A stretch of DNA of 46,863 nt, taken from contig VMSP01000007.1 of NCBI GenBank assembly GCA_013792135.1, positions 1 to 46,863 of the forward strand, read 5' to 3'. Numbering within the stretch: the stretch's first letter is position 1; each line of letters starts with the position of its first letter. This document shows, piece after piece, positions 1-46,863 of the stretch. Below the pieces are notes generated by a model. That model was not told the origin of the DNA. It ran no database searches and saw nothing but the letters and a program-made list of their open reading frames with translations. This DNA comes from Desulfocapsa sp. Lineage in GTDB: Bacteria; Desulfobacterota; Desulfobulbia; Desulfobulbales; Desulfocapsaceae. Position numbers and translations under genes: made by a program.

Positions 1-2
1 CA

Positions 3-86
3 AATGTGAGCAAGTGGAGCCCGAGCGGCGCCCTTAATGTCACCAAGGTTCGACTGGCTTATTACTACAACGGCTTTGACGCATAG
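3..86 (+). CDS. C-terminal tail of an unrecognised gene (partial)
   Basis: A 27-codon open frame enters from the left edge and ends at a TAG at 84-86. Its residues (KWSPSGALNVTKV, then RLAYYYNGFDA) have a protein-like composition, but I do not recognise a family. It could be the end of a real gene that continues to the left, or chance coding. It lies directly in front of a receiver domain that lacks its N-terminus, so the two may meet at a rearrangement or assembly junction between about 87 and 121. Confidence 0.25.
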   Translation, partial: NVSKWSPSGALNVTKVRLAYYYNGFDA

Positions 87-121
87 AAATGTAATCGGGA
101 GGGCTTTTCCTCAGGTCTCCT

Positions 122-421
122 ATTGACAACGCTACCAATATCTTTGAGGCTGCTGATGGCTTACTGGCCCTGGAAGTGCTTGAAAAGGAGTCTGTGGATA
201 TTGTGCTCAGTGATATCAACATGCCGAATATGGATGGGATAGCCTTTCTCAGGGAAAAAGCTAACCGCGCTAATATGAAAGATATCCCGGTTTTTATGAT
301 TTCTACCGAGACCGGAGAAGACATTATTGGTGAGGCAAAAGCTTTAGGAGCGAAAGGGGCGATTAAAAAACCATTCACCCCGGATATGGTGAATGAGATC
401 CTTGGCCCGTTTCTCAAATAA
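122..421 (+). pseudogene. Truncated CheY-like receiver domain
   Basis: The frame reads as the last two thirds of a response-regulator receiver domain. Visible are helix 1/strand 2 (ATNIFEAADGLLALEVL), the phospho-acceptor aspartate in IVLSDINMPNMDG, the conserved Ser/Thr in FMISTETG, and the conserved lysine in AIKKPFTPDM. The first beta strand and its acidic pair (normally VDDS or similar) are missing: the same frame runs into a stop at 92-94. A GTG at 176 could start an 81-residue product, but that would lack the acidic metal site and probably be inactive. It sits 11 bp before the first cheX-like gene, so the intact ancestor was probably the CheY partner of those phosphatases. A frameshift or chimeric assembly upstream of 122 is an alternative to genuine decay. 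Confidence 0.6.
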
Positions 422-432
422 AAAGGTGTGTT

Positions 433-888
433 ATGGATATTAATGAAAATATTATTGAGACGACCATAGAAATTTTTACAACTATGGTGATGATGGATAT
501 CTCTGTCGCCGGGCCTCCTCTGCAAGCGAGTGGAGCCTTGACGGATTCTATAACCGGCATGATAGGGCTGGCGGGGACCCATAAAGGGGTGTTGGCAATT
601 CATATTCCTAACCCTGTGGCCATTGCCATTACCAGTAGCTTTCTGGGTATGGATGTTGATGAGATAAACGATGATGTTCGGGATGCAGTGGGAGAACTTG
701 CCAATATGCTTGGGGGCAATGTGAAAACTATTCTGAGCCAAAAGGGGAGAGATATTGATCTTTCTCTTCCCTCAACCATTTCTGGTCATGAATATGGTTT
801 TAAGGCCACCACCAATGTTGATCTGGTGATCTTGCCATTTAAAACTGAGAAAGGTGATTTTGTGGTCGAGTTACAGTTGGAAAAGTAA
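433..888 (+). CDS. CheX-like chemotaxis phosphatase domain protein (copy A)
   Basis: A 151-residue single-domain protein of the CheX/CheC fold family, whose members dephosphorylate CheY-P. The signature Glu-x-x-Asn helix is seen in DAVGELANMLGGNVK (about residues 85-99), preceded by the typical FLGMDVDEINDDV segment. Length and architecture match stand-alone CheX-like proteins. The start is ATG 433 after a purine-rich AAAAAGG. It directly follows the truncated receiver and is followed after 52 bp by a clear paralog (941-1402), so it belongs to a CheX-rich signalling cluster. The actual partner response regulator is not identifiable here. The family call is firm; a chemotaxis role rather than another two-component role is inference. 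Confidence 0.8.
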   Translation: MDINENIIETTIEIFTTMVMMDISVAGPPLQASGALTDSITGMIGLAGTHKGVLAIHIPNPVAIAITSSFLGMDVDEINDDVRDAVGELANMLGGNVKTILSQKGRDIDLSLPSTISGHEYGFKATTNVDLVILPFKTEKGDFVVELQLEK

Positions 889-940
889 ATCTTTCTGTAA
901 ATGTGATTAAGACTTTTATTGAGTAAGGAAAAATGGAATA

Positions 941-1402
941 ATGAATATAGGGCAGGATATTATAGACGCCACCACGGATATATTTTCCACCATGTTGATG
1001 ATGGATCTTAATGTCGGAGATCCTGTGGAAGGACCAGGTGGGGAGGTATTATCAAATATTACCTCCATGCTTGGCTTGGGTGGTGATATCCGGGGAATGC
1101 TGGCTGTGCATTGTCCTGCAACCGTGGCCATGGCCATTACCGGTGGTTTCCTTGGTATGGATGTTGATGAGTTGAATGACGATGTGAAGGATGCCATTGG
1201 TGAAATTGCCAACATGGTGGCTGGAAACCTGAAGGTTGCTTTTGCCGGATATGACATGAAGATTGAACTCGCTATCCCTTCCTCAGTTGTTGGTGAATCA
1301 TTTCGGGTTACCGGGATGCTGGGAGCGAGACGGGTTGCAGTACCTTTTGATATGGTGGATGGGCAGTTTCTAGTGGAAATCAAATATATTGTGAACAGTT
1401 AA
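941..1402 (+). CDS. CheX-like chemotaxis phosphatase domain protein (copy B)
   Basis: A 153-residue paralog of the preceding gene: both begin with an M-x-I-x-x-x-I-I-x-[AT]-T segment and share FLGMDVDEhNDDV and the catalytic Glu-x-x-Asn helix (DAIGEIANMVAGNLK, about residues 87-101). The pair probably arose by tandem duplication, as the same motifs occur at the same spacing. The expected role is dephosphorylation of a CheY-type receiver in the cytoplasm. ATG 941 is preceded by AAGGAAAAATGG. The two copies differ most after residue 110, which could mean different receiver partners. Confidence 0.8.
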   Translation: MNIGQDIIDATTDIFSTMLMMDLNVGDPVEGPGGEVLSNITSMLGLGGDIRGMLAVHCPATVAMAITGGFLGMDVDELNDDVKDAIGEIANMVAGNLKVAFAGYDMKIELAIPSSVVGESFRVTGMLGARRVAVPFDMVDGQFLVEIKYIVNS

Positions 1403-1537
1403 GTAAGATGTCACAGATCAATCCATTATATAGCAATCTCTTGATTAATTATTTTATTTGTTTGCCGATAAGAATAATAACAAGATGACCATTCTGGTTC
1501 TTTTAATTCCTTTCTATTGGTTTTATCCGTATATCTT

Positions 1538-3292
1538 ATGAAAAAAGTGCAACAAAAATTTGATAAGATACTTGAATCTGTCGCGAAACGAATTCAGGAT
1601 GAGGTCAGTGGTCTCATTGGCGCGACTTTTATCCTTTCTGCCCCTCAGAAACAGTTTATCTCCAAAGAAGATGCCTTTGAACAGCTCTCAGGTAAACAGG
1701 TACTGGTTAAGATGGATGTCACTGGCGATGTCCAAGGGTTGGGTTGTCTTCTGCTTGAGCTGAAAGATGCCATTCGTCTTGGCGGCACATTGATAATGCT
1801 GCCGGATGATTCGTTGGAAGAGATGGTCGCTGCTGGAGATTATAATGAAGATGCTGAAGATTCATATGGTGAAATAGCCAATATTATTGCAGGGTCCTAC
1901 ACCAAAGTTTTTGAGGAGATGTATCCTGAGAGTTGTCGTTTTGTAAGAAAAACCCAGGAAGTAATTATTCCTGTTAAAGTAGATGTCGGTTCCGATGACC
2001 CTGTACCTGATCAGCTTTATTATCAGGTCACCAGCGGTATGAACCTCAATAATCGGCAGATGGGAAATCTGGTTATGCTTCTGCCGGCAGCAAGTTTTGG
2101 ATTGGAAAAGGATGAACCAACGGTTGAGGCTGCACCCACGGTTGCGACACCGAAACAGGAAAACAACAACGCAGAGAAGTCTGCTGGCAGCAGCGGTCCC
2201 GGAGAAACTTCCGTGATTTCTGAACCGCAGGTCGTCAAGGAGGTGAAACCTGAATTTGACGTCAAGAAACAACGGAAGCTTGTAGATACCCTACTGGGTT
2301 TTTGCCATCAGAAAATGGGGAGTGAGGTAGGTGCTCTGCTTGGAGTGGAAGTCGTGTTGAGTGATCAGGAGTGTCGGCTGGTCAGTAAAGAGGATTTTTT
2401 TCTGGATGAGGCCTCAGGCAAACAGATCCTCGCGCATATGGATGTGGTGGGCGAGATACAGTATAAAAGTTATCTCTTCGTAGGTTTGAAAGATGCCATC
2501 TACATTGGTGGCACTCTTATTATGCTGCCACCGGTCGAACTTGAAAGAGCGGTTATGGATGAAGAGTTTGGCGAAGACACTGAAGATGCCTATGGTGAGA
2601 TTGCCAATATTATATCTGGAGTTTATACTTCGATTTTTGAAGAGCAGTATACCCAGAAGATTCGTTTTGTGAAGACCGGTCTTGAAAAAGTATTACCTTT
2701 GAAAGTTGAGACTGAATCTGATACCCCTCTACTCAATCAGTTTTATTATATGAGTAGTAGTTCTCTGAGCATTGGCGGCAAGGCACTGGGGAAAATCCAG
2801 ATGCTTTTCCCGGCAGCCATGTTGCAGCTCGATGGACTTGTGCAAAAAGAGGAAGGAGCTGTTGCTCAGCAAGTACCAGAGAGCAAGGCAGGTTCGGCAG
2901 AGGGAGAAACAACGGAGTCGCTGGGGCGGGCCATTGATGTCCTGGTGGTGAGCGATGACGCGCGGGAGACGGAAAAAATTACTGATATCCTTGAACAGCG
3001 TCATCTGACAGTGAAGGTCCTTTCCTTTAAGGAAAATGTGACTGATTATCTTCCTGGTGAGGTGAAGACTGTTTTCCTGGTGATGACGAATGTAAATGAA
3101 AAGGGTTTTGCGGTGGCCATCAAAATAAACGCTGCCAGTTCATTGCCCCTGATTGCTGCCGGTCCGGGATGGACTCGCACCAAGGTGATAACGGCGGTGA
3201 AGTATGGTGTGGATGATATCCTTTTGACCCCCGCGTCCAATGATGATATTGCGGAGAAAATTGAAAATATTTCGATCAAGCTTGCCGCGTAA
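1538..3292 (+). CDS. Tandem CheX/CheC-like domains with degenerate C-terminal receiver
   Basis: About 584 residues from ATG 1538; a TTG at 1517 would add seven residues and is less likely. Two homologous domains of about 180 residues (about 5-180 and 238-430) each carry a DAxxhGGTLIMLP strand and a DxYGEIANIIxG helix, which resembles the Glu-x-x-Asn phosphatase signature of CheX/CheC/FliN-type domains. A Pro/Glu/Gln-rich linker joins them. The last 120 residues (IDVLVVSDDARETEKITDIL onward) look like a receiver fold with a VVSDD start, but I see no clear phospho-acceptor Asp after the third strand (VFLVMTNVNEKG), so it is probably a pseudo-receiver. It follows two CheX-like genes on the same strand. 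It may be a multi-domain phosphatase or scaffold for a chemotaxis-like pathway. The domain reading is fairly sure, the function is inferred. Confidence 0.65.
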   Translation: MKKVQQKFDKILESVAKRIQDEVSGLIGATFILSAPQKQFISKEDAFEQLSGKQVLVKMDVTGDVQGLGCLLLELKDAIRLGGTLIMLPDDSLEEMVAAGDYNEDAEDSYGEIANIIAGSYTKVFEEMYPESCRFVRKTQEVIIPVKVDVGSDDPVPDQLYYQVTSGMNLNNRQMGNLVMLLPAASFGLEKDEPTVEAAPTVATPKQENNNAEKSAGSSGPGETSVISEPQVVKEVKPEFDVKKQRKLVDTLLGFCHQKMGSEVGALLGVEVVLSDQECRLVSKEDFFLDEASGKQILAHMDVVGEIQYKSYLFVGLKDAIYIGGTLIMLPPVELERAVMDEEFGEDTEDAYGEIANIISGVYTSIFEEQYTQKIRFVKTGLEKVLPLKVETESDTPLLNQFYYMSSSSLSIGGKALGKIQMLFPAAMLQLDGLVQKEEGAVAQQVPESKAGSAEGETTESLGRAIDVLVVSDDARETEKITDILEQRHLTVKVLSFKENVTDYLPGEVKTVFLVMTNVNEKGFAVAIKINAASSLPLIAAGPGWTRTKVITAVKYGVDDILLTPASNDDIAEKIENISIKLAA

Positions 3293-3318
3293 TCCCCCTC
3301 TCTTATTGTCCCTCCTGA

Positions 3319-4803
3319 CTACTCCCAGTTGTCCTGTATCTCTTTCTTTTTTATTTTTTCCAGCAAGGTTGTTCGCTTCAAATTGAGGAGTCTGGCTGCT
3401 TCTTTTTTATTTCCGCTGGAAAACTTCATGGCCTGGATGATCAATTGTCTCTCAAAATCATTAATCAGTTCATTGAAATCCACTTGTCCGCTCTCCCAAC
3501 TGACATCAGTACCAGGGGGGGGCAAGAGGGTTCCATTCTTTGTCTGTTCCGTCTGTTGTGGAGTAGTGGTGTCAGGTGATGGTGGTGGCTCCACAGAGGT
3601 GGATGGATCAAAATCCACTGTAAATTTTTCTGGTAGATCTTCGAAACCTACATCTTTACCACTGAAGAGAATAGACATGTGTTGAACCAGATTTTCGAGT
3701 TCGCGCACATTTCCACGCCACTCATAGCTCATCAGAGCCGTTATGGCTGTGGGTTCAAAGCGAAGAGGTTCCCGTCCGCGCTTCGTTGAGTATGTTTGAA
3801 TAAAGGCTTCAAGGAGCAAAGGGATGTCATCCCTCCTTTCTTTGAGCGGGGGGATGGACAGAGGGATGACACTGAGGCGGTAATACAGGTCTTCTCTGAA
3901 TTTCCCTTCGCTGACCAGCTGTTCCAAGTCACAATGGGTGGCGGCAACGATTCGGGTGTCCACCGGACAGGCCTTGAGTCCGCCCACCGGCTCAAACTCC
4001 TTCTCCTGTAAGACGCGCAGCAGCTTTGCTTGGAGAGAGGGCTTCATGTCACCAATTTCATCGAGAAAAAGGGTACCGCCATCGGCGTATTCTATCCTGC
4101 CTTTTTTATTTTGGGTGGCACCGGTAAAGGCGCCTTTGGTGTATCCGAAAAGCTCACTTTCAAGAAGATCGTCTGGGATGGCGGCACAGTTCACCGGTAC
4201 AAAATGTTTATTATTCCGTTTGCTATGTGTGTGAATAGCCTTGGCCACCAATTCTTTTCCTGTCCCTGATTCACCTCTGATAAGAACCGTTGCGAATTCG
4301 TCTTCGGCCACCTTGGTAATCAGCTCAAAGAGTTGTTGCATGTGCTGATTTTGACCAATTAAACCATAGAAAGATGCCGAATTTTTTTCTTTTGTGGCGG
4401 GAACTGCGTTGGGGGGGATACGTCGGCTGAGTATCGATTGAGCGCGTTTTAAAGCGATACAGATCTCGGCTGGATCATAGGGCTTATGGATATAAAAGAA
4501 GAGGTCAAGCTGCAGTATAAACTCAATAAGATCTTCTGCTCCATTTGGAATAACGGCGATGATCAGCAGCTCGGGGTAGTCTGTGTGAATTTTCTGCAGC
4601 AGTGCGAGTCTGTTTTCCGTCCCTGGCAGTGTCAAATCGTAGAAAAGTATTTGGGGTAAAGATTTGTTCAGAATGGAAAAAAGTTCTTTTTCAGTCTTGT
4701 AGTGTATGCAAGCAAAAGCACTGTTATTCTTAACCTGTTCGTTGAGAATGTCTGTCTTTTCAAGATCATTGTCCGCAAGAAGTATGGTGAAGGGAGCTTG
4801 CAT
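3319..4803 (-). CDS. Sigma-54-dependent response regulator (NtrC family)
   Basis: 494 residues with the classical three-part layout. Residues 1-130 are a receiver (acidic ADND near the N-terminus, phospho-acceptor in LFYDLTLPG, lysine in IHKPYDP). Residues about 150-385 are an AAA+ sigma-54 interaction domain with Walker A GESGTGKE, the sigma-54 contact loop ELFGYTKGAFTGA, Walker B GGTLFLDEIGD and the R-finger region. Residues about 445-494 are a Fis-type helix-turn-helix (KKEAARLLNLKRTTLLEKIKK). It activates sigma-54 promoters after phosphorylation by a histidine kinase, which is not present nearby. It converges with the CheX cluster, so the two are not one operon. The long Pro/Thr/Gln-rich stretch before the HTH is a linker. 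No sigma-54 target promoter was found close by. Confidence 0.93.
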   Translation of the reverse strand: MQAPFTILLADNDLEKTDILNEQVKNNSAFACIHYKTEKELFSILNKSLPQILFYDLTLPGTENRLALLQKIHTDYPELLIIAVIPNGAEDLIEFILQLDLFFYIHKPYDPAEICIALKRAQSILSRRIPPNAVPATKEKNSASFYGLIGQNQHMQQLFELITKVAEDEFATVLIRGESGTGKELVAKAIHTHSKRNNKHFVPVNCAAIPDDLLESELFGYTKGAFTGATQNKKGRIEYADGGTLFLDEIGDMKPSLQAKLLRVLQEKEFEPVGGLKACPVDTRIVAATHCDLEQLVSEGKFREDLYYRLSVIPLSIPPLKERRDDIPLLLEAFIQTYSTKRGREPLRFEPTAITALMSYEWRGNVRELENLVQHMSILFSGKDVGFEDLPEKFTVDFDPSTSVEPPPSPDTTTPQQTEQTKNGTLLPPPGTDVSWESGQVDFNELINDFERQLIIQAMKFSSGNKKEAARLLNLKRTTLLEKIKKKEIQDNWE

Positions 4804-5073
4804 ATTTTTATGTTGTTGCGATAAGAGGCAGAGTCATTATATACTTCTATATTATTTCCAGACTGAAAGGTGAAAATGAGAAAAAGTGACAGTCGGGATT
4901 ATGGTCGGAATCTATGACTTTACATAGATGGTCAATAAATACTGGTATCATATCAAAAAGAGAAACAAGATGCCACCTTTCTTCTGTAATTATAACGATC
5001 TGGAGAGGATGTCAATGAAGAGTGGTATATTGTTGCCGGGGAAGATCTTTTGATAGAGAAAGAGGAGAAATCT

Positions 5074-5628
5074 ATGATGTTTGAGAATGTCCATGAGCGA
5101 GAGTATTATCTTCCGCGTTTTCGGTCATGGACTTATGGCCTTCTTCTCATGATATCCTGCGTCTTCTTTTTTCAAGGATATGAGTCATGCCGGGCAAGTT
5201 CAGACTCTGATGCACTATTCTCTGTCTCTGTCATTAAAATCATTGATGGCGATACGATTGAAGTTAAGCACCTGGGGAAAAAACTTCGTGTCCGGTTGTG
5301 GGGGATTGATACTCCTGAATGGCAGCAGCGATTTTCCCATAAAGCTCGGGAGTTCACCCGTCAGCATGTCCAAGGGCGCCAGGTAGAATTGCAGTCAAAG
5401 ACATGGGACAAATATGGTCGTTTGGTGGCGCTGGTTGAGGTAGGAGGGCGCTCACTCAATGAGGACTTGATCATGGAGGGGCTGGCCTGGGTGCATATCT
5501 ATTATTGTAAGGAACCGATTTGCCGCGAGTGGCGGCAGTTGGAGAAAGAGGCCAGGTCGGCCAGACGTGGGTTATGGCAAGATAACAAGCCAGTGCCTCC
5601 GTGGAAATGGAAACAGAGTTATAGGTAG
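5074..5628 (+). CDS. Thermonuclease-like (SNase-fold) secreted or membrane-anchored nuclease
   Basis: 184 residues from ATG 5074, chosen because AGGAG lies 7 bp upstream; an in-frame ATG at 5050 lacks such a site. A hydrophobic segment at about residues 20-40 is a signal peptide or anchor. The rest is a staphylococcal-nuclease domain: VIKIIDGDTIEV, RVRLWGIDTPE, WDKYGRLVALV and LNEDLIMEGLAWVH carry the expected Asp, Arg, Glu and Arg of the calcium-dependent active site, and the tail ARRGLWQ is typical. It would cut DNA or RNA outside the cytoplasm. It stands 84 bp before a DUF533 gene on the same strand and may be co-transcribed with it. Confidence 0.85.
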   Translation: MMFENVHEREYYLPRFRSWTYGLLLMISCVFFFQGYESCRASSDSDALFSVSVIKIIDGDTIEVKHLGKKLRVRLWGIDTPEWQQRFSHKAREFTRQHVQGRQVELQSKTWDKYGRLVALVEVGGRSLNEDLIMEGLAWVHIYYCKEPICREWRQLEKEARSARRGLWQDNKPVPPWKWKQSYR

Positions 5629-5711
5629 TTGTTGGACGCTTTGTACGCACAGCGAATTCAGGAAAAGAAAAAGAAAAACCGGCTTTTCAGCCGATCAGAG
5701 GAGAGGGTGTT

Positions 5712-6404
5712 ATGTTCAATGCGGAACAGTTGTTAGGAAAGATGATGGCGGAGATGGTTGGCTCTGGTACAGGGTATAAAAAACAGAAAAAACATAAGGG
5801 GGGCAGCATGATGCACTCTCTGACCTCAACGCTGTTGTCAGGGAAAGGGCTTATGACGGCAATTGGTCTCGGTGTCGGCGCTTATGAGATATTGAAGAGC
5901 AAGCAAGAGATGGCGCCACCTCCTGTTTCTTCGACACCGTTTACACCTCCATCGGGTATGGCCTATGTCGCCACATCTTCTTCTGCTAAAAATGTATCAG
6001 TTCCGCCACCACTGCCGGGTGTTGCGGTGAATCCGCTCAAAGATCAGGTCGCATCCGGGTGGGATGAGGATCTTGCCCTACGCTTAATTCAGGTGATGAT
6101 TGCAGCAGCCCATGCGGACGGCAGAATGGACAGTGAAGAGGAAGGGAAGGTATTGGAAAAATTACAGGGGCAGGGGATCAGTCAGGAGGAAAAACGTTTT
6201 ATCCTGGCGGAGATGCATGACCCCAAGTCCATTGAACATCTGGTGGCAGGTATTTCTGATCCGCGCGTCGCCCAGACCATGTACGGCCTTGCCGTATCCG
6301 CAGTTGTTGTGGATACGGTAGAGGAGAGGGCGTGGCTGGATAAATTGGCCACGGCCCTCTCCATTAGTGAGGGAATGCGCCGTTTTATTGAGGAGGAAGG
6401 TTAA
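5712..6404 (+). CDS. DUF533/TerB-like membrane-associated protein
   Basis: 230 residues, starting at ATG 5712 after GAGGAGAGGG. The N-terminus (MFNAEQLLGKMM) and a glycine-rich hydrophobic helix (about residues 50-60) are followed by a Pro-rich linker and a C-terminal helical domain with IAAAHADGRMDSEEEGKV and a matching second half (AVVVDTVEERAWLDKLA). This is the layout of the DUF533 (YebE-like) family, which carries a TerB-like domain. The molecular function of the family is not known; acidic DxRhDxxE motifs in TerB folds are thought to bind metal. It is the last gene before a convergent gene. Confidence 0.75.
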   Translation: MFNAEQLLGKMMAEMVGSGTGYKKQKKHKGGSMMHSLTSTLLSGKGLMTAIGLGVGAYEILKSKQEMAPPPVSSTPFTPPSGMAYVATSSSAKNVSVPPPLPGVAVNPLKDQVASGWDEDLALRLIQVMIAAAHADGRMDSEEEGKVLEKLQGQGISQEEKRFILAEMHDPKSIEHLVAGISDPRVAQTMYGLAVSAVVVDTVEERAWLDKLATALSISEGMRRFIEEEG

Positions 6405-6522
6405 AGAGCCATTACGAGATAACCGTTATGTTACGGTTGTGTATAACTCTCAACGGTTAACGTGCTGTCATAATTTTGACAAGATGTCCGACGTTGAAAG
6501 TTGATCACTTACTGCTTTTTTA

Positions 6523-7530
6523 TCATTTCTGCAGAAGATTACCCAGAGCACCAAGTACAGACCCTTCTCCCTGGGTGGAAAAACCGCTGTTATTCTGAGG
6601 AGCAACCTCATGGATACGGCCCGCCAGGCGTGAGAAGGGCAGGGATTGCAGCCATACGTGCCCTGGCCCCCGTAAGGTTGCAAAGAAGAATCCTTCCCCG
6701 CCGAAGATAGCGGATTTTACGCCGCCAACAAATTCGATATCATACTGCACTGTCTGGGTGATGGCGACCATGCAGCCGGTGTCTACCCGCAGGGTCTCTC
6801 CTGCCTGCAGCTCTTTTTCAATGATGGTTCCGCCGGCATGGACAAATGTTAACCCGTTCCCCTCCAGTTTTTGCATGATAAACCCTTCCCCTCCAAACAG
6901 GGCGACGCCGATTTTCTTCTGGAAGGCGATCCCTAAGGATACGCCTTTGGCTGCGCAGAGAAAGGCGGATTTTTGACAGATGAGCTTGCCGTTATAGTCT
7001 TTCAGATCCAGCGGGATAATTTTCCCTGGATAAGGGGCGGCAAAGGCCACACTGCCTTTGCCTTGGCCCATAAAGGTGAAAACAGTAGTAAACAGACTTT
7101 CTCCGGTGATGAGTCGCTTGCCGGCTCCCAGCATCTTGTCCATGAAACCGCCACTCTCAGAGCTGTGGCTTCCGTCGCCAAAGACCGTCTCCATCTGGAT
7201 TCCGTCTGACATGTACATCATGGCCCCGGCCTCGGCGACGACGCTTTCGCGTGGGTCAAGTTCAATCTCCACGAATTGCATCTCATTGCCATGAATCTTG
7301 TAATCGATTTCATGGGCCTGCATGGAACCAAGGTTTGTTGGCGGATTTGGTGGAGCAAATGTTTGCTGCTGCAGTTCCGGTACCTGTCCAATGGTAAGCC
7401 AGTTAGCAAAACCCTGGCGCCAGACCAGCGTCTCTTTTGTGTACGTTCCGATGGCCAGTCCTTGTTGGATATGGGGCTGATTGAAGGGGCCCTGTTGTTG
7501 ACCATTCAGTGCAATATACCAAGTATCCAT
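6523..7530 (-). CDS. AIM24/TIGR00266-family protein with N-terminal GYF_2-like domain
   Basis: 335 residues, preceded by AAGGAG at the right distance from the ATG. Residues 1-55 ([20 protein letters not shown] and [15 protein letters not shown]) form a GYF_2-type module with the typical GPF and W-x-x-I motifs, which usually mediates protein contact. Residues about 70-330 match the AIM24 (TIGR00266) beta-rich domain: [19 protein letters not shown] near its start, glycine-rich strands ([15 protein letters not shown]) and [10 protein letters not shown]. Bacterial members have no settled function. The gene lies 28 bp downstream of the unknown gene 7559-8488 on the same strand, so the two probably form an operon. 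Confidence 0.8.
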
Positions 7531-7558
7531 ATTCTTGACTCCTTGTCTTTGAAGCAGT

Positions 7559-8488
7559 TTATTGATATTTTTCTTTCAGATCGTACAATGTGTCGAGGTA
7601 TGCTTCTTTATAGTGTAGTGGATTGCCACTTATCTCGATTTCTGAGGTTAACAGGTCGATTGCCGGTTGCAGTTGCAGGCCGTATTTATTTTTTTCTTCT
7701 ATGTTAGCCTGATGGATAATCTGAATGGCATAGTAGCTGACAAGCATCCGTGAAAGAGAATCCCGTCTTGCCAGATACAATTTTCCCCCCATGGTGTTGA
7801 GGAAGAAACAGGCATATTCATACAGGGCATTGTCAGGGATTTTGAGAGACAAATCGTTGCCAAGGGAGTCAGGTTTCTCGGTCAAGATGAGTGCGTAGTT
7901 GGCCATCACCTCTTCAATCTTGTCTTTGTCTTGATTCAAGATCTCTTTAATGAGGAGGATGTTGTCTTTGCCTAGAATTCGAAAGAAATGGGCACTGTTT
8001 TTAAGAATGGTTAACAGGTCATCGGTCTCGCGAGTGACAACCGGTGGGTTATCAAGTATTTTCTGTAGCAGGCTGGTAATATGGATACTGATTGGGGTAC
8101 TCAGATGATGGGCCTTGATGTATTCCTGCTGGTCAATATTTTGGTAAAATGCATTGATCCTCTCTGTTGCCAAGGGAAGCTGTTCTTTGCTTGGCAGAGT
8201 GGGAAGTGGGGTGGAGTCAGTTCTTTCTGTTAGGTTGTCCGGCGCTCCAGGGGGGAGTCCGTCTTTGCCAAGAGGCATTGAAAGTGTTGTTGGGTTGATT
8301 GATTCCGAAAGGTCGTGAGTAAGGGCGGTTGACGGTTCTGCCTCTAATTTTTCAGAAACAGCAGATGACTCTGGAGGAGGTGGTGGAGTTCTTCGGTTAA
8401 AGAGAAACCAGAGTGTAGCTGTCGTCAGGAGTATCAGGACAAAGGCAGGAAAAAGTAGTGACCGGGGCCGCTTGGATGGTGATTTCAT
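7559..8488 (-). CDS. Unknown single-pass membrane-anchored protein
   Basis: 309 residues that I do not recognise. A basic N-terminus (KSPSKRPRS) precedes one hydrophobic segment (about residues 12-30) and then [12 protein letters not shown], so it is probably an inner-membrane anchor with the body outside the cytoplasm. A low-complexity Ser/Thr/Pro/Glu region reaches to about residue 100. The rest is predicted helical, with several Asp/Lys-rich turns and no catalytic motif that I can name. It reads into the AIM24-like gene after 28 bp and probably shares its promoter in the 8490-8750 region. Confidence 0.6.
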
Positions 8489-8754
8489 AACGGAACCTTT
8501 GGTTTGAGGGAAAAAGGGCTGACGGTTTAGTTCTATAAATTAAGCCGTCGTTTATAAACAAGTGTAATTTTGGAATACTGTGACCAGTATAAGAATTTGG
8601 TCGCTCTTCATTCGTCTATGGATTCGAATGACACTAAGCCATTCATAGCCATTGTAACGAACTGATCAGGGTGATAATGCTTATTTCATAACAACCCTAA
8701 AATATACTTGAGGGGCACAGTAAAGTCACGAAGCTTTTGTTGACAGGAATAGAG
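8489..8754. other. Gene-free stretch upstream of the unknown anchored protein
   Basis: No credible open frame. It should hold the promoter for the leftward genes 8488-6523. Its one notable content is an imperfect copy (8648-8696) of a dispersed repeat carrying GTAACGAA and TTATTTCATAAC, listed separately. Confidence 0.4.
8648..8696. repeat. Dispersed palindromic repeat, divergent copy
   Basis: Read on the minus strand this is GGTTGTTATGAAATAAGC, a spacer, then TTCGTTACAATGGC. It matches the copies at 16977-17025 and 28878-28922 in the GTTAYGAAATAASCATTA part and in the closing TTCGTTAC, with a diverged centre. It is probably a short REP-like or MITE-like intergenic element. Confidence 0.4.
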
Positions 8755-9003
8755 TTAGGTGGCATTGTATGAGTGTTTTTTGTGTCTCGTTTTTCTGCTT
8801 GACTCACCTATGGTGAAGGCACTATTGTGGCGAAAGAATATTGTAAATGAAGAGAGTCTGGATTTTGTATATGTAGACACTGCTGTCTTGTAAATTTCCC
8901 AGAACAATTTCTGACCGGAGTGATGCTGTTCAGCCAAGGAATCAAGTTCATGTCTCGGAATAATTGCAGTAATCAGATTAAGGATTGTGTTATAATAGGC
9001 CAT
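8755..9003 (-). pseudogene. Remnant 5' end of an IS4-family-like transposase gene
   Basis: An 82-codon frame starting at ATG 9003. The first 30 or so residues (MAYYNTILNL, IIPRHELDSL, AEQHHSGQKL) resemble the N-terminal domain (DUF4372 type) of a group of IS4-family transposases, which in my memory starts MAHYNTIL...PRHEF...KHH. After HHSGQKLF the similarity stops, so the rest of the frame is probably unrelated or scrambled. No DDE catalytic region follows. The gene start and the sequence upstream of it are duplicated at 9372-9498. It is a dead insertion-sequence fragment and probably not expressed. Confidence 0.55.
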
Positions 9004-9104
9004 GACTCGGATACTCTTGTTATGGTTAATGTTTTAACGAAACTCATTATGCCAAAAGAGGCTCTCCTGGCCATTTATTATTGATCATTTACGAGACGGC
9101 AGTG
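8978..9104 (-). repeat. 127-bp direct repeat, copy 1 (IS end)
   Basis: Aligns without gaps to 9372-9498, with about 18 mismatches by eye. It contains the first nine codons of the transposase remnant and the sequence in front of them, so it represents one terminal region of an insertion sequence. Both copies have the same orientation and are 394 bp apart. Confidence 0.75.
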
Positions 9105-9125
9105 CAATAATATTGATATGAGACG

Positions 9126-9179
9126 TTATTAACAGCAATAAAAAATGAATTTAAATTCATTTTTTATTGCTGTTAATAA
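9126..9179. repeat. Perfect 54-bp palindrome
   Basis: Two 27-bp arms (9126-9152 and 9153-9179) are exact reverse complements with no spacer: TTATTAACAGCAATAAAAAA runs into a centre of TGAATTTAAATTCA and back. It is AT-rich and flanked by A and T runs, so it could act as a bidirectional terminator, as a cruciform, or be the scar of a mobile element. It lies between the first IS remnant and the riboswitch. Confidence 0.9.
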
Positions 9180-9254
9180 GAAAATTTTATATAGTAAAAA
9201 AATATCAAAATGTGTAGCGAGAATGTGACAATATTTTTCCATTCACCAATATGA

Positions 9255-9327
9255 AATAAAGCCAAACCTGTTGTGAAGCAGGGACGGAATGCCTCGGGAT
9301 TCAGAAGTGAATTAGCCGGGTTGCCAT
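9255..9327 (+). promoter_or_regulatory. Cyclic di-GMP-I (GEMM-I) riboswitch aptamer
   Basis: The sequence carries the conserved parts of the GEMM-I aptamer in order: GCCAAACC at 9261; a hairpin CCTGTT-GTGA-AGCAGG with a GNRA tetraloop; GGGACGGAATGCC; a second hairpin with ATTCA and TGAAT arms around GAAG; and the closing receptor TAGCCGGGTTGCC. In known members c-di-GMP sits at the three-way junction and the GNRA loop docks in the receptor. The closing strand also forms the first arm of the terminator at 9315-9353. Ligand binding should therefore block termination, suggesting an ON switch. The next gene downstream is ppaC, with an IS remnant in between. Confidence 0.9.
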
Positions 9328-9353
9328 ATCAAATAGGCAGCTCGGTTTTTTTT
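9315..9353 (+). terminator. Rho-independent terminator overlapping the riboswitch
   Basis: Arms GCCGGGTTGCC (9315-9325) and GGCAGCTCGGT (9336-9346) pair over 11 bp including G-U pairs and are followed by a run of T at 9346-9353. The 5' arm is the receptor strand of the c-di-GMP aptamer, so the two structures exclude each other. This is the expression platform of the riboswitch. Confidence 0.85.
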
Positions 9354-9371
9354 GTCCAGCGATATGTCACT

Positions 9372-9498
9372 TTAAGGATTGTGTTAAAGTAGGCTATGGC
9401 TCGGATACTCTTGTTATGGTAAAATTTTTCGCAAAATTCATTATACCACAAGAGGCTCTCCGGGCCATTTATGATTGATCATTTATCAGACAGCAGTG
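9372..9498 (-). repeat. 127-bp direct repeat, copy 2 (IS end)
   Basis: A second copy of the IS terminal region. On the minus strand the transposase start ATG has become ATA, and the frame then reads AYFNTIL before it leaves the homology. It lies between the riboswitch terminator and the ppaC start, so an insertion event once separated the riboswitch from whatever followed it. Confidence 0.75.
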
Positions 9499-9578
9499 AT
9501 ATGTAGATAATAGGTAGTATAGGAAATCGTCCGTGCTGGTCGATTTAAATAACTCATTCTGTAAGGAGGAATACCCCG

Positions 9579-10508
9579 ATGACAATTTGTGTAGTAGGTC
9601 ACTCTAATCCGGATACCGATTCAGTAACCGCAGCCATTGCCCTGGCAGCGCTTCTCAATGCTCAGGGCCAGACAGCCAAAGCCTGCATGCAGATCGAAGC
9701 TGATAAGCTCAATCCAGAGTCCACAGTAGTTCTGAAGCGCTTTGGTCTTGCTGCCCCTGAGACCATGATGGATGCTGCCGGCCTGAAAGTTGCCCTGGTG
9801 GATTTCAGCGATATCGGTCAGGCCCCGGCCAACATCACTTCTGCTGAGGTGGTTGCCATTGTTGACCATCATAAAATTGGTGACATCACCACCAATCAGC
9901 CTATCCTGTTCCGTGCCGAGCCTGTAGGCTGTACCGGCACTGTCCTGAACAAGATGTTCAAGGATGCAGGCGTTGCCATTCCTAAGGATATTGCCGGAGG
10001 AATGCTGGCAGCCATTCTCAGCGATACCGTGAATTTTAAATCCCCAACCTGCACCCCAGATGACAAGGCCGCAGTGGATGATCTGAAAAAGGTTGCTGGT
10101 GTTGAGGATACCGATGGTCTGTTCATGGAGATGCTTCGCGCTAAATCTTCCATTGACGGCTATGCCATGAAAGACTTGGTCTTCCGTGACTACAAGGATT
10201 TTGATATGAACGGTAAGAAAGTTGGTATTGGCCAGCTTGAGCTTGCTGCCCTTGATCAGGTTGCCGGTATCCGTGCTGACCTGTTGAAGGCCTTGGAAGA
10301 TGTCAAGAAGGACGGTCGTCATTCCGTGTTGTTCATGCTCACCGATGTTGTCAAGGAAGGTACCGAGTTGATCGTACTCTCCGATGAGCCTGCTTTGATT
10401 GAGCAGGCTTATAATGGTAAAATTGAGAATGGTTGCATGTGGATTCCTGGTATGATGAGCCGCAAGAAACAGACTGTTCCACCATTGCAGAAGGCCTGTG
10501 GTTGTTAA
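9579..10508 (+). CDS. ppaC: Manganese-dependent inorganic pyrophosphatase (family II)
   Basis: 309 residues, the usual length of family II pyrophosphatases of the DHH superfamily, which hydrolyse pyrophosphate to phosphate in the cytoplasm. N-terminal metal-site motifs GHSNPDTDSV (residues 7-16) and VDHHKIGDI (DHH motif, near residue 90) are present. LSDTVNFKSPT lies in the middle, and the C-terminal DHHA2-type region ends with SRKKQTVPPL. The start ATG is preceded by TAAGGAGGA. A c-di-GMP riboswitch with terminator lies about 225 bp upstream on the same strand, so its expression may respond to c-di-GMP unless it has its own promoter at about 9500-9560. A strong terminator follows the gene. 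Confidence 0.95.
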   Translation: MTICVVGHSNPDTDSVTAAIALAALLNAQGQTAKACMQIEADKLNPESTVVLKRFGLAAPETMMDAAGLKVALVDFSDIGQAPANITSAEVVAIVDHHKIGDITTNQPILFRAEPVGCTGTVLNKMFKDAGVAIPKDIAGGMLAAILSDTVNFKSPTCTPDDKAAVDDLKKVAGVEDTDGLFMEMLRAKSSIDGYAMKDLVFRDYKDFDMNGKKVGIGQLELAALDQVAGIRADLLKALEDVKKDGRHSVLFMLTDVVKEGTELIVLSDEPALIEQAYNGKIENGCMWIPGMMSRKKQTVPPLQKACGC

Positions 10509-10558
10509 TTTGAAAGATGAAAGAAACTTTCTATAAACTTTAAGAAAGTTTTTGTAGA

Positions 10559-10600
10559 GAAAAAATCCTGCTCCAGTTTACTGGAACAGGATTTTTTATT
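10559..10600 (+). terminator. Rho-independent terminator after ppaC
   Basis: A stem formed by AAAAAATCCTG-C-TCCAG and CTGGA-A-CAGGATTTTTT around TTTA, ending in a T run. The A-rich 5' arm lets it work in both directions, and it separates ppaC from the convergent metallophosphoesterase gene. Confidence 0.9.
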
Positions 10601-10629
10601 TTGAGGGGTGAAAAAGGAGTCTTTTGTTC

Positions 10630-11820
10630 TTACTTATTTATTGGAGTGAGGCTATTCATCTGCTGTTTAATCTCTGTGACGATGGCTTTGATCTCAGGGG
10701 CTTCGGGCATGGATCGTTGCAGGGCGAGGAAGTTATTATTGAAGATACAGGGGGACGTTTTTTTATCTGTTGAGGCAGTGGCCAGGCTTTGTTCTAGGAA
10801 CTTGATCTGCTGGGCCACCGTTTCCCGATCTCTTTCAACCTGTTTCATTTTTTCAATGTAGTCAGGCTGTTGAAGGCCCTTTCTTTTTTCCATGCGCTGG
10901 AGCTGCCAGTCGAGGGCGCCAAGCCTGTTCCTTAGATTGTTGAATTCTTCTTCTCTTGCCTTTCCCCATCTGCCGCCTCTATTCCAGTCAATGGTCAGAA
11001 ACCCTTGATATTTTCCCTGACGATCGGTCTGGGTGATCAAAGTGTTGTTGACTTGCTGCGGGTTCATGTTACCACTGCCGAGATTAGCCGCAAGGATGAG
11101 GTGGAGGGCGGGGAATTGCTGGGCTATCGCCTGATTTTCGGCAGGAGACAGGCTGGAAAGCAGGATCAGGATGTCGCATTGATGGCTGGTTTTTTCAATC
11201 AAGGCAGGGAGTACTGTCTGCCACTCTGCACGAGTGATGCCTGGGGGGAGAGTGGAAAGAGCACCGGTCAGGCCAATGATCCCAGCTTTTATTCTGCCAA
11301 TTTTTTTGATGCGCACCGGCTGAAACAGAGGGAGTCCCTTCTGGTCAAGAAGATTGGCGGACAGCCAGGGGAATCCCTGTTTCTGGCTGGTTTGCAGTAA
11401 TGCCAGGCCGGACGCCAGATCAAGGGGGGCGACAGCCACGGCATCAACCTTCATTGCGGTGTAGATCTTGATGATTCCTGCAGCAGTCAGTTGCTCCCGA
11501 GATGGCCCTCCGGCAATTTGTGCTTGCTTGAAGAGCAGATTGCCGGAGTCAAGGAAGAGATAAGGCTTCTGTTGTTCGGTAGTGATATTCTTGATCTGCA
11601 ATGCTTTTCTGGACAGCCCGCCCAGTTGATTGGAGTGTCAGCCGCAGGGCTCAGTCTCTCCTTGGATATTGTTGGAGTAAAAGAGGAGAAAAGATTGCAG
11701 AGGAGCGGCGTGGAGTCGTGTGACTGGCACCAGTAAGATTGTGAGCAAAAGGATAAAAAATAGGACATTGCTGATGGGACTATTGCTATAGCAAGTGGAA
11801 TTATTTTCTGGATTCATCAT
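10630..11820 (-). CDS. UshA-like metallophosphoesterase, probable selenoprotein (in-frame UGA)
   Basis: Two open frames in one phase are separated by a single TGA at 11638-11640. Read through, they give about 396 residues: a signal peptide (about 18-39), LLFYSNNIQGETEPCG-U-HSNQLGGLSRKAL, then the metallophosphatase core (FLDSGNLLF, ILILLSSLSPAEN, LHLILAANLGSG) and a coiled-coil tail. In Cys homologs of this 5'-nucleotidase-like group the residue after EPCG is Cys, so UGA stands where Cys is expected. AGGAG directly upstream of the tandem ATGs at 11820/11817 supports translation from there. A hairpin with CTGG/CCAG arms begins about 12 nt after the UGA. It overlaps the end of rarA by 20 bp (translational coupling). 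Substrate unknown; no C-terminal nucleotidase domain is visible. The alternative is a pseudogene with a nonsense mutation. Confidence 0.8.
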
Positions 11821-13162
11821 GCTCCTGTTTTCGCTGTTGAAGGATCTGGCGCCATTTATTGAGTCTGTCTTTGATCACCGCTTCATAGCCTCTGGAAGTC
11901 GGAGTATAAAAATTGGTGCCCGCAAGCTCCGGTGGCAGGTGATTCTGTTCCACTAAGCCTTGGGTCTGGTCATGGGCATACTGATACCCCTTGCCATACC
12001 CCAGTTTCTTCATGAGACTGGTTGCGGCATTGCGCAGGTGCATGGGCACCGGCAGTGAACCGGTGCGGGATATATGGTGACGAACCGCTGATTCCGCCGT
12101 GTATAGGGCATTGCTTTTGGGGGCAGTGGCCAGATAGACTACGGCCTGGGCCAGGGCCAGGGTCCCTTCCGGGCTGCCAAGGGTCTGAAAGGCCTGTTGG
12201 CAGCTGATGGTCTGGCTGAGGGCCTGCGGGTCAGCAACACCTATATCCTCTGAGGCGAAACGGATCAGGCGGCGACAGATATAGAGAGGTTCTTCTCCAG
12301 CATCCAGCATCCGGTAGAGCCAGTAGAGGGCGCCGTCCGGATCTGAGTCGCGCAGTGATTTGTGCAGGGCCGAGATCAGATTATAATGCTCCTCGCCATC
12401 CTTGTCGTAGCGCAGTGATTTGTGCTGTCCCGCCTCTGCGACGTCGTCGCTGGTGATGGTTGGGGACTCTGAGTCGGGAGTATTTTGAAAACGGTGCAGG
12501 GCAAGGGTGGCTGCGATTTCCAGGATATTGAGGCCCATCCTGGCATCGCCGTCTGCCAGACTGATCAGTTGGGCCAGAGACTCATCGGTAAAATGGAGAT
12601 GATAGCGCCCCAGACCTTTGTCAGGATCATCCAGGGCGCGGAGGAAGATGGTCTGCAGGTGTTCCCGTTCAAGGGCATGGAGGACAAGGACCCGGCAACG
12701 GGAAAGCAGCGGGGCCGTGACGTGAAAAGAGGGATTTTCGGTGGTGGCGCCAATGAGGGTGAAAAGGCCGGATTCCACATGGGGAAGGAAGGCATCCTGC
12801 TGGCTTTTGTTGAAACGATGGATCTCATCGATAAAAAAAACAGTAGCCCTGTTTTTTGTCTTCAGAAGTTCCTGGGCCTTTTCCACGATCTGCCGGACTT
12901 CTTTTACCCCGGAGAGGACGGCTGAAAAAAAGACAAAATAGGCAGAGGTGGATTCCGCCAATATCTTGGCAAGGGTGGTTTTTCCGGTTCCCGGTGGCCC
13001 CCAGAGGATCAGGGAGGGGAGGGCTCCGGAGCTGATCACGGTACTCAGCATCTTTCCCGGCCCCAGCAGAGATTCCTGGCCGGCGAATCCGTCAAGGGTA
13101 TGAGGGCGCATCCGTTCAGCCAGGGGGGATGAACTATGAAGTGGCGATTTCTCTGTGGTCAT
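11801..13162 (-). CDS. rarA: Replication-associated recombination protein A (AAA+ ATPase)
   Basis: About 453 residues of the RarA/MgsA (WRNIP1) family, which acts at stalled replication forks. Walker [18 protein letters not shown], Walker [16 protein letters not shown], sensor 1 [11 protein letters not shown], and the family-specific C-terminal tetramerisation region ([20 protein letters not shown]-like, here with YNL) and PVPMHLRNA are all present. ATG 13162 is chosen because it overlaps the stop of the upstream dus gene as ATGA, the usual sign of coupling; a TTG at 13183 would add seven residues. It is the middle gene of a leftward operon dus-rarA-metallophosphoesterase. Confidence 0.95.
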
Positions 13163-14133
13163 TGTGGAGGAATTAATTCCCAATTGCTGTTGCCTGTTGC
13201 ACCTGCTCTGATGGATTCAAGGGCTTGGCGCAGGCCAGGAAGGTCTTTGCAGTCATAGATCATCTTCCGGTATCGAGCGCTCTCGGGTAGTGCCTTGAAA
13301 TAACGGCCTAGGTGATTCTTGATATCGCCTGGCATGTGATCGGTCGTCAGTGATTCCTCGATCAGTTCAAGGTGGCGAAAGACACCATTCATCAGGCTTG
13401 CTAGGTCGGTTGGTTTCCCGCCCGGAGAAAAGACCCAGGGGTTGCCTAACGCTGCCCGGCCAATCATGATCCCGTCACAGCCAGTCTGGTGCATCATCTC
13501 CAGACCTTGGGCGTGGGAGTGGATGTCACCGTTACCTATGACCGGTAGAGACACCGCCTGTTTCACCTGGGCAATGACATCCCAGTCTGCCGTCCCGGTG
13601 AACCCTTGAGTCCAGGTGCGGCCATGCACAGTGATGGCCGTTGCCCCGGCATCTTCTACCATTCTGGCAAAGGAGATTGCTGAGATATTCCGGCTGTCCA
13701 CCCCGATCCTGGTTTTTACGGTGACCGGGACCGTGCTGTTGTTGATGACGCTGGTCAGGATTGCTCTTGCCAGTTGCGGCTCCTGCATCAGGGCGGCTCC
13801 TGCCCCCCGCTTGGTTACTTTTTTGACCGGGCAGCCCATATTGATATCAATACAATCAGGATGAAATGTGCTGAGTAGGGCCGCGGCCTCGCCCATTATG
13901 ACAGGATCTGCTCCAAAAAGTTGAAAAGCAACAGGTCGCTCCGCAGGATTTGAGGCGAGCATGGCTCTTGTTTTGGCCTGTCCATAAACCAGACCATGGC
14001 AGCTGATCATCTCGGAGACAACCATTCCGGCCCCGAACTCCCGGCAAAGTTGGCGAAAGGGGAGGTCAGTGTATCCGGCCAGGGGTGCGAGGATAAAGGG
14101 CGAGTCGAGAGTCAGGTTGGCGATGTGAAGCAT
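13159..14133 (-). CDS. dus: tRNA-dihydrouridine synthase (DusB/NifR3 family)
   Basis: 324 residues, an FMN-dependent TIM-barrel enzyme that reduces uridine to dihydrouridine in the tRNA D-loop. Seen are APLAGYTDLPFRQLCREFG at the N-terminus, DINMGCPVKKVTKRGAGAAL with the catalytic Cys, VKTRIGVD, ITVHGRTWTQGF, VIGNGDIHS and GIMIGRAALGNPWVF of the phosphate site. The length is typical. It is the first gene of a leftward operon; the 230 bp before it separate it from the divergent transketolase gene and should hold both promoters. Confidence 0.93.
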   Translation of the reverse strand: MLHIANLTLDSPFILAPLAGYTDLPFRQLCREFGAGMVVSEMISCHGLVYGQAKTRAMLASNPAERPVAFQLFGADPVIMGEAAALLSTFHPDCIDINMGCPVKKVTKRGAGAALMQEPQLARAILTSVINNSTVPVTVKTRIGVDSRNISAISFARMVEDAGATAITVHGRTWTQGFTGTADWDVIAQVKQAVSLPVIGNGDIHSHAQGLEMMHQTGCDGIMIGRAALGNPWVFSPGGKPTDLASLMNGVFRHLELIEESLTTDHMPGDIKNHLGRYFKALPESARYRKMIYDCKDLPGLRQALESIRAGATGNSNWELIPPQ

Positions 14134-14382
14134 ATTTTTATTGCTGATATTTTTTTACAAACAGAGTAATTTGAATTTTTTTTAGTTCTTTTATTCCGTT
14201 TCTGTTTTCATCGTGATTGAGAAAGGAATAAGGGCTATTTGGGAGAATGCTTTTCAGCGTATTTCTCAATCAGGCCCTCATGTCGATCTTGTCTTCTTCA
14301 GGTCAGTTTAATATGTCCATGACAGTCTGGCTGAGAGACGAACTCTTTATCAGTTTCTTTATTACCATAATTGGAGAACCAT

Positions 14383-16314
14383 ATGCCACTGCAATTAAAT
14401 ATGCAATCAAGTGAATTGTCCAGTCAAGAATTGCAGGGATTGCGCGAGATGCGCGTTCGTTGTGCCAAAAACATCCTGCTTTGCACCAGCCTTGCCGCCT
14501 CCGGCCATCCAGGCGGCTCTCTTTCCTCTCTCGACATGCTGCTTGTCACCTATGGCTGTATCAACCATGATCCCAAGAATCCGGACATGGAAGAGAGGGA
14601 TCGGGTTATCGTCAGCATGGGCCATATATCTCCAGGTGTTTATTCGACTCTGTCTGAATATGGATACTTCAATCAGGAGGATTTCCTGGGCGGATTTCGC
14701 CGGACTGGTTCCGGATTTCCCGGCCATGTGGAGCGCATTGTTCCAGGGGTTGAGTGGGATACCGGCAATCTGGGCCAGGGCCTGTCCACCGCCGTAGGTA
14801 TTGCTCAAGCTTTTAAAATTCAAGGGCGTTCAAACAAAGTTATTGTCTTTATGGGTGATGGGGAACAGCAGAAGGGGCAGATTTGTGAAGCCATTCGTTT
14901 TGCCAATAAATACAAGCTCGATAATCTGATTGTGGTCATTGACCGGAATCATCTGCAGATCTGTGGCGCTACCGAAGATATCATGCCTCAGTCAGTCCGG
15001 GCCATGTATTCCACCAATAACTGGGACGTTAAATATCTGGAAGACGGACATGACTACAATAGCTACTTTCGCGCCTTGGCCGACGCCTACACCAAGCCAT
15101 GCGGGAAACCGACAGTGATTGTGGCTCGTACCACCATGGGTAAGGGGATTTCCTTTATGGAAAACCTGGCCAAGTATCATGGTTCGCCCTTGAACCGCAC
15201 CTTGCTGGCTGATGCGCTGAAAGAGCTGGGAGTTGAAAATGATGTGGAAAAATGGGAGGCCTTGCGCGCTCTGCCTGTAGCCACCCATACCATTCGTAAA
15301 TATGTGTCCAATGCGCCGGAACTCTCTACAGGAGCGCCTCTTCTGTATGATGCTGATGCCAAGACCGATAATCGTTCCGCCTATGGCAATGCCCTGCAGG
15401 GACTGGCCGAGGCCAACAATGTTGGCGGAGCAATCAAGATCAGCGGTATCTCCTGTGATCTGGAAGGATCGGTAAAGATGGGAGGTTTTCGCAAACATTC
15501 ACCGGGCGCTTATATTGAGGCAGGTATTCAGGAGCATCATGCCGCCAGCATGGCTGGTGGTATGAGTTCTGTGGGTATGGTGCCTTTCTTCAGCACCTTT
15601 GGCGTCTTTGCCCTCTCTGAGGTCTATAACCAGACCCGCATCAATGATTTTAATCATACCAACGTGAAGGTGGTCGCTACCCATGTGGGGCTGGATGTAG
15701 GGGAAGATGGTCCGACCCATCAGTGTATTGATTATCTGGGGCTTACGCGTAACTTCTTTCGATTTTCCGTATTCATGCCGGCTGATCCCAATCAGACGGA
15801 CCGCATTATCCGTTATGCTGCCGCCCATTCCGGCAACGTCTTTGTGGGCATGGGGCGCTCGATCACCCCGGTGATCCTGAAGGAAGATGGAACCCCCTTC
15901 TATGATGCATCTTACACCTTTCAGGCAGGGAAGGCAGACTGGCTGCGCCGGGGTAGTGAGGCCACTATTATTACCTACGGGGCGCTCACCCCAACGGTCA
16001 TGGAGGCATGGGCCCTGCTTGTCAGAGACGGAAAATCAGTGGCTGTGTTGAATATGGCCTCTTTGGTGCCTCTTGACAAGGATGCCATTCTTGAGGCTGC
16101 AGATAATGGGCCAGTGGTCACAGTTGAAGATCATCATATTGACACCGGACTTGGGTCCATGGTGGCCCTGGTGCTTGCCGAGGCGGGGAAAGCGGTCCCC
16201 TTTAAGAGATGCGGGGTTCAATTTTATGGTGGGTCAGGGCAACCGGCTGAGTTGTACGCCAGGCAGGGACTTGATGCCGGCTCAATCTCAGCGATAGTGA
16301 AAGGCTTGTTATGA
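14383..16314 (+). CDS. tkt: Transketolase
   Basis: About 643 residues from ATG 14383, with GGAG just upstream; a TTG at 14371 is unlikely. The N-terminal TPP domain has SGHPGGSLSSLD, a variant GHISPGVYS, GNLGQGLSTAVGIA and the GDGE...N diphosphate motif (FMGDGEQQKG, VVIDRNH). The middle pyrimidine domain has the catalytic Glu in IEAGIQEHHAASMAGGMS and the HVGLDVGEDGPTHQ loop. The C-terminal domain follows (VVTVEDHHIDTGLGS). It moves two-carbon units between sugar phosphates in the non-oxidative pentose phosphate pathway. It is a single gene with a strong terminator after it. Several motifs deviate from standard TktA, pointing to a subfamily in which N- and C-parts resemble the split transketolases. 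Confidence 0.9.
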   Translation: MPLQLNMQSSELSSQELQGLREMRVRCAKNILLCTSLAASGHPGGSLSSLDMLLVTYGCINHDPKNPDMEERDRVIVSMGHISPGVYSTLSEYGYFNQEDFLGGFRRTGSGFPGHVERIVPGVEWDTGNLGQGLSTAVGIAQAFKIQGRSNKVIVFMGDGEQQKGQICEAIRFANKYKLDNLIVVIDRNHLQICGATEDIMPQSVRAMYSTNNWDVKYLEDGHDYNSYFRALADAYTKPCGKPTVIVARTTMGKGISFMENLAKYHGSPLNRTLLADALKELGVENDVEKWEALRALPVATHTIRKYVSNAPELSTGAPLLYDADAKTDNRSAYGNALQGLAEANNVGGAIKISGISCDLEGSVKMGGFRKHSPGAYIEAGIQEHHAASMAGGMSSVGMVPFFSTFGVFALSEVYNQTRINDFNHTNVKVVATHVGLDVGEDGPTHQCIDYLGLTRNFFRFSVFMPADPNQTDRIIRYAAAHSGNVFVGMGRSITPVILKEDGTPFYDASYTFQAGKADWLRRGSEATIITYGALTPTVMEAWALLVRDGKSVAVLNMASLVPLDKDAILEAADNGPVVTVEDHHIDTGLGSMVALVLAEAGKAVPFKRCGVQFYGGSGQPAELYARQGLDAGSISAIVKGLL

Positions 16315-16337
16315 AATAAGTTGTATTATAAATGAGG

Positions 16338-16381
16338 AAAGCAAAAAGGCCATCCGGGTTCAGGGATGGCCTTTTTGCTTT
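16338..16381. terminator. Bidirectional rho-independent terminator
   Basis: Perfect 18-bp arms (16338-16355 and 16364-16381; GGCCATCC/GGATGGCC at the loop, A- and T-rich at the base) around an 8-nt loop. It lies between the convergent transketolase and lptE genes and suits both. Confidence 0.93.
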
Positions 16382-16423
16382 AATAGAAAGCAGAAAATAA
16401 AAAAAATTATTTCCCATCGATTA

Positions 16424-16948
16424 TTATATCGTTGATAATCTATCCAGTGCTTTCATGTAAATTTTTTCTGAAAGATCGTCAATAATGGATGCCAGAGCTT
16501 TTGCTTCATTATCAGAGGTTGCTGTTGAACTACTTGTTATCCTGGAATCTTGAGTCCATGTTTCGCCAGGAACTTCCAGTAGCACTTTGTCAGTTTTAAT
16601 ATCTTTGAGGATGTAGCGGACGGTGAGAATCACTTTAACTTCGGTAGTGTTGTTAAAGGCCCCATATGATAGGCTTGGTAACTGAATGGAGAGGATCTCA
16701 CCGGCAAGGATAAAATCGGCTCCTGTCTTTTCATTGATTACTTTCAGAGAGTTGGATTTTTGGAACCAGTGGCTTAATGACTGATAAATTTTGGTGTCAA
16801 GTTGCAGGGCATTCGTTCTGTTCTTCCAATGAGTAACATAGATGGATTTTTCAGGACCGGTATAGACATAAGGACTATGATACCCACAGGCAGAAAGACA
16901 CAGGGCTGTAAGGAGAAAAAGCGAGCTGAGACGAAGTGTTGTTTTCAA
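16424..16948 (-). CDS. lptE: LPS-assembly lipoprotein LptE
   Basis: 174 residues. A lipoprotein signal peptide ends in LCLSACG (Cys at about 21), followed by GYHSPYVY, an LptE-like start, and an alternating beta/alpha body with VLLEVPGETWTQDS. LptE plugs the LptD barrel in the outer membrane and helps place lipopolysaccharide. The gene follows leuS on the same strand after 194 bp, and a leuS-lptE order is common in Gram-negative bacteria. Sequence identity within this family is low, so the call rests on size, lipobox, GYH start and context. Confidence 0.8.
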   Translation of the reverse strand: MKTTLRLSSLFLLTALCLSACGYHSPYVYTGPEKSIYVTHWKNRTNALQLDTKIYQSLSHWFQKSNSLKVINEKTGADFILAGEILSIQLPSLSYGAFNNTTEVKVILTVRYILKDIKTDKVLLEVPGETWTQDSRITSSSTATSDNEAKALASIIDDLSEKIYMKALDRLSTI

Positions 16949-16976
16949 CAGTTTACTCCAATATATAATTTTAGAA

Positions 16977-17025
16977 GCCGTTACGAAATAACCATTACAT
17001 CTTTAACTATTTCGTTACGCAGGCC
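16977..17025. repeat. Dispersed palindromic repeat, full copy
   Basis: Begins GCCGTTACGAAATAACCATTA and ends ACTATTTCGTTACGCAGGCC, so its ends are near-perfect inverted repeats (CGTTACGAAATA against CGTAACGAAATA on the other strand). The first 23 bases (16978-17000) match 28900-28922 in reverse with one difference. It lies in the leuS-lptE gap. Confidence 0.6.
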
Positions 17026-17142
17026 AAGGATGGCCCAGTGTCACGGGCGCCATGGAGGTTGCAGGAATGATCGACACCTTATGCTGTTTACGATATTTCA
17101 ATATCACAGTTATTTTATTACAAAACCCTTATTAAAATATCC

Positions 17143-19650
17143 TTAAATAACAATATTCACAAGCTTCTTCTGCACAATAATAATCTTTTTGACAGGTTTA
17201 TCCGCAATAATCTTCAGGATATTCTCGTCGTTCAACGCCTTTTCCTTAATCTCCTCATCACTGATATCCGCTGGAACCTGGAGACGGGAACGAACCTTGC
17301 CGTTGACCTGAAGGACGAGAGTCAGCTCCTCTTCTTTGGCCGCCTCGATGTCTAGTTGGGGCCACTGTTCCTGGTCAATGGGGCGGTGGTTACCAATCTG
17401 TTGCCACAATTCTGCGCAGAAATGGGGAACCATGGGGGAGAGCAAGAGGAGGATTGTTTGCACTGCTTCATGGATCAAAGCAGGTGTCACTGGCTCCCGA
17501 ATTTTGTCGCTTTCCAAGGGAGCAAGGGTGGTCAGGGTGTTGAACAGTTCCATGATCCCGCTGATGGCGGTGTTAAAATGGAAGTTGTTCTCGATGTTCA
17601 AGGTCACCCTCTGGATGGTCTGGTGGGTCTTGCGATGGAGGGCCTGGTCTGCCTCACAGCGGATCTCGATTTCCTTTTTTGTCGTCCGGGCCAGGAGCTC
17701 CTTGTGGCCCATAACATAGCGATAGATCCGGTTGAGAAAACGAAAGGAACCTTCCACGCCCTTGGCATTCCATTCCAGATCCTTTTCCGGTGGGGCGGCA
17801 AAAAGACTGAAGAGTCGCACCGTATCTGCCCCATATTCGTTGATCAGATCATTGGGGTCAACCACGTTGCCCTTGGATTTGGACATCTTGGAGCCATCCT
17901 TGATAACCATCCCCTGAGTCAGAAGGTTGGTGAAAGGTTCGTCAATGTCGAGGTATCCAAGATCGCGGAGAACTTTTGTGAAAAAACGGGAGTAAAGCAG
18001 ATGAAGGATGGCATGCTCCACTCCACCGATATACTGATCCACCGGCAGCCAGTGTAAGGCCTTGGCACGGTCTATGGGGGCTTCGGTATGGCGTGGGCAG
18101 GTATAACGGGCAAAATACCAGGAGGATTCCACAAAGGTGTCCATGGTATCGGTCTCACGCCGTGCCGCACCACCGCAGGCAGGGCAGGTGGTCGTAAGGA
18201 AGGAGTCGCGTTGATGCAGAGGGGCGCATGTATTCTCTGCTGCATCTGTGTCTTCCGGCAGAATCAGCGGCAACTGCTCCACAGGTACGGGCTGGACGCC
18301 GCATTTATCACAGTAAATCATGGGGATTGGAGCCCCCCAGTAACGCTGTCGGGAAATCCCCCAGTCGCGCAACCGATAGGAGGTATGGGGTGCGCCAAAA
18401 CCCTGCGCTGTGGCGTAATTGATAATTTCCTGTTTGGCCTCTGTTGAGGACATGGTGCTGAATGTGCCTGAGTCGGCCAGCAGACCTGGATCAATGGAGG
18501 CCGCCTCCATCATCTCTCCCGTGAGCGTTGTGCCTTCAGGAATCACAACTGGCTTGATGGGAAGGTCATATTTGCGGGCAAATTCAAAATCACGCTGGTC
18601 ATGTGCAGGTACAGCCATGACTGCCCCGGTGCCATATCCCATGAGGACAAAATTGGCCACATAGACCGGGACCTTGTCGCCGTTAAAGGGATTGATGCAG
18701 TATCTTCCAGTAAAGATGCCCTTTTTCTCCTGTTCATCGTCAGGCTTCTGTTGCTGCTTTTCCTGGATAATGGCGTGGATAAAGTCCCGGAGCTCTTTTT
18801 CCTGCGTCGATCCTTGGAGCAGGACCTCCACCAGAGGATGCTCAGCGGCAATAGACATGAAGGTCACGCCAAAGATGGTGTCAGGGCGGGTGGTGAATAT
18901 GGAAAGGAGCTCCTCACTTCCTTCAATTTTGAAATCACAGGTGAGGCCCTCTGATTTGCCAATCCAGTTGCGCTGCATGGTCACAACCTTGTCCGGCCAG
19001 CCGCTCAGTTTGTCAAGATCACGGAGAAGTTCCTCGGCGTAATCGGTGATCTTGAAAAACCAGCCATTCATCTGTCGGGGGGTAACAAGCTCATCGCAGC
19101 GCCAACAGGTCCCGTCAATAACCTGTTCATTGGCAAGTACGGTCTGGCAGGAATTGCACCAGTTGACCGTAGTGTTCTTCTGATAGGCGAGCCCTTTTTC
19201 GTACATCTGGAGGAAAAGGAGCTGCTCCCAGCGGTAATAGCCGGGGTTGCAGGTAGCAATTTCACGGTCCCAATCATAGGAAAGGCCGAGTTTGCGCAGT
19301 TGGTTGCGCATGTAATCAATGTTGTCATAGGTCCAGCGCGCCGGGTGGGTATTGTTTTTCCGGGCGGCATTTTCTGCGGGCAGACCAAAGGCATCCCAAC
19401 CCATGGGATGCAGGACATTGAACCCACGCAGTCGCTTATAACGGGCGATGACGTCCCCTATGGAATAATTACGGACGTGGCCCATGTGAATGCGTCCCGA
19501 AGGATAAGGGAACATCTCCAGGGCATAATATTTTTCACGTGGGTCGTCTTCAGAGACCTTGTAACTCTCATCCTTCTGCCAGAACTCCTGCCAGTTGGCT
19601 TCTATTGTTTTGAAATCATATCTGTTGTCTGATTCTGCAGTTGTGGACAT
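17143..19650 (-). CDS. leuS: Leucyl-tRNA synthetase
   Basis: 835 residues, a class I synthetase charging tRNA-Leu. The HIGH-type motif appears as PYPSGRIHMGHVRNY (about residue 48), the zinc-like module CNSCQTVLANEQV next, the CP1 editing domain with TTRPDTIFGVTF, a second Cys4 module (CDKCGVQPVPVEQLP and TCPACGG), the ESSWYFARY segment, and the KMSKS motif as DGSKMSKSKGNVVDP (about residue 585). The C-terminal domain is complete (VLQVNGKVRSRLQVP). No T-box or leader peptide was seen in the short upstream gap to dnaB. Confidence 0.97.
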   Translation of the reverse strand: MSTTAESDNRYDFKTIEANWQEFWQKDESYKVSEDDPREKYYALEMFPYPSGRIHMGHVRNYSIGDVIARYKRLRGFNVLHPMGWDAFGLPAENAARKNNTHPARWTYDNIDYMRNQLRKLGLSYDWDREIATCNPGYYRWEQLLFLQMYEKGLAYQKNTTVNWCNSCQTVLANEQVIDGTCWRCDELVTPRQMNGWFFKITDYAEELLRDLDKLSGWPDKVVTMQRNWIGKSEGLTCDFKIEGSEELLSIFTTRPDTIFGVTFMSIAAEHPLVEVLLQGSTQEKELRDFIHAIIQEKQQQKPDDEQEKKGIFTGRYCINPFNGDKVPVYVANFVLMGYGTGAVMAVPAHDQRDFEFARKYDLPIKPVVIPEGTTLTGEMMEAASIDPGLLADSGTFSTMSSTEAKQEIINYATAQGFGAPHTSYRLRDWGISRQRYWGAPIPMIYCDKCGVQPVPVEQLPLILPEDTDAAENTCAPLHQRDSFLTTTCPACGGAARRETDTMDTFVESSWYFARYTCPRHTEAPIDRAKALHWLPVDQYIGGVEHAILHLLYSRFFTKVLRDLGYLDIDEPFTNLLTQGMVIKDGSKMSKSKGNVVDPNDLINEYGADTVRLFSLFAAPPEKDLEWNAKGVEGSFRFLNRIYRYVMGHKELLARTTKKEIEIRCEADQALHRKTHQTIQRVTLNIENNFHFNTAISGIMELFNTLTTLAPLESDKIREPVTPALIHEAVQTILLLLSPMVPHFCAELWQQIGNHRPIDQEQWPQLDIEAAKEEELTLVLQVNGKVRSRLQVPADISDEEIKEKALNDENILKIIADKPVKKIIIVQKKLVNIVI

Positions 19651-19752
19651 GTTTGGGCCTCGGTGTAGAAAAAACTGGAAGGACTATGACTTGTTGTAAG
19701 ACTTTTCTCGATGAAATTGGCTGTTATGCAAGATCTTTTTCGAAGTCGGGGG

Positions 19753-21153
19753 TTAATAGCTATGGGGATCATCGTAGTGACTCATGTTCTCAAAGAGGGT
19801 GAATTCCTTGAGGAAGGTCAGTTTGAAGGTGCCGGTGGGACCGTTTCGCTGTTTACCGATGATGATCTCGGCACTGCCCTTTTCCGGATTATCCTCACTC
19901 TTATTGTACACCTCATCACGGTATATGAAACAGATTACATCGGCATCCTGCTCAATGGCTCCCGACTCACGGAGATCTGACATCATCGGTCGTTTGTCGG
20001 TGCGGCTTTCAAGTCCACGGTTGAGTTGTGACAGGGCCAAGACAGGAATCTTGAGTTCCTTGGCCATGGCCTTGAGTGACCGGGAGATCTCACTGATCTC
20101 CTGGGTTCGATTCTCAATGGAGTTACGGCCGCGCATGAGCTGCAGGTAGTCGACGAGAACCATACCGATATTATGCTGGGCTGCAAGCCTGCGGACCTTG
20201 GCCCTCATTTCAAGGACGGAAATGGCTGGCGTGTCATCAATATAGATGGGCGCATTTTCAAGCATGCCTACGGCTCTTGTCAGTTTGGGCCAGTCTTCGG
20301 GAAGCAACTTGCCGGTACGAACTCGCTGGGAATCTATGCGGCCGACAGAGCAGAGCAAACGCATGACCAGTTGCTCATGGGACATCTCAAGGCTGAAGAT
20401 GCCTACTCCAACATTGTCGACCAGCGCTACGTGCTGGGCAATATTCATGGCAAAAGCGGTCTTTCCCATGGAAGGGCGACCGGCAAGGATAATAAGATCA
20501 GAAGGCTGGAGACCGGCGGTCATCTTGTCCATCTCCACATATCCGGTTGCAGCACCCGTGATCAACTCTTTTCTTTCATAAAGCTTTTCAATGGTTTTAA
20601 AGGCGGCAGGAATTGCCTGGCCCATTGAGGTAAAGCCCTGGCTGCTTTTGGAACTGGCAATCTCGAAAATTGCCTGTTCCGCTTCATCCACCAGGCTGTC
20701 AATATCGCCCTGTTCGTCATAACAGCGTGAGGCGATCTCGGTGTTTACCTGGATCAGGTTTCTCAGTATAGCCTTCTGACGAATAATTCTGGCGTAATGA
20801 GCGAGATTGGAGGTAACCGGGACCATAGAGGTCAGCATGGCAAGGTATGCTGCGCCGCCAACTTCATCGAGCTTGTTGCTGTTTTTTAGCTGATTGGTAA
20901 CGGTGATCAGATCCTGGGGCTCATTTTTTTCAAAGAGCTGGATCATGGCCTCAAAGATCTGCTTATGGGCCGGACGATAGAAATTTGCAGGTTGCAGAAT
21001 CTCAAGAACTGTGCCGAGCGATTGATCCTTGAGAAGGATTGTGCCGAGTACAGATTGTTCAGCCTCAAGGTTCTGAGGGGGAACTCTGCCCCCAGGTGCG
21101 GTTGATGCAGGTGTGGTCATTGAATAGAACTCACTCATCTTGATTCTGACCAT
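19753..21153 (-). CDS. dnaB: Replicative DNA helicase DnaB
   Basis: 466 residues. N-terminal DnaB domain (PPQNLEAEQSVLGTILL), linker, then a RecA-type core with Walker A LAGRPSMGKTAFAMNIA, GIFSLEMSHEQL, VLVDYLQLMRG (Walker B) and LALSQLNRGLESRTDKRP. It unwinds DNA at the fork. No convincing ribosome site precedes ATG 21153; ATG 21138 is an alternative that would drop five residues. It is the last gene of the rpsF-rpsR-DUF2232-rplI-dnaB order found in many bacteria, though a 12-bp stem-loop lies between rplI and dnaB. leuS follows after about 100 bp in the same direction. Confidence 0.96.
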   Translation of the reverse strand: MVRIKMSEFYSMTTPASTAPGGRVPPQNLEAEQSVLGTILLKDQSLGTVLEILQPANFYRPAHKQIFEAMIQLFEKNEPQDLITVTNQLKNSNKLDEVGGAAYLAMLTSMVPVTSNLAHYARIIRQKAILRNLIQVNTEIASRCYDEQGDIDSLVDEAEQAIFEIASSKSSQGFTSMGQAIPAAFKTIEKLYERKELITGAATGYVEMDKMTAGLQPSDLIILAGRPSMGKTAFAMNIAQHVALVDNVGVGIFSLEMSHEQLVMRLLCSVGRIDSQRVRTGKLLPEDWPKLTRAVGMLENAPIYIDDTPAISVLEMRAKVRRLAAQHNIGMVLVDYLQLMRGRNSIENRTQEISEISRSLKAMAKELKIPVLALSQLNRGLESRTDKRPMMSDLRESGAIEQDADVICFIYRDEVYNKSEDNPEKGSAEIIIGKQRNGPTGTFKLTFLKEFTLFENMSHYDDPHSY

Positions 21154-21174
21154 GAAAGAAAGAGGGTGTAAAAT

Positions 21175-21218
21175 AACAACACACCGAAGAGGAATGGGTC
21201 CCTATACGGTGTGTTGTT
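21175..21218 (-). terminator. Stem-loop between rplI and dnaB
   Basis: Arms AACAACACACCG (21175-21186) and CGGTGTGTTGTT (21207-21218) are exact complements around a 20-nt loop. Read leftward, a short T-rich stretch (ATTTTAC) follows. It may attenuate transcription between the ribosomal-protein part of the operon and dnaB, or lie in the dnaB leader. Confidence 0.55.
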
Positions 21219-21451
21219 TTGCAAGCAATAGAGCTTGATAGAACAAACTTGTCGTTTAAGAATAACTGGAACATTATAATAAACGGCATGTCATACGGTT
21301 AAGAAATGAAACACAGAAAAATACTGAAGAGGAACCGAGACGAAACAAACATGAATTCCATGATCATCCGCTATGACTCCTCTTACTGCTTTTACCATTC
21401 AGATGCAGTTCATATTGTAGGCAAGTGGTTTATCTCAAAACCGTCACTCAA

Positions 21452-21907
21452 TTATGCCTTCTCAATAGTTGGCACGATCTTGACTGTGATATCAGTGGAC
21501 ATTTGAAAACCAACCTTGACAGGAACTGTAAACTCACCGAGGGTTTTGATGGGATCGGCAAGAACAATCTGCTTCTTGTCTATAACAATGTCCATCTCTG
21601 CCAATTTCTGGTGAATGTCGGTGCTGGTGATGGAACCAAACAGCCTGGAATCATCTCCTGAGAGCTGAGCAATGGTGATGGTGATTCCAGCCAGTTTTTT
21701 GGAGAGTGACTCTGCCTGCTGACGTTGCTGTTCAAGTTTTGCCTTAATGGTGGCAAGATTACGGTCCAGAATTGACTTGTTCTGGGCGTTGGCCAGAACC
21801 GCCTTGCCCTGTGGCAGCAGATAGTTGCGTCCATATCCTGGCTTTACGATGACAATGGCACCTTCCTGGCCAAGGGTGCTTATGGTTTCTTTCAATATAA
21901 GTTCCAT
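21452..21907 (-). CDS. rplI: 50S ribosomal protein L9
   Basis: 151 residues, start preceded by AAGGAG. The N-terminal rRNA-binding domain shows MELILKETISTLGQEGAIV and the signature VKPGYGRNYLLPQGKAVLA. A long connecting helix (NLATIKAKLEQQRQQAE) and the C-terminal domain (DDSRLFGSITSTDIHQKL) follow. It is part of the large ribosomal subunit. It sits between the DUF2232 membrane protein gene and dnaB in the usual order. Confidence 0.97.
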   Translation of the reverse strand: MELILKETISTLGQEGAIVIVKPGYGRNYLLPQGKAVLANAQNKSILDRNLATIKAKLEQQRQQAESLSKKLAGITITIAQLSGDDSRLFGSITSTDIHQKLAEMDIVIDKKQIVLADPIKTLGEFTVPVKVGFQMSTDITVKIVPTIEKA

Positions 21908-21954
21908 GGTGTTGCTCCTTAATGGTGTTTGCGTTCTGATTCGCAGAAATGCCT

Positions 21955-22929
21955 TTATAAAGTATCTTCCTGATTCGAATCCTGACTACTTAGATGTCGT
22001 AAGTCAAACCAGACATCAGCGAGCCCGATCACTGATAAAAAAATGGTTCCCAATGATTGAAAAATAATAATCACATAGAGAAGGGAACGTATGAGTAAAG
22101 GGACTTTCCACTTATTTAAAAAAAAGAGGGCAATGGAAAGTCCCTGGAAACAGTAAATTACACTTGCAATCAATAACAGATTAAAACCAATAGTTCTGAC
22201 CATTGGTACAGGCAGCAGAGCCATAATTGCTGCTGCGATGACTGTCCATATAAGCTTCTCCGGCAGATGCCAGTATTGATAGTCTGGCCAAGCACTATGT
22301 CCGGTATGTCTAGTGACTAACCTGTTGCCGAGCACCATGGCCAACCATACTATAAATAAGGCAATACTGGTCAAGATTGCCGGCATGAATTGGGTCATCC
22401 TCTCTTTTATCTGCGAAAAGGTCTGACTCAACAGATAAAAAGAGTCTGCCGGGATTTTTTCATTCTCCTGATACAACTTCAAGGCCTCATCTATTCCCTG
22501 ATTCATTGACAACAGGAGCGTAGAATAGGGATGGCTTCCTTCTATAATGGCAATTATACCGGAAAAAAGAAACCATGACAGGCTTAAAACAACAACCCCC
22601 TTGAACCCTGTAAGGGCTGGCGTTTCGGCTTGAAAAGCCGAACGAGCCAATATTAAACCGGTGGGAATCATGGTCAGGCCAAGCATCATCTGGCTTGCCA
22701 CCTGTAATAACGCCCCTATTACAAGAGCGATAAGTAGTCCATGGAGGAGGTATTTGCCGCCACTGTTCCAACCGTATCTGTAGAGATAGTAAAAAACAAG
22801 TAACGGTACAACACAATACATCCAGCCAAAAACAGCGCTCTGTAGAGCGGGTAGCAGAAAACCCCCTGTCACGATGAAGATATGTTTGAATATTTTCATC
22901 CCGTCAGGGATTTCTGGCTCCTGGGTCAT
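21955..22929 (-). CDS. DUF2232 (YybS-like) integral membrane protein
   Basis: 324 residues with about eight hydrophobic segments, for example LLHGLLIALVIGALLQVAS and LTSIALFIVWLAMVLG. A cytoplasmic loop of about 50 residues in the middle contains IDEALKLYQENEKIP and FSQIKERMTQFMP. Position between rpsR and rplI and topology match DUF2232, a family often found in this ribosomal operon and of unknown function. The start is 25 bp after the rpsR stop region, so it is co-transcribed. Confidence 0.8.
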   Translation of the reverse strand: MTQEPEIPDGMKIFKHIFIVTGGFLLPALQSAVFGWMYCVVPLLVFYYLYRYGWNSGGKYLLHGLLIALVIGALLQVASQMMLGLTMIPTGLILARSAFQAETPALTGFKGVVVLSLSWFLFSGIIAIIEGSHPYSTLLLSMNQGIDEALKLYQENEKIPADSFYLLSQTFSQIKERMTQFMPAILTSIALFIVWLAMVLGNRLVTRHTGHSAWPDYQYWHLPEKLIWTVIAAAIMALLPVPMVRTIGFNLLLIASVIYCFQGLSIALFFLNKWKVPLLIRSLLYVIIIFQSLGTIFLSVIGLADVWFDLRHLSSQDSNQEDTL

Positions 22930-22953
22930 GGTTTTAATACGCCCGAATTCCTT

Positions 22954-23196
22954 TTATCTCGGTATTGAACCGGTGTAGGGTAACAGAGCAATCTGACGTG
23001 CTCTTTTTATGGCTTCACATAACTGTCGCTGATGGGTGGCGCAGGTGCCGGAAATACGACGAGGCATGATCTTGCCACGCTCTGAAATAAAATAACGTAT
23101 TGTCTTCAAGTCTTTATAGTCAATTACCGTTTCCTGGTCGGTGGTGCAGAACCTGCAGACCTTTTTTCGTGCAAAAACGCGTTTTATAGGAGGCAT
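22954..23196 (-). CDS. rpsR: 30S ribosomal protein S18
   Basis: 80 residues. The core [40 protein letters not shown] and the end [10 protein letters not shown] are diagnostic. The N-terminus has KVCRFCTTD, a CxxC variant known in many non-enteric S18 proteins. It binds 16S rRNA together with S6, encoded next door. Confidence 0.97.
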
Positions 23197-23246
23197 TTGA
23201 GTTTCCTGTATATTTATTTGGTTATGAATGGGATGAGATCGTGTTT

Positions 23247-23660
23247 TTATTCGTCAGAATCGTTTGTGTCATCATCTTCAGAATTCTCATTCTCTTCAGA
23301 CTCCCCGGATTCTTTAGCGGATTGGCGTGTTGCTATCTCAACCTTGGCCTGTTCGATCTTTTCTGCCGTGATATCTTTTGCCAGTTTGACGGTCATATAT
23401 TTGAGGATAGCGTCATTAATCCTGAATTTCCGCTCCATCTCCAATACTGCAGCGGGTTCAGTCGCATAATCACAATAGATATAAGTACCCTGGGTCTCTT
23501 TTTTGATCAGATAAGCGAATTTTCGCAGACCCCAGCGGTCAAGGTGAATGATGGTTCCGCCTTCGCTCTGAATGATACCATTTGCATTGTCAATAATCGT
23601 GTTGATCTCTTCTTCTCCAAGATTTGGTCGAAGAATATAGATCGTTTCGTACCTGCGCAT
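23247..23660 (-). CDS. rpsF: 30S ribosomal protein S6
   Basis: 137 residues, start preceded by [28 protein letters not shown], the GxRKLAY-like [18 protein letters not shown] and the domain end up to residue 100 are typical. The tail from about 105 on is strongly acidic ([16 protein letters not shown]), longer than the minimal protein but common in this group. It is the first gene of the ribosomal operon. Confidence 0.97.
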
Positions 23661-23838
23661 GTGTTCCTCCTCGTGGACCCATGATTGTCGGGATCTGTTA
23701 TCCCTGATTTTCGGCTCTCGTCAAAGTTATAGAAAAGAGCGAAGAGGTATCTGTCTGGCACCATTGCCGGACAGGGGGTGTCAATACTTCAACACCGTAT
23801 AGAAAAATAAGTATAAATACATCGGCTCTTCAGCCGTG
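23661..23838 (-). promoter_or_regulatory. rpsF operon leader with stem-loop (possible S6:S18 autoregulatory site)
   Basis: Read leftward, the leader contains CTGTCCGGCAATGGTGCCAG followed by ACAG at about 23749-23772, which folds with CTGTC/GACAG and GGCA/TGCC arms and leaves unpaired bases beside CCGG. S6:S18 leaders in other bacteria use a hairpin with a CCG bulge, so this is a candidate; a structural model comparison was not possible. TTGACA at about 23779-23784 on the same strand could be a -35 element. A small hairpin CGGCT-GAAG-AGCCG at 23823-23836 may end the upstream mazG transcript. Confidence 0.35.
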
Positions 23839-24234
23839 TCAATTTGTTTTTTTCTCTTTTTCCTGAGATTTGATGGCTCGCCACTGTTTCTCAAGCTCTT
23901 CTTCTGTGCCTTTTTCGCCATCGGCAAAGACATGGGGGTGTCTTCGGATCATTTTTTCATTGATGTTTCTGAGGATGTCCTGAAGGGTAAAAGTACCATT
24001 TTTTTTGTTGATTTCGGCCATGAGAATTACAAGAAAGAGCATGTCCCCAAGCTCTTCGCAGAGATTTTCCGGGTCATTGTTGTCGATGGCGGTGATAATT
24101 TCGGCAAATTCCTCTCTGAAATATTTTTTCAGGCTGAGGGTTGATTGCTTCTGGTCCCATGGACATCCGTCAGGCCCTAGCAGAGAGCGCACGGTGTGCA
24201 GCAGGAGAGAAAAGTGATGTGCATCAGTTGGCAT
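23839..24234 (-). CDS. MazG-type nucleotide pyrophosphohydrolase
   Basis: 131 residues, about one MazG domain. The start LLHTVRSLLGPDGCPWDQKQ matches the CPWDxxQTH motif with S replacing TH. The metal-binding acidic residues are in FREEFAEIITAIDNNDPENL (ExxE) and ELGDMLFLVILMAEI (ExxD). The end contains RRHPHVFAD, the family signature. It would hydrolyse nucleoside triphosphates to monophosphates and pyrophosphate. E. coli MazG has two such domains; this is a single-domain form. It lies just upstream of rpsF in the same direction. Confidence 0.88.
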   Translation of the reverse strand: MPTDAHHFSLLLHTVRSLLGPDGCPWDQKQSTLSLKKYFREEFAEIITAIDNNDPENLCEELGDMLFLVILMAEINKKNGTFTLQDILRNINEKMIRRHPHVFADGEKGTEEELEKQWRAIKSQEKEKKTN

Positions 24235-24313
24235 GGAGTTGTGTTCTATGGAGGAAGTATGGAGATGGCTGAATCTTGTCTGCGATTTGGAAGGTGAATT
24301 CTTTTTATCAATC

Positions 24314-24958
24314 CTATCTGTAAGCCAGTCGTGTTTTCTTTTGTTGGAGCAGGCAGAGATAGTAGCCGTTTACCTTGCCGATAAGTTCATGAGTTTCCAG
24401 GTAGGGGGCGTATTGACCCTGCTTCAACTCTTTGATGTTTTCCCCGGCATTCCAGGCCGAGAGTACAAGGGCAAGGTGGCCGTTAAATTTATAATTGTAT
24501 TTGGCGATCAGGTAACAGGTGAGCAGGATATTGACTTCCGGATCAAAGAGATCTTCTTCGCTGAGAGTGCTTAGTCTGGACCGGCTGATATTATGGAAAT
24601 CGACGGTGCCCTTTGAGAGCTCACGGCCGGCTTCTATCCCGGTGCTGGGGATAATCTGACCCAGTCCCCTGGCGTTCTTGCTGGAGATGGCTATGGGGTT
24701 GGCATCGGATTCCGCCAGAATCAGGGCGCGAATGAAATCAGGGCTGACCTTGTGTCGGGGTTGAAAAAAGGTGAAGCCGGCAAAATATTCAATGAGGCCA
24801 TGGTAACGGCCTATTTTGTTGAGGCGTTCGGCGGAAAGATTGACATCCTTGTACTTATTGATAGAGCTTGCAAGTTCGCTGCGTCCGGATATTGGGATGA
24901 GAAGCAAGGTGCAGATAATGAACAGGTGGACAAGAGTTTTCAGGGAACGTTTCGCCAT
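24314..24958 (-). CDS. Lytic transglycosylase (SLT domain)
   Basis: 214 residues with an N-terminal signal peptide (LVHLFIICTLLLIPISG). The catalytic domain shows FIRALILAESDANPIAIS with the catalytic Glu, SKNARGLGQIIPSTG (the usual GLMQ motif as GLGQ) and LSAWNAGE, matching the AYNAG motif. It cleaves peptidoglycan glycan strands in the periplasm. The start has AAGGAT before it, and the gene begins 3 bp after the aminopeptidase stop, so the two share a transcript. Confidence 0.85.
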   Translation of the reverse strand: MAKRSLKTLVHLFIICTLLLIPISGRSELASSINKYKDVNLSAERLNKIGRYHGLIEYFAGFTFFQPRHKVSPDFIRALILAESDANPIAISSKNARGLGQIIPSTGIEAGRELSKGTVDFHNISRSRLSTLSEEDLFDPEVNILLTCYLIAKYNYKFNGHLALVLSAWNAGENIKELKQGQYAPYLETHELIGKVNGYYLCLLQQKKTRLAYR

Positions 24959-24961
24959 TGT

Positions 24962-26284
24962 TTATCCTTCAGTCTGTGGGAGGCGTTCCCGGGTGAGAAA
25001 ACGGTTGATCGTTCTGCACAGCAGGAAAGGATCGTGGCTGCCGGTCATCTCCCGGATGGAGTGCATTGCGAGTGTCGGGGCACCAATGTCGACCGTGGGG
25101 ATTCCCAGGAGTGCTGAGGTATGGGGGCCTATGGTACTGCCACAGGCCATGTCGCTGCGCATGACAAAATCCTGGGTGGCAACCCCAGCTTCGGCGGCAA
25201 TTATTTTATAGATGGCCCCGCTGATGCTGGTGGTCGCGTAGCTCTGATTGGCATTGCTTTTGATCACTGGGCCATGGTTCAGCAGTGGGGTATGCTCCGG
25301 GTCTGACTTGTCACTGAAGTTCGGGTGGATGCCGTGGGCGTTGTCCATGGAGATAAAAAATGATCCACGCAGGGTACGATCTCTGGTGACTGGATCCGGC
25401 ATGATCCGTCCCAGCATTGAGTGGAGAAATGAGCCCTTGGCACCGGCGGCAGTGAGAGAACCGATTTCCTCATGATTGTTGCAGATCAGCAGACGATTAG
25501 TGTCCGCTTTTGTATCCTTTAGAGTTTCGATCATGGCGGAGAATCCTACAAAACAACTGAGCAGATTGTCAAGGCGACTGGCGGTGATAAATTCGTTGCC
25601 AATCCCAAGATAAGAGGGCGGCTGACAGTCGTAGCAAAACAGGTCGAAACTAATGATGGCTTCAACCTGTTTGTCCGAGTGTTCCTTCTTTATCTGTTCG
25701 GCAAGAATAGATGAAAGGTTTAGCGAGTCATCTTCTGTTATCTGGGAGAGAATGGGGACCAGTTCTTTTTGTTTGTCGATGGCGTGGCCTTTATTGGCCT
25801 CGCGATCAAAGTGGATGGCCAGGCTGGGGATTGTTGCCACCGGGCGTTTGAAATCGATAAGCAGGGTTAGTAACGCACCCTCTGTTGTCGTGCAGACCAC
25901 TCTTCCGGCAATGGAAAGCTCTCTGTCAAACCAGGTGGTCAGTAGCGGTCCGCCATACACCTCGACCCCGAGCTGGAAAAAAGAGTGTGATGTCTTACCG
26001 GCAAGCGGCTTTATCTGGAGTGCCGGGCTGTCTGTATGGCTGCCCATAATCCTGAAACCTTGATCTTGAACATTCGTTGAGGCCAGGGTGAAAGCGGCAA
26101 GTGCTCCGTTATCTCTGATAATGAAATAGGAATTGCCAGGCGCAAGATGCCATGCGTCGGTCTCAAAAAGCTGTTGGAAGCCAGCGTCGCGCAATTTCGC
26201 GGCCATGAATGAGACTGCGTGAAAAGGAGTGGGAGATGTCTGGAGGAACTGGAAAAAATCCTGGTTGAAACGGTCTTCCTGCAT
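24962..26284 (-). CDS. M18 family zinc aminopeptidase
   Basis: 440 residues of the aspartyl-aminopeptidase (DNPEP/ApeB) family. Zinc ligands and the catalytic Glu are in IMGSHTDSPAL, SRLDNLLSC, NNHEEIGSLTAAGA, SDMACGSTIGPH and APTLAMHSIREM. It removes N-terminal residues from peptides in the cytoplasm, often preferring acidic ones. Length fits bacterial members. It is followed by the lytic transglycosylase gene after 3 bp. Confidence 0.93.
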   Translation of the reverse strand: MQEDRFNQDFFQFLQTSPTPFHAVSFMAAKLRDAGFQQLFETDAWHLAPGNSYFIIRDNGALAAFTLASTNVQDQGFRIMGSHTDSPALQIKPLAGKTSHSFFQLGVEVYGGPLLTTWFDRELSIAGRVVCTTTEGALLTLLIDFKRPVATIPSLAIHFDREANKGHAIDKQKELVPILSQITEDDSLNLSSILAEQIKKEHSDKQVEAIISFDLFCYDCQPPSYLGIGNEFITASRLDNLLSCFVGFSAMIETLKDTKADTNRLLICNNHEEIGSLTAAGAKGSFLHSMLGRIMPDPVTRDRTLRGSFFISMDNAHGIHPNFSDKSDPEHTPLLNHGPVIKSNANQSYATTSISGAIYKIIAAEAGVATQDFVMRSDMACGSTIGPHTSALLGIPTVDIGAPTLAMHSIREMTGSHDPFLLCRTINRFLTRERLPQTEG

Positions 26285-26334
26285 GTTTTTATTGCTCTCT
26301 GCTTTGTCAGGTTTTAGCCTTGGTCTGTCTAGTG

Positions 26335-27126
26335 TCAGGCCAAAGAAGCCATAGCCCTGTACGCTGCGCTCATTATTGCCCGAGTGGTGTTCGAAGGTGC
26401 TTTGGTATCTGAAGCAGAATCGGGAGCGATTTTGATATTATTTTTAGGAAAATTTTCAGGGGATTCGTTATTGCTTTTGCCCATTGGCCCTGAGGGGGTA
26501 TCCTGATTTTCTGTCAATTGCGTTGTCTGCAATTCCTGAATGGCCTTCATCTCTTGCATGCTCGCCTGAGCGGCAATCTGGCGGTCAGCAGCCGATGGAT
26601 TGGCAGGGGCCAGGGCCGCACGTTTGACTGTGCGCATCTTCATGATCGTGGCCGCTGGCGTTGATTCTTTTCCTATGTCAATGGGAACACTGCCGCCCAC
26701 GGCGTATCGTTTACCGTTGGGTCCGGTTTGATAGGAAAAGGAGGGACCGCCTGACGCATATTGTCCAGCGGTGGACAGGTGTGCCTGTTCGTGGGTCCTT
26801 ACCTCGGCATCTCGTTGTTGGAGTTGTTGGACCTGGCGGAGCTCTGTCTCATCCAGGGGCAGCTGGTTGCTCCCCTTGGTACCTGCTTGTCTTGTGTCTG
26901 CTGCTGTTTTGTTGGCCTGCTCAGAAGTTCCGGGTGCTTCCTGGCGGGAGCTTAAAATTTTTCCTTCATAGGATAAAGAAATTTGATCTTCTGATTGTTC
27001 GCCGGCAGGAGTTGACGAGGTCGGGTCGAAGGGCGCAGCTTTGTCCTGTCCCTGGAATCTGGTTCCAGCCGAGGCGTAAGCCTGAAAGCCGTATGCAGTA
27101 ATAGGAGTTATTGAGAGGTTAGCCAT
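26335..27126 (-). CDS. SprA-related putative metalloprotease
   Basis: 263 residues. The conserved block VRTHEQAHLSTAGQYASGG contains an HExxH-like zinc motif (HEQAH), then GPNGKRYAVGGSVPIDIGKE and AALAPANPSAADRQIAAQAS. This is the SprA-related family (PF12118), of predicted but unproven protease function. The first 100 residues are low-complexity Ser/Gln/Thr; no signal peptide is seen. A Ser/Pro-rich tail follows the conserved block. Confidence 0.82.
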   Translation of the reverse strand: MANLSITPITAYGFQAYASAGTRFQGQDKAAPFDPTSSTPAGEQSEDQISLSYEGKILSSRQEAPGTSEQANKTAADTRQAGTKGSNQLPLDETELRQVQQLQQRDAEVRTHEQAHLSTAGQYASGGPSFSYQTGPNGKRYAVGGSVPIDIGKESTPAATIMKMRTVKRAALAPANPSAADRQIAAQASMQEMKAIQELQTTQLTENQDTPSGPMGKSNNESPENFPKNNIKIAPDSASDTKAPSNTTRAIMSAAYRAMASLA

Positions 27127-27371
27127 ATGTTTTTATGGTTATTCCAAAGCTATGGCGTAACGAAATTCAGAATCGTTAGCGCAGCTGTTGCCGTAGGCCA
27201 GTCAGGGGGTTCTTCCCTTAAAATGGCCTGAAACAGTATTAACTGCTCTTTATAGATTGAGCTACTCCTCTTTGTGCTTTTTTGTCAAGCAAATAAGTGA
27301 AATTCGCATGTGGAATTAAGGAATTTTTAAATAAAATAAACATAAGTCAGTGTGAATGCAAACTGTAATTA

Positions 27372-28568
27372 TTACTCATGTTCCGAGGTGGTGTCAGGTG
27401 GGTTGCTGGATTTCTCCTCAGGGGCTGCTGACTGCTTATCTGCTTTCATCGTGAAACAGACAGCGGGGAGGAATTCCTGAAAGGATTCACCGTAGATCTC
27501 CCAAATGGAGACAAAAAGGGCAGCAATGATCGGTCCGACGACGATGCCGATGATGCCAAACATGGAGATGCCGCCGAAGGTGGAAAAGAGGATGAAAAGA
27601 TCATGCATCTCGGTGTCTTTTCCCACCAGTCGGGGGCGGAGAAGGTTGTCGGCGTTGCCGGCGATCAGACCGCAGAAAATGCCGATGAAGATGGCTCCGG
27701 CAATGTCCTTGCTGAGGATCAGGATGAGGAGAGCAGGGCCCCATACAATGGCCGTGCCAACGCTGGGGACAATCGAGAGGACCGCCATAAGGCAGCCCCA
27801 GAATACCGGGCTGGGAATACCGGCCAAGGCAAATCCTAATCCGCACAGGGTACCCTGGATAATGCCGATGATGAGAGTCCCCTTGATGGTGGCCCTGGCA
27901 ACTGAAGTGAAACGTTGCAGCAGCTGCTGTTCGTCTTTGTTCTCAAGAGGGATGTAATAAAGGATCTTGTACAGAAGCTTTTTGCCATCGATGAGAAAAT
28001 AAAACATGGTGTAGAGCATGATGATGGACATGATGGCCGCGTTCACCGTCACTTTGGTGATGGAGGAAAGCGAATCGATGAGCAGGGTTGAGGTGTTACC
28101 TACCAGGTTTCCCAGTTTTTGGAGAATCATGTCTCGGTGGGGCAGAACTTGATCGTAGTAGGGACTTTTATGTAGGAAATCAGAGATTATGGTGGGTTGT
28201 TCAATAAATTTCTGAACCCAGGGGGTGACGGATTGACTGACGTGGAAGGCCTGTGCCACGACAACACCAATGAGTGCGGACATGGGTAGAAGGACAAGAC
28301 ATACTATAATGAGGATGGTCAAAAGGGAAGCTGCGTTTTCCCGACCTTTGAGCGAAATGAGTAGTCGGTGATAGAGGGGGCTGAGCAGTGCTGAAAAAAT
28401 AGCAGCCATGAAAATAGTCATGAGGAACTGATGCATCATGGACAGAAAAATGGCGGAGATGCCCATGACAAAGAGGAGCAGGACGGCTTTACTGGCAATT
28501 TTGGGAGAGGTCATGGTTCGGGTGAGTGGGTGAGAGTTTTTACGATCGGAAGAATAACAGGGCTCCAT
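27372..28568 (-). CDS. AI-2E family transporter (PerM/YdiK-like)
   Basis: 398 residues with about eight transmembrane segments, the long extracytoplasmic loop (residues about 95-170) typical of this family, and the conserved end GIIGIVVGPIIAALFVSIWE. PVFWGCLMAVLSIVPSVGTA also fits. Members export diverse small solutes or ions; an autoinducer-2 role has been assigned only to some. ATG 28568 and ATG 28514 are both possible starts and neither has a clear ribosome site. The gene is divergent to folD. Confidence 0.85.
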   Translation of the reverse strand: MEPCYSSDRKNSHPLTRTMTSPKIASKAVLLLFVMGISAIFLSMMHQFLMTIFMAAIFSALLSPLYHRLLISLKGRENAASLLTILIIVCLVLLPMSALIGVVVAQAFHVSQSVTPWVQKFIEQPTIISDFLHKSPYYDQVLPHRDMILQKLGNLVGNTSTLLIDSLSSITKVTVNAAIMSIIMLYTMFYFLIDGKKLLYKILYYIPLENKDEQQLLQRFTSVARATIKGTLIIGIIQGTLCGLGFALAGIPSPVFWGCLMAVLSIVPSVGTAIVWGPALLILILSKDIAGAIFIGIFCGLIAGNADNLLRPRLVGKDTEMHDLFILFSTFGGISMFGIIGIVVGPIIAALFVSIWEIYGESFQEFLPAVCFTMKADKQSAAPEEKSSNPPDTTSEHE

Positions 28569-28963
28569 GAAAATGATGTTTCAAGCAGAGTATCGTTGTT
28601 TTGGCGCTGATCTTCAAGGGAAAAATGAGAGAGATCGTGCCTTAGATTCAAAAAAATTGATAAATAGATAAAAAAAAATGAATAACAGGCGATTGCCTTC
28701 TTGAAAAAAAAGATAAAACCAGTTAGTTTTGACTCTTTTGACATCAGTAGGTTCAGTATGGTGGCGCGTTAAGGATAGCTTTCGCGGTCGGTCGCAGGAA
28801 GATAAGTATAGACGCTGAAAATATTAAGCCGTTGTCATAAAATAAGTGGAACATTGAATTACCGTGAACGGCATAAGGGCCGTAACGAAATGGTAAGAAA
28901 TGTAATGGTTATTTCATAACGGTTTTTCAACAATGATATGTTTTAAGCAATGAGGGAATTAAA
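28569..28963. other. Intergenic stretch between AI-2E transporter and folD
   Basis: About 395 bp without a convincing gene; an open frame at 28511-28744 on the minus strand overlaps the transporter start and lacks family features. It should contain the promoter of the acetyl-CoA pathway cluster. The element 28829-28922 has inverted ends (CCGTTGTCATAAAATAA and TTATTTCATAACGG) and contains a copy of the dispersed repeat; it sits just upstream of the folD ribosome site. Confidence 0.5.
28878..28922. repeat. Dispersed palindromic repeat, full copy upstream of folD
   Basis: GGCCGTAACGAAATGGTAAG, then AAATGTAATGGTTATTTCATAACGG in two parts; reversed, it parallels 16977-17025 almost throughout. It may form a hairpin in the 5' leader of the folD transcript or upstream of its promoter. 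Confidence 0.6.
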
Positions 28964-29851
28964 ATGACAGCAAAGATCATAAGCGGTACTGAAGTGGCAA
29001 AGGCAATCCGTGAAGAGTTAAAGGTTGAAGTTGCCGAGCTGATGGAGAAACACGGGATCATCCCTGGTCTGGTTACCATTCTTGTTGGCGAGGATCCTGC
29101 TTCTCAATCCTATGTGGCTGCCAAAAACAAAACGGCCCATGCCCTCGGAATTCATTCTGAGCAGGTGACTCTGGCTGCCGACACCCGTGAGGCGGATCTG
29201 CTGGCGCTGGTTGTTAAATATAATAATGATTCGAAGATTCACGGGATTCTGGTACAGCTTCCTCTGCCCAAGCATATCAACGAGGCCAATGTCCTTTATG
29301 CCATCAGTCCGGACAAGGATGTGGATGGTTTCCATCCTGTGAATGTGGGCAAGATGGTGCTGGGCGAGCAGTGTTTTCTTCCCTGTACTCCCCATGGTAT
29401 TTTGGAGTTGTTGGTGCGCAGCGGTGTGCAGACCAGCGGTGCCGAGGTGGTGGTTATTGGTCGTAGTAATATTGTGGGCAAGCCCATTGCTAATCTGATG
29501 CTGCAGAAACGTCCCGGCGGCAATGCCACGGTTACCCTTTGTCATACCCGGACCAAGGATATGGCGGCCCATTGCCGGCGTGCCGATATTCTGATTGCGG
29601 CGGTTGGGGTGCCCAAAATGGTCACTGCTGATATGGTAAAAGATGGAGTTGCGATCATCGATGTCGGGGTCAATCGTATCGGCATGAGCGAGTCCGGTAA
29701 GGCGATCCTGGCCGGTGATGTTGATTTTGAGGCGGTGAAAGAGAAGGCCTCCTGTATCACCCCCGTTCCTGGTGGCGTCGGTCCCATGACGATTACCATG
29801 CTGATGAAGAATACTGTGCAGGCGGCAAAAATAGCTGGAAAGCTGATCTGA
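28964..29851 (+). CDS. folD: Methylene-THF dehydrogenase / methenyl-THF cyclohydrolase
   Basis: 295 residues, start after TGAGGGA. The folate site motifs EDPASQSYVAAKNKTAHALGI (split here over residues 43-63) and GILVQLPLPKHIN, the PCTPHGILELL segment, the NADP site VVVIGRSNIVGKPIANLML, and the end TPVPGGVGPMTITMLMKN are complete. It interconverts methylene-, methenyl- and formyl-THF in the cytoplasm. Here it opens the cluster for the folate (methyl) branch of the Wood-Ljungdahl pathway and supplies methylene-THF to the MetF domain two genes on. Confidence 0.97.
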   Translation: MTAKIISGTEVAKAIREELKVEVAELMEKHGIIPGLVTILVGEDPASQSYVAAKNKTAHALGIHSEQVTLAADTREADLLALVVKYNNDSKIHGILVQLPLPKHINEANVLYAISPDKDVDGFHPVNVGKMVLGEQCFLPCTPHGILELLVRSGVQTSGAEVVVIGRSNIVGKPIANLMLQKRPGGNATVTLCHTRTKDMAAHCRRADILIAAVGVPKMVTADMVKDGVAIIDVGVNRIGMSESGKAILAGDVDFEAVKEKASCITPVPGGVGPMTITMLMKNTVQAAKIAGKLI

Positions 29852-29909
29852 TACAAAAAGTTACACTACGAGTTATCGTTCCCATACGATTTATCCTGGA
29901 GGAAACACT

Positions 29910-31892
29910 ATGAGTGATGAGAGAAACGGATGCAGCTCCTGTAATACGATTAGCCTTGCGTCAACAAAGGATCTGTTGAATCAGGATCTGGCCAAACAGG
30001 TACGCACGGCCTATGATCGCATTGACAGTAGGGGTATGTCATCCTGTCTTTTTGGTTCCAGCGGCACATGTTGTAAAAACTGTAATATGGGGCCATGTCA
30101 GATTATTGATGGTGTTGAATCCATGATAGGTGTCTGCGGGGCTACGGCTGATACTGTGGCCGCCAGAAATTTCGCCAGGACTATTGCGGCAGGTACTGCC
30201 GCTCATACCGATCATGCCCGGGAGATGGTGCGCGGCTTTATCGCCACAGCCAAAGGCGAAACGCCTCATGAGATCAAAGACGTGCAGAAGCTGCATGCCA
30301 TGGCTGAGATCTTTGGTGTTGCTATCGAAGGACGTGACAAAAACGAGATTGCCCTTGAGCTTGGCAATAAGGCCCTGGCCGAGTTTGGTCAGCAGGACGG
30401 AACGCTCACCATGCTCAAGCGGGCCCCGAAAAAACAGCAGGCGATCTGGAAAAAACTGGGAGTTGAGCCGCGCGGCATTGACCGTGAGGTAGTGGAAACC
30501 ATGCATCGGACCCATATGGGTGTTGATCAGGAATACCGCAATATCATGCTGCAGGGATCGCGCTGTGCCCTGGCAGATGGTTGGGGCGCGTCCATGCTCT
30601 CCACTGAACTTACCGATATCATGTTCGGCACCCCTGTTCCCCGGCGTGCCGTTGTTGATCTCGGGGTGTTGAAGGGTGATCATGTCAATGTCACCGTCCA
30701 TGGTCATGAACCGCTGTTGGCTGAGTCGCTTTGTCTGGCGGCCGAAGAGCCGGAGATTCTGGCTTTAGTCAAAAAGGTGGGGGCCAAGGGGATCAATCTT
30801 GCCGGGGTCTGTTGTACCGGCAATGAGATCCTTATGCGTCGCGGGATCCCTGTGGCAGGCAGTTTTATCCAGCAGGAGATGGTGCTGGCCACCGGTGCCG
30901 TTGAAGCTATGGTGGTTGATGTCCAGTGCGTTATGCAGTCAGTGGCCCAGATCGTCAAGGGGAAACATACTGATATTATCACCACCAATTATCGGGCCAA
31001 GATGCCTGATGCTATTCATATTCAGTTTGAAGAACATGATGCCATGGGGTCGGCCAAAAAAATTCTGATCAAGGCCATTAATAACTTTAAAAAGCGTGGC
31101 GAGTATTATATCCCTACAGACAAGAAATTTGATGTGGTGGTAGGTTTCAGCCATGAAACCATCAACTACATGCTGGGCGGACGTTTCCGGCAGAGCTACC
31201 GGCCTCTCAATGATAATATTATCAATGGCCGGATCAAGGGTGTGGCGGCGATAGTTGGATGTGAACATTATAAATATGCCGATGACGTCCACTTCAAGAT
31301 TGCCGTTGAACTGCTGAAGAATAATGTCCTGATTCTGGCTACCGGATGTGCGGCTCAGGCCCTTGGCAGGATGGGGTTGATGCGGCCCGAGGCTGCGGCT
31401 GAGTACTGCGGAGCAGGTCTTGCAGAAGTCTGCGAGACCGTTGGTATGCCTCCTGTTCTCCATGTCGGATCCTGTGTCGATAACAGTCGCCTGTTGATAG
31501 CCTTGACCGAGATGGTGAAAGAGGGTGGTTTGGGTGAGTCCATTGCCGATCTGCCGGCCTGTGGTACGGCCCCCTTGTGGATGAGTGAAAAGGCAGTTGC
31601 CATCGGCCAGTATTTTGTAGCCAGCGGTGCCCATGTTGTGTTCCAAAATCTTCCGGTTACCGGCGCCAAGGCTTTTAACAAGTATCTCCTTGAGGGAATG
31701 AAGGAAGAGTATGGAGCCTGCTGGGATTACGAAGAAGATCCGATCAAATTGGCCCATAAGATGATCAAAGCCATTGATGGCAAGCGTGAGGCCTTGGGGA
31801 TTAACAAGAAACAGGATCGTGTCCTCTTTGATATGGGGATGCGTCGAGAGCTGACTACGGGTATTCCGGGTCTGGGTTGCGGACAGAAATAA
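29910..31892 (+). CDS. cooS: Anaerobic carbon monoxide dehydrogenase catalytic subunit
   Basis: 660 residues, ribosome site TGGAGGAAA. The N-terminal Cys cluster region (CLFGSSGTCCKNCNMGPCQI) binds the B and D [4Fe-4S] clusters. Ligands of the NiFeS C-cluster appear in the core: VCCTGNEIL, VVDVQCVMQ, IVGCEHYKYAD, LATGCAAQAL, HVGSCVDNSR. It interconverts CO2 and CO. Next to acsB, acsC and acsD it is best read as the CODH partner (AcsA type) of the acetyl-CoA synthase complex rather than as a stand-alone CO oxidiser. No CooF ferredoxin or CooC/AcsF ATPase gene is adjacent. Confidence 0.95.
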   Translation: MSDERNGCSSCNTISLASTKDLLNQDLAKQVRTAYDRIDSRGMSSCLFGSSGTCCKNCNMGPCQIIDGVESMIGVCGATADTVAARNFARTIAAGTAAHTDHAREMVRGFIATAKGETPHEIKDVQKLHAMAEIFGVAIEGRDKNEIALELGNKALAEFGQQDGTLTMLKRAPKKQQAIWKKLGVEPRGIDREVVETMHRTHMGVDQEYRNIMLQGSRCALADGWGASMLSTELTDIMFGTPVPRRAVVDLGVLKGDHVNVTVHGHEPLLAESLCLAAEEPEILALVKKVGAKGINLAGVCCTGNEILMRRGIPVAGSFIQQEMVLATGAVEAMVVDVQCVMQSVAQIVKGKHTDIITTNYRAKMPDAIHIQFEEHDAMGSAKKILIKAINNFKKRGEYYIPTDKKFDVVVGFSHETINYMLGGRFRQSYRPLNDNIINGRIKGVAAIVGCEHYKYADDVHFKIAVELLKNNVLILATGCAAQALGRMGLMRPEAAAEYCGAGLAEVCETVGMPPVLHVGSCVDNSRLLIALTEMVKEGGLGESIADLPACGTAPLWMSEKAVAIGQYFVASGAHVVFQNLPVTGAKAFNKYLLEGMKEEYGACWDYEEDPIKLAHKMIKAIDGKREALGINKKQDRVLFDMGMRRELTTGIPGLGCGQK

Positions 31893-31909
31893 AAGACTGA
31901 ATGTTGAAA

Positions 31910-31934
31910 GCAGGGTGCGCGCGGTGTACCCTGC
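31910..31934 (+). other. Stem-loop between cooS and metF-acsD
   Basis: Exact 7-bp arms GCAGGGT and ACCCTGC enclose an 11-nt loop. There is no T run after it, so it is more likely a transcript-stability or processing element than a terminator. Confidence 0.5.
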
Positions 31935-31985
31935 AACTGAATCGTTACGAATTTAGCGAGTTTTTCTGATGGAGGAGCGCGTCCG

Positions 31986-34670
31986 ATGAAATCGGGGAGT
32001 AATCTTGAAAGGGTGTTGAGGGCTGGAGAGTTCGCGGTAACAGGTGAACTGGGGCCTCCTAAAAATGGGAACCCTGAAGTGGTGCGGGAAAAGGCGCGTC
32101 TCTTGAAAGGTCATGTGGATGCGGTAAATATCACCGACTGCCAGACGGCGATCGTTCGCATGTCATCAATTGCTGCGGGTCTGATTACCCAGAATGAAGG
32201 GGTTGAGCCTGTAATCCAGATGACCTGTCGTGACAGGAATCGTATTGGGATGCAGTCGGATATTCTGGGTGCGCAGGCCTTGGGTCTGAAAAACCTGCTC
32301 TGTCTGACTGGTGATCATCAGAAATTCGGCAATCATCCTGGATCAAAAGGAGTTTTTGATATGGACTCCATTCAGATGCTCGGCATGGTTAAGGCCATGC
32401 GGGATGAAAAACAATTTCAATGCGGTGAGGAAATAAAGAGTAATGAACCCCGGTTCTTCCTCGGTGCGGCTGCCAATCCTTTCGCTCACCCCTTTGAATA
32501 TCGGGCGGTACGTTTAGGGAAAAAGGTGGCCGCCGGCGCAGATTTTATTCAGACCCAGATCATCTATAATGTGGAAAGATTTGCCAAATTCATGGAGATG
32601 GTTCGTGATCTTGGGCTTGATGAAAAGGTCTTTATCCTGGCTGGCGTCACTCCTCCCAAGTCCCTTGGCATGGCTCGCTACATGAAGAGCTCGGTACCCG
32701 GCATGGATGTGACCGATGACGTGATCCGGCGGATGCAGGATGCCAAAGACAAGCAGGAGGAAGGAATCAACATCTGTGTTGATATCATCCGGCAGGTCAA
32801 GGAGATCAAGGGTGTGGCCGGTGTCCATGTAATGGCCATTGAATGGGAAAGCGCGGTGCCGGAGATCCTTAAACGGGCCGGACTGCTGCCACGGCCATCC
32901 ATTTTCGGCGAGGCTGTAGCCGAAGGTGTTACGCCTGAAAAAGAGACTCAGGAATCCATCCATATTCAGGCTGTGGATATGGAGAAGCTCCTGGTGAAGG
33001 CCAGAGCTGAAGCAGCAGAGATCGTTGCAACTGCCCGCAGAGAGGCTGAGTCGCTTATGGTGAAGGCTCAGGCAGCAAAGCTGGGTATCGGTGGTGCTCA
33101 GGTGGTTGTGGCTGATACGAAAACGACTGGAACAAGTGTGCCCACGGGCGAAATAGATGACGCAGGAGAGCATGAGATGAATGAAAAAGAGCGTATCATG
33201 GCCTTGGAGGCCATGAATCATGGACTATCCGCCTTGAAAAAGGCCTATGGCTTGTCCGACGAGCAGTTTGAGGCCATTACTAATTTTGCAGGCGCTCATG
33301 CCATCCTCAATCGTGAACCGCAAAAGTCGGTTGTGGCTTCTGCGCCTGTTGCCCCTGAAGCTGCTCCTGCAGCAGCTCCTGTAGCAGCGCCTACTCCGAA
33401 AGTAGATACGGCAGCAGAAGATGCTGCCAAGGCCGCGGCTGAGGCAAAGGTAAAGGCTGAAGCCAAGGCTGCAGCAGATGCTGCTGGACAGGCCAAGGCG
33501 CAGGAAGCGGTTCAACAGGCGGCTCAGGAAAAGTCCGCAGCAGAAGCAAAAATAAAGGCTGATGCTGAGGCAAAGGCTGCGGCAGAGGCCAAGGCCAAGA
33601 CCGAAGAAGAGGCAAAGGCAAAAGCCGCTGCCGAGGCTGCAGCTCAGGTTACAGCTCCAACTGCTGGTGCCGATTTCGGAGTATCCTCATTGGCCCTTGA
33701 GAAGACGACACTGGCCGAGCGCGCTAGCCAGGTTGATGAAAAATCTTATAAAGAAAAATATACCGGGGTCATCCGCGAGACCGTTCTCGGGAATGGCGAT
33801 CATACCATTACTGTCGGTGGTAGTGCATCCATGCCCTTCCATCTCTTTGAAGGCATTCATCCGCACAAAGCTTTGATTGCCATGGATGTGCTCGATGCAA
33901 GACCTGACGACTGGCCAGAGACTCTGGCTCAGCATTTTACCGATGTCATGGATAATCCGGTTGCCTGGGCCCAGAAATGTATCAAGGAGTATGGTGCCGA
34001 GGCTATTAATATCTCTCTGGTTTCCACCGATCCCAACGGCATGAATCGCTCTGCATCTGATGCGTCGAAGATTGCCGCCCAGATAATTGAGGCGGTTGAG
34101 GTACCCATCATCGTCTGGGGATGCGGTAATAATGAAAAAGATACAGAGACCCTGCGCGATCTGACCTCAGTTATCGGCAACAAGAAAGTGTGCCTGGCTC
34201 CCCTTGAGGATGCCAATTATCGTGCTGTTGGCGCTACTGCCATGGCCTTCCAGCACGCCATTGTCGCAGCCTCTCCTATTGACGTGAATCTGGCTAAACA
34301 GTTGAATATCCTCCTGCAGAACCTTGGCGTTTCCTTGGAAACAGTGCTGATGGATCCATCCGTAGGTGCCCTTGGCTATGGTATTGAGTACACCTACTCA
34401 GTCATGGAGCGTATCCGTATGGCCGCCCTGATTCAACAGGATGAGAAGCTGCAGGTTCCCATTATCTGTAATCTTGGCCGTGAGGTGTGGAAGGCTAAAG
34501 AGACCAAGCTGCCCACAGATACCATGATTGGTGATCAGGAGAAGCGGGGAATCATGATGGAGGCCCTGACTGCAAGCTGTATGCTTATGGCTGGTGGTGA
34601 GGTTTTGATCATGCGTCATCCCAAGGCGGTGGCCATGACTAAGGCATTGATCAATGGTTTGATGGGCTGA
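31986..34670 (+). CDS. MetF-AcsD fusion: methylene-THF reductase joined to corrinoid protein small subunit
   Basis: One uninterrupted frame of 894 residues, ribosome site ATGGAGGAG. Residues 1-305 are a MetF-type barrel (FAVTGELGPPKNGNP, NLLCLTGDHQKFGNHPGSKG, FIQTQIIYNVERFAKFM, FILAGVTPPKS). Residues about 306-560 are a linker: a charged helix (VKARAEAAEIVATARREAES), a small conserved-looking segment (LSALKKAYGLSDEQFEAI), then a long Ala/Lys/Glu repeat. Residues about 561-894 are the CODH/ACS delta subunit (TVGGSASMPFHLFEG, INISLVSTDPNGMN, LGYGIEYTYSVMERIRMA). AcsD pairs with AcsC to form the corrinoid iron-sulfur protein that carries the methyl group. The fusion would tether the enzyme forming methyl-THF to the methyl carrier. 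MetF and AcsD are usually separate proteins of about 300 residues. The domain calls are firm; channelling is inference. Confidence 0.93.
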   Translation: MKSGSNLERVLRAGEFAVTGELGPPKNGNPEVVREKARLLKGHVDAVNITDCQTAIVRMSSIAAGLITQNEGVEPVIQMTCRDRNRIGMQSDILGAQALGLKNLLCLTGDHQKFGNHPGSKGVFDMDSIQMLGMVKAMRDEKQFQCGEEIKSNEPRFFLGAAANPFAHPFEYRAVRLGKKVAAGADFIQTQIIYNVERFAKFMEMVRDLGLDEKVFILAGVTPPKSLGMARYMKSSVPGMDVTDDVIRRMQDAKDKQEEGINICVDIIRQVKEIKGVAGVHVMAIEWESAVPEILKRAGLLPRPSIFGEAVAEGVTPEKETQESIHIQAVDMEKLLVKARAEAAEIVATARREAESLMVKAQAAKLGIGGAQVVVADTKTTGTSVPTGEIDDAGEHEMNEKERIMALEAMNHGLSALKKAYGLSDEQFEAITNFAGAHAILNREPQKSVVASAPVAPEAAPAAAPVAAPTPKVDTAAEDAAKAAAEAKVKAEAKAAADAAGQAKAQEAVQQAAQEKSAAEAKIKADAEAKAAAEAKAKTEEEAKAKAAAEAAAQVTAPTAGADFGVSSLALEKTTLAERASQVDEKSYKEKYTGVIRETVLGNGDHTITVGGSASMPFHLFEGIHPHKALIAMDVLDARPDDWPETLAQHFTDVMDNPVAWAQKCIKEYGAEAINISLVSTDPNGMNRSASDASKIAAQIIEAVEVPIIVWGCGNNEKDTETLRDLTSVIGNKKVCLAPLEDANYRAVGATAMAFQHAIVAASPIDVNLAKQLNILLQNLGVSLETVLMDPSVGALGYGIEYTYSVMERIRMAALIQQDEKLQVPIICNLGREVWKAKETKLPTDTMIGDQEKRGIMMEALTASCMLMAGGEVLIMRHPKAVAMTKALINGLMG

Positions 34671-34707
34671 TTTCAGGAAATAGCCATACAATAAAGGAGT
34701 TTATATT

Positions 34708-36912
34708 ATGTCGAAGATCATCTGTTCCGCTGCCATTCGTGGGGCCCGGAAAATTATAGATATGGCCGAGGAGAGTTATGAAGAGGCGTTGAAGAAATAT
34801 GGCGCTGATCATGAGGTTTCCTTTCCAAATACCGCCTATTATCTGCCAGTTATCTACAGTATGCTGGGCGCGAAGGTGGAAAAATTAGGTGATATGAAGG
34901 ATATCTTTCAGGAATGTCACAAGTTGATGCCGCCTGTGGTGACCGGGGATATCTGGCTGCCCTATCTGGCACCGGCCCTTGATGCCGGTATGGCTACCTT
35001 TTTTGCTGAGGAGATGTATGAGGCTGTTCGATATCTGAATACGCCCAACTATTACACTAAAACCGAGGATCCAACTGCCGATAGCATCTGGCTTGGCGCG
35101 GCTGATGATGTTATCTTCCGCAAACGCGGGGTTGAATTTGTTGACGGCACAGCCCCGGGTTTTGCTGCAATCATGGGAACCCCTGCCGACAAGGAAGTGG
35201 CCTCCAGGATTGCTCTCGAATTGCAGGAGAAAAATCTCTATATCTTCATGCATGACCAGACAAACGGCCTGACTATGCCTGACCTGCTGGTTCAAAATAA
35301 TGTTCAGGTGGGCTGGAATACGCGCCTGGTTCCTTTTGGCCAAAGCTATACCACAGCGGTCTTTGCCATCGGTTTTGCCTGTCGCGTGGCCATGGCCTTT
35401 GGAGGGATCAAACCTGGTGATTATAAAGGCAATCTGATCTACAATAAAGACCGGACTTTTGCCTTTGTCATGGCATTTGGCCCGGTAAGTGATGAGTGGT
35501 ACGCCAATGCCGCCGGTGCTATCAATTGGGGATTTCCGACGATCTCTGATTATGATATCCCCGAAGTTTTGCCCACCGGGATCTGTACCTACGAGCATGT
35601 CGTCTCCAATATCCCTCATGACGAGATCGTTCAGAAGGCCATCGAGGTACGCGGCCTGAAGGTGAATATCACCAAGATCGATATTCCCCTGGCCTTTGGC
35701 CCTGCCTTTGAAGGTGAACGGGTGCGTAAGGATGAGCTGTTCATGGAGTGCGGTGGTGGCCGGACTCCTGGTGTTGAGGTGCTTATTTCCAAAAACATGG
35801 ACGAGATTGAGGATGGTCTGGTCACACTCGAAGGGCCCGATATCTGTGATATTGAGCAGGGTCAGAATCTGCCTTTGGGCATTCTGGTCGAGGTGGCTGG
35901 GCGTCAGATGCAGTCTGATTTTGAACCGATCCTTGAACGTCAGTTCCATCATCTGATCAACTATATTCAGGGTATCATGCACATGGGCCAGCGGAATATC
36001 ATGTGGGTGAGGATTGGTAAGGCAGCAGTTGAAAAGGGATTTTCCTTTAAACACATCGGCACTGTCCTGCACGGGAAGTTGCATCAGGAGTTTGGCGCCA
36101 TCGTTGACAAGATCCAGGTGAAGCTCTACACCGTTGAGGATAAGGTGCGCGAGGTCATGGCCCTGGCTTCCTCTGTCTATACCGAGCGTGATCTCCGTCT
36201 GGGAGCTATGACTGATGAGACCGAGGATGTGTTCTATTCCTGTACCCTCTGTCAGTCCTTTGCCCCAAGCCATGTCTGTGTTATCACCCCTGAGCGTATC
36301 GGGATGTGTGGAGCCTATAACTGGCTGGATGGCAAGGCCTCCTATCAGATCAATCCAACCGGCCCCAACCAGCCCATTGAGAAGGGTGAATGTACTGACC
36401 CTGATAATGGCTATTACGTTGGTATCAACGAGTTTGTTAATCAGGCATCCCGGGGTGCTGTCCCTGAGGTCAGTTGCTATTCCCTGATGAATAACCCCAT
36501 GACAGCCTGTGGTTGTTTTGAGGCCATTGCTGCCATGCTGCCCACCTGTAACGGAATCATGGTGGTGAATCGTGATTTCCTCGGAATGACACCATCAGGA
36601 ATGAAGTTTACCAGTCTTGCCGGTATGGCCGGCGGCGGTAATCAGACTCCCGGTTTCATGGGGGTAAGCAAGCACTATATGACCAGTAACAAGCTGTTCA
36701 AGGCCGAGGGCGGACTCAAACGTGTGGTCTGGCTGCCCAAGATGCTGAAGGAAGAGATCAGCGAGAAACTGAAAGAGGTTTGTAAGAATATTGGTATGCC
36801 TGAGCTTTATGACATGATTGCCACTGAGGAGCAGGGGACCACCGAAGAGGAGATCCTCAAATTCCTCAAGGAAAAAGGGCATCCGGCGCTGGAGATGGAG
36901 TCGGCTGTTTAG
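34708..36912 (+). CDS. acsB: Acetyl-CoA synthase (CODH/ACS beta subunit)
   Basis: 734 residues, the bacterial length that includes the N-terminal CODH-binding domain; ribosome site AAAGGAG. The A-cluster ligands are in CTLCQSFAPSHVC (from about residue 512), GMCGAYNWLDG and MTACGCFEAI. It joins the methyl group from the corrinoid protein, CO from CooS and CoA to form acetyl-CoA, or runs in reverse. It sits directly between the MetF-AcsD fusion (37 bp away) and acsC. Confidence 0.97.
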   Translation: MSKIICSAAIRGARKIIDMAEESYEEALKKYGADHEVSFPNTAYYLPVIYSMLGAKVEKLGDMKDIFQECHKLMPPVVTGDIWLPYLAPALDAGMATFFAEEMYEAVRYLNTPNYYTKTEDPTADSIWLGAADDVIFRKRGVEFVDGTAPGFAAIMGTPADKEVASRIALELQEKNLYIFMHDQTNGLTMPDLLVQNNVQVGWNTRLVPFGQSYTTAVFAIGFACRVAMAFGGIKPGDYKGNLIYNKDRTFAFVMAFGPVSDEWYANAAGAINWGFPTISDYDIPEVLPTGICTYEHVVSNIPHDEIVQKAIEVRGLKVNITKIDIPLAFGPAFEGERVRKDELFMECGGGRTPGVEVLISKNMDEIEDGLVTLEGPDICDIEQGQNLPLGILVEVAGRQMQSDFEPILERQFHHLINYIQGIMHMGQRNIMWVRIGKAAVEKGFSFKHIGTVLHGKLHQEFGAIVDKIQVKLYTVEDKVREVMALASSVYTERDLRLGAMTDETEDVFYSCTLCQSFAPSHVCVITPERIGMCGAYNWLDGKASYQINPTGPNQPIEKGECTDPDNGYYVGINEFVNQASRGAVPEVSCYSLMNNPMTACGCFEAIAAMLPTCNGIMVVNRDFLGMTPSGMKFTSLAGMAGGGNQTPGFMGVSKHYMTSNKLFKAEGGLKRVVWLPKMLKEEISEKLKEVCKNIGMPELYDMIATEEQGTTEEEILKFLKEKGHPALEMESAV

Positions 36913-36915
36913 AAA

Positions 36916-37018
36916 CCGTTACTAAATGAGCATGGCTGTTTCTGCTCATTTAGTTTACGGATTCTTATGCCGCTCCCAAGAAACAGCCAATATTTTCCGG
37001 CTGTTTCTTGGAGTGGCG
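36916..37018 (+). other. Two consecutive stem-loops in the acsB-acsC gap
   Basis: Stem 1 pairs CCGTTACTAAATGAGCA (36916-36932) with TGCTCATTTAGTTTACGG (36943-36960), one bulge. Stem 2 pairs GCCGCTCCCAAGAAACAGCC (36969-36988) with GGCTGTTTCTTGGAGTGGCG (36999-37018), one or two mismatches. Neither is followed by a clear T run. They may protect or process the transcript, or set the acsB to acsC ratio. Confidence 0.75.
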
Positions 37019-37136
37019 TCTAGCAGATAAGATAGAAAGTCCAATTACTGATTTTTTTAGTGAATTGAGGAAAGTATATCGCTTTTCAGCTCACTATGAC
37101 TTAATTTTTTTGTTGATACAACTGGAGGATATTATC

Positions 37137-38492
37137 ATGGCTTTAACCGGCATTCAAATTCTCAAGATGCTGCCTAAAAAGAACTGCGGTGAGTGCAGCA
37201 TCCCAACCTGCCTGGCCTTTGCCATGAAGGTTGCGGCTGGTCAGGTAGAAATTGATACCTGCCCCTATGTCAGTGATGAGGCCAAGGCCATGATAGGGGA
37301 GGCTTCTGCCCCACCGATTCGCACCTTGAAGCTGGGTTGTGGTGATGATGCCTTTACCGTGGGTGGCGAGACCTGCATGTTCAGGCATGAAAAACGTTTC
37401 GTCAATCCTACTGGTATTGCCGTGCTGGTGACAACGGACATGGACGAGGCTGCTGTCAGTGGCCGGATTGAGCGTTTCAATACCTTTGTCTATGAACGTG
37501 TCGGTGTGATCATGAAGGCCGATATTATTGCCGCCAAAGACAGTAAAAATGACGAGGCTTCTTTTAGCGCCCTGGTGCAGAAGGTGCTGGATGGTTCTGC
37601 CCGTGCCAGCCTGATCCTGATCAGTGACACACCTGCCCATCTTGCTGCTGCCGCCAAGCTCTGCGGTACGCGTATCCCGTTGCTCTACGGTGCCACCGCA
37701 GAGAATGCCGATGCCATGATTCAGATTGCCAAGGATTGTTCCGCACCCCTTGCAGTCAAGGGTACAAGTATTGATAATTGTATTGATGTGACCAATACCC
37801 TGCTGGCTGCAGGCCTGAAGGATCTGGCCATTGATACCGGTGCCAGAACTTTGCGCGCTGCCTTTGAAGATAATGTCGTGGCCAGAAGATCTGCAGTGAA
37901 GGCTAAATTCAAGCCTATGGGATTTCCGACCCTGACCTTTCCCTGTGAGATGAGTGATGATCCGATGATGGAGGCGATGATAGCCTCTATCCTGATTGCC
38001 AAGTACGCAGGCATCATTGTCCTTTCAGACCTGCAGGGCGATATCCTCTTCCCACTGCTGCTTGAGCGGATGAATATCTTTACCGATCCACAGCGGCCGA
38101 TGGTGGTGACCGAGAATGTCTATCCGCTTACCGGTCCTGGCGAAGATTCTCCAGTGGTTATTACCTGTAACTTCTCGCTTACCTATTTTATCGTCTCTGG
38201 TGAGATCGAGGGCTCCAAGGTACCAACATGGCTTCTCATTAAAGACACAGAGGGCCTCTCCGTGCTTACGGCCTGGGCGGCTGGAAAATTCGGTGCTGAT
38301 ATGATCGCCCAGTTTGTGAAAAAGAGCGGGATTGAAGAGAAGGTAAAACATCGCGACCTGATTATTCCCGGCTATCTTGCCTCCCTTAAGGGAGAGCTGG
38401 AAGAGGAACTTCCTGCCTGGAATATCATTATCGGGCCGAGAGAGGCTGGCCATCTTCCTGTATTCCTGAAGGAATGGAAGCCGTCGAAATAG
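37137..38492 (+). CDS. acsC: Corrinoid iron-sulfur protein large subunit (CODH/ACS gamma)
   Basis: 451 residues from ATG 37137, preceded by TGGAGGA; the open frame reaches 43 codons further up but crosses the stem-loop region and is not family-like. The N-terminus MALTGIQILKMLPKKNCGECS, with CGECSIPTCLAFAMKVA and DTCPYV, binds the [4Fe-4S] cluster. The rest is the TIM-barrel and B12-binding region (LGCGDDAFTVGGETCMFRHE, VTENVYPLTGPGEDSPVVIT). With AcsD it carries the methyl group on cobalt between methyl-THF and AcsB. No acsE methyltransferase gene is seen nearby. Confidence 0.95.
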   Translation: MALTGIQILKMLPKKNCGECSIPTCLAFAMKVAAGQVEIDTCPYVSDEAKAMIGEASAPPIRTLKLGCGDDAFTVGGETCMFRHEKRFVNPTGIAVLVTTDMDEAAVSGRIERFNTFVYERVGVIMKADIIAAKDSKNDEASFSALVQKVLDGSARASLILISDTPAHLAAAAKLCGTRIPLLYGATAENADAMIQIAKDCSAPLAVKGTSIDNCIDVTNTLLAAGLKDLAIDTGARTLRAAFEDNVVARRSAVKAKFKPMGFPTLTFPCEMSDDPMMEAMIASILIAKYAGIIVLSDLQGDILFPLLLERMNIFTDPQRPMVVTENVYPLTGPGEDSPVVITCNFSLTYFIVSGEIEGSKVPTWLLIKDTEGLSVLTAWAAGKFGADMIAQFVKKSGIEEKVKHRDLIIPGYLASLKGELEEELPAWNIIIGPREAGHLPVFLKEWKPSK

Positions 38493-38523
38493 AGAACGAT
38501 AGTTGGCCTTAAGCCCAACCTGC

Positions 38524-38561
38524 ACTCGACCTATATTCTAAAGTGACAATGTAGGTCGAGT
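38524..38561 (+). other. Stem-loop between acsC and fdhA
   Basis: Exact arms ACTCGACCTA (38524-38533) and TAGGTCGAGT (38552-38561) enclose an 18-nt loop. A second, weaker complementarity (GTTGGCCTT with AAGCCCAAC) lies just before it. It may be an intercistronic processing or regulatory element. Confidence 0.55.
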
Positions 38562-38591
38562 TTAAACCCGACTCCACCATATGATTTGAGT

Positions 38592-41500
38592 ATGACTACT
38601 GTAACACTTACCATTAATGGCGCAGAGATAATTGCTGAGGCTGGCCTTACCATTCTTGAGGTTGCCAGACGATCGGATATCAATATTCCCACTCTCTGTC
38701 ATGTGCAGGGGAAACCTGCAGAGAACCCCTGCCAGATGTGTGTGGTGGAGATTGAAGGACAGAAAGGATTGATTCATTCTTGTGTGGGGCTGGCCCGGGA
38801 TGGGATGGTTATCTCTACTGATTCCGCTACGATTTCCGCTCACCGTCTGGAGCGTCTGGCCATCCTGGCTGAGACTCATTTTGGTGATTGTAAGGCTCCC
38901 TGTAATCTTACCTGTCCCGGTCAGATCAATGTCCAGGGCTATATAGCCCATGTTGCCAAGGGACAGTATGAAGAGGCCTTGCGTCTGGTCATGGAACGCA
39001 ACCCGCTTCCTTTTTCCGTGGGCCGGGTTTGCCCCCGTTTTTGTGAAACAAGGTGCCGTCGTCTCCTGGTAGACGAACCTGTCTCCATTAACCATCTGAA
39101 GCGTTTTGTGGCTGATTGGTGCATGCGCCATGAGATAGATCTGAAAATCCCCAAGGATGCTCCCACCGGCAAACGGATCGCGGTGATTGGCGGCGGTCCA
39201 TCCGGACTGACTGCCGCCCATTTTCTCACGAGGAAAGGGCACGATGTGACCATCTTCGAGTCTGCTCCCAAGCTGGGCGGGGCCTTGCGGTATGGCTTTC
39301 TGGAGTATCGGATCCCCAGGGATGTCCTTGATTACGAGATCAACACCATTCTGCGCTTGGGGATCTCTGTTAAACTCAGCCAGAAATGGGGAAAGGATTT
39401 TACCCTGCAGTCCCTGAAAGATCAGGGCTATGATGCCATTTATATCGCCACGGGTGCAGGTGTTGATACTCCCCTTGAAATACCGGGTGCAGTAAATCCG
39501 CACACCTCTTCGGCGATGAAGTATTTGCGTCAGGTTGCGGAAGGAAAAAAACCTGATATGGGACGGCGCGCTGCAGTGATCGGCGGCAATAATATTGCCA
39601 TGGAAGTGGCGCGTACCTTGATCAGACAGGGGGTGGCAGAGGTGACTGTCCTTTATCCCCGTTCCCGTACAGAGATGCCTGCCCATCAGCGGAATATCAG
39701 AGAGGCTCAGAAAGAAGGAGTGCAGTTTCTGCTTATGGCCTCTCCAGTTATGATCTGTGATTCCGTTGAACAAAATAGAAGACTGAATCTTGAATTAATC
39801 CGGATGAAACTGGGTGAGCCCGATGCTAAAGGGATCAGACAGCCAGAGCCTATTCCCGGATCCAGCAATACTCTGCAGGTGGATTCCATTGTCTCCTCTT
39901 TGGGCCAGACCGCTGTTGATGATACGTTCATTGGTGGAGATCTTGAAAAGTCTATTGCCCTCTCTCCCAACAAGACCATCGATGCCAATGTGCGCTCTTC
40001 GCAGATAAATATCGACGGAGTCTTTGCCGGCGGCGATGCAGTCAGTGGACCACGTTCGGTGATCCAGGCCGTTGTCTCTGCCCGTCGTGCTGCTGATAAT
40101 ATCCATTCTTTTGTCATGGGGACGCCCAAGGAAGAGGCTGAGAGCCGTTTTAACTTCACCCGCGGCAAGGGTTTTGATGACGTGGATCTGAGGAATTTTG
40201 ACGGGATTAATGTCAAGCTTCGTGAAAAGATGCCGACTCGTCCACCTGAGATCTGCAGTCAGGATTTTGATGAGGTGAAACTGGGATTTTCCGAGAAGAT
40301 GGCTCAGAATGAGGCCGAGAGATGTCTCTCCTGCGGATGTACTGCTTTTGATCGCTGTGGTCTCAAGGACCTTTCCATCAGTCATAATCTGAATATCAAC
40401 AAGAACGGCATGGGGAAGTTCCCTCATTATGCCAAGGATTTTTCTCATCCTGCCATTATTGTTGATAAAAACAAATGCATATTCTGTGGACGATGCGAGC
40501 GGGCCTGTGAATATGACGCCTTGGAGCTTGGTGCCAAGGCCTTTGATGCAAAGGGACGTCCTCTGGGTCTAATTCTGAATTTTAAGGACAATTGTGTCTC
40601 CTGCGGTAAGTGTGTTGACAACTGTTCCACCGGGGCCCTGAACAAGAAGGCCCAGACCATTCCTATCAATTCGGAACCGGTGAAAGAGGTGCGCAGCACC
40701 TGTCCTTATTGCGGCGCTGGCTGTCAGATCATACTCCGGGTCAAAGGCGACACCGTGATTGAAGTCGTTGCCGATCCAGAGCAGGCGCCCAACTATGGGG
40801 CCTTATGTGTCAAGGGCCGTTTTGGCCATGAGTTCATTCAGCATAAGGAGAGGCTGACCAAACCCCTGATCCGCAAGAACGGCATGCTGGTTGAAACCAG
40901 TTGGGATGAAGCCTATGATTACACGGCCAAGAAACTCTTTGATCTCAAAGCCATGTATGGCCCGGATTCCATTGCCGGGTTCTCCTGCGCCAGGGCTACC
41001 AACGAAGAAAACTTTCTCATGCAGAAGTTCATGCGCACCTCGATCGGTACCAATAATATCGATCATTGCGCCCGACTCTGACACGCTCCAACTGTGGCCA
41101 GTTTGGCCCTTTCATTTGGTAGCGGCGCGATGACAAGTTCCATCAGTGACGTTAAAGAATCGGATGTGATCATGGTGATTGGCTCCAATGCCGATACCAG
41201 CCATCCCACCATCGGACTGCGTATCCATCAGGCCAAGAAGAACGGAGCCAAGTTGCTGGTTGTCGATCCCCGGCGCACTGGTTTTGCCGATGAGGCTGAT
41301 ATTTGGTTGTGTTCAAATCCGGGTAGTGATGTTGCCCTGTTGAATGGTATGGTTCATATTATTCTGGAAGAGGATATCTGGGATAAAAAATTTGTTGAAG
41401 AACGTACTGAGAACTTCGAAGAATTGGAGATTGTTACTGCCAAGTACACACCTGAATACGTTGAAAAGATCACCGGCATCTCTGAGGAGCAGCTGCGCGC

Positions 41501-42716
41501 AGCCGCTCGACTCTATGCCTCACCCGGAAAAAAATGCGCCATTTATTACGGGATGGGCCTTGCCCATCATGCAACCGGCACCGATAATGTCAAGTCCATC
41601 GCCAATCTGGCCATGCTCTGCGGCAAGCTTGGGGTCGTGGGTGGCGGGGTGAATCCACTGCGCGGTCAGAATAATGTCCAGGGTGCCTGTGATATGGGCG
41701 CCCTCTACACGACTCTGCCCGGATATAGTGGTCTTGACAACAATGATGTCTTTGATCGCTTTGAAAAGTTGTGGGAGGTGAAGTTGCCCCGTCGTAAGGG
41801 CAAGGCCGCCACCGAGGTCTGGGATGCCATTCTTGAGGGTGATATCAAAGGGCTTTATTGCTTTGGTGAGGATCCGGTGCTTGCCGATCCTAACGCCTTG
41901 CATGCTGTACGGGCCCTGGAAAAGATTGATTTTCTCATCGTTCAGGATATCTTTCTCACCGAGACCGCCAAGATGGCCGATGTCGTCTTTCCAGCGGCCT
42001 GCTATGCTGAAAAAGATGGTACCTTCACCTGTACTGAGCGTCGGGTGCAGCGGGTTCGCAAGGCAGTGGATCCACCCGGTGAGGCCCGGCCTGACTGGCA
42101 GATATTCTGCGAACTTTCCCATCGCATGGGCTATGATATGCCCTACTCGAAACCGGAAGATATCTTCAAGGAAATAGCACTACTTATTCCTCAATATGCC
42201 GGGATCAGCTATGAGCGTATTGAGAAGGTAGGGCTGCAATGGCCGGTACCCGATCTGCAGCATCCCGGAACGCCGGTTCTCCATATCGGGAAATTCACCA
42301 AGGGCAGGGGCTTGTTTATCCCTGAGGATTATACCTCTCCCGTGGAGATGCCTGATGCCGACTATCCGCTGATCCTGACTACCATCAGAGAGACGGCTCA
42401 GTACAATTTTGGTTCCATGACCCGGAAGACTCCGGAAATTGAGGCCCTGTGTCCTGAGGCCCTGGCCGAGATCAATCCTGTTGATGCAGCCCGCTTGGGT
42501 ATCGCTGATCTGGATACAATCGAAGTCAGTTCAAGGCGCGGTTCGGTGCAGTTACGTGCCAAAATATCCGACCGTTCGCAGGTCGGCACCATTGCCATTC
42601 CGTATCATTTCGCTGAGGTTCCTGTGAATAACCTGACTTTAAACAGTCTTGACCGGCTTTCGCGCAGTCCACAGTATAAAATTTGCGCGATCAAGGCCAC
42701 AAAGGTCGAAACATAA
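38592..42716 (+). CDS. fdhA: Selenocysteine formate dehydrogenase fused to a GltD-like flavoprotein (in-frame UGA)
   Basis: About 1374 residues when the TGA at 41079-41081 is read as Sec (about residue 830): DHCARL-U-HAPTVASLA is the classic FdhA active site, and the frame continues cleanly to 42716. Order: [2Fe-2S] domain (LCHVQGKPAENPCQMC, about 35-60); a GltD-like Fe-S segment (CKAPCNLTCPG); FAD site IAVIGGGPSGLTAAH; NAD(P) site AAVIGGNNIAMEVA; two [4Fe-4S] clusters (CIFCGRCERAC, about 629, and CVSCGKCVDNCSTGAL); then the molybdopterin domain with CPYCGAGC (about 704). It interconverts formate and CO2, with the flavin module offering an NAD(P)H link. A hairpin (41088-41106, stem CCAACTG/CAG-TTGG with bulged U, loop TGGC) after the UGA is a SECIS candidate. 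ATG 38592 has no clear ribosome site. Confidence 0.93.
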
Positions 42717-42843
42717 GATGGCGTTGCGAAAAGACCCAAATACTTCGTTGTACTGCATCCTTCGTCACTGCGGCGTACCCAACAGTACGCCGCATTCCTC
42801 AGGATTTGTGCGCCTCGTCTTTGTGCTTTTTCGCTTAGCCATC
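42717..42843. repeat. MITE-like long imperfect palindrome between fdhA and hdrA
   Basis: The ends GATGGCGTTGCGAAAA and TTTTTCGCTTAGCCATC are inverted. The centre GCGGCGTAC-CCAACA-GTACGCCGC (42770-42793) is a perfect 9-bp hairpin, and ATCCTT/AGGAT arms lie between. The whole 127 bp can fold into one long hairpin. I recall similar intergenic repeats in deltaproteobacteria, unverified. It fills nearly the whole gap inside the cluster. Confidence 0.7.
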
Positions 42844-42892
42844 ATCTAAATATAAATGAAGACCCAAACGATCATTTTTCAGGAGTAACATT

Positions 42893-45800
42893 ATGGGTAA
42901 AGCAATGAAGAACAGAGAAGGAGCAGTCATGGTTCTCGGCGGTGGTATCGCCGGAATCCAGGCCGCGCTTGATCTGACGGAACTTGGTTTTTATGTCTAT
43001 CTGGTGGAGAAATCACCAGCGGTCGGCGGGGTGATGGCCCAGCTTGACAAAACCTTTCCGACCAATGACTGTTCACTCTGAATCCTGGCGCCAAAGCTGG
43101 TAGAGGCCGGTCGGTCTCCCAATATTGAAATGTTGACCAATGCTGATTTTCTGGCATTGGAAGGAACAGCAGGAAATTTCACCGCCACGATCAATATGCG
43201 GCCACGGTATATCGATGCCGATGCCTGTACTGCCTGTGGACTTTGTACCCAGTACTGCCCCAAGCATCATGTGGATCCCTATAATGAGGGGCTGGCCATT
43301 ACCCGGCCTATCCATATCGATTACGCCCAGGCTGTGCCTGCCACCTATTACATAGATCCGAGCTCCTGCCTCTTTTTGCAGCATGAGACCTGTCAGATCT
43401 GTGTGCCTGTCTGTCAGAGTCATGCCATTAATTTTAAGCAGCAGCCGGAAGAACGGAAACTGCAGATTGGGGCAGTGATCCTCTCGCCCGGTTTCGGCAA
43501 GATTGATCCCAAGACCCTGGAGAAGTTCAGCTACGGCAAACACCCGGATGTGGTCACAGCCTTTGAATTTGAACGGATGACCACTGCCTCCGGTCCCTTC
43601 CTGGGTGAGGTCAAATGTTTTTCCGACGGCAGGCATCCCAAACGGATGGCCTTTATCCAGTGCGTCGGCTCAAGAGACATCGGCTGCAATAACGGCTACT
43701 GTTCTTCCGTCTGCTGCATGTATGCCATCAAAGAGGCACTGGTGACCAAGGAGCATGATCCGGAAGTCGATATCACTATCTTCTACATAGATATCCGCAC
43801 CCAGGGCAAGGACTTTGACGCCGCCCGTGAGCGGGCCGAGGCCATCGGCATCAAGTTTGTCCGGGCCAAGGTGGCGGATGTCACTCCCTGGGAGAACCGT
43901 CTGCAACTGACCTATGCCACACTCGATGGTCAGCACAAGTTTGAGCCCTTTGATATGGTGGTGCTCTCCGTGGGCCTTGAGTCGCCCAAGGATGCCCAGA
44001 AGATTGCCGATATCACCAAGATCGACCTCAATAAATATGATTTCTGCGCCACCAATGGCTTCAACCCCCTGCAGACCAGTCAGGAGGGGATTGTGGTTGC
44101 CGGTGCCTTCCAGGGCCCCAAGGATATCCCTGAGTCCGTGACCCAGTCTTCGGCTGCCGCTTCATTGACCGCTGCATCGCTTAAAAAGGTGCGGGGCAAA
44201 GGCGTTGAGCTCAAGATTTATCCCGAGGAACAGGTGGTGGCGGAAGGCGATGAGGCCAGGATCGGTGTCTTTGTCTGTCATTGCGGCATCAATATCAGCT
44301 CGGTGGTGGATGTGGCCTCGGTTGCCAACTACGCCGGGGATATGAAGAATGTCACCTATTATACCGAAAACCTCTATTCCTGTTCCCAGGATGCCCAGGA
44401 GGTTATCAAGAAGAAGATCAAAGAGCACAAGCTGAACCGGGTGGTTATAGCAGCCTGTTCGCCGCGTACCCATGAGCCTCTCTTTCAGGAGACTTTGCGG
44501 GATGCCGGTCTGAACCGGAACCTCTTTGAGATGGTCAATATTCGCGATCAGTGTTCCTGGGTTCATGCCGGAGAGCCGGAGCTTGCCACCATCAAGTCCA
44601 AGGATCTGGTGCGCATGGCCGTCTCCAAGGCCCGTCATATCCAGTCCCTGCCCGAGCAGACGGTGCCGGTAACCCCCAAGGCCCTGATTATAGGCGCGGG
44701 CGTAGCGGGAATGACCGCCGCGCTGAACCTTGCCGAGCAGGGATTTGAGTCGGTCCTCATTGAAAAAGGGGAGAGTATCGGCGGTAATCTCAAGAATCTG
44801 CACCATACCCTGGCAGGCGACGAGGTGCAGTCGCACCTGAAGACCCTTGTCACCAAGGTTAACGGATCCAAAAATATAGATGTAATCTGCAATGCGGAGC
44901 TGGTGCAGACCGCAGGCTTTATCGGCAATTTTTCGTCGGTGATTGCCAGCGGTCATGGGAAGACCAAGGTCGAGCAGACCTTTGACCATGGCGTGATCAT
45001 TGTCGCCACCGGCGGCCGTGAGCATCGCCCTGACAAATATCTGCTCGGTAAGTCCAAAAAGGTTGTCACCCAGCAGGAGCTGGAGAAACAACTGGCGGGC
45101 AAGGCCAAGACCAGGGCTCCTGGTTCCATCGTCATGATTCAGTGTGCCGGCTCACGCGGTGATGATCTTAATTACTGCTCCAAGGTCTGCTGTAATCACG
45201 CCCTGAAGAATATTCTGAAGGTAAAGGAGATCAATCCTGAATCCCAGATCATTGTCCTCTACCGGGATATGCGCACCTATGGCTTTGCCGAGGACGCCTA
45301 CCTTGAGGCCCGCAAGATGGGGGTGGTCTTTATCCCCTATGAGGTGGATCGCAAACCTGAGGTAACGGAAAAGGGCGGGAAGGTTCAGGTACGTTTCTTC
45401 GACTCCATCATGCAGGAAGAGATGGTCATGAACCCGGATCTGGTGGCCCTCTCCGTGGGGATCGTGCCGGATGATACCGATACCCTCTCCAAGCTGTTGA
45501 AGCTGCCGGTGACGGCCAATAAGTTCTTCCTGGAGGCCCATGTAAAGCTGCGTCCGGTGGAGCTGTCAGTCTCCGGCGTCTATGTCTGCGGACTGGCCCA
45601 TGGACCCAAGCCTGTTGATGAGACCATCGTTCAGGCGCAGGCGGCTGCGGCTAAAGCAGCGATTCCGCTGGTCAAGGGCCATGTGACGGTTGATCCTATT
45701 GTCTCGAGTGTTGAGCAGGACAAGTGTATTGGCTGCGGCCTCTGTACCAGCCTCTGTCCCTACGGGGCCATTGTCATGCAGAAGGTGGATGGCAAGCGCA

Positions 45801-45943
45801 AGGCGGAGACTGTTTCCGCTTCCTGTAAGGCCTGCGGGATCTGCGCCGCCCATTGTCCAACCTTTGCCATCTCCATGGGCGGGTTTACCAATGAGCAGCT
45901 TATCTCCCAGATTGAGGCCTTCGGGGCCACTGGCGACAGATAA
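42893..45943 (+). CDS. hdrA: HdrA-like flavoprotein with duplicated module, selenocysteine form (in-frame UGA)
   Basis: About 1016 residues when TGA 43079-43081 is read as Sec (residue 63): [18 protein letters not shown], where other HdrA proteins have Cys. Ribosome site CAGGAG. Order: FAD site [15 protein letters not shown] (about 15-30); the Sec loop; ferredoxin-type clusters ([11 protein letters not shown], about 112, and [16 protein letters not shown]); a second HdrA module starting [10 protein letters not shown] (about 460) with its own FAD site [16 protein letters not shown] (about 597); and a C-terminal 2[4Fe-4S] domain ([14 protein letters not shown], about 945, [12 protein letters not shown]). 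HdrA is the bifurcating flavoprotein of heterodisulfide reductase complexes. Here it may couple formate, ferredoxin and methylene-THF redox steps through MvhD. No hdrBC is in the window. Confidence 0.93.
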
Positions 45944-45997
45944 TTTCAATTCTAAAAAATGATGGATCAAGTTTATTATATTTGAGGAGAATGTCTT

Positions 45998-46600
45998 ATG
46001 GCTGACCAGGAATTTAATCCCAGCATCCTTGGCTTTTTATGCAACTGGTGCTGTTACGCCGCGGCAGATGCTGCCGGTGTTTCACGGTTTCAATACCCGC
46101 CCAATATGCGGACCCTCAGGGTGATGTGTACCGGGCGCATCGATCCGGCCTTTGTTCTGCGCGCTCTGGCAGAAGGTGCAGATGGTATCTTCAGCGGCGG
46201 CTGACAACTTGGCGAATGCCATTACCAGGTTGGTAATTACGATGCAATGGGTGTGGATGCGCTGGTCAAGAAGGTCTTGAAGGATGTCGGTATCCGTGAG
46301 GAGCGGTACAGTCTGCAATGGGCCTCTGCTGCCGAGGCGCCGCGCTTTGTCCAGTTGATCACCAAGTTTACAAACCAGATCAAGGAGCTTGGCCCCATCG
46401 GTGAGGCCGAGGGTCTGTCCAAAGAAGAGCTGAAGGCCCGGATCGACAAGGCCCTGGCTGCCGTCTCCGATCAAAAGGTGCGGATCGCCTTTGGCAACGC
46501 CAGTAAATTCGTACGCAAAGATGGTATCTGGACCAATGAGCATATCAGCGGGATTGTGAACGAGAAGATGGAGAAGTCTCTGACCACGGCCCTAGGCTGA
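45998..46600 (+). CDS. mvhD: MvhD/FlpD-like iron-sulfur subunit, selenocysteine form (in-frame UGA)
   Basis: 200 residues when TGA 46202-46204 is read as Sec (residue 69): EGADGIFSGG-U-QLGECHYQVGN corresponds to the GADGVhhxGC-xxGDCHY motif of MvhD, whose first Cys is Sec in some methanogens. Ribosome site TGAGGAG. The N-terminal CNWCCYAAADAAG and VMCTGRIDPAFVL complete the [2Fe-2S]-type domain. The C-terminal half (from about residue 125) is helical and longer than the minimal MvhD. A hairpin ATTACC-AGGTT-GGTAAT at 46221-46237, about 17 nt after the UGA, is a good SECIS candidate. MvhD passes electrons to HdrA, which fits its place as last gene of the cluster. Confidence 0.92.
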
Positions 46601-46622
46601 TCAGTTCCGAGAATTTTTTGGT

Positions 46623-46672
46623 AAAGAGAAAGGCCCAGCTTCTTTAAAGAAGCTGGGCCTTTCTCTTTTTAT
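46623..46672 (+). terminator. Rho-independent terminator closing the acetyl-CoA pathway cluster
   Basis: A perfect 46-bp palindrome (46623-46668; arms with AAGGCCCAGCTTCTTT and its complement) ending in a T run. It lies 22 bp after the mvhD stop, and its A-rich 5' arm makes it bidirectional. Confidence 0.95.
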
Positions 46673-46709
46673 ATAACAGTGAGTAAGATCGTGAATAAAT
46701 ACGGCAAAG

Positions 46710-46863
46710 AAAGGTGATAATTCAAGACCTGACCGTTCGCAGTAACAGCAGTAAGTCTAACGGGTTAAAGTCCCTTCTGGGGAGTTGTCCGTACGCCCCG
46801 GTAGTATGAGGAAGCGGCGTTGTGGTAACACGGGGTCGTGAGTTTCCAAACAGCAAGAAAGCA
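46710..46863 (+). ncRNA. Possible 5' part of a group II intron RNA (cut by window edge)
   Basis: No open frame. The sequence has the look of group II intron domain I: GGGTTAAAGTCCC, a stem CTGGGG/CCCCGGTAG, then AGTATGAGGAAGC, GTGGTAACAC with a GNRA-type loop, and GGGTCGTGAG. Such tracts precede ltrA-type maturase genes. No GTGYG intron start could be placed with confidence and no maturase is within the window, so this is recognition by pattern only. It may instead be an unrelated structured RNA. Confidence 0.4.

Follow-up and report, generated by a model that had tools for sequence, protein, structure and literature searches.

A Wood-Ljungdahl gene cluster of Desulfocapsa sp. with three consecutive selenoprotein genes, fdhA, hdrA and mvhD, that may encode one complex

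Organisation of the gene cluster

The window analysed here, a stretch of 46,863 nucleotides of Desulfocapsa sp. (contig VMSP01000007.1 of assembly GCA_013792135.1, contig C96 in our numbering), carries folD, cooS, metF-acsD, acsB, acsC, fdhA, hdrA and mvhD on the forward strand, and all eight genes are present in the order given in the first-pass annotation (Table 1). The start of acsC is probably the ATG at 37137 (MALTGIQILK) rather than the first in-frame TTG at 37008, and mvhD terminates at an ordinary UGA stop. MetF-AcsD comprises an MTHFR domain (aa 7-299), an Ala/Lys/Glu-rich linker and, starting at approximately residue 587, the CoFeSP small subunit. Both halves form a single open frame in 58 of the 60 named loci that hold them and are not readable as one frame in the other two (L145 and L198). 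A search of 38 close genomes gave only 23 near full-length matches to MetF-AcsD, own genome included, with a 24th match beginning at residue 39; metF and acsD are separate genes in several family members.

Table 1. Features of the cluster. TGA counts refer to alignable positions among the best 80 named loci of 263 AcsC relatives.
Feature	Position	Strand	Evidence or context
folD, methylenetetrahydrofolate dehydrogenase/cyclohydrolase	28964..29851	+	Pfam PF02882/PF00763
cooS, CO dehydrogenase catalytic subunit	29910..31892	+	TIGR01702, 583 bits (cut-off 478)
metF-acsD fusion	31986..34670	+	Pfam MTHFR + CdhD; NF003376, 372 bits (cut-off 280)
acsB, acetyl-CoA synthase	34708..36912	+	NF040764, 1069 bits (cut-off 800)
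acsC, CoFeSP large subunit	37137..38492	+	NF003195, 580 bits (cut-off 306)
gltD-fdhA fusion, 1374 aa	38592..42716	+	TIGR01591; Fer2_4, Fer4_20, Pyr_redox_2, Molybdopterin
UGA (predicted Sec) in fdhA	41079..41081	+	HCARL-U-HAPTV; TGA in 67/67 loci
SECIS-like hairpin of fdhA, GGCCA-GUU-UGGCC	41096..41108	+	RNA fold; codon constraint not one-sided
Non-coding stretch between fdhA and hdrA	42743..42793		Inverted repeat at 42770-42793
hdrA, tandem, 1016 aa	42893..45943	+	
UGA (predicted Sec) in hdrA	43079..43081	+	NDCSL-U-ILAPK (CxxU); TGA in 60/60 loci
SECIS-like hairpin of hdrA, GAGGCC-GGUC-GGUCUC	43103..43118	+	RNA fold; codon constraint
mvhD	45998..46600	+	PF02662, 164 bits (cut-off 22.3)
UGA (predicted Sec) in mvhD	46202..46204	+	SGG-U-QLGECHY; TGA in 52/53 loci
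SECIS-like hairpin of mvhD, AUUACCA-GGU-UGGUAAU	46221..46237	+	Local fold; codon constraint
Terminator-like hairpin then U run, cluster end	46623..46668	+	By-eye reading of sequence

The genes hdrBC, metV, acsE and fhs had been reported as absent. This holds for the contig of the window, where the fhs, acsE, metV and hdrB families gave zero matches at E <= 0.001, but not for the genome, since fhs, metV and hdrB-type genes and an acsE candidate were found on other contigs, ruling out an incomplete pathway. metV is located on contig C110. The CCG-type matches are also outside C96, and three of them neighbour other hdrA genes.

In-frame UGA codons and selenocysteine

As first proposed, fdhA, hdrA and mvhD each contain one in-frame UGA, at positions where solved homologues have Cys. 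Among the best 80 named loci of 263 AcsC relatives, a set thereby biased to near relatives and in which a few loci have an assembly in common, UGA stands at all three Sec sites in 50 of the 51 loci that cover all three; the lone non-UGA mvhD locus (L123) has a run of N at the Sec position. Sequencing errors or decay were ruled out by the identical codon in dozens of assemblies, and a lack of selenocysteine machinery by the genome itself, which encodes selA on contig C87, selB on C151 and tRNA-Sec on C71.

Codon identity over the 13 codons 3' of the UGA ranks 21st of 1362 codon windows in fdhA, 7th of 1004 in hdrA and 4th of 188 in mvhD, against ranks of 31, 268 and 172, respectively, for the 13 codons 5' of it. 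The constraint is therefore one-sided for hdrA and mvhD, where it is clearest behind the UGA, and not for fdhA, whose signal has weak specificity. The SECIS-like hairpins coincide with the constrained codons in hdrA and mvhD in folds computed without a shuffle control, and that of mvhD is a local structure that differs from the minimum-energy fold computed for the 48 nt. An Rfam scan of the window gave no SECIS family match; a search with RF00031 gave no match in any genome, controls included, and is hence uninformative. Selenocysteine at the three UGAs is a well-supported prediction, given the presence of tRNA-Sec, selA and selB, the conservation of UGA and the constrained codons behind it.

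Architecture of the three proteins

GltD-FdhA is composed of a [2Fe-2S] domain, an NfnB/GltD-like FAD-NAD(P)H domain, two [4Fe-4S] clusters and a molybdopterin formate dehydrogenase domain, and reaches the Fdh-alpha family TIGR01591 with 849.5 bits (cut-off, 666.25). Approximately the first 1040 residues can be aligned with StnC (8oh5_C) and with 9bov_A, the N-terminal 635 residues aligning to StnC throughout. In this alignment a Lys occupies the StnC K170 position, where NfnB has the Glu at the FAD-proximal [4Fe-4S] cluster that is the hallmark of electron-bifurcating NfnB-type proteins, which makes bifurcation at the GltD flavin improbable and leaves HdrA as the candidate for it. The Arg guarding FAD N5 in NfnB is kept, but it is also found in the non-bifurcating StnC and is thus not decisive.

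HdrA begins with a FAD module containing the predicted Sec and an inserted ferredoxin (approximately aa 11-430), followed by an HdrA N-terminal domain (453-606) and then by a second FAD module and C-terminal 2x[4Fe-4S], to residue 1009. Three stretches (FAD module, N-terminal domain and C-terminal ferredoxin) match the solved 5odc_A in permuted order, and HdrA scores under the cut-offs for a full-length match to NF040770 and NF041778. MvhD is extended at its C terminus by about 65 residues (approximately aa 136-200) that are predicted to form three helices (model mean pLDDT 88). This extension is common to the MvhDs of this triad and of an all-Cys triad described below and is missing from three other aligned MvhDs of the same genome (alignment A2). 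A Foldseek search with the model recovered the core of MvhD from solved complexes, at a TM-score near 0.6 when normalised by query length, and gave no convincing hit beyond it, so that the extension is left with no clear counterpart.

Conservation of the triad and proposed function

In 74 of the 76 named contigs that extend 1.2 kb past acsC, that of Desulfurivibrio AMeS2 among them, GltD-FdhA is the next cluster gene. The linkage is not strict, as hdrA-mvhD follows acsC with no adjacent fdhA in three genomes (L045/G027, L156 and L196, the last with unrelated ORFs in between). In each of these genomes a different contig carries a GltD-FdhA-like match that contains a single in-frame TGA (47% identity in L045/G027, 45% over a partial 6-1120 in L156 and 58% in L196). 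The two halves of FdhA differ in conservation in 13 of 60 loci, where identity is just 47-50% in the catalytic half against 65-72% in the GltD half.

This separability of fdhA, together with a StnC-like architecture that includes its own NAD(P)H site, would also suit a self-sufficient NAD(P)H-dependent CO2 reductase, with HdrA-MvhD as a separate ferredoxin-linked unit that is co-expressed only. We consider this improbable because the same genome groups these three genes at a second place too, with Sec or Cys states that match.

The same three genomes, in which hdrA-mvhD remains behind acsC, could also be read as HdrA-MvhD acting mainly for the MetF domain, as in the MetFV-HdrA-MvhD of acetogens, with FdhA as an operon neighbour; one family member (G017) has the order hdrA, mvhD, metV, metF, and another (G019) shares this order except that an HdrC-like gene separates mvhD from metV. 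However, in all 30 loci examined, own included, metV belongs to an FeS-mvhD-metV module of its own that is separate from the window cluster, and MetF therefore has its own likely partner with another mvhD. The Cys triad, moreover, pairs HdrA-MvhD with FdhA, and 30 Cys-mvhD loci searched with 1.5-kb flanks yielded no metF match of more than 60 bits. Nor are metV, hdrBC, metF and hdrA found together here, as in the locus of a MetFV-HdrABC-MvhD methylene-THF reductase complex. Service of the triad to the MetF domain, as initially suggested, thus lost ground, and we regard it as quite improbable.

It speaks against the triad as one complex that no HdrBC-like high-potential partner is encoded in the window cluster; methanogen Fdh-Hdr complexes include HdrBC. 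In a further explanation, HdrA/HdrL would be fed with electrons by the sulfur pathway (DsrC trisulfide via DsrAB) and would pass them to FdhA directly or as NAD(P)H, linking sulfur oxidation to CO2 fixation with no bifurcation. Such a DsrC-linked flow is proposed in the main text on Desulfurivibrio dismutans AMeS2 from the corresponding cluster (PMC12142623), and this strain carries all three Sec codons. HdrBC-like CCG proteins are the usual DsrC-facing parts. The triad itself, however, is devoid of them, the CCG-type matches being on other contigs, and the explanation appears unlikely.

Gene order in relatives and a second triad that is built in the same way but has Cys throughout make a single complex probable, and solved methanogen complexes in which formate dehydrogenase, MvhD and HdrA occur together also favour the triad as one functional unit, as the first-pass annotation had suggested. 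We give a probability of about 0.6 to the explanation as a whole, namely that FdhA, HdrA and MvhD assemble into one complex that is most likely a CO2 reductase linked to NAD(P)H and ferredoxin. NAD(P)H would react at the FAD of the GltD domain, from which electrons would travel through Fe-S clusters to the Mo/W site bearing Sec; MvhD would bridge FdhA and HdrA, whose two FAD modules would trade electrons with ferredoxin. The net reaction would most likely be a reversible reduction of CO2 for which NAD(P)H and reduced ferredoxin together supply the driving force. Judged from sequence, bifurcation among formate, NAD(P)H and ferredoxin is plausible; the physical complex, HdrA as its (con)bifurcating part, the direction and the choice of cofactor are what we infer. 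If the triad is one complex, it would represent a widely kept low-energy route for the conversion of CO2 to formate, the hardest step of the methyl branch, in autotrophic sulfur-cycling bacteria, and three selenium atoms per complex would belong to that route.

A second, all-Cys triad with a tRNA-Sec-like gene

The second HdrA-MvhD-FdhA triad lies on contig C158 of the same genome and shares 50% (MvhD), 46% (FdhA) and 55% (HdrA, measured on the similar C62 copy) identity with the window proteins. Between its hdrA and mvhD lies a tRNA-Sec-like gene with the anticodon UCA and the Cys-type discriminator U73. tRNA-ReC reportedly has a tRNA-Sec-like body, a Cys-type discriminator U73 and a GCA or UCA anticodon, and the C158 gene agrees with it in body, discriminator and anticodon. 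Of 29 Cys-mvhD loci scanned, 13, from two families of the order, have a tRNA-like gene at the hdrA-mvhD place (above the Rfam gathering score in 10), and 16 have none before mvhD. Among 14 aligned copies (alignment A1), U73 is kept in all, UCA in 13 and an encoded CCA in 11. Five of the 14 are decaying: the acceptor stem is one base short in G003 and the C62 copy, and CCA is altered in G009, G132 and G147, the last with an altered anticodon as well. RNAalifold found no base pair in which both partners had changed, and most pairs do not vary at all. Lying outside the RNAalifold consensus, the variable arm differs between groups and still folds, an unscored observation that is suggestive only.

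Tentatively, and at less than even odds, the Sec set of the carbon-fixation operon and the Cys set of C158, for scarce selenium, may be two versions of one complex, with the putative tRNA-ReC-like gene reading UGA as Cys in whatever selenoprotein mRNAs remain or sensing selenium for the operon. If this tRNA reads UGA as Cys, one operon would give both the Cys isoenzymes and a tRNA rescuing selenoproteins through Cys insertion. Its presence in the Cys operon would be relevant to bacterial Sec/Cys switching, and with both Sec and Cys forms of the three proteins occurring naturally in one genome, the benefit of selenium can be tested directly. No published account of a tRNA gene at this place in the Cys operon was found in a search whose scope took in few subscription journals, and the Cys triad with its tRNA is a more novel lead than the Sec cluster.

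Comparison with known systems

Neither the cluster nor the three proteins are unprecedented, given the cited accounts of AMeS2 (PMC12142623), Desulfobacterium autotrophicum HRM2 (PMC2702500) and frh operons. In D. dismutans AMeS2, fdhAB-hdrL-mvhD with a Wood-Ljungdahl pathway (WLP) cluster was described in 2025 (PMC12142623), and its contig (L178) has the gene order of the window with UGA at all three sites. The main text of that paper leaves selenocysteine unmentioned, 'selen' occurring once, for the medium. Selenium is thus omitted from the published model, which alters what expression or reconstitution tests must supply. HRM2 likewise has Sec in HdrA, MvhD and FdhA; nearly every hdrA/hdrL locus is linked to mvhD, and loci V and VI also to fdhB-fdhA, but FdhB and FdhA are separate genes, and the legend to the hdr loci names no WLP genes, the WLP being drawn as one locus in another figure (PMC2702500).

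The methanogen Fdh-Hdr complexes (7bkb; 9t1s) resemble the triad in that a single solved structure contains formate dehydrogenase, MvhD and HdrA, whereas their formate dehydrogenase chain (674-686 aa) has no GltD fusion and their HdrA (658-671 aa) is not tandem. StnC of the Stn transhydrogenase (8oh5; PMC10482914) shares with GltD-FdhA the [2Fe-2S], GltD and FdhF-like layout and the Lys at K170. It takes NADPH, and its FdhF domain is described as catalytically inactive (PMC10482914), unlike that of the window, which has a predicted Sec and passes the Fdh-alpha cut-off. The hdrA-frhD-frhG-frhA operons of deltaproteobacteria, as described in PMC1794560 and PMC13188914, also place several selenoprotein genes side by side, HdrA and FrhD/MvhD included, but are tied to hydrogenase subunits and not, as here, to formate dehydrogenase and the WLP.

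A conserved run of three selenoprotein genes behind the acetyl-CoA pathway genes

The acetyl-CoA pathway genes folD, cooS, metF-acsD, acsB and acsC are followed by gltD-fdhA, hdrA and mvhD (the triad), each of these three with one in-frame UGA, confirming the gene series of the first-pass annotation (see the table). Curated cut-offs were passed by CooS, AcsB, AcsC and the catalytic half of FdhA. In alignments with solved homologues, the three UGAs fall on Cys in the FdhF of HDCR (7qv7) and in the HdrA and MvhD of 5odc, respectively. The genome itself supplies selA, selB and a tRNA-Sec with a UCA anticodon, in line with selenocysteine at these sites. An AcsC scan of 84,980 species genomes gave 263 relatives; the 80 best-scoring loci among them, mostly from Desulfobulbales-type metagenome assemblies, were kept. 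Among these 80, UGA was present in all alignable loci for fdhA (67/67) and hdrA (60/60) and in 52 of 53 for mvhD, the exception (L123) being a run of N; 50 of the 51 loci covering all three sites had UGA at each.

In synonymous conservation, the stretch of 13 codons 3' of the UGA ranked 7th among 1004 in hdrA and 4th among 188 in mvhD; the equally long stretch 5' of it ranked 268th and 172nd. The corresponding ranks in fdhA were 21 (3') and 31 (5') of 1362, so that its signal is not one-sided. Short candidate hairpins lie 3' of the UGAs, with loops of GUU (fdhA), GGUC (hdrA) and GGU (mvhD); no SECIS family was found in an Rfam scan of the window. Another HdrA of the same genome (contig C37, L084:4810-4830), adjoining genes read as NiFe-hydrogenase, carries a UGA at the corresponding position (NDCSM-U-IIAPK).

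The gene order also held on comparison: within the best 80 of 263 loci, GltD-FdhA was the next cluster gene 3' of acsC in 74 of 76 contigs extending at least 1.2 kb. Directly after acsC comes hdrA in L156 and L196, and likewise in L045 (genome G027), outside the 80-locus set; all three genomes have a GltD-FdhA-like match on another contig (47%, 45% (partial) and 58% identity), each with one in-frame TGA. All eight genes were present in 40 of the 80 loci, and metF and acsD shared one open frame in 58 of the 60 loci with both halves (not L145 and L198). MetF-AcsD matches occurred in 36 of 38 close genomes, near full length in 23, the present one included; the fusion may couple methyl-THF formation to the corrinoid protein. 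Between fdhA and hdrA, positions 42743-42793 are non-coding and contain an inverted repeat, a palindrome that recurs in L033/L121 (one genome). Elsewhere in the window, a c-di-GMP-I riboswitch (9251-9328; 57 bits, gathering 35) precedes an ORF at 9579 by ~250 bases.

Coordinates of the cluster and of related features (L, fetched loci; C, contigs of the same genome)
Feature	Location	Strand	Remark
folD, cooS, metF-acsD, acsB, acsC, gltD-fdhA, hdrA, mvhD	28964-46600	+	gene order read
metF-acsD fusion	31986-34670	+	long Ala/Lys/Glu-rich linker
In-frame UGA, fdhA	41079	+	
In-frame UGA, hdrA	43079	+	
In-frame UGA, mvhD	46202	+	
Terminator-like hairpin 3' of mvhD	46623-46668		read by eye
Diverged FdhA catalytic half	L132, L134, L136, L139, L140, L145, L147, L149, L151, L183, L190, L193, L198		window fdhA 38592-42716
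FeS protein, short MvhD, MetV module	L081:13318-15176		C110
All-Cys hdrA, mvhD, gltD-fdhA	L220:1-7663 + L252		C158 about 61600-69660

Protein architecture and proposed reaction

FdhA, a fusion of 1374 aa, has a [2Fe-2S] domain and a GltD/NfnB-like FAD-NAD(P)H domain, along with two [4Fe-4S] clusters and the molybdopterin domain of a formate dehydrogenase; its first ~1040 residues align with StnC, a subunit of the Stn transhydrogenase (8oh5), and with 9bov. The FdhF part of StnC is described as inactive in PMC10482914, whereas that of the window's FdhA has Sec. In 13 of 60 loci (best 80 of 263) the catalytic half of FdhA was only 47-50% identical and the GltD half 65-72%, suggesting a domain swap or replacement behind one GltD half; the two versions carry HCARLUHAP and HCARYUHSP in the loci that were read. 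HdrA is a tandem protein with two FAD modules. The first, with Sec and an inserted ferredoxin, precedes the HdrA N-terminal domain, after which come the second and the C-terminal ferredoxin. MvhD has a C-terminal extension, three helices by structure prediction, which the solved MvhDs (129-141 residues) lack.

The triad would form one formate dehydrogenase/CO2 reductase complex, with NAD(P)H reacting at the GltD flavin; formate dehydrogenase, MvhD and HdrA have been solved in one assembly in the methanogen complexes 7bkb and 9t1s. Since GltD, like the non-bifurcating StnC, has Lys where the bifurcating NfnB has Glu, flavin-based (con)bifurcation, if any, is placed in HdrA. Net CO2 reduction by NAD(P)H and reduced ferredoxin is compatible with the potentials, and we infer this direction and coupling for the complex.

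A probable separate partner for the MetF domain

The genes fhs, acsE, metV and hdrB, noted as absent from the window in the first-pass annotation, indeed lie outside it but are found elsewhere in the genome, acsE as a candidate: fhs on C19, metV on C110, a pterin-binding protein adjoining a RACo-type activator (the acsE candidate) on C62, and CCG (hdrB-type family) matches on C95, C140, C37, C60 and C138, the first three adjoining hdrA genes of their own by ORF reading. A metV match was present in 37 of 38 close genomes, and the FeS protein-mvhD-metV module was intact in all 30 loci fetched, the present genome included. Because metV stays in this module, the MetF domain appears to have its own partner set, likely the FeS-MvhD-MetV module, which argues against the earlier idea that the triad serves MetF. 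G017, a genome of the same family in which metF is unfused, has the series hdrA, mvhD, metV, metF; G019 has an HdrC-like gene between mvhD and metV and otherwise the same order. The triad and the metV module could yet meet. The first-pass observation of three successive selenoprotein genes behind the acetyl-CoA pathway genes is confirmed, and its interpretation partly supported.

An all-Cys second triad with an embedded tRNA-like gene

A search with the window's FdhA gave a Cys homologue on C158, in a triad of the same architectures with Cys in all three motifs (HdrA NDCSLC, MvhD GGCHPGECHY and GltD-FdhA NCARVCHAP). Both triads have MvhDs with the C-terminal extension, which the three other aligned MvhDs of the genome lack. 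Among the present findings, this second triad speaks most strongly for joint action of the three proteins as one unit. A close Cys-mvhD was present in 54 of 257 genomes of the order (E <= 1e-75).

On C158 the Cys hdrA and mvhD are separated by a tRNA-Sec-like gene with anticodon UCA and U73, which scores 62 bits (gathering 47) and for which ARAGORN gives no call. Thirty Cys-mvhD loci were fetched and 29 scanned; 13 have a tRNA-like gene in this position, which exceeds the gathering score in 10. It was intact by eye in all six loci with fdhA next and in three of the seven without. tRNA-ReC reportedly permits Cys at UGA together with SelB. Alignment of the 13 genes and a copy on C62 showed discriminator U73, a CysRS identity element according to PMC8762117, in 14/14, a UCA anticodon in 13/14 and CCA in 11/14; being tRNA-Sec-like with this U73 and UCA, the element looks like tRNA-ReC.

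The C62 copy is decaying, its acceptor stem one base short, and lies with a Cys hdrA-mvhD pair without fdhA (L221:5593-9936), followed by a HesB-like gene. A tRNA-Sec gene (L248:883-971; ARAGORN; Rfam 57 bits) lies 3' of a Cys-mvhD locus, on the opposite side of mvhD from the 13 tRNA-like genes. A further UCA-anticodon tRNA of the genome (C114, L054:1502-1590) combines U73 and a long variable arm with an ordinary 7-bp acceptor; it scores 60 bits as Rfam tRNA, its body resembles that of tRNA-Gly, and it is possibly an opal suppressor.

Comparison with known systems

Clusters of this kind are already known. Multi-selenoprotein hdrA operons were reported in 2006 (PMC1794560), and the 2009 account of Desulfobacterium autotrophicum describes Sec-HdrA, Sec-MvhD and Sec-FdhA, with hdr loci containing mvhD and fdhBA (PMC2702500). 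For Desulfurivibrio dismutans AMeS2, PMC12142623 describes fused FdhAB, HdrA/HdrL and MvhD beside acetyl-CoA pathway genes, reports that their expression is similar and proposes a link to DsrC. The Desulfurivibrio sp. AMeS2 contig in the present locus set (L178) has UGA at all three sites, which go unmentioned in the main text of that paper. What is added here is the wide conservation of the cluster with three selenoproteins, and the Cys triad with its embedded tRNA-like gene is a more novel lead than the Sec cluster.
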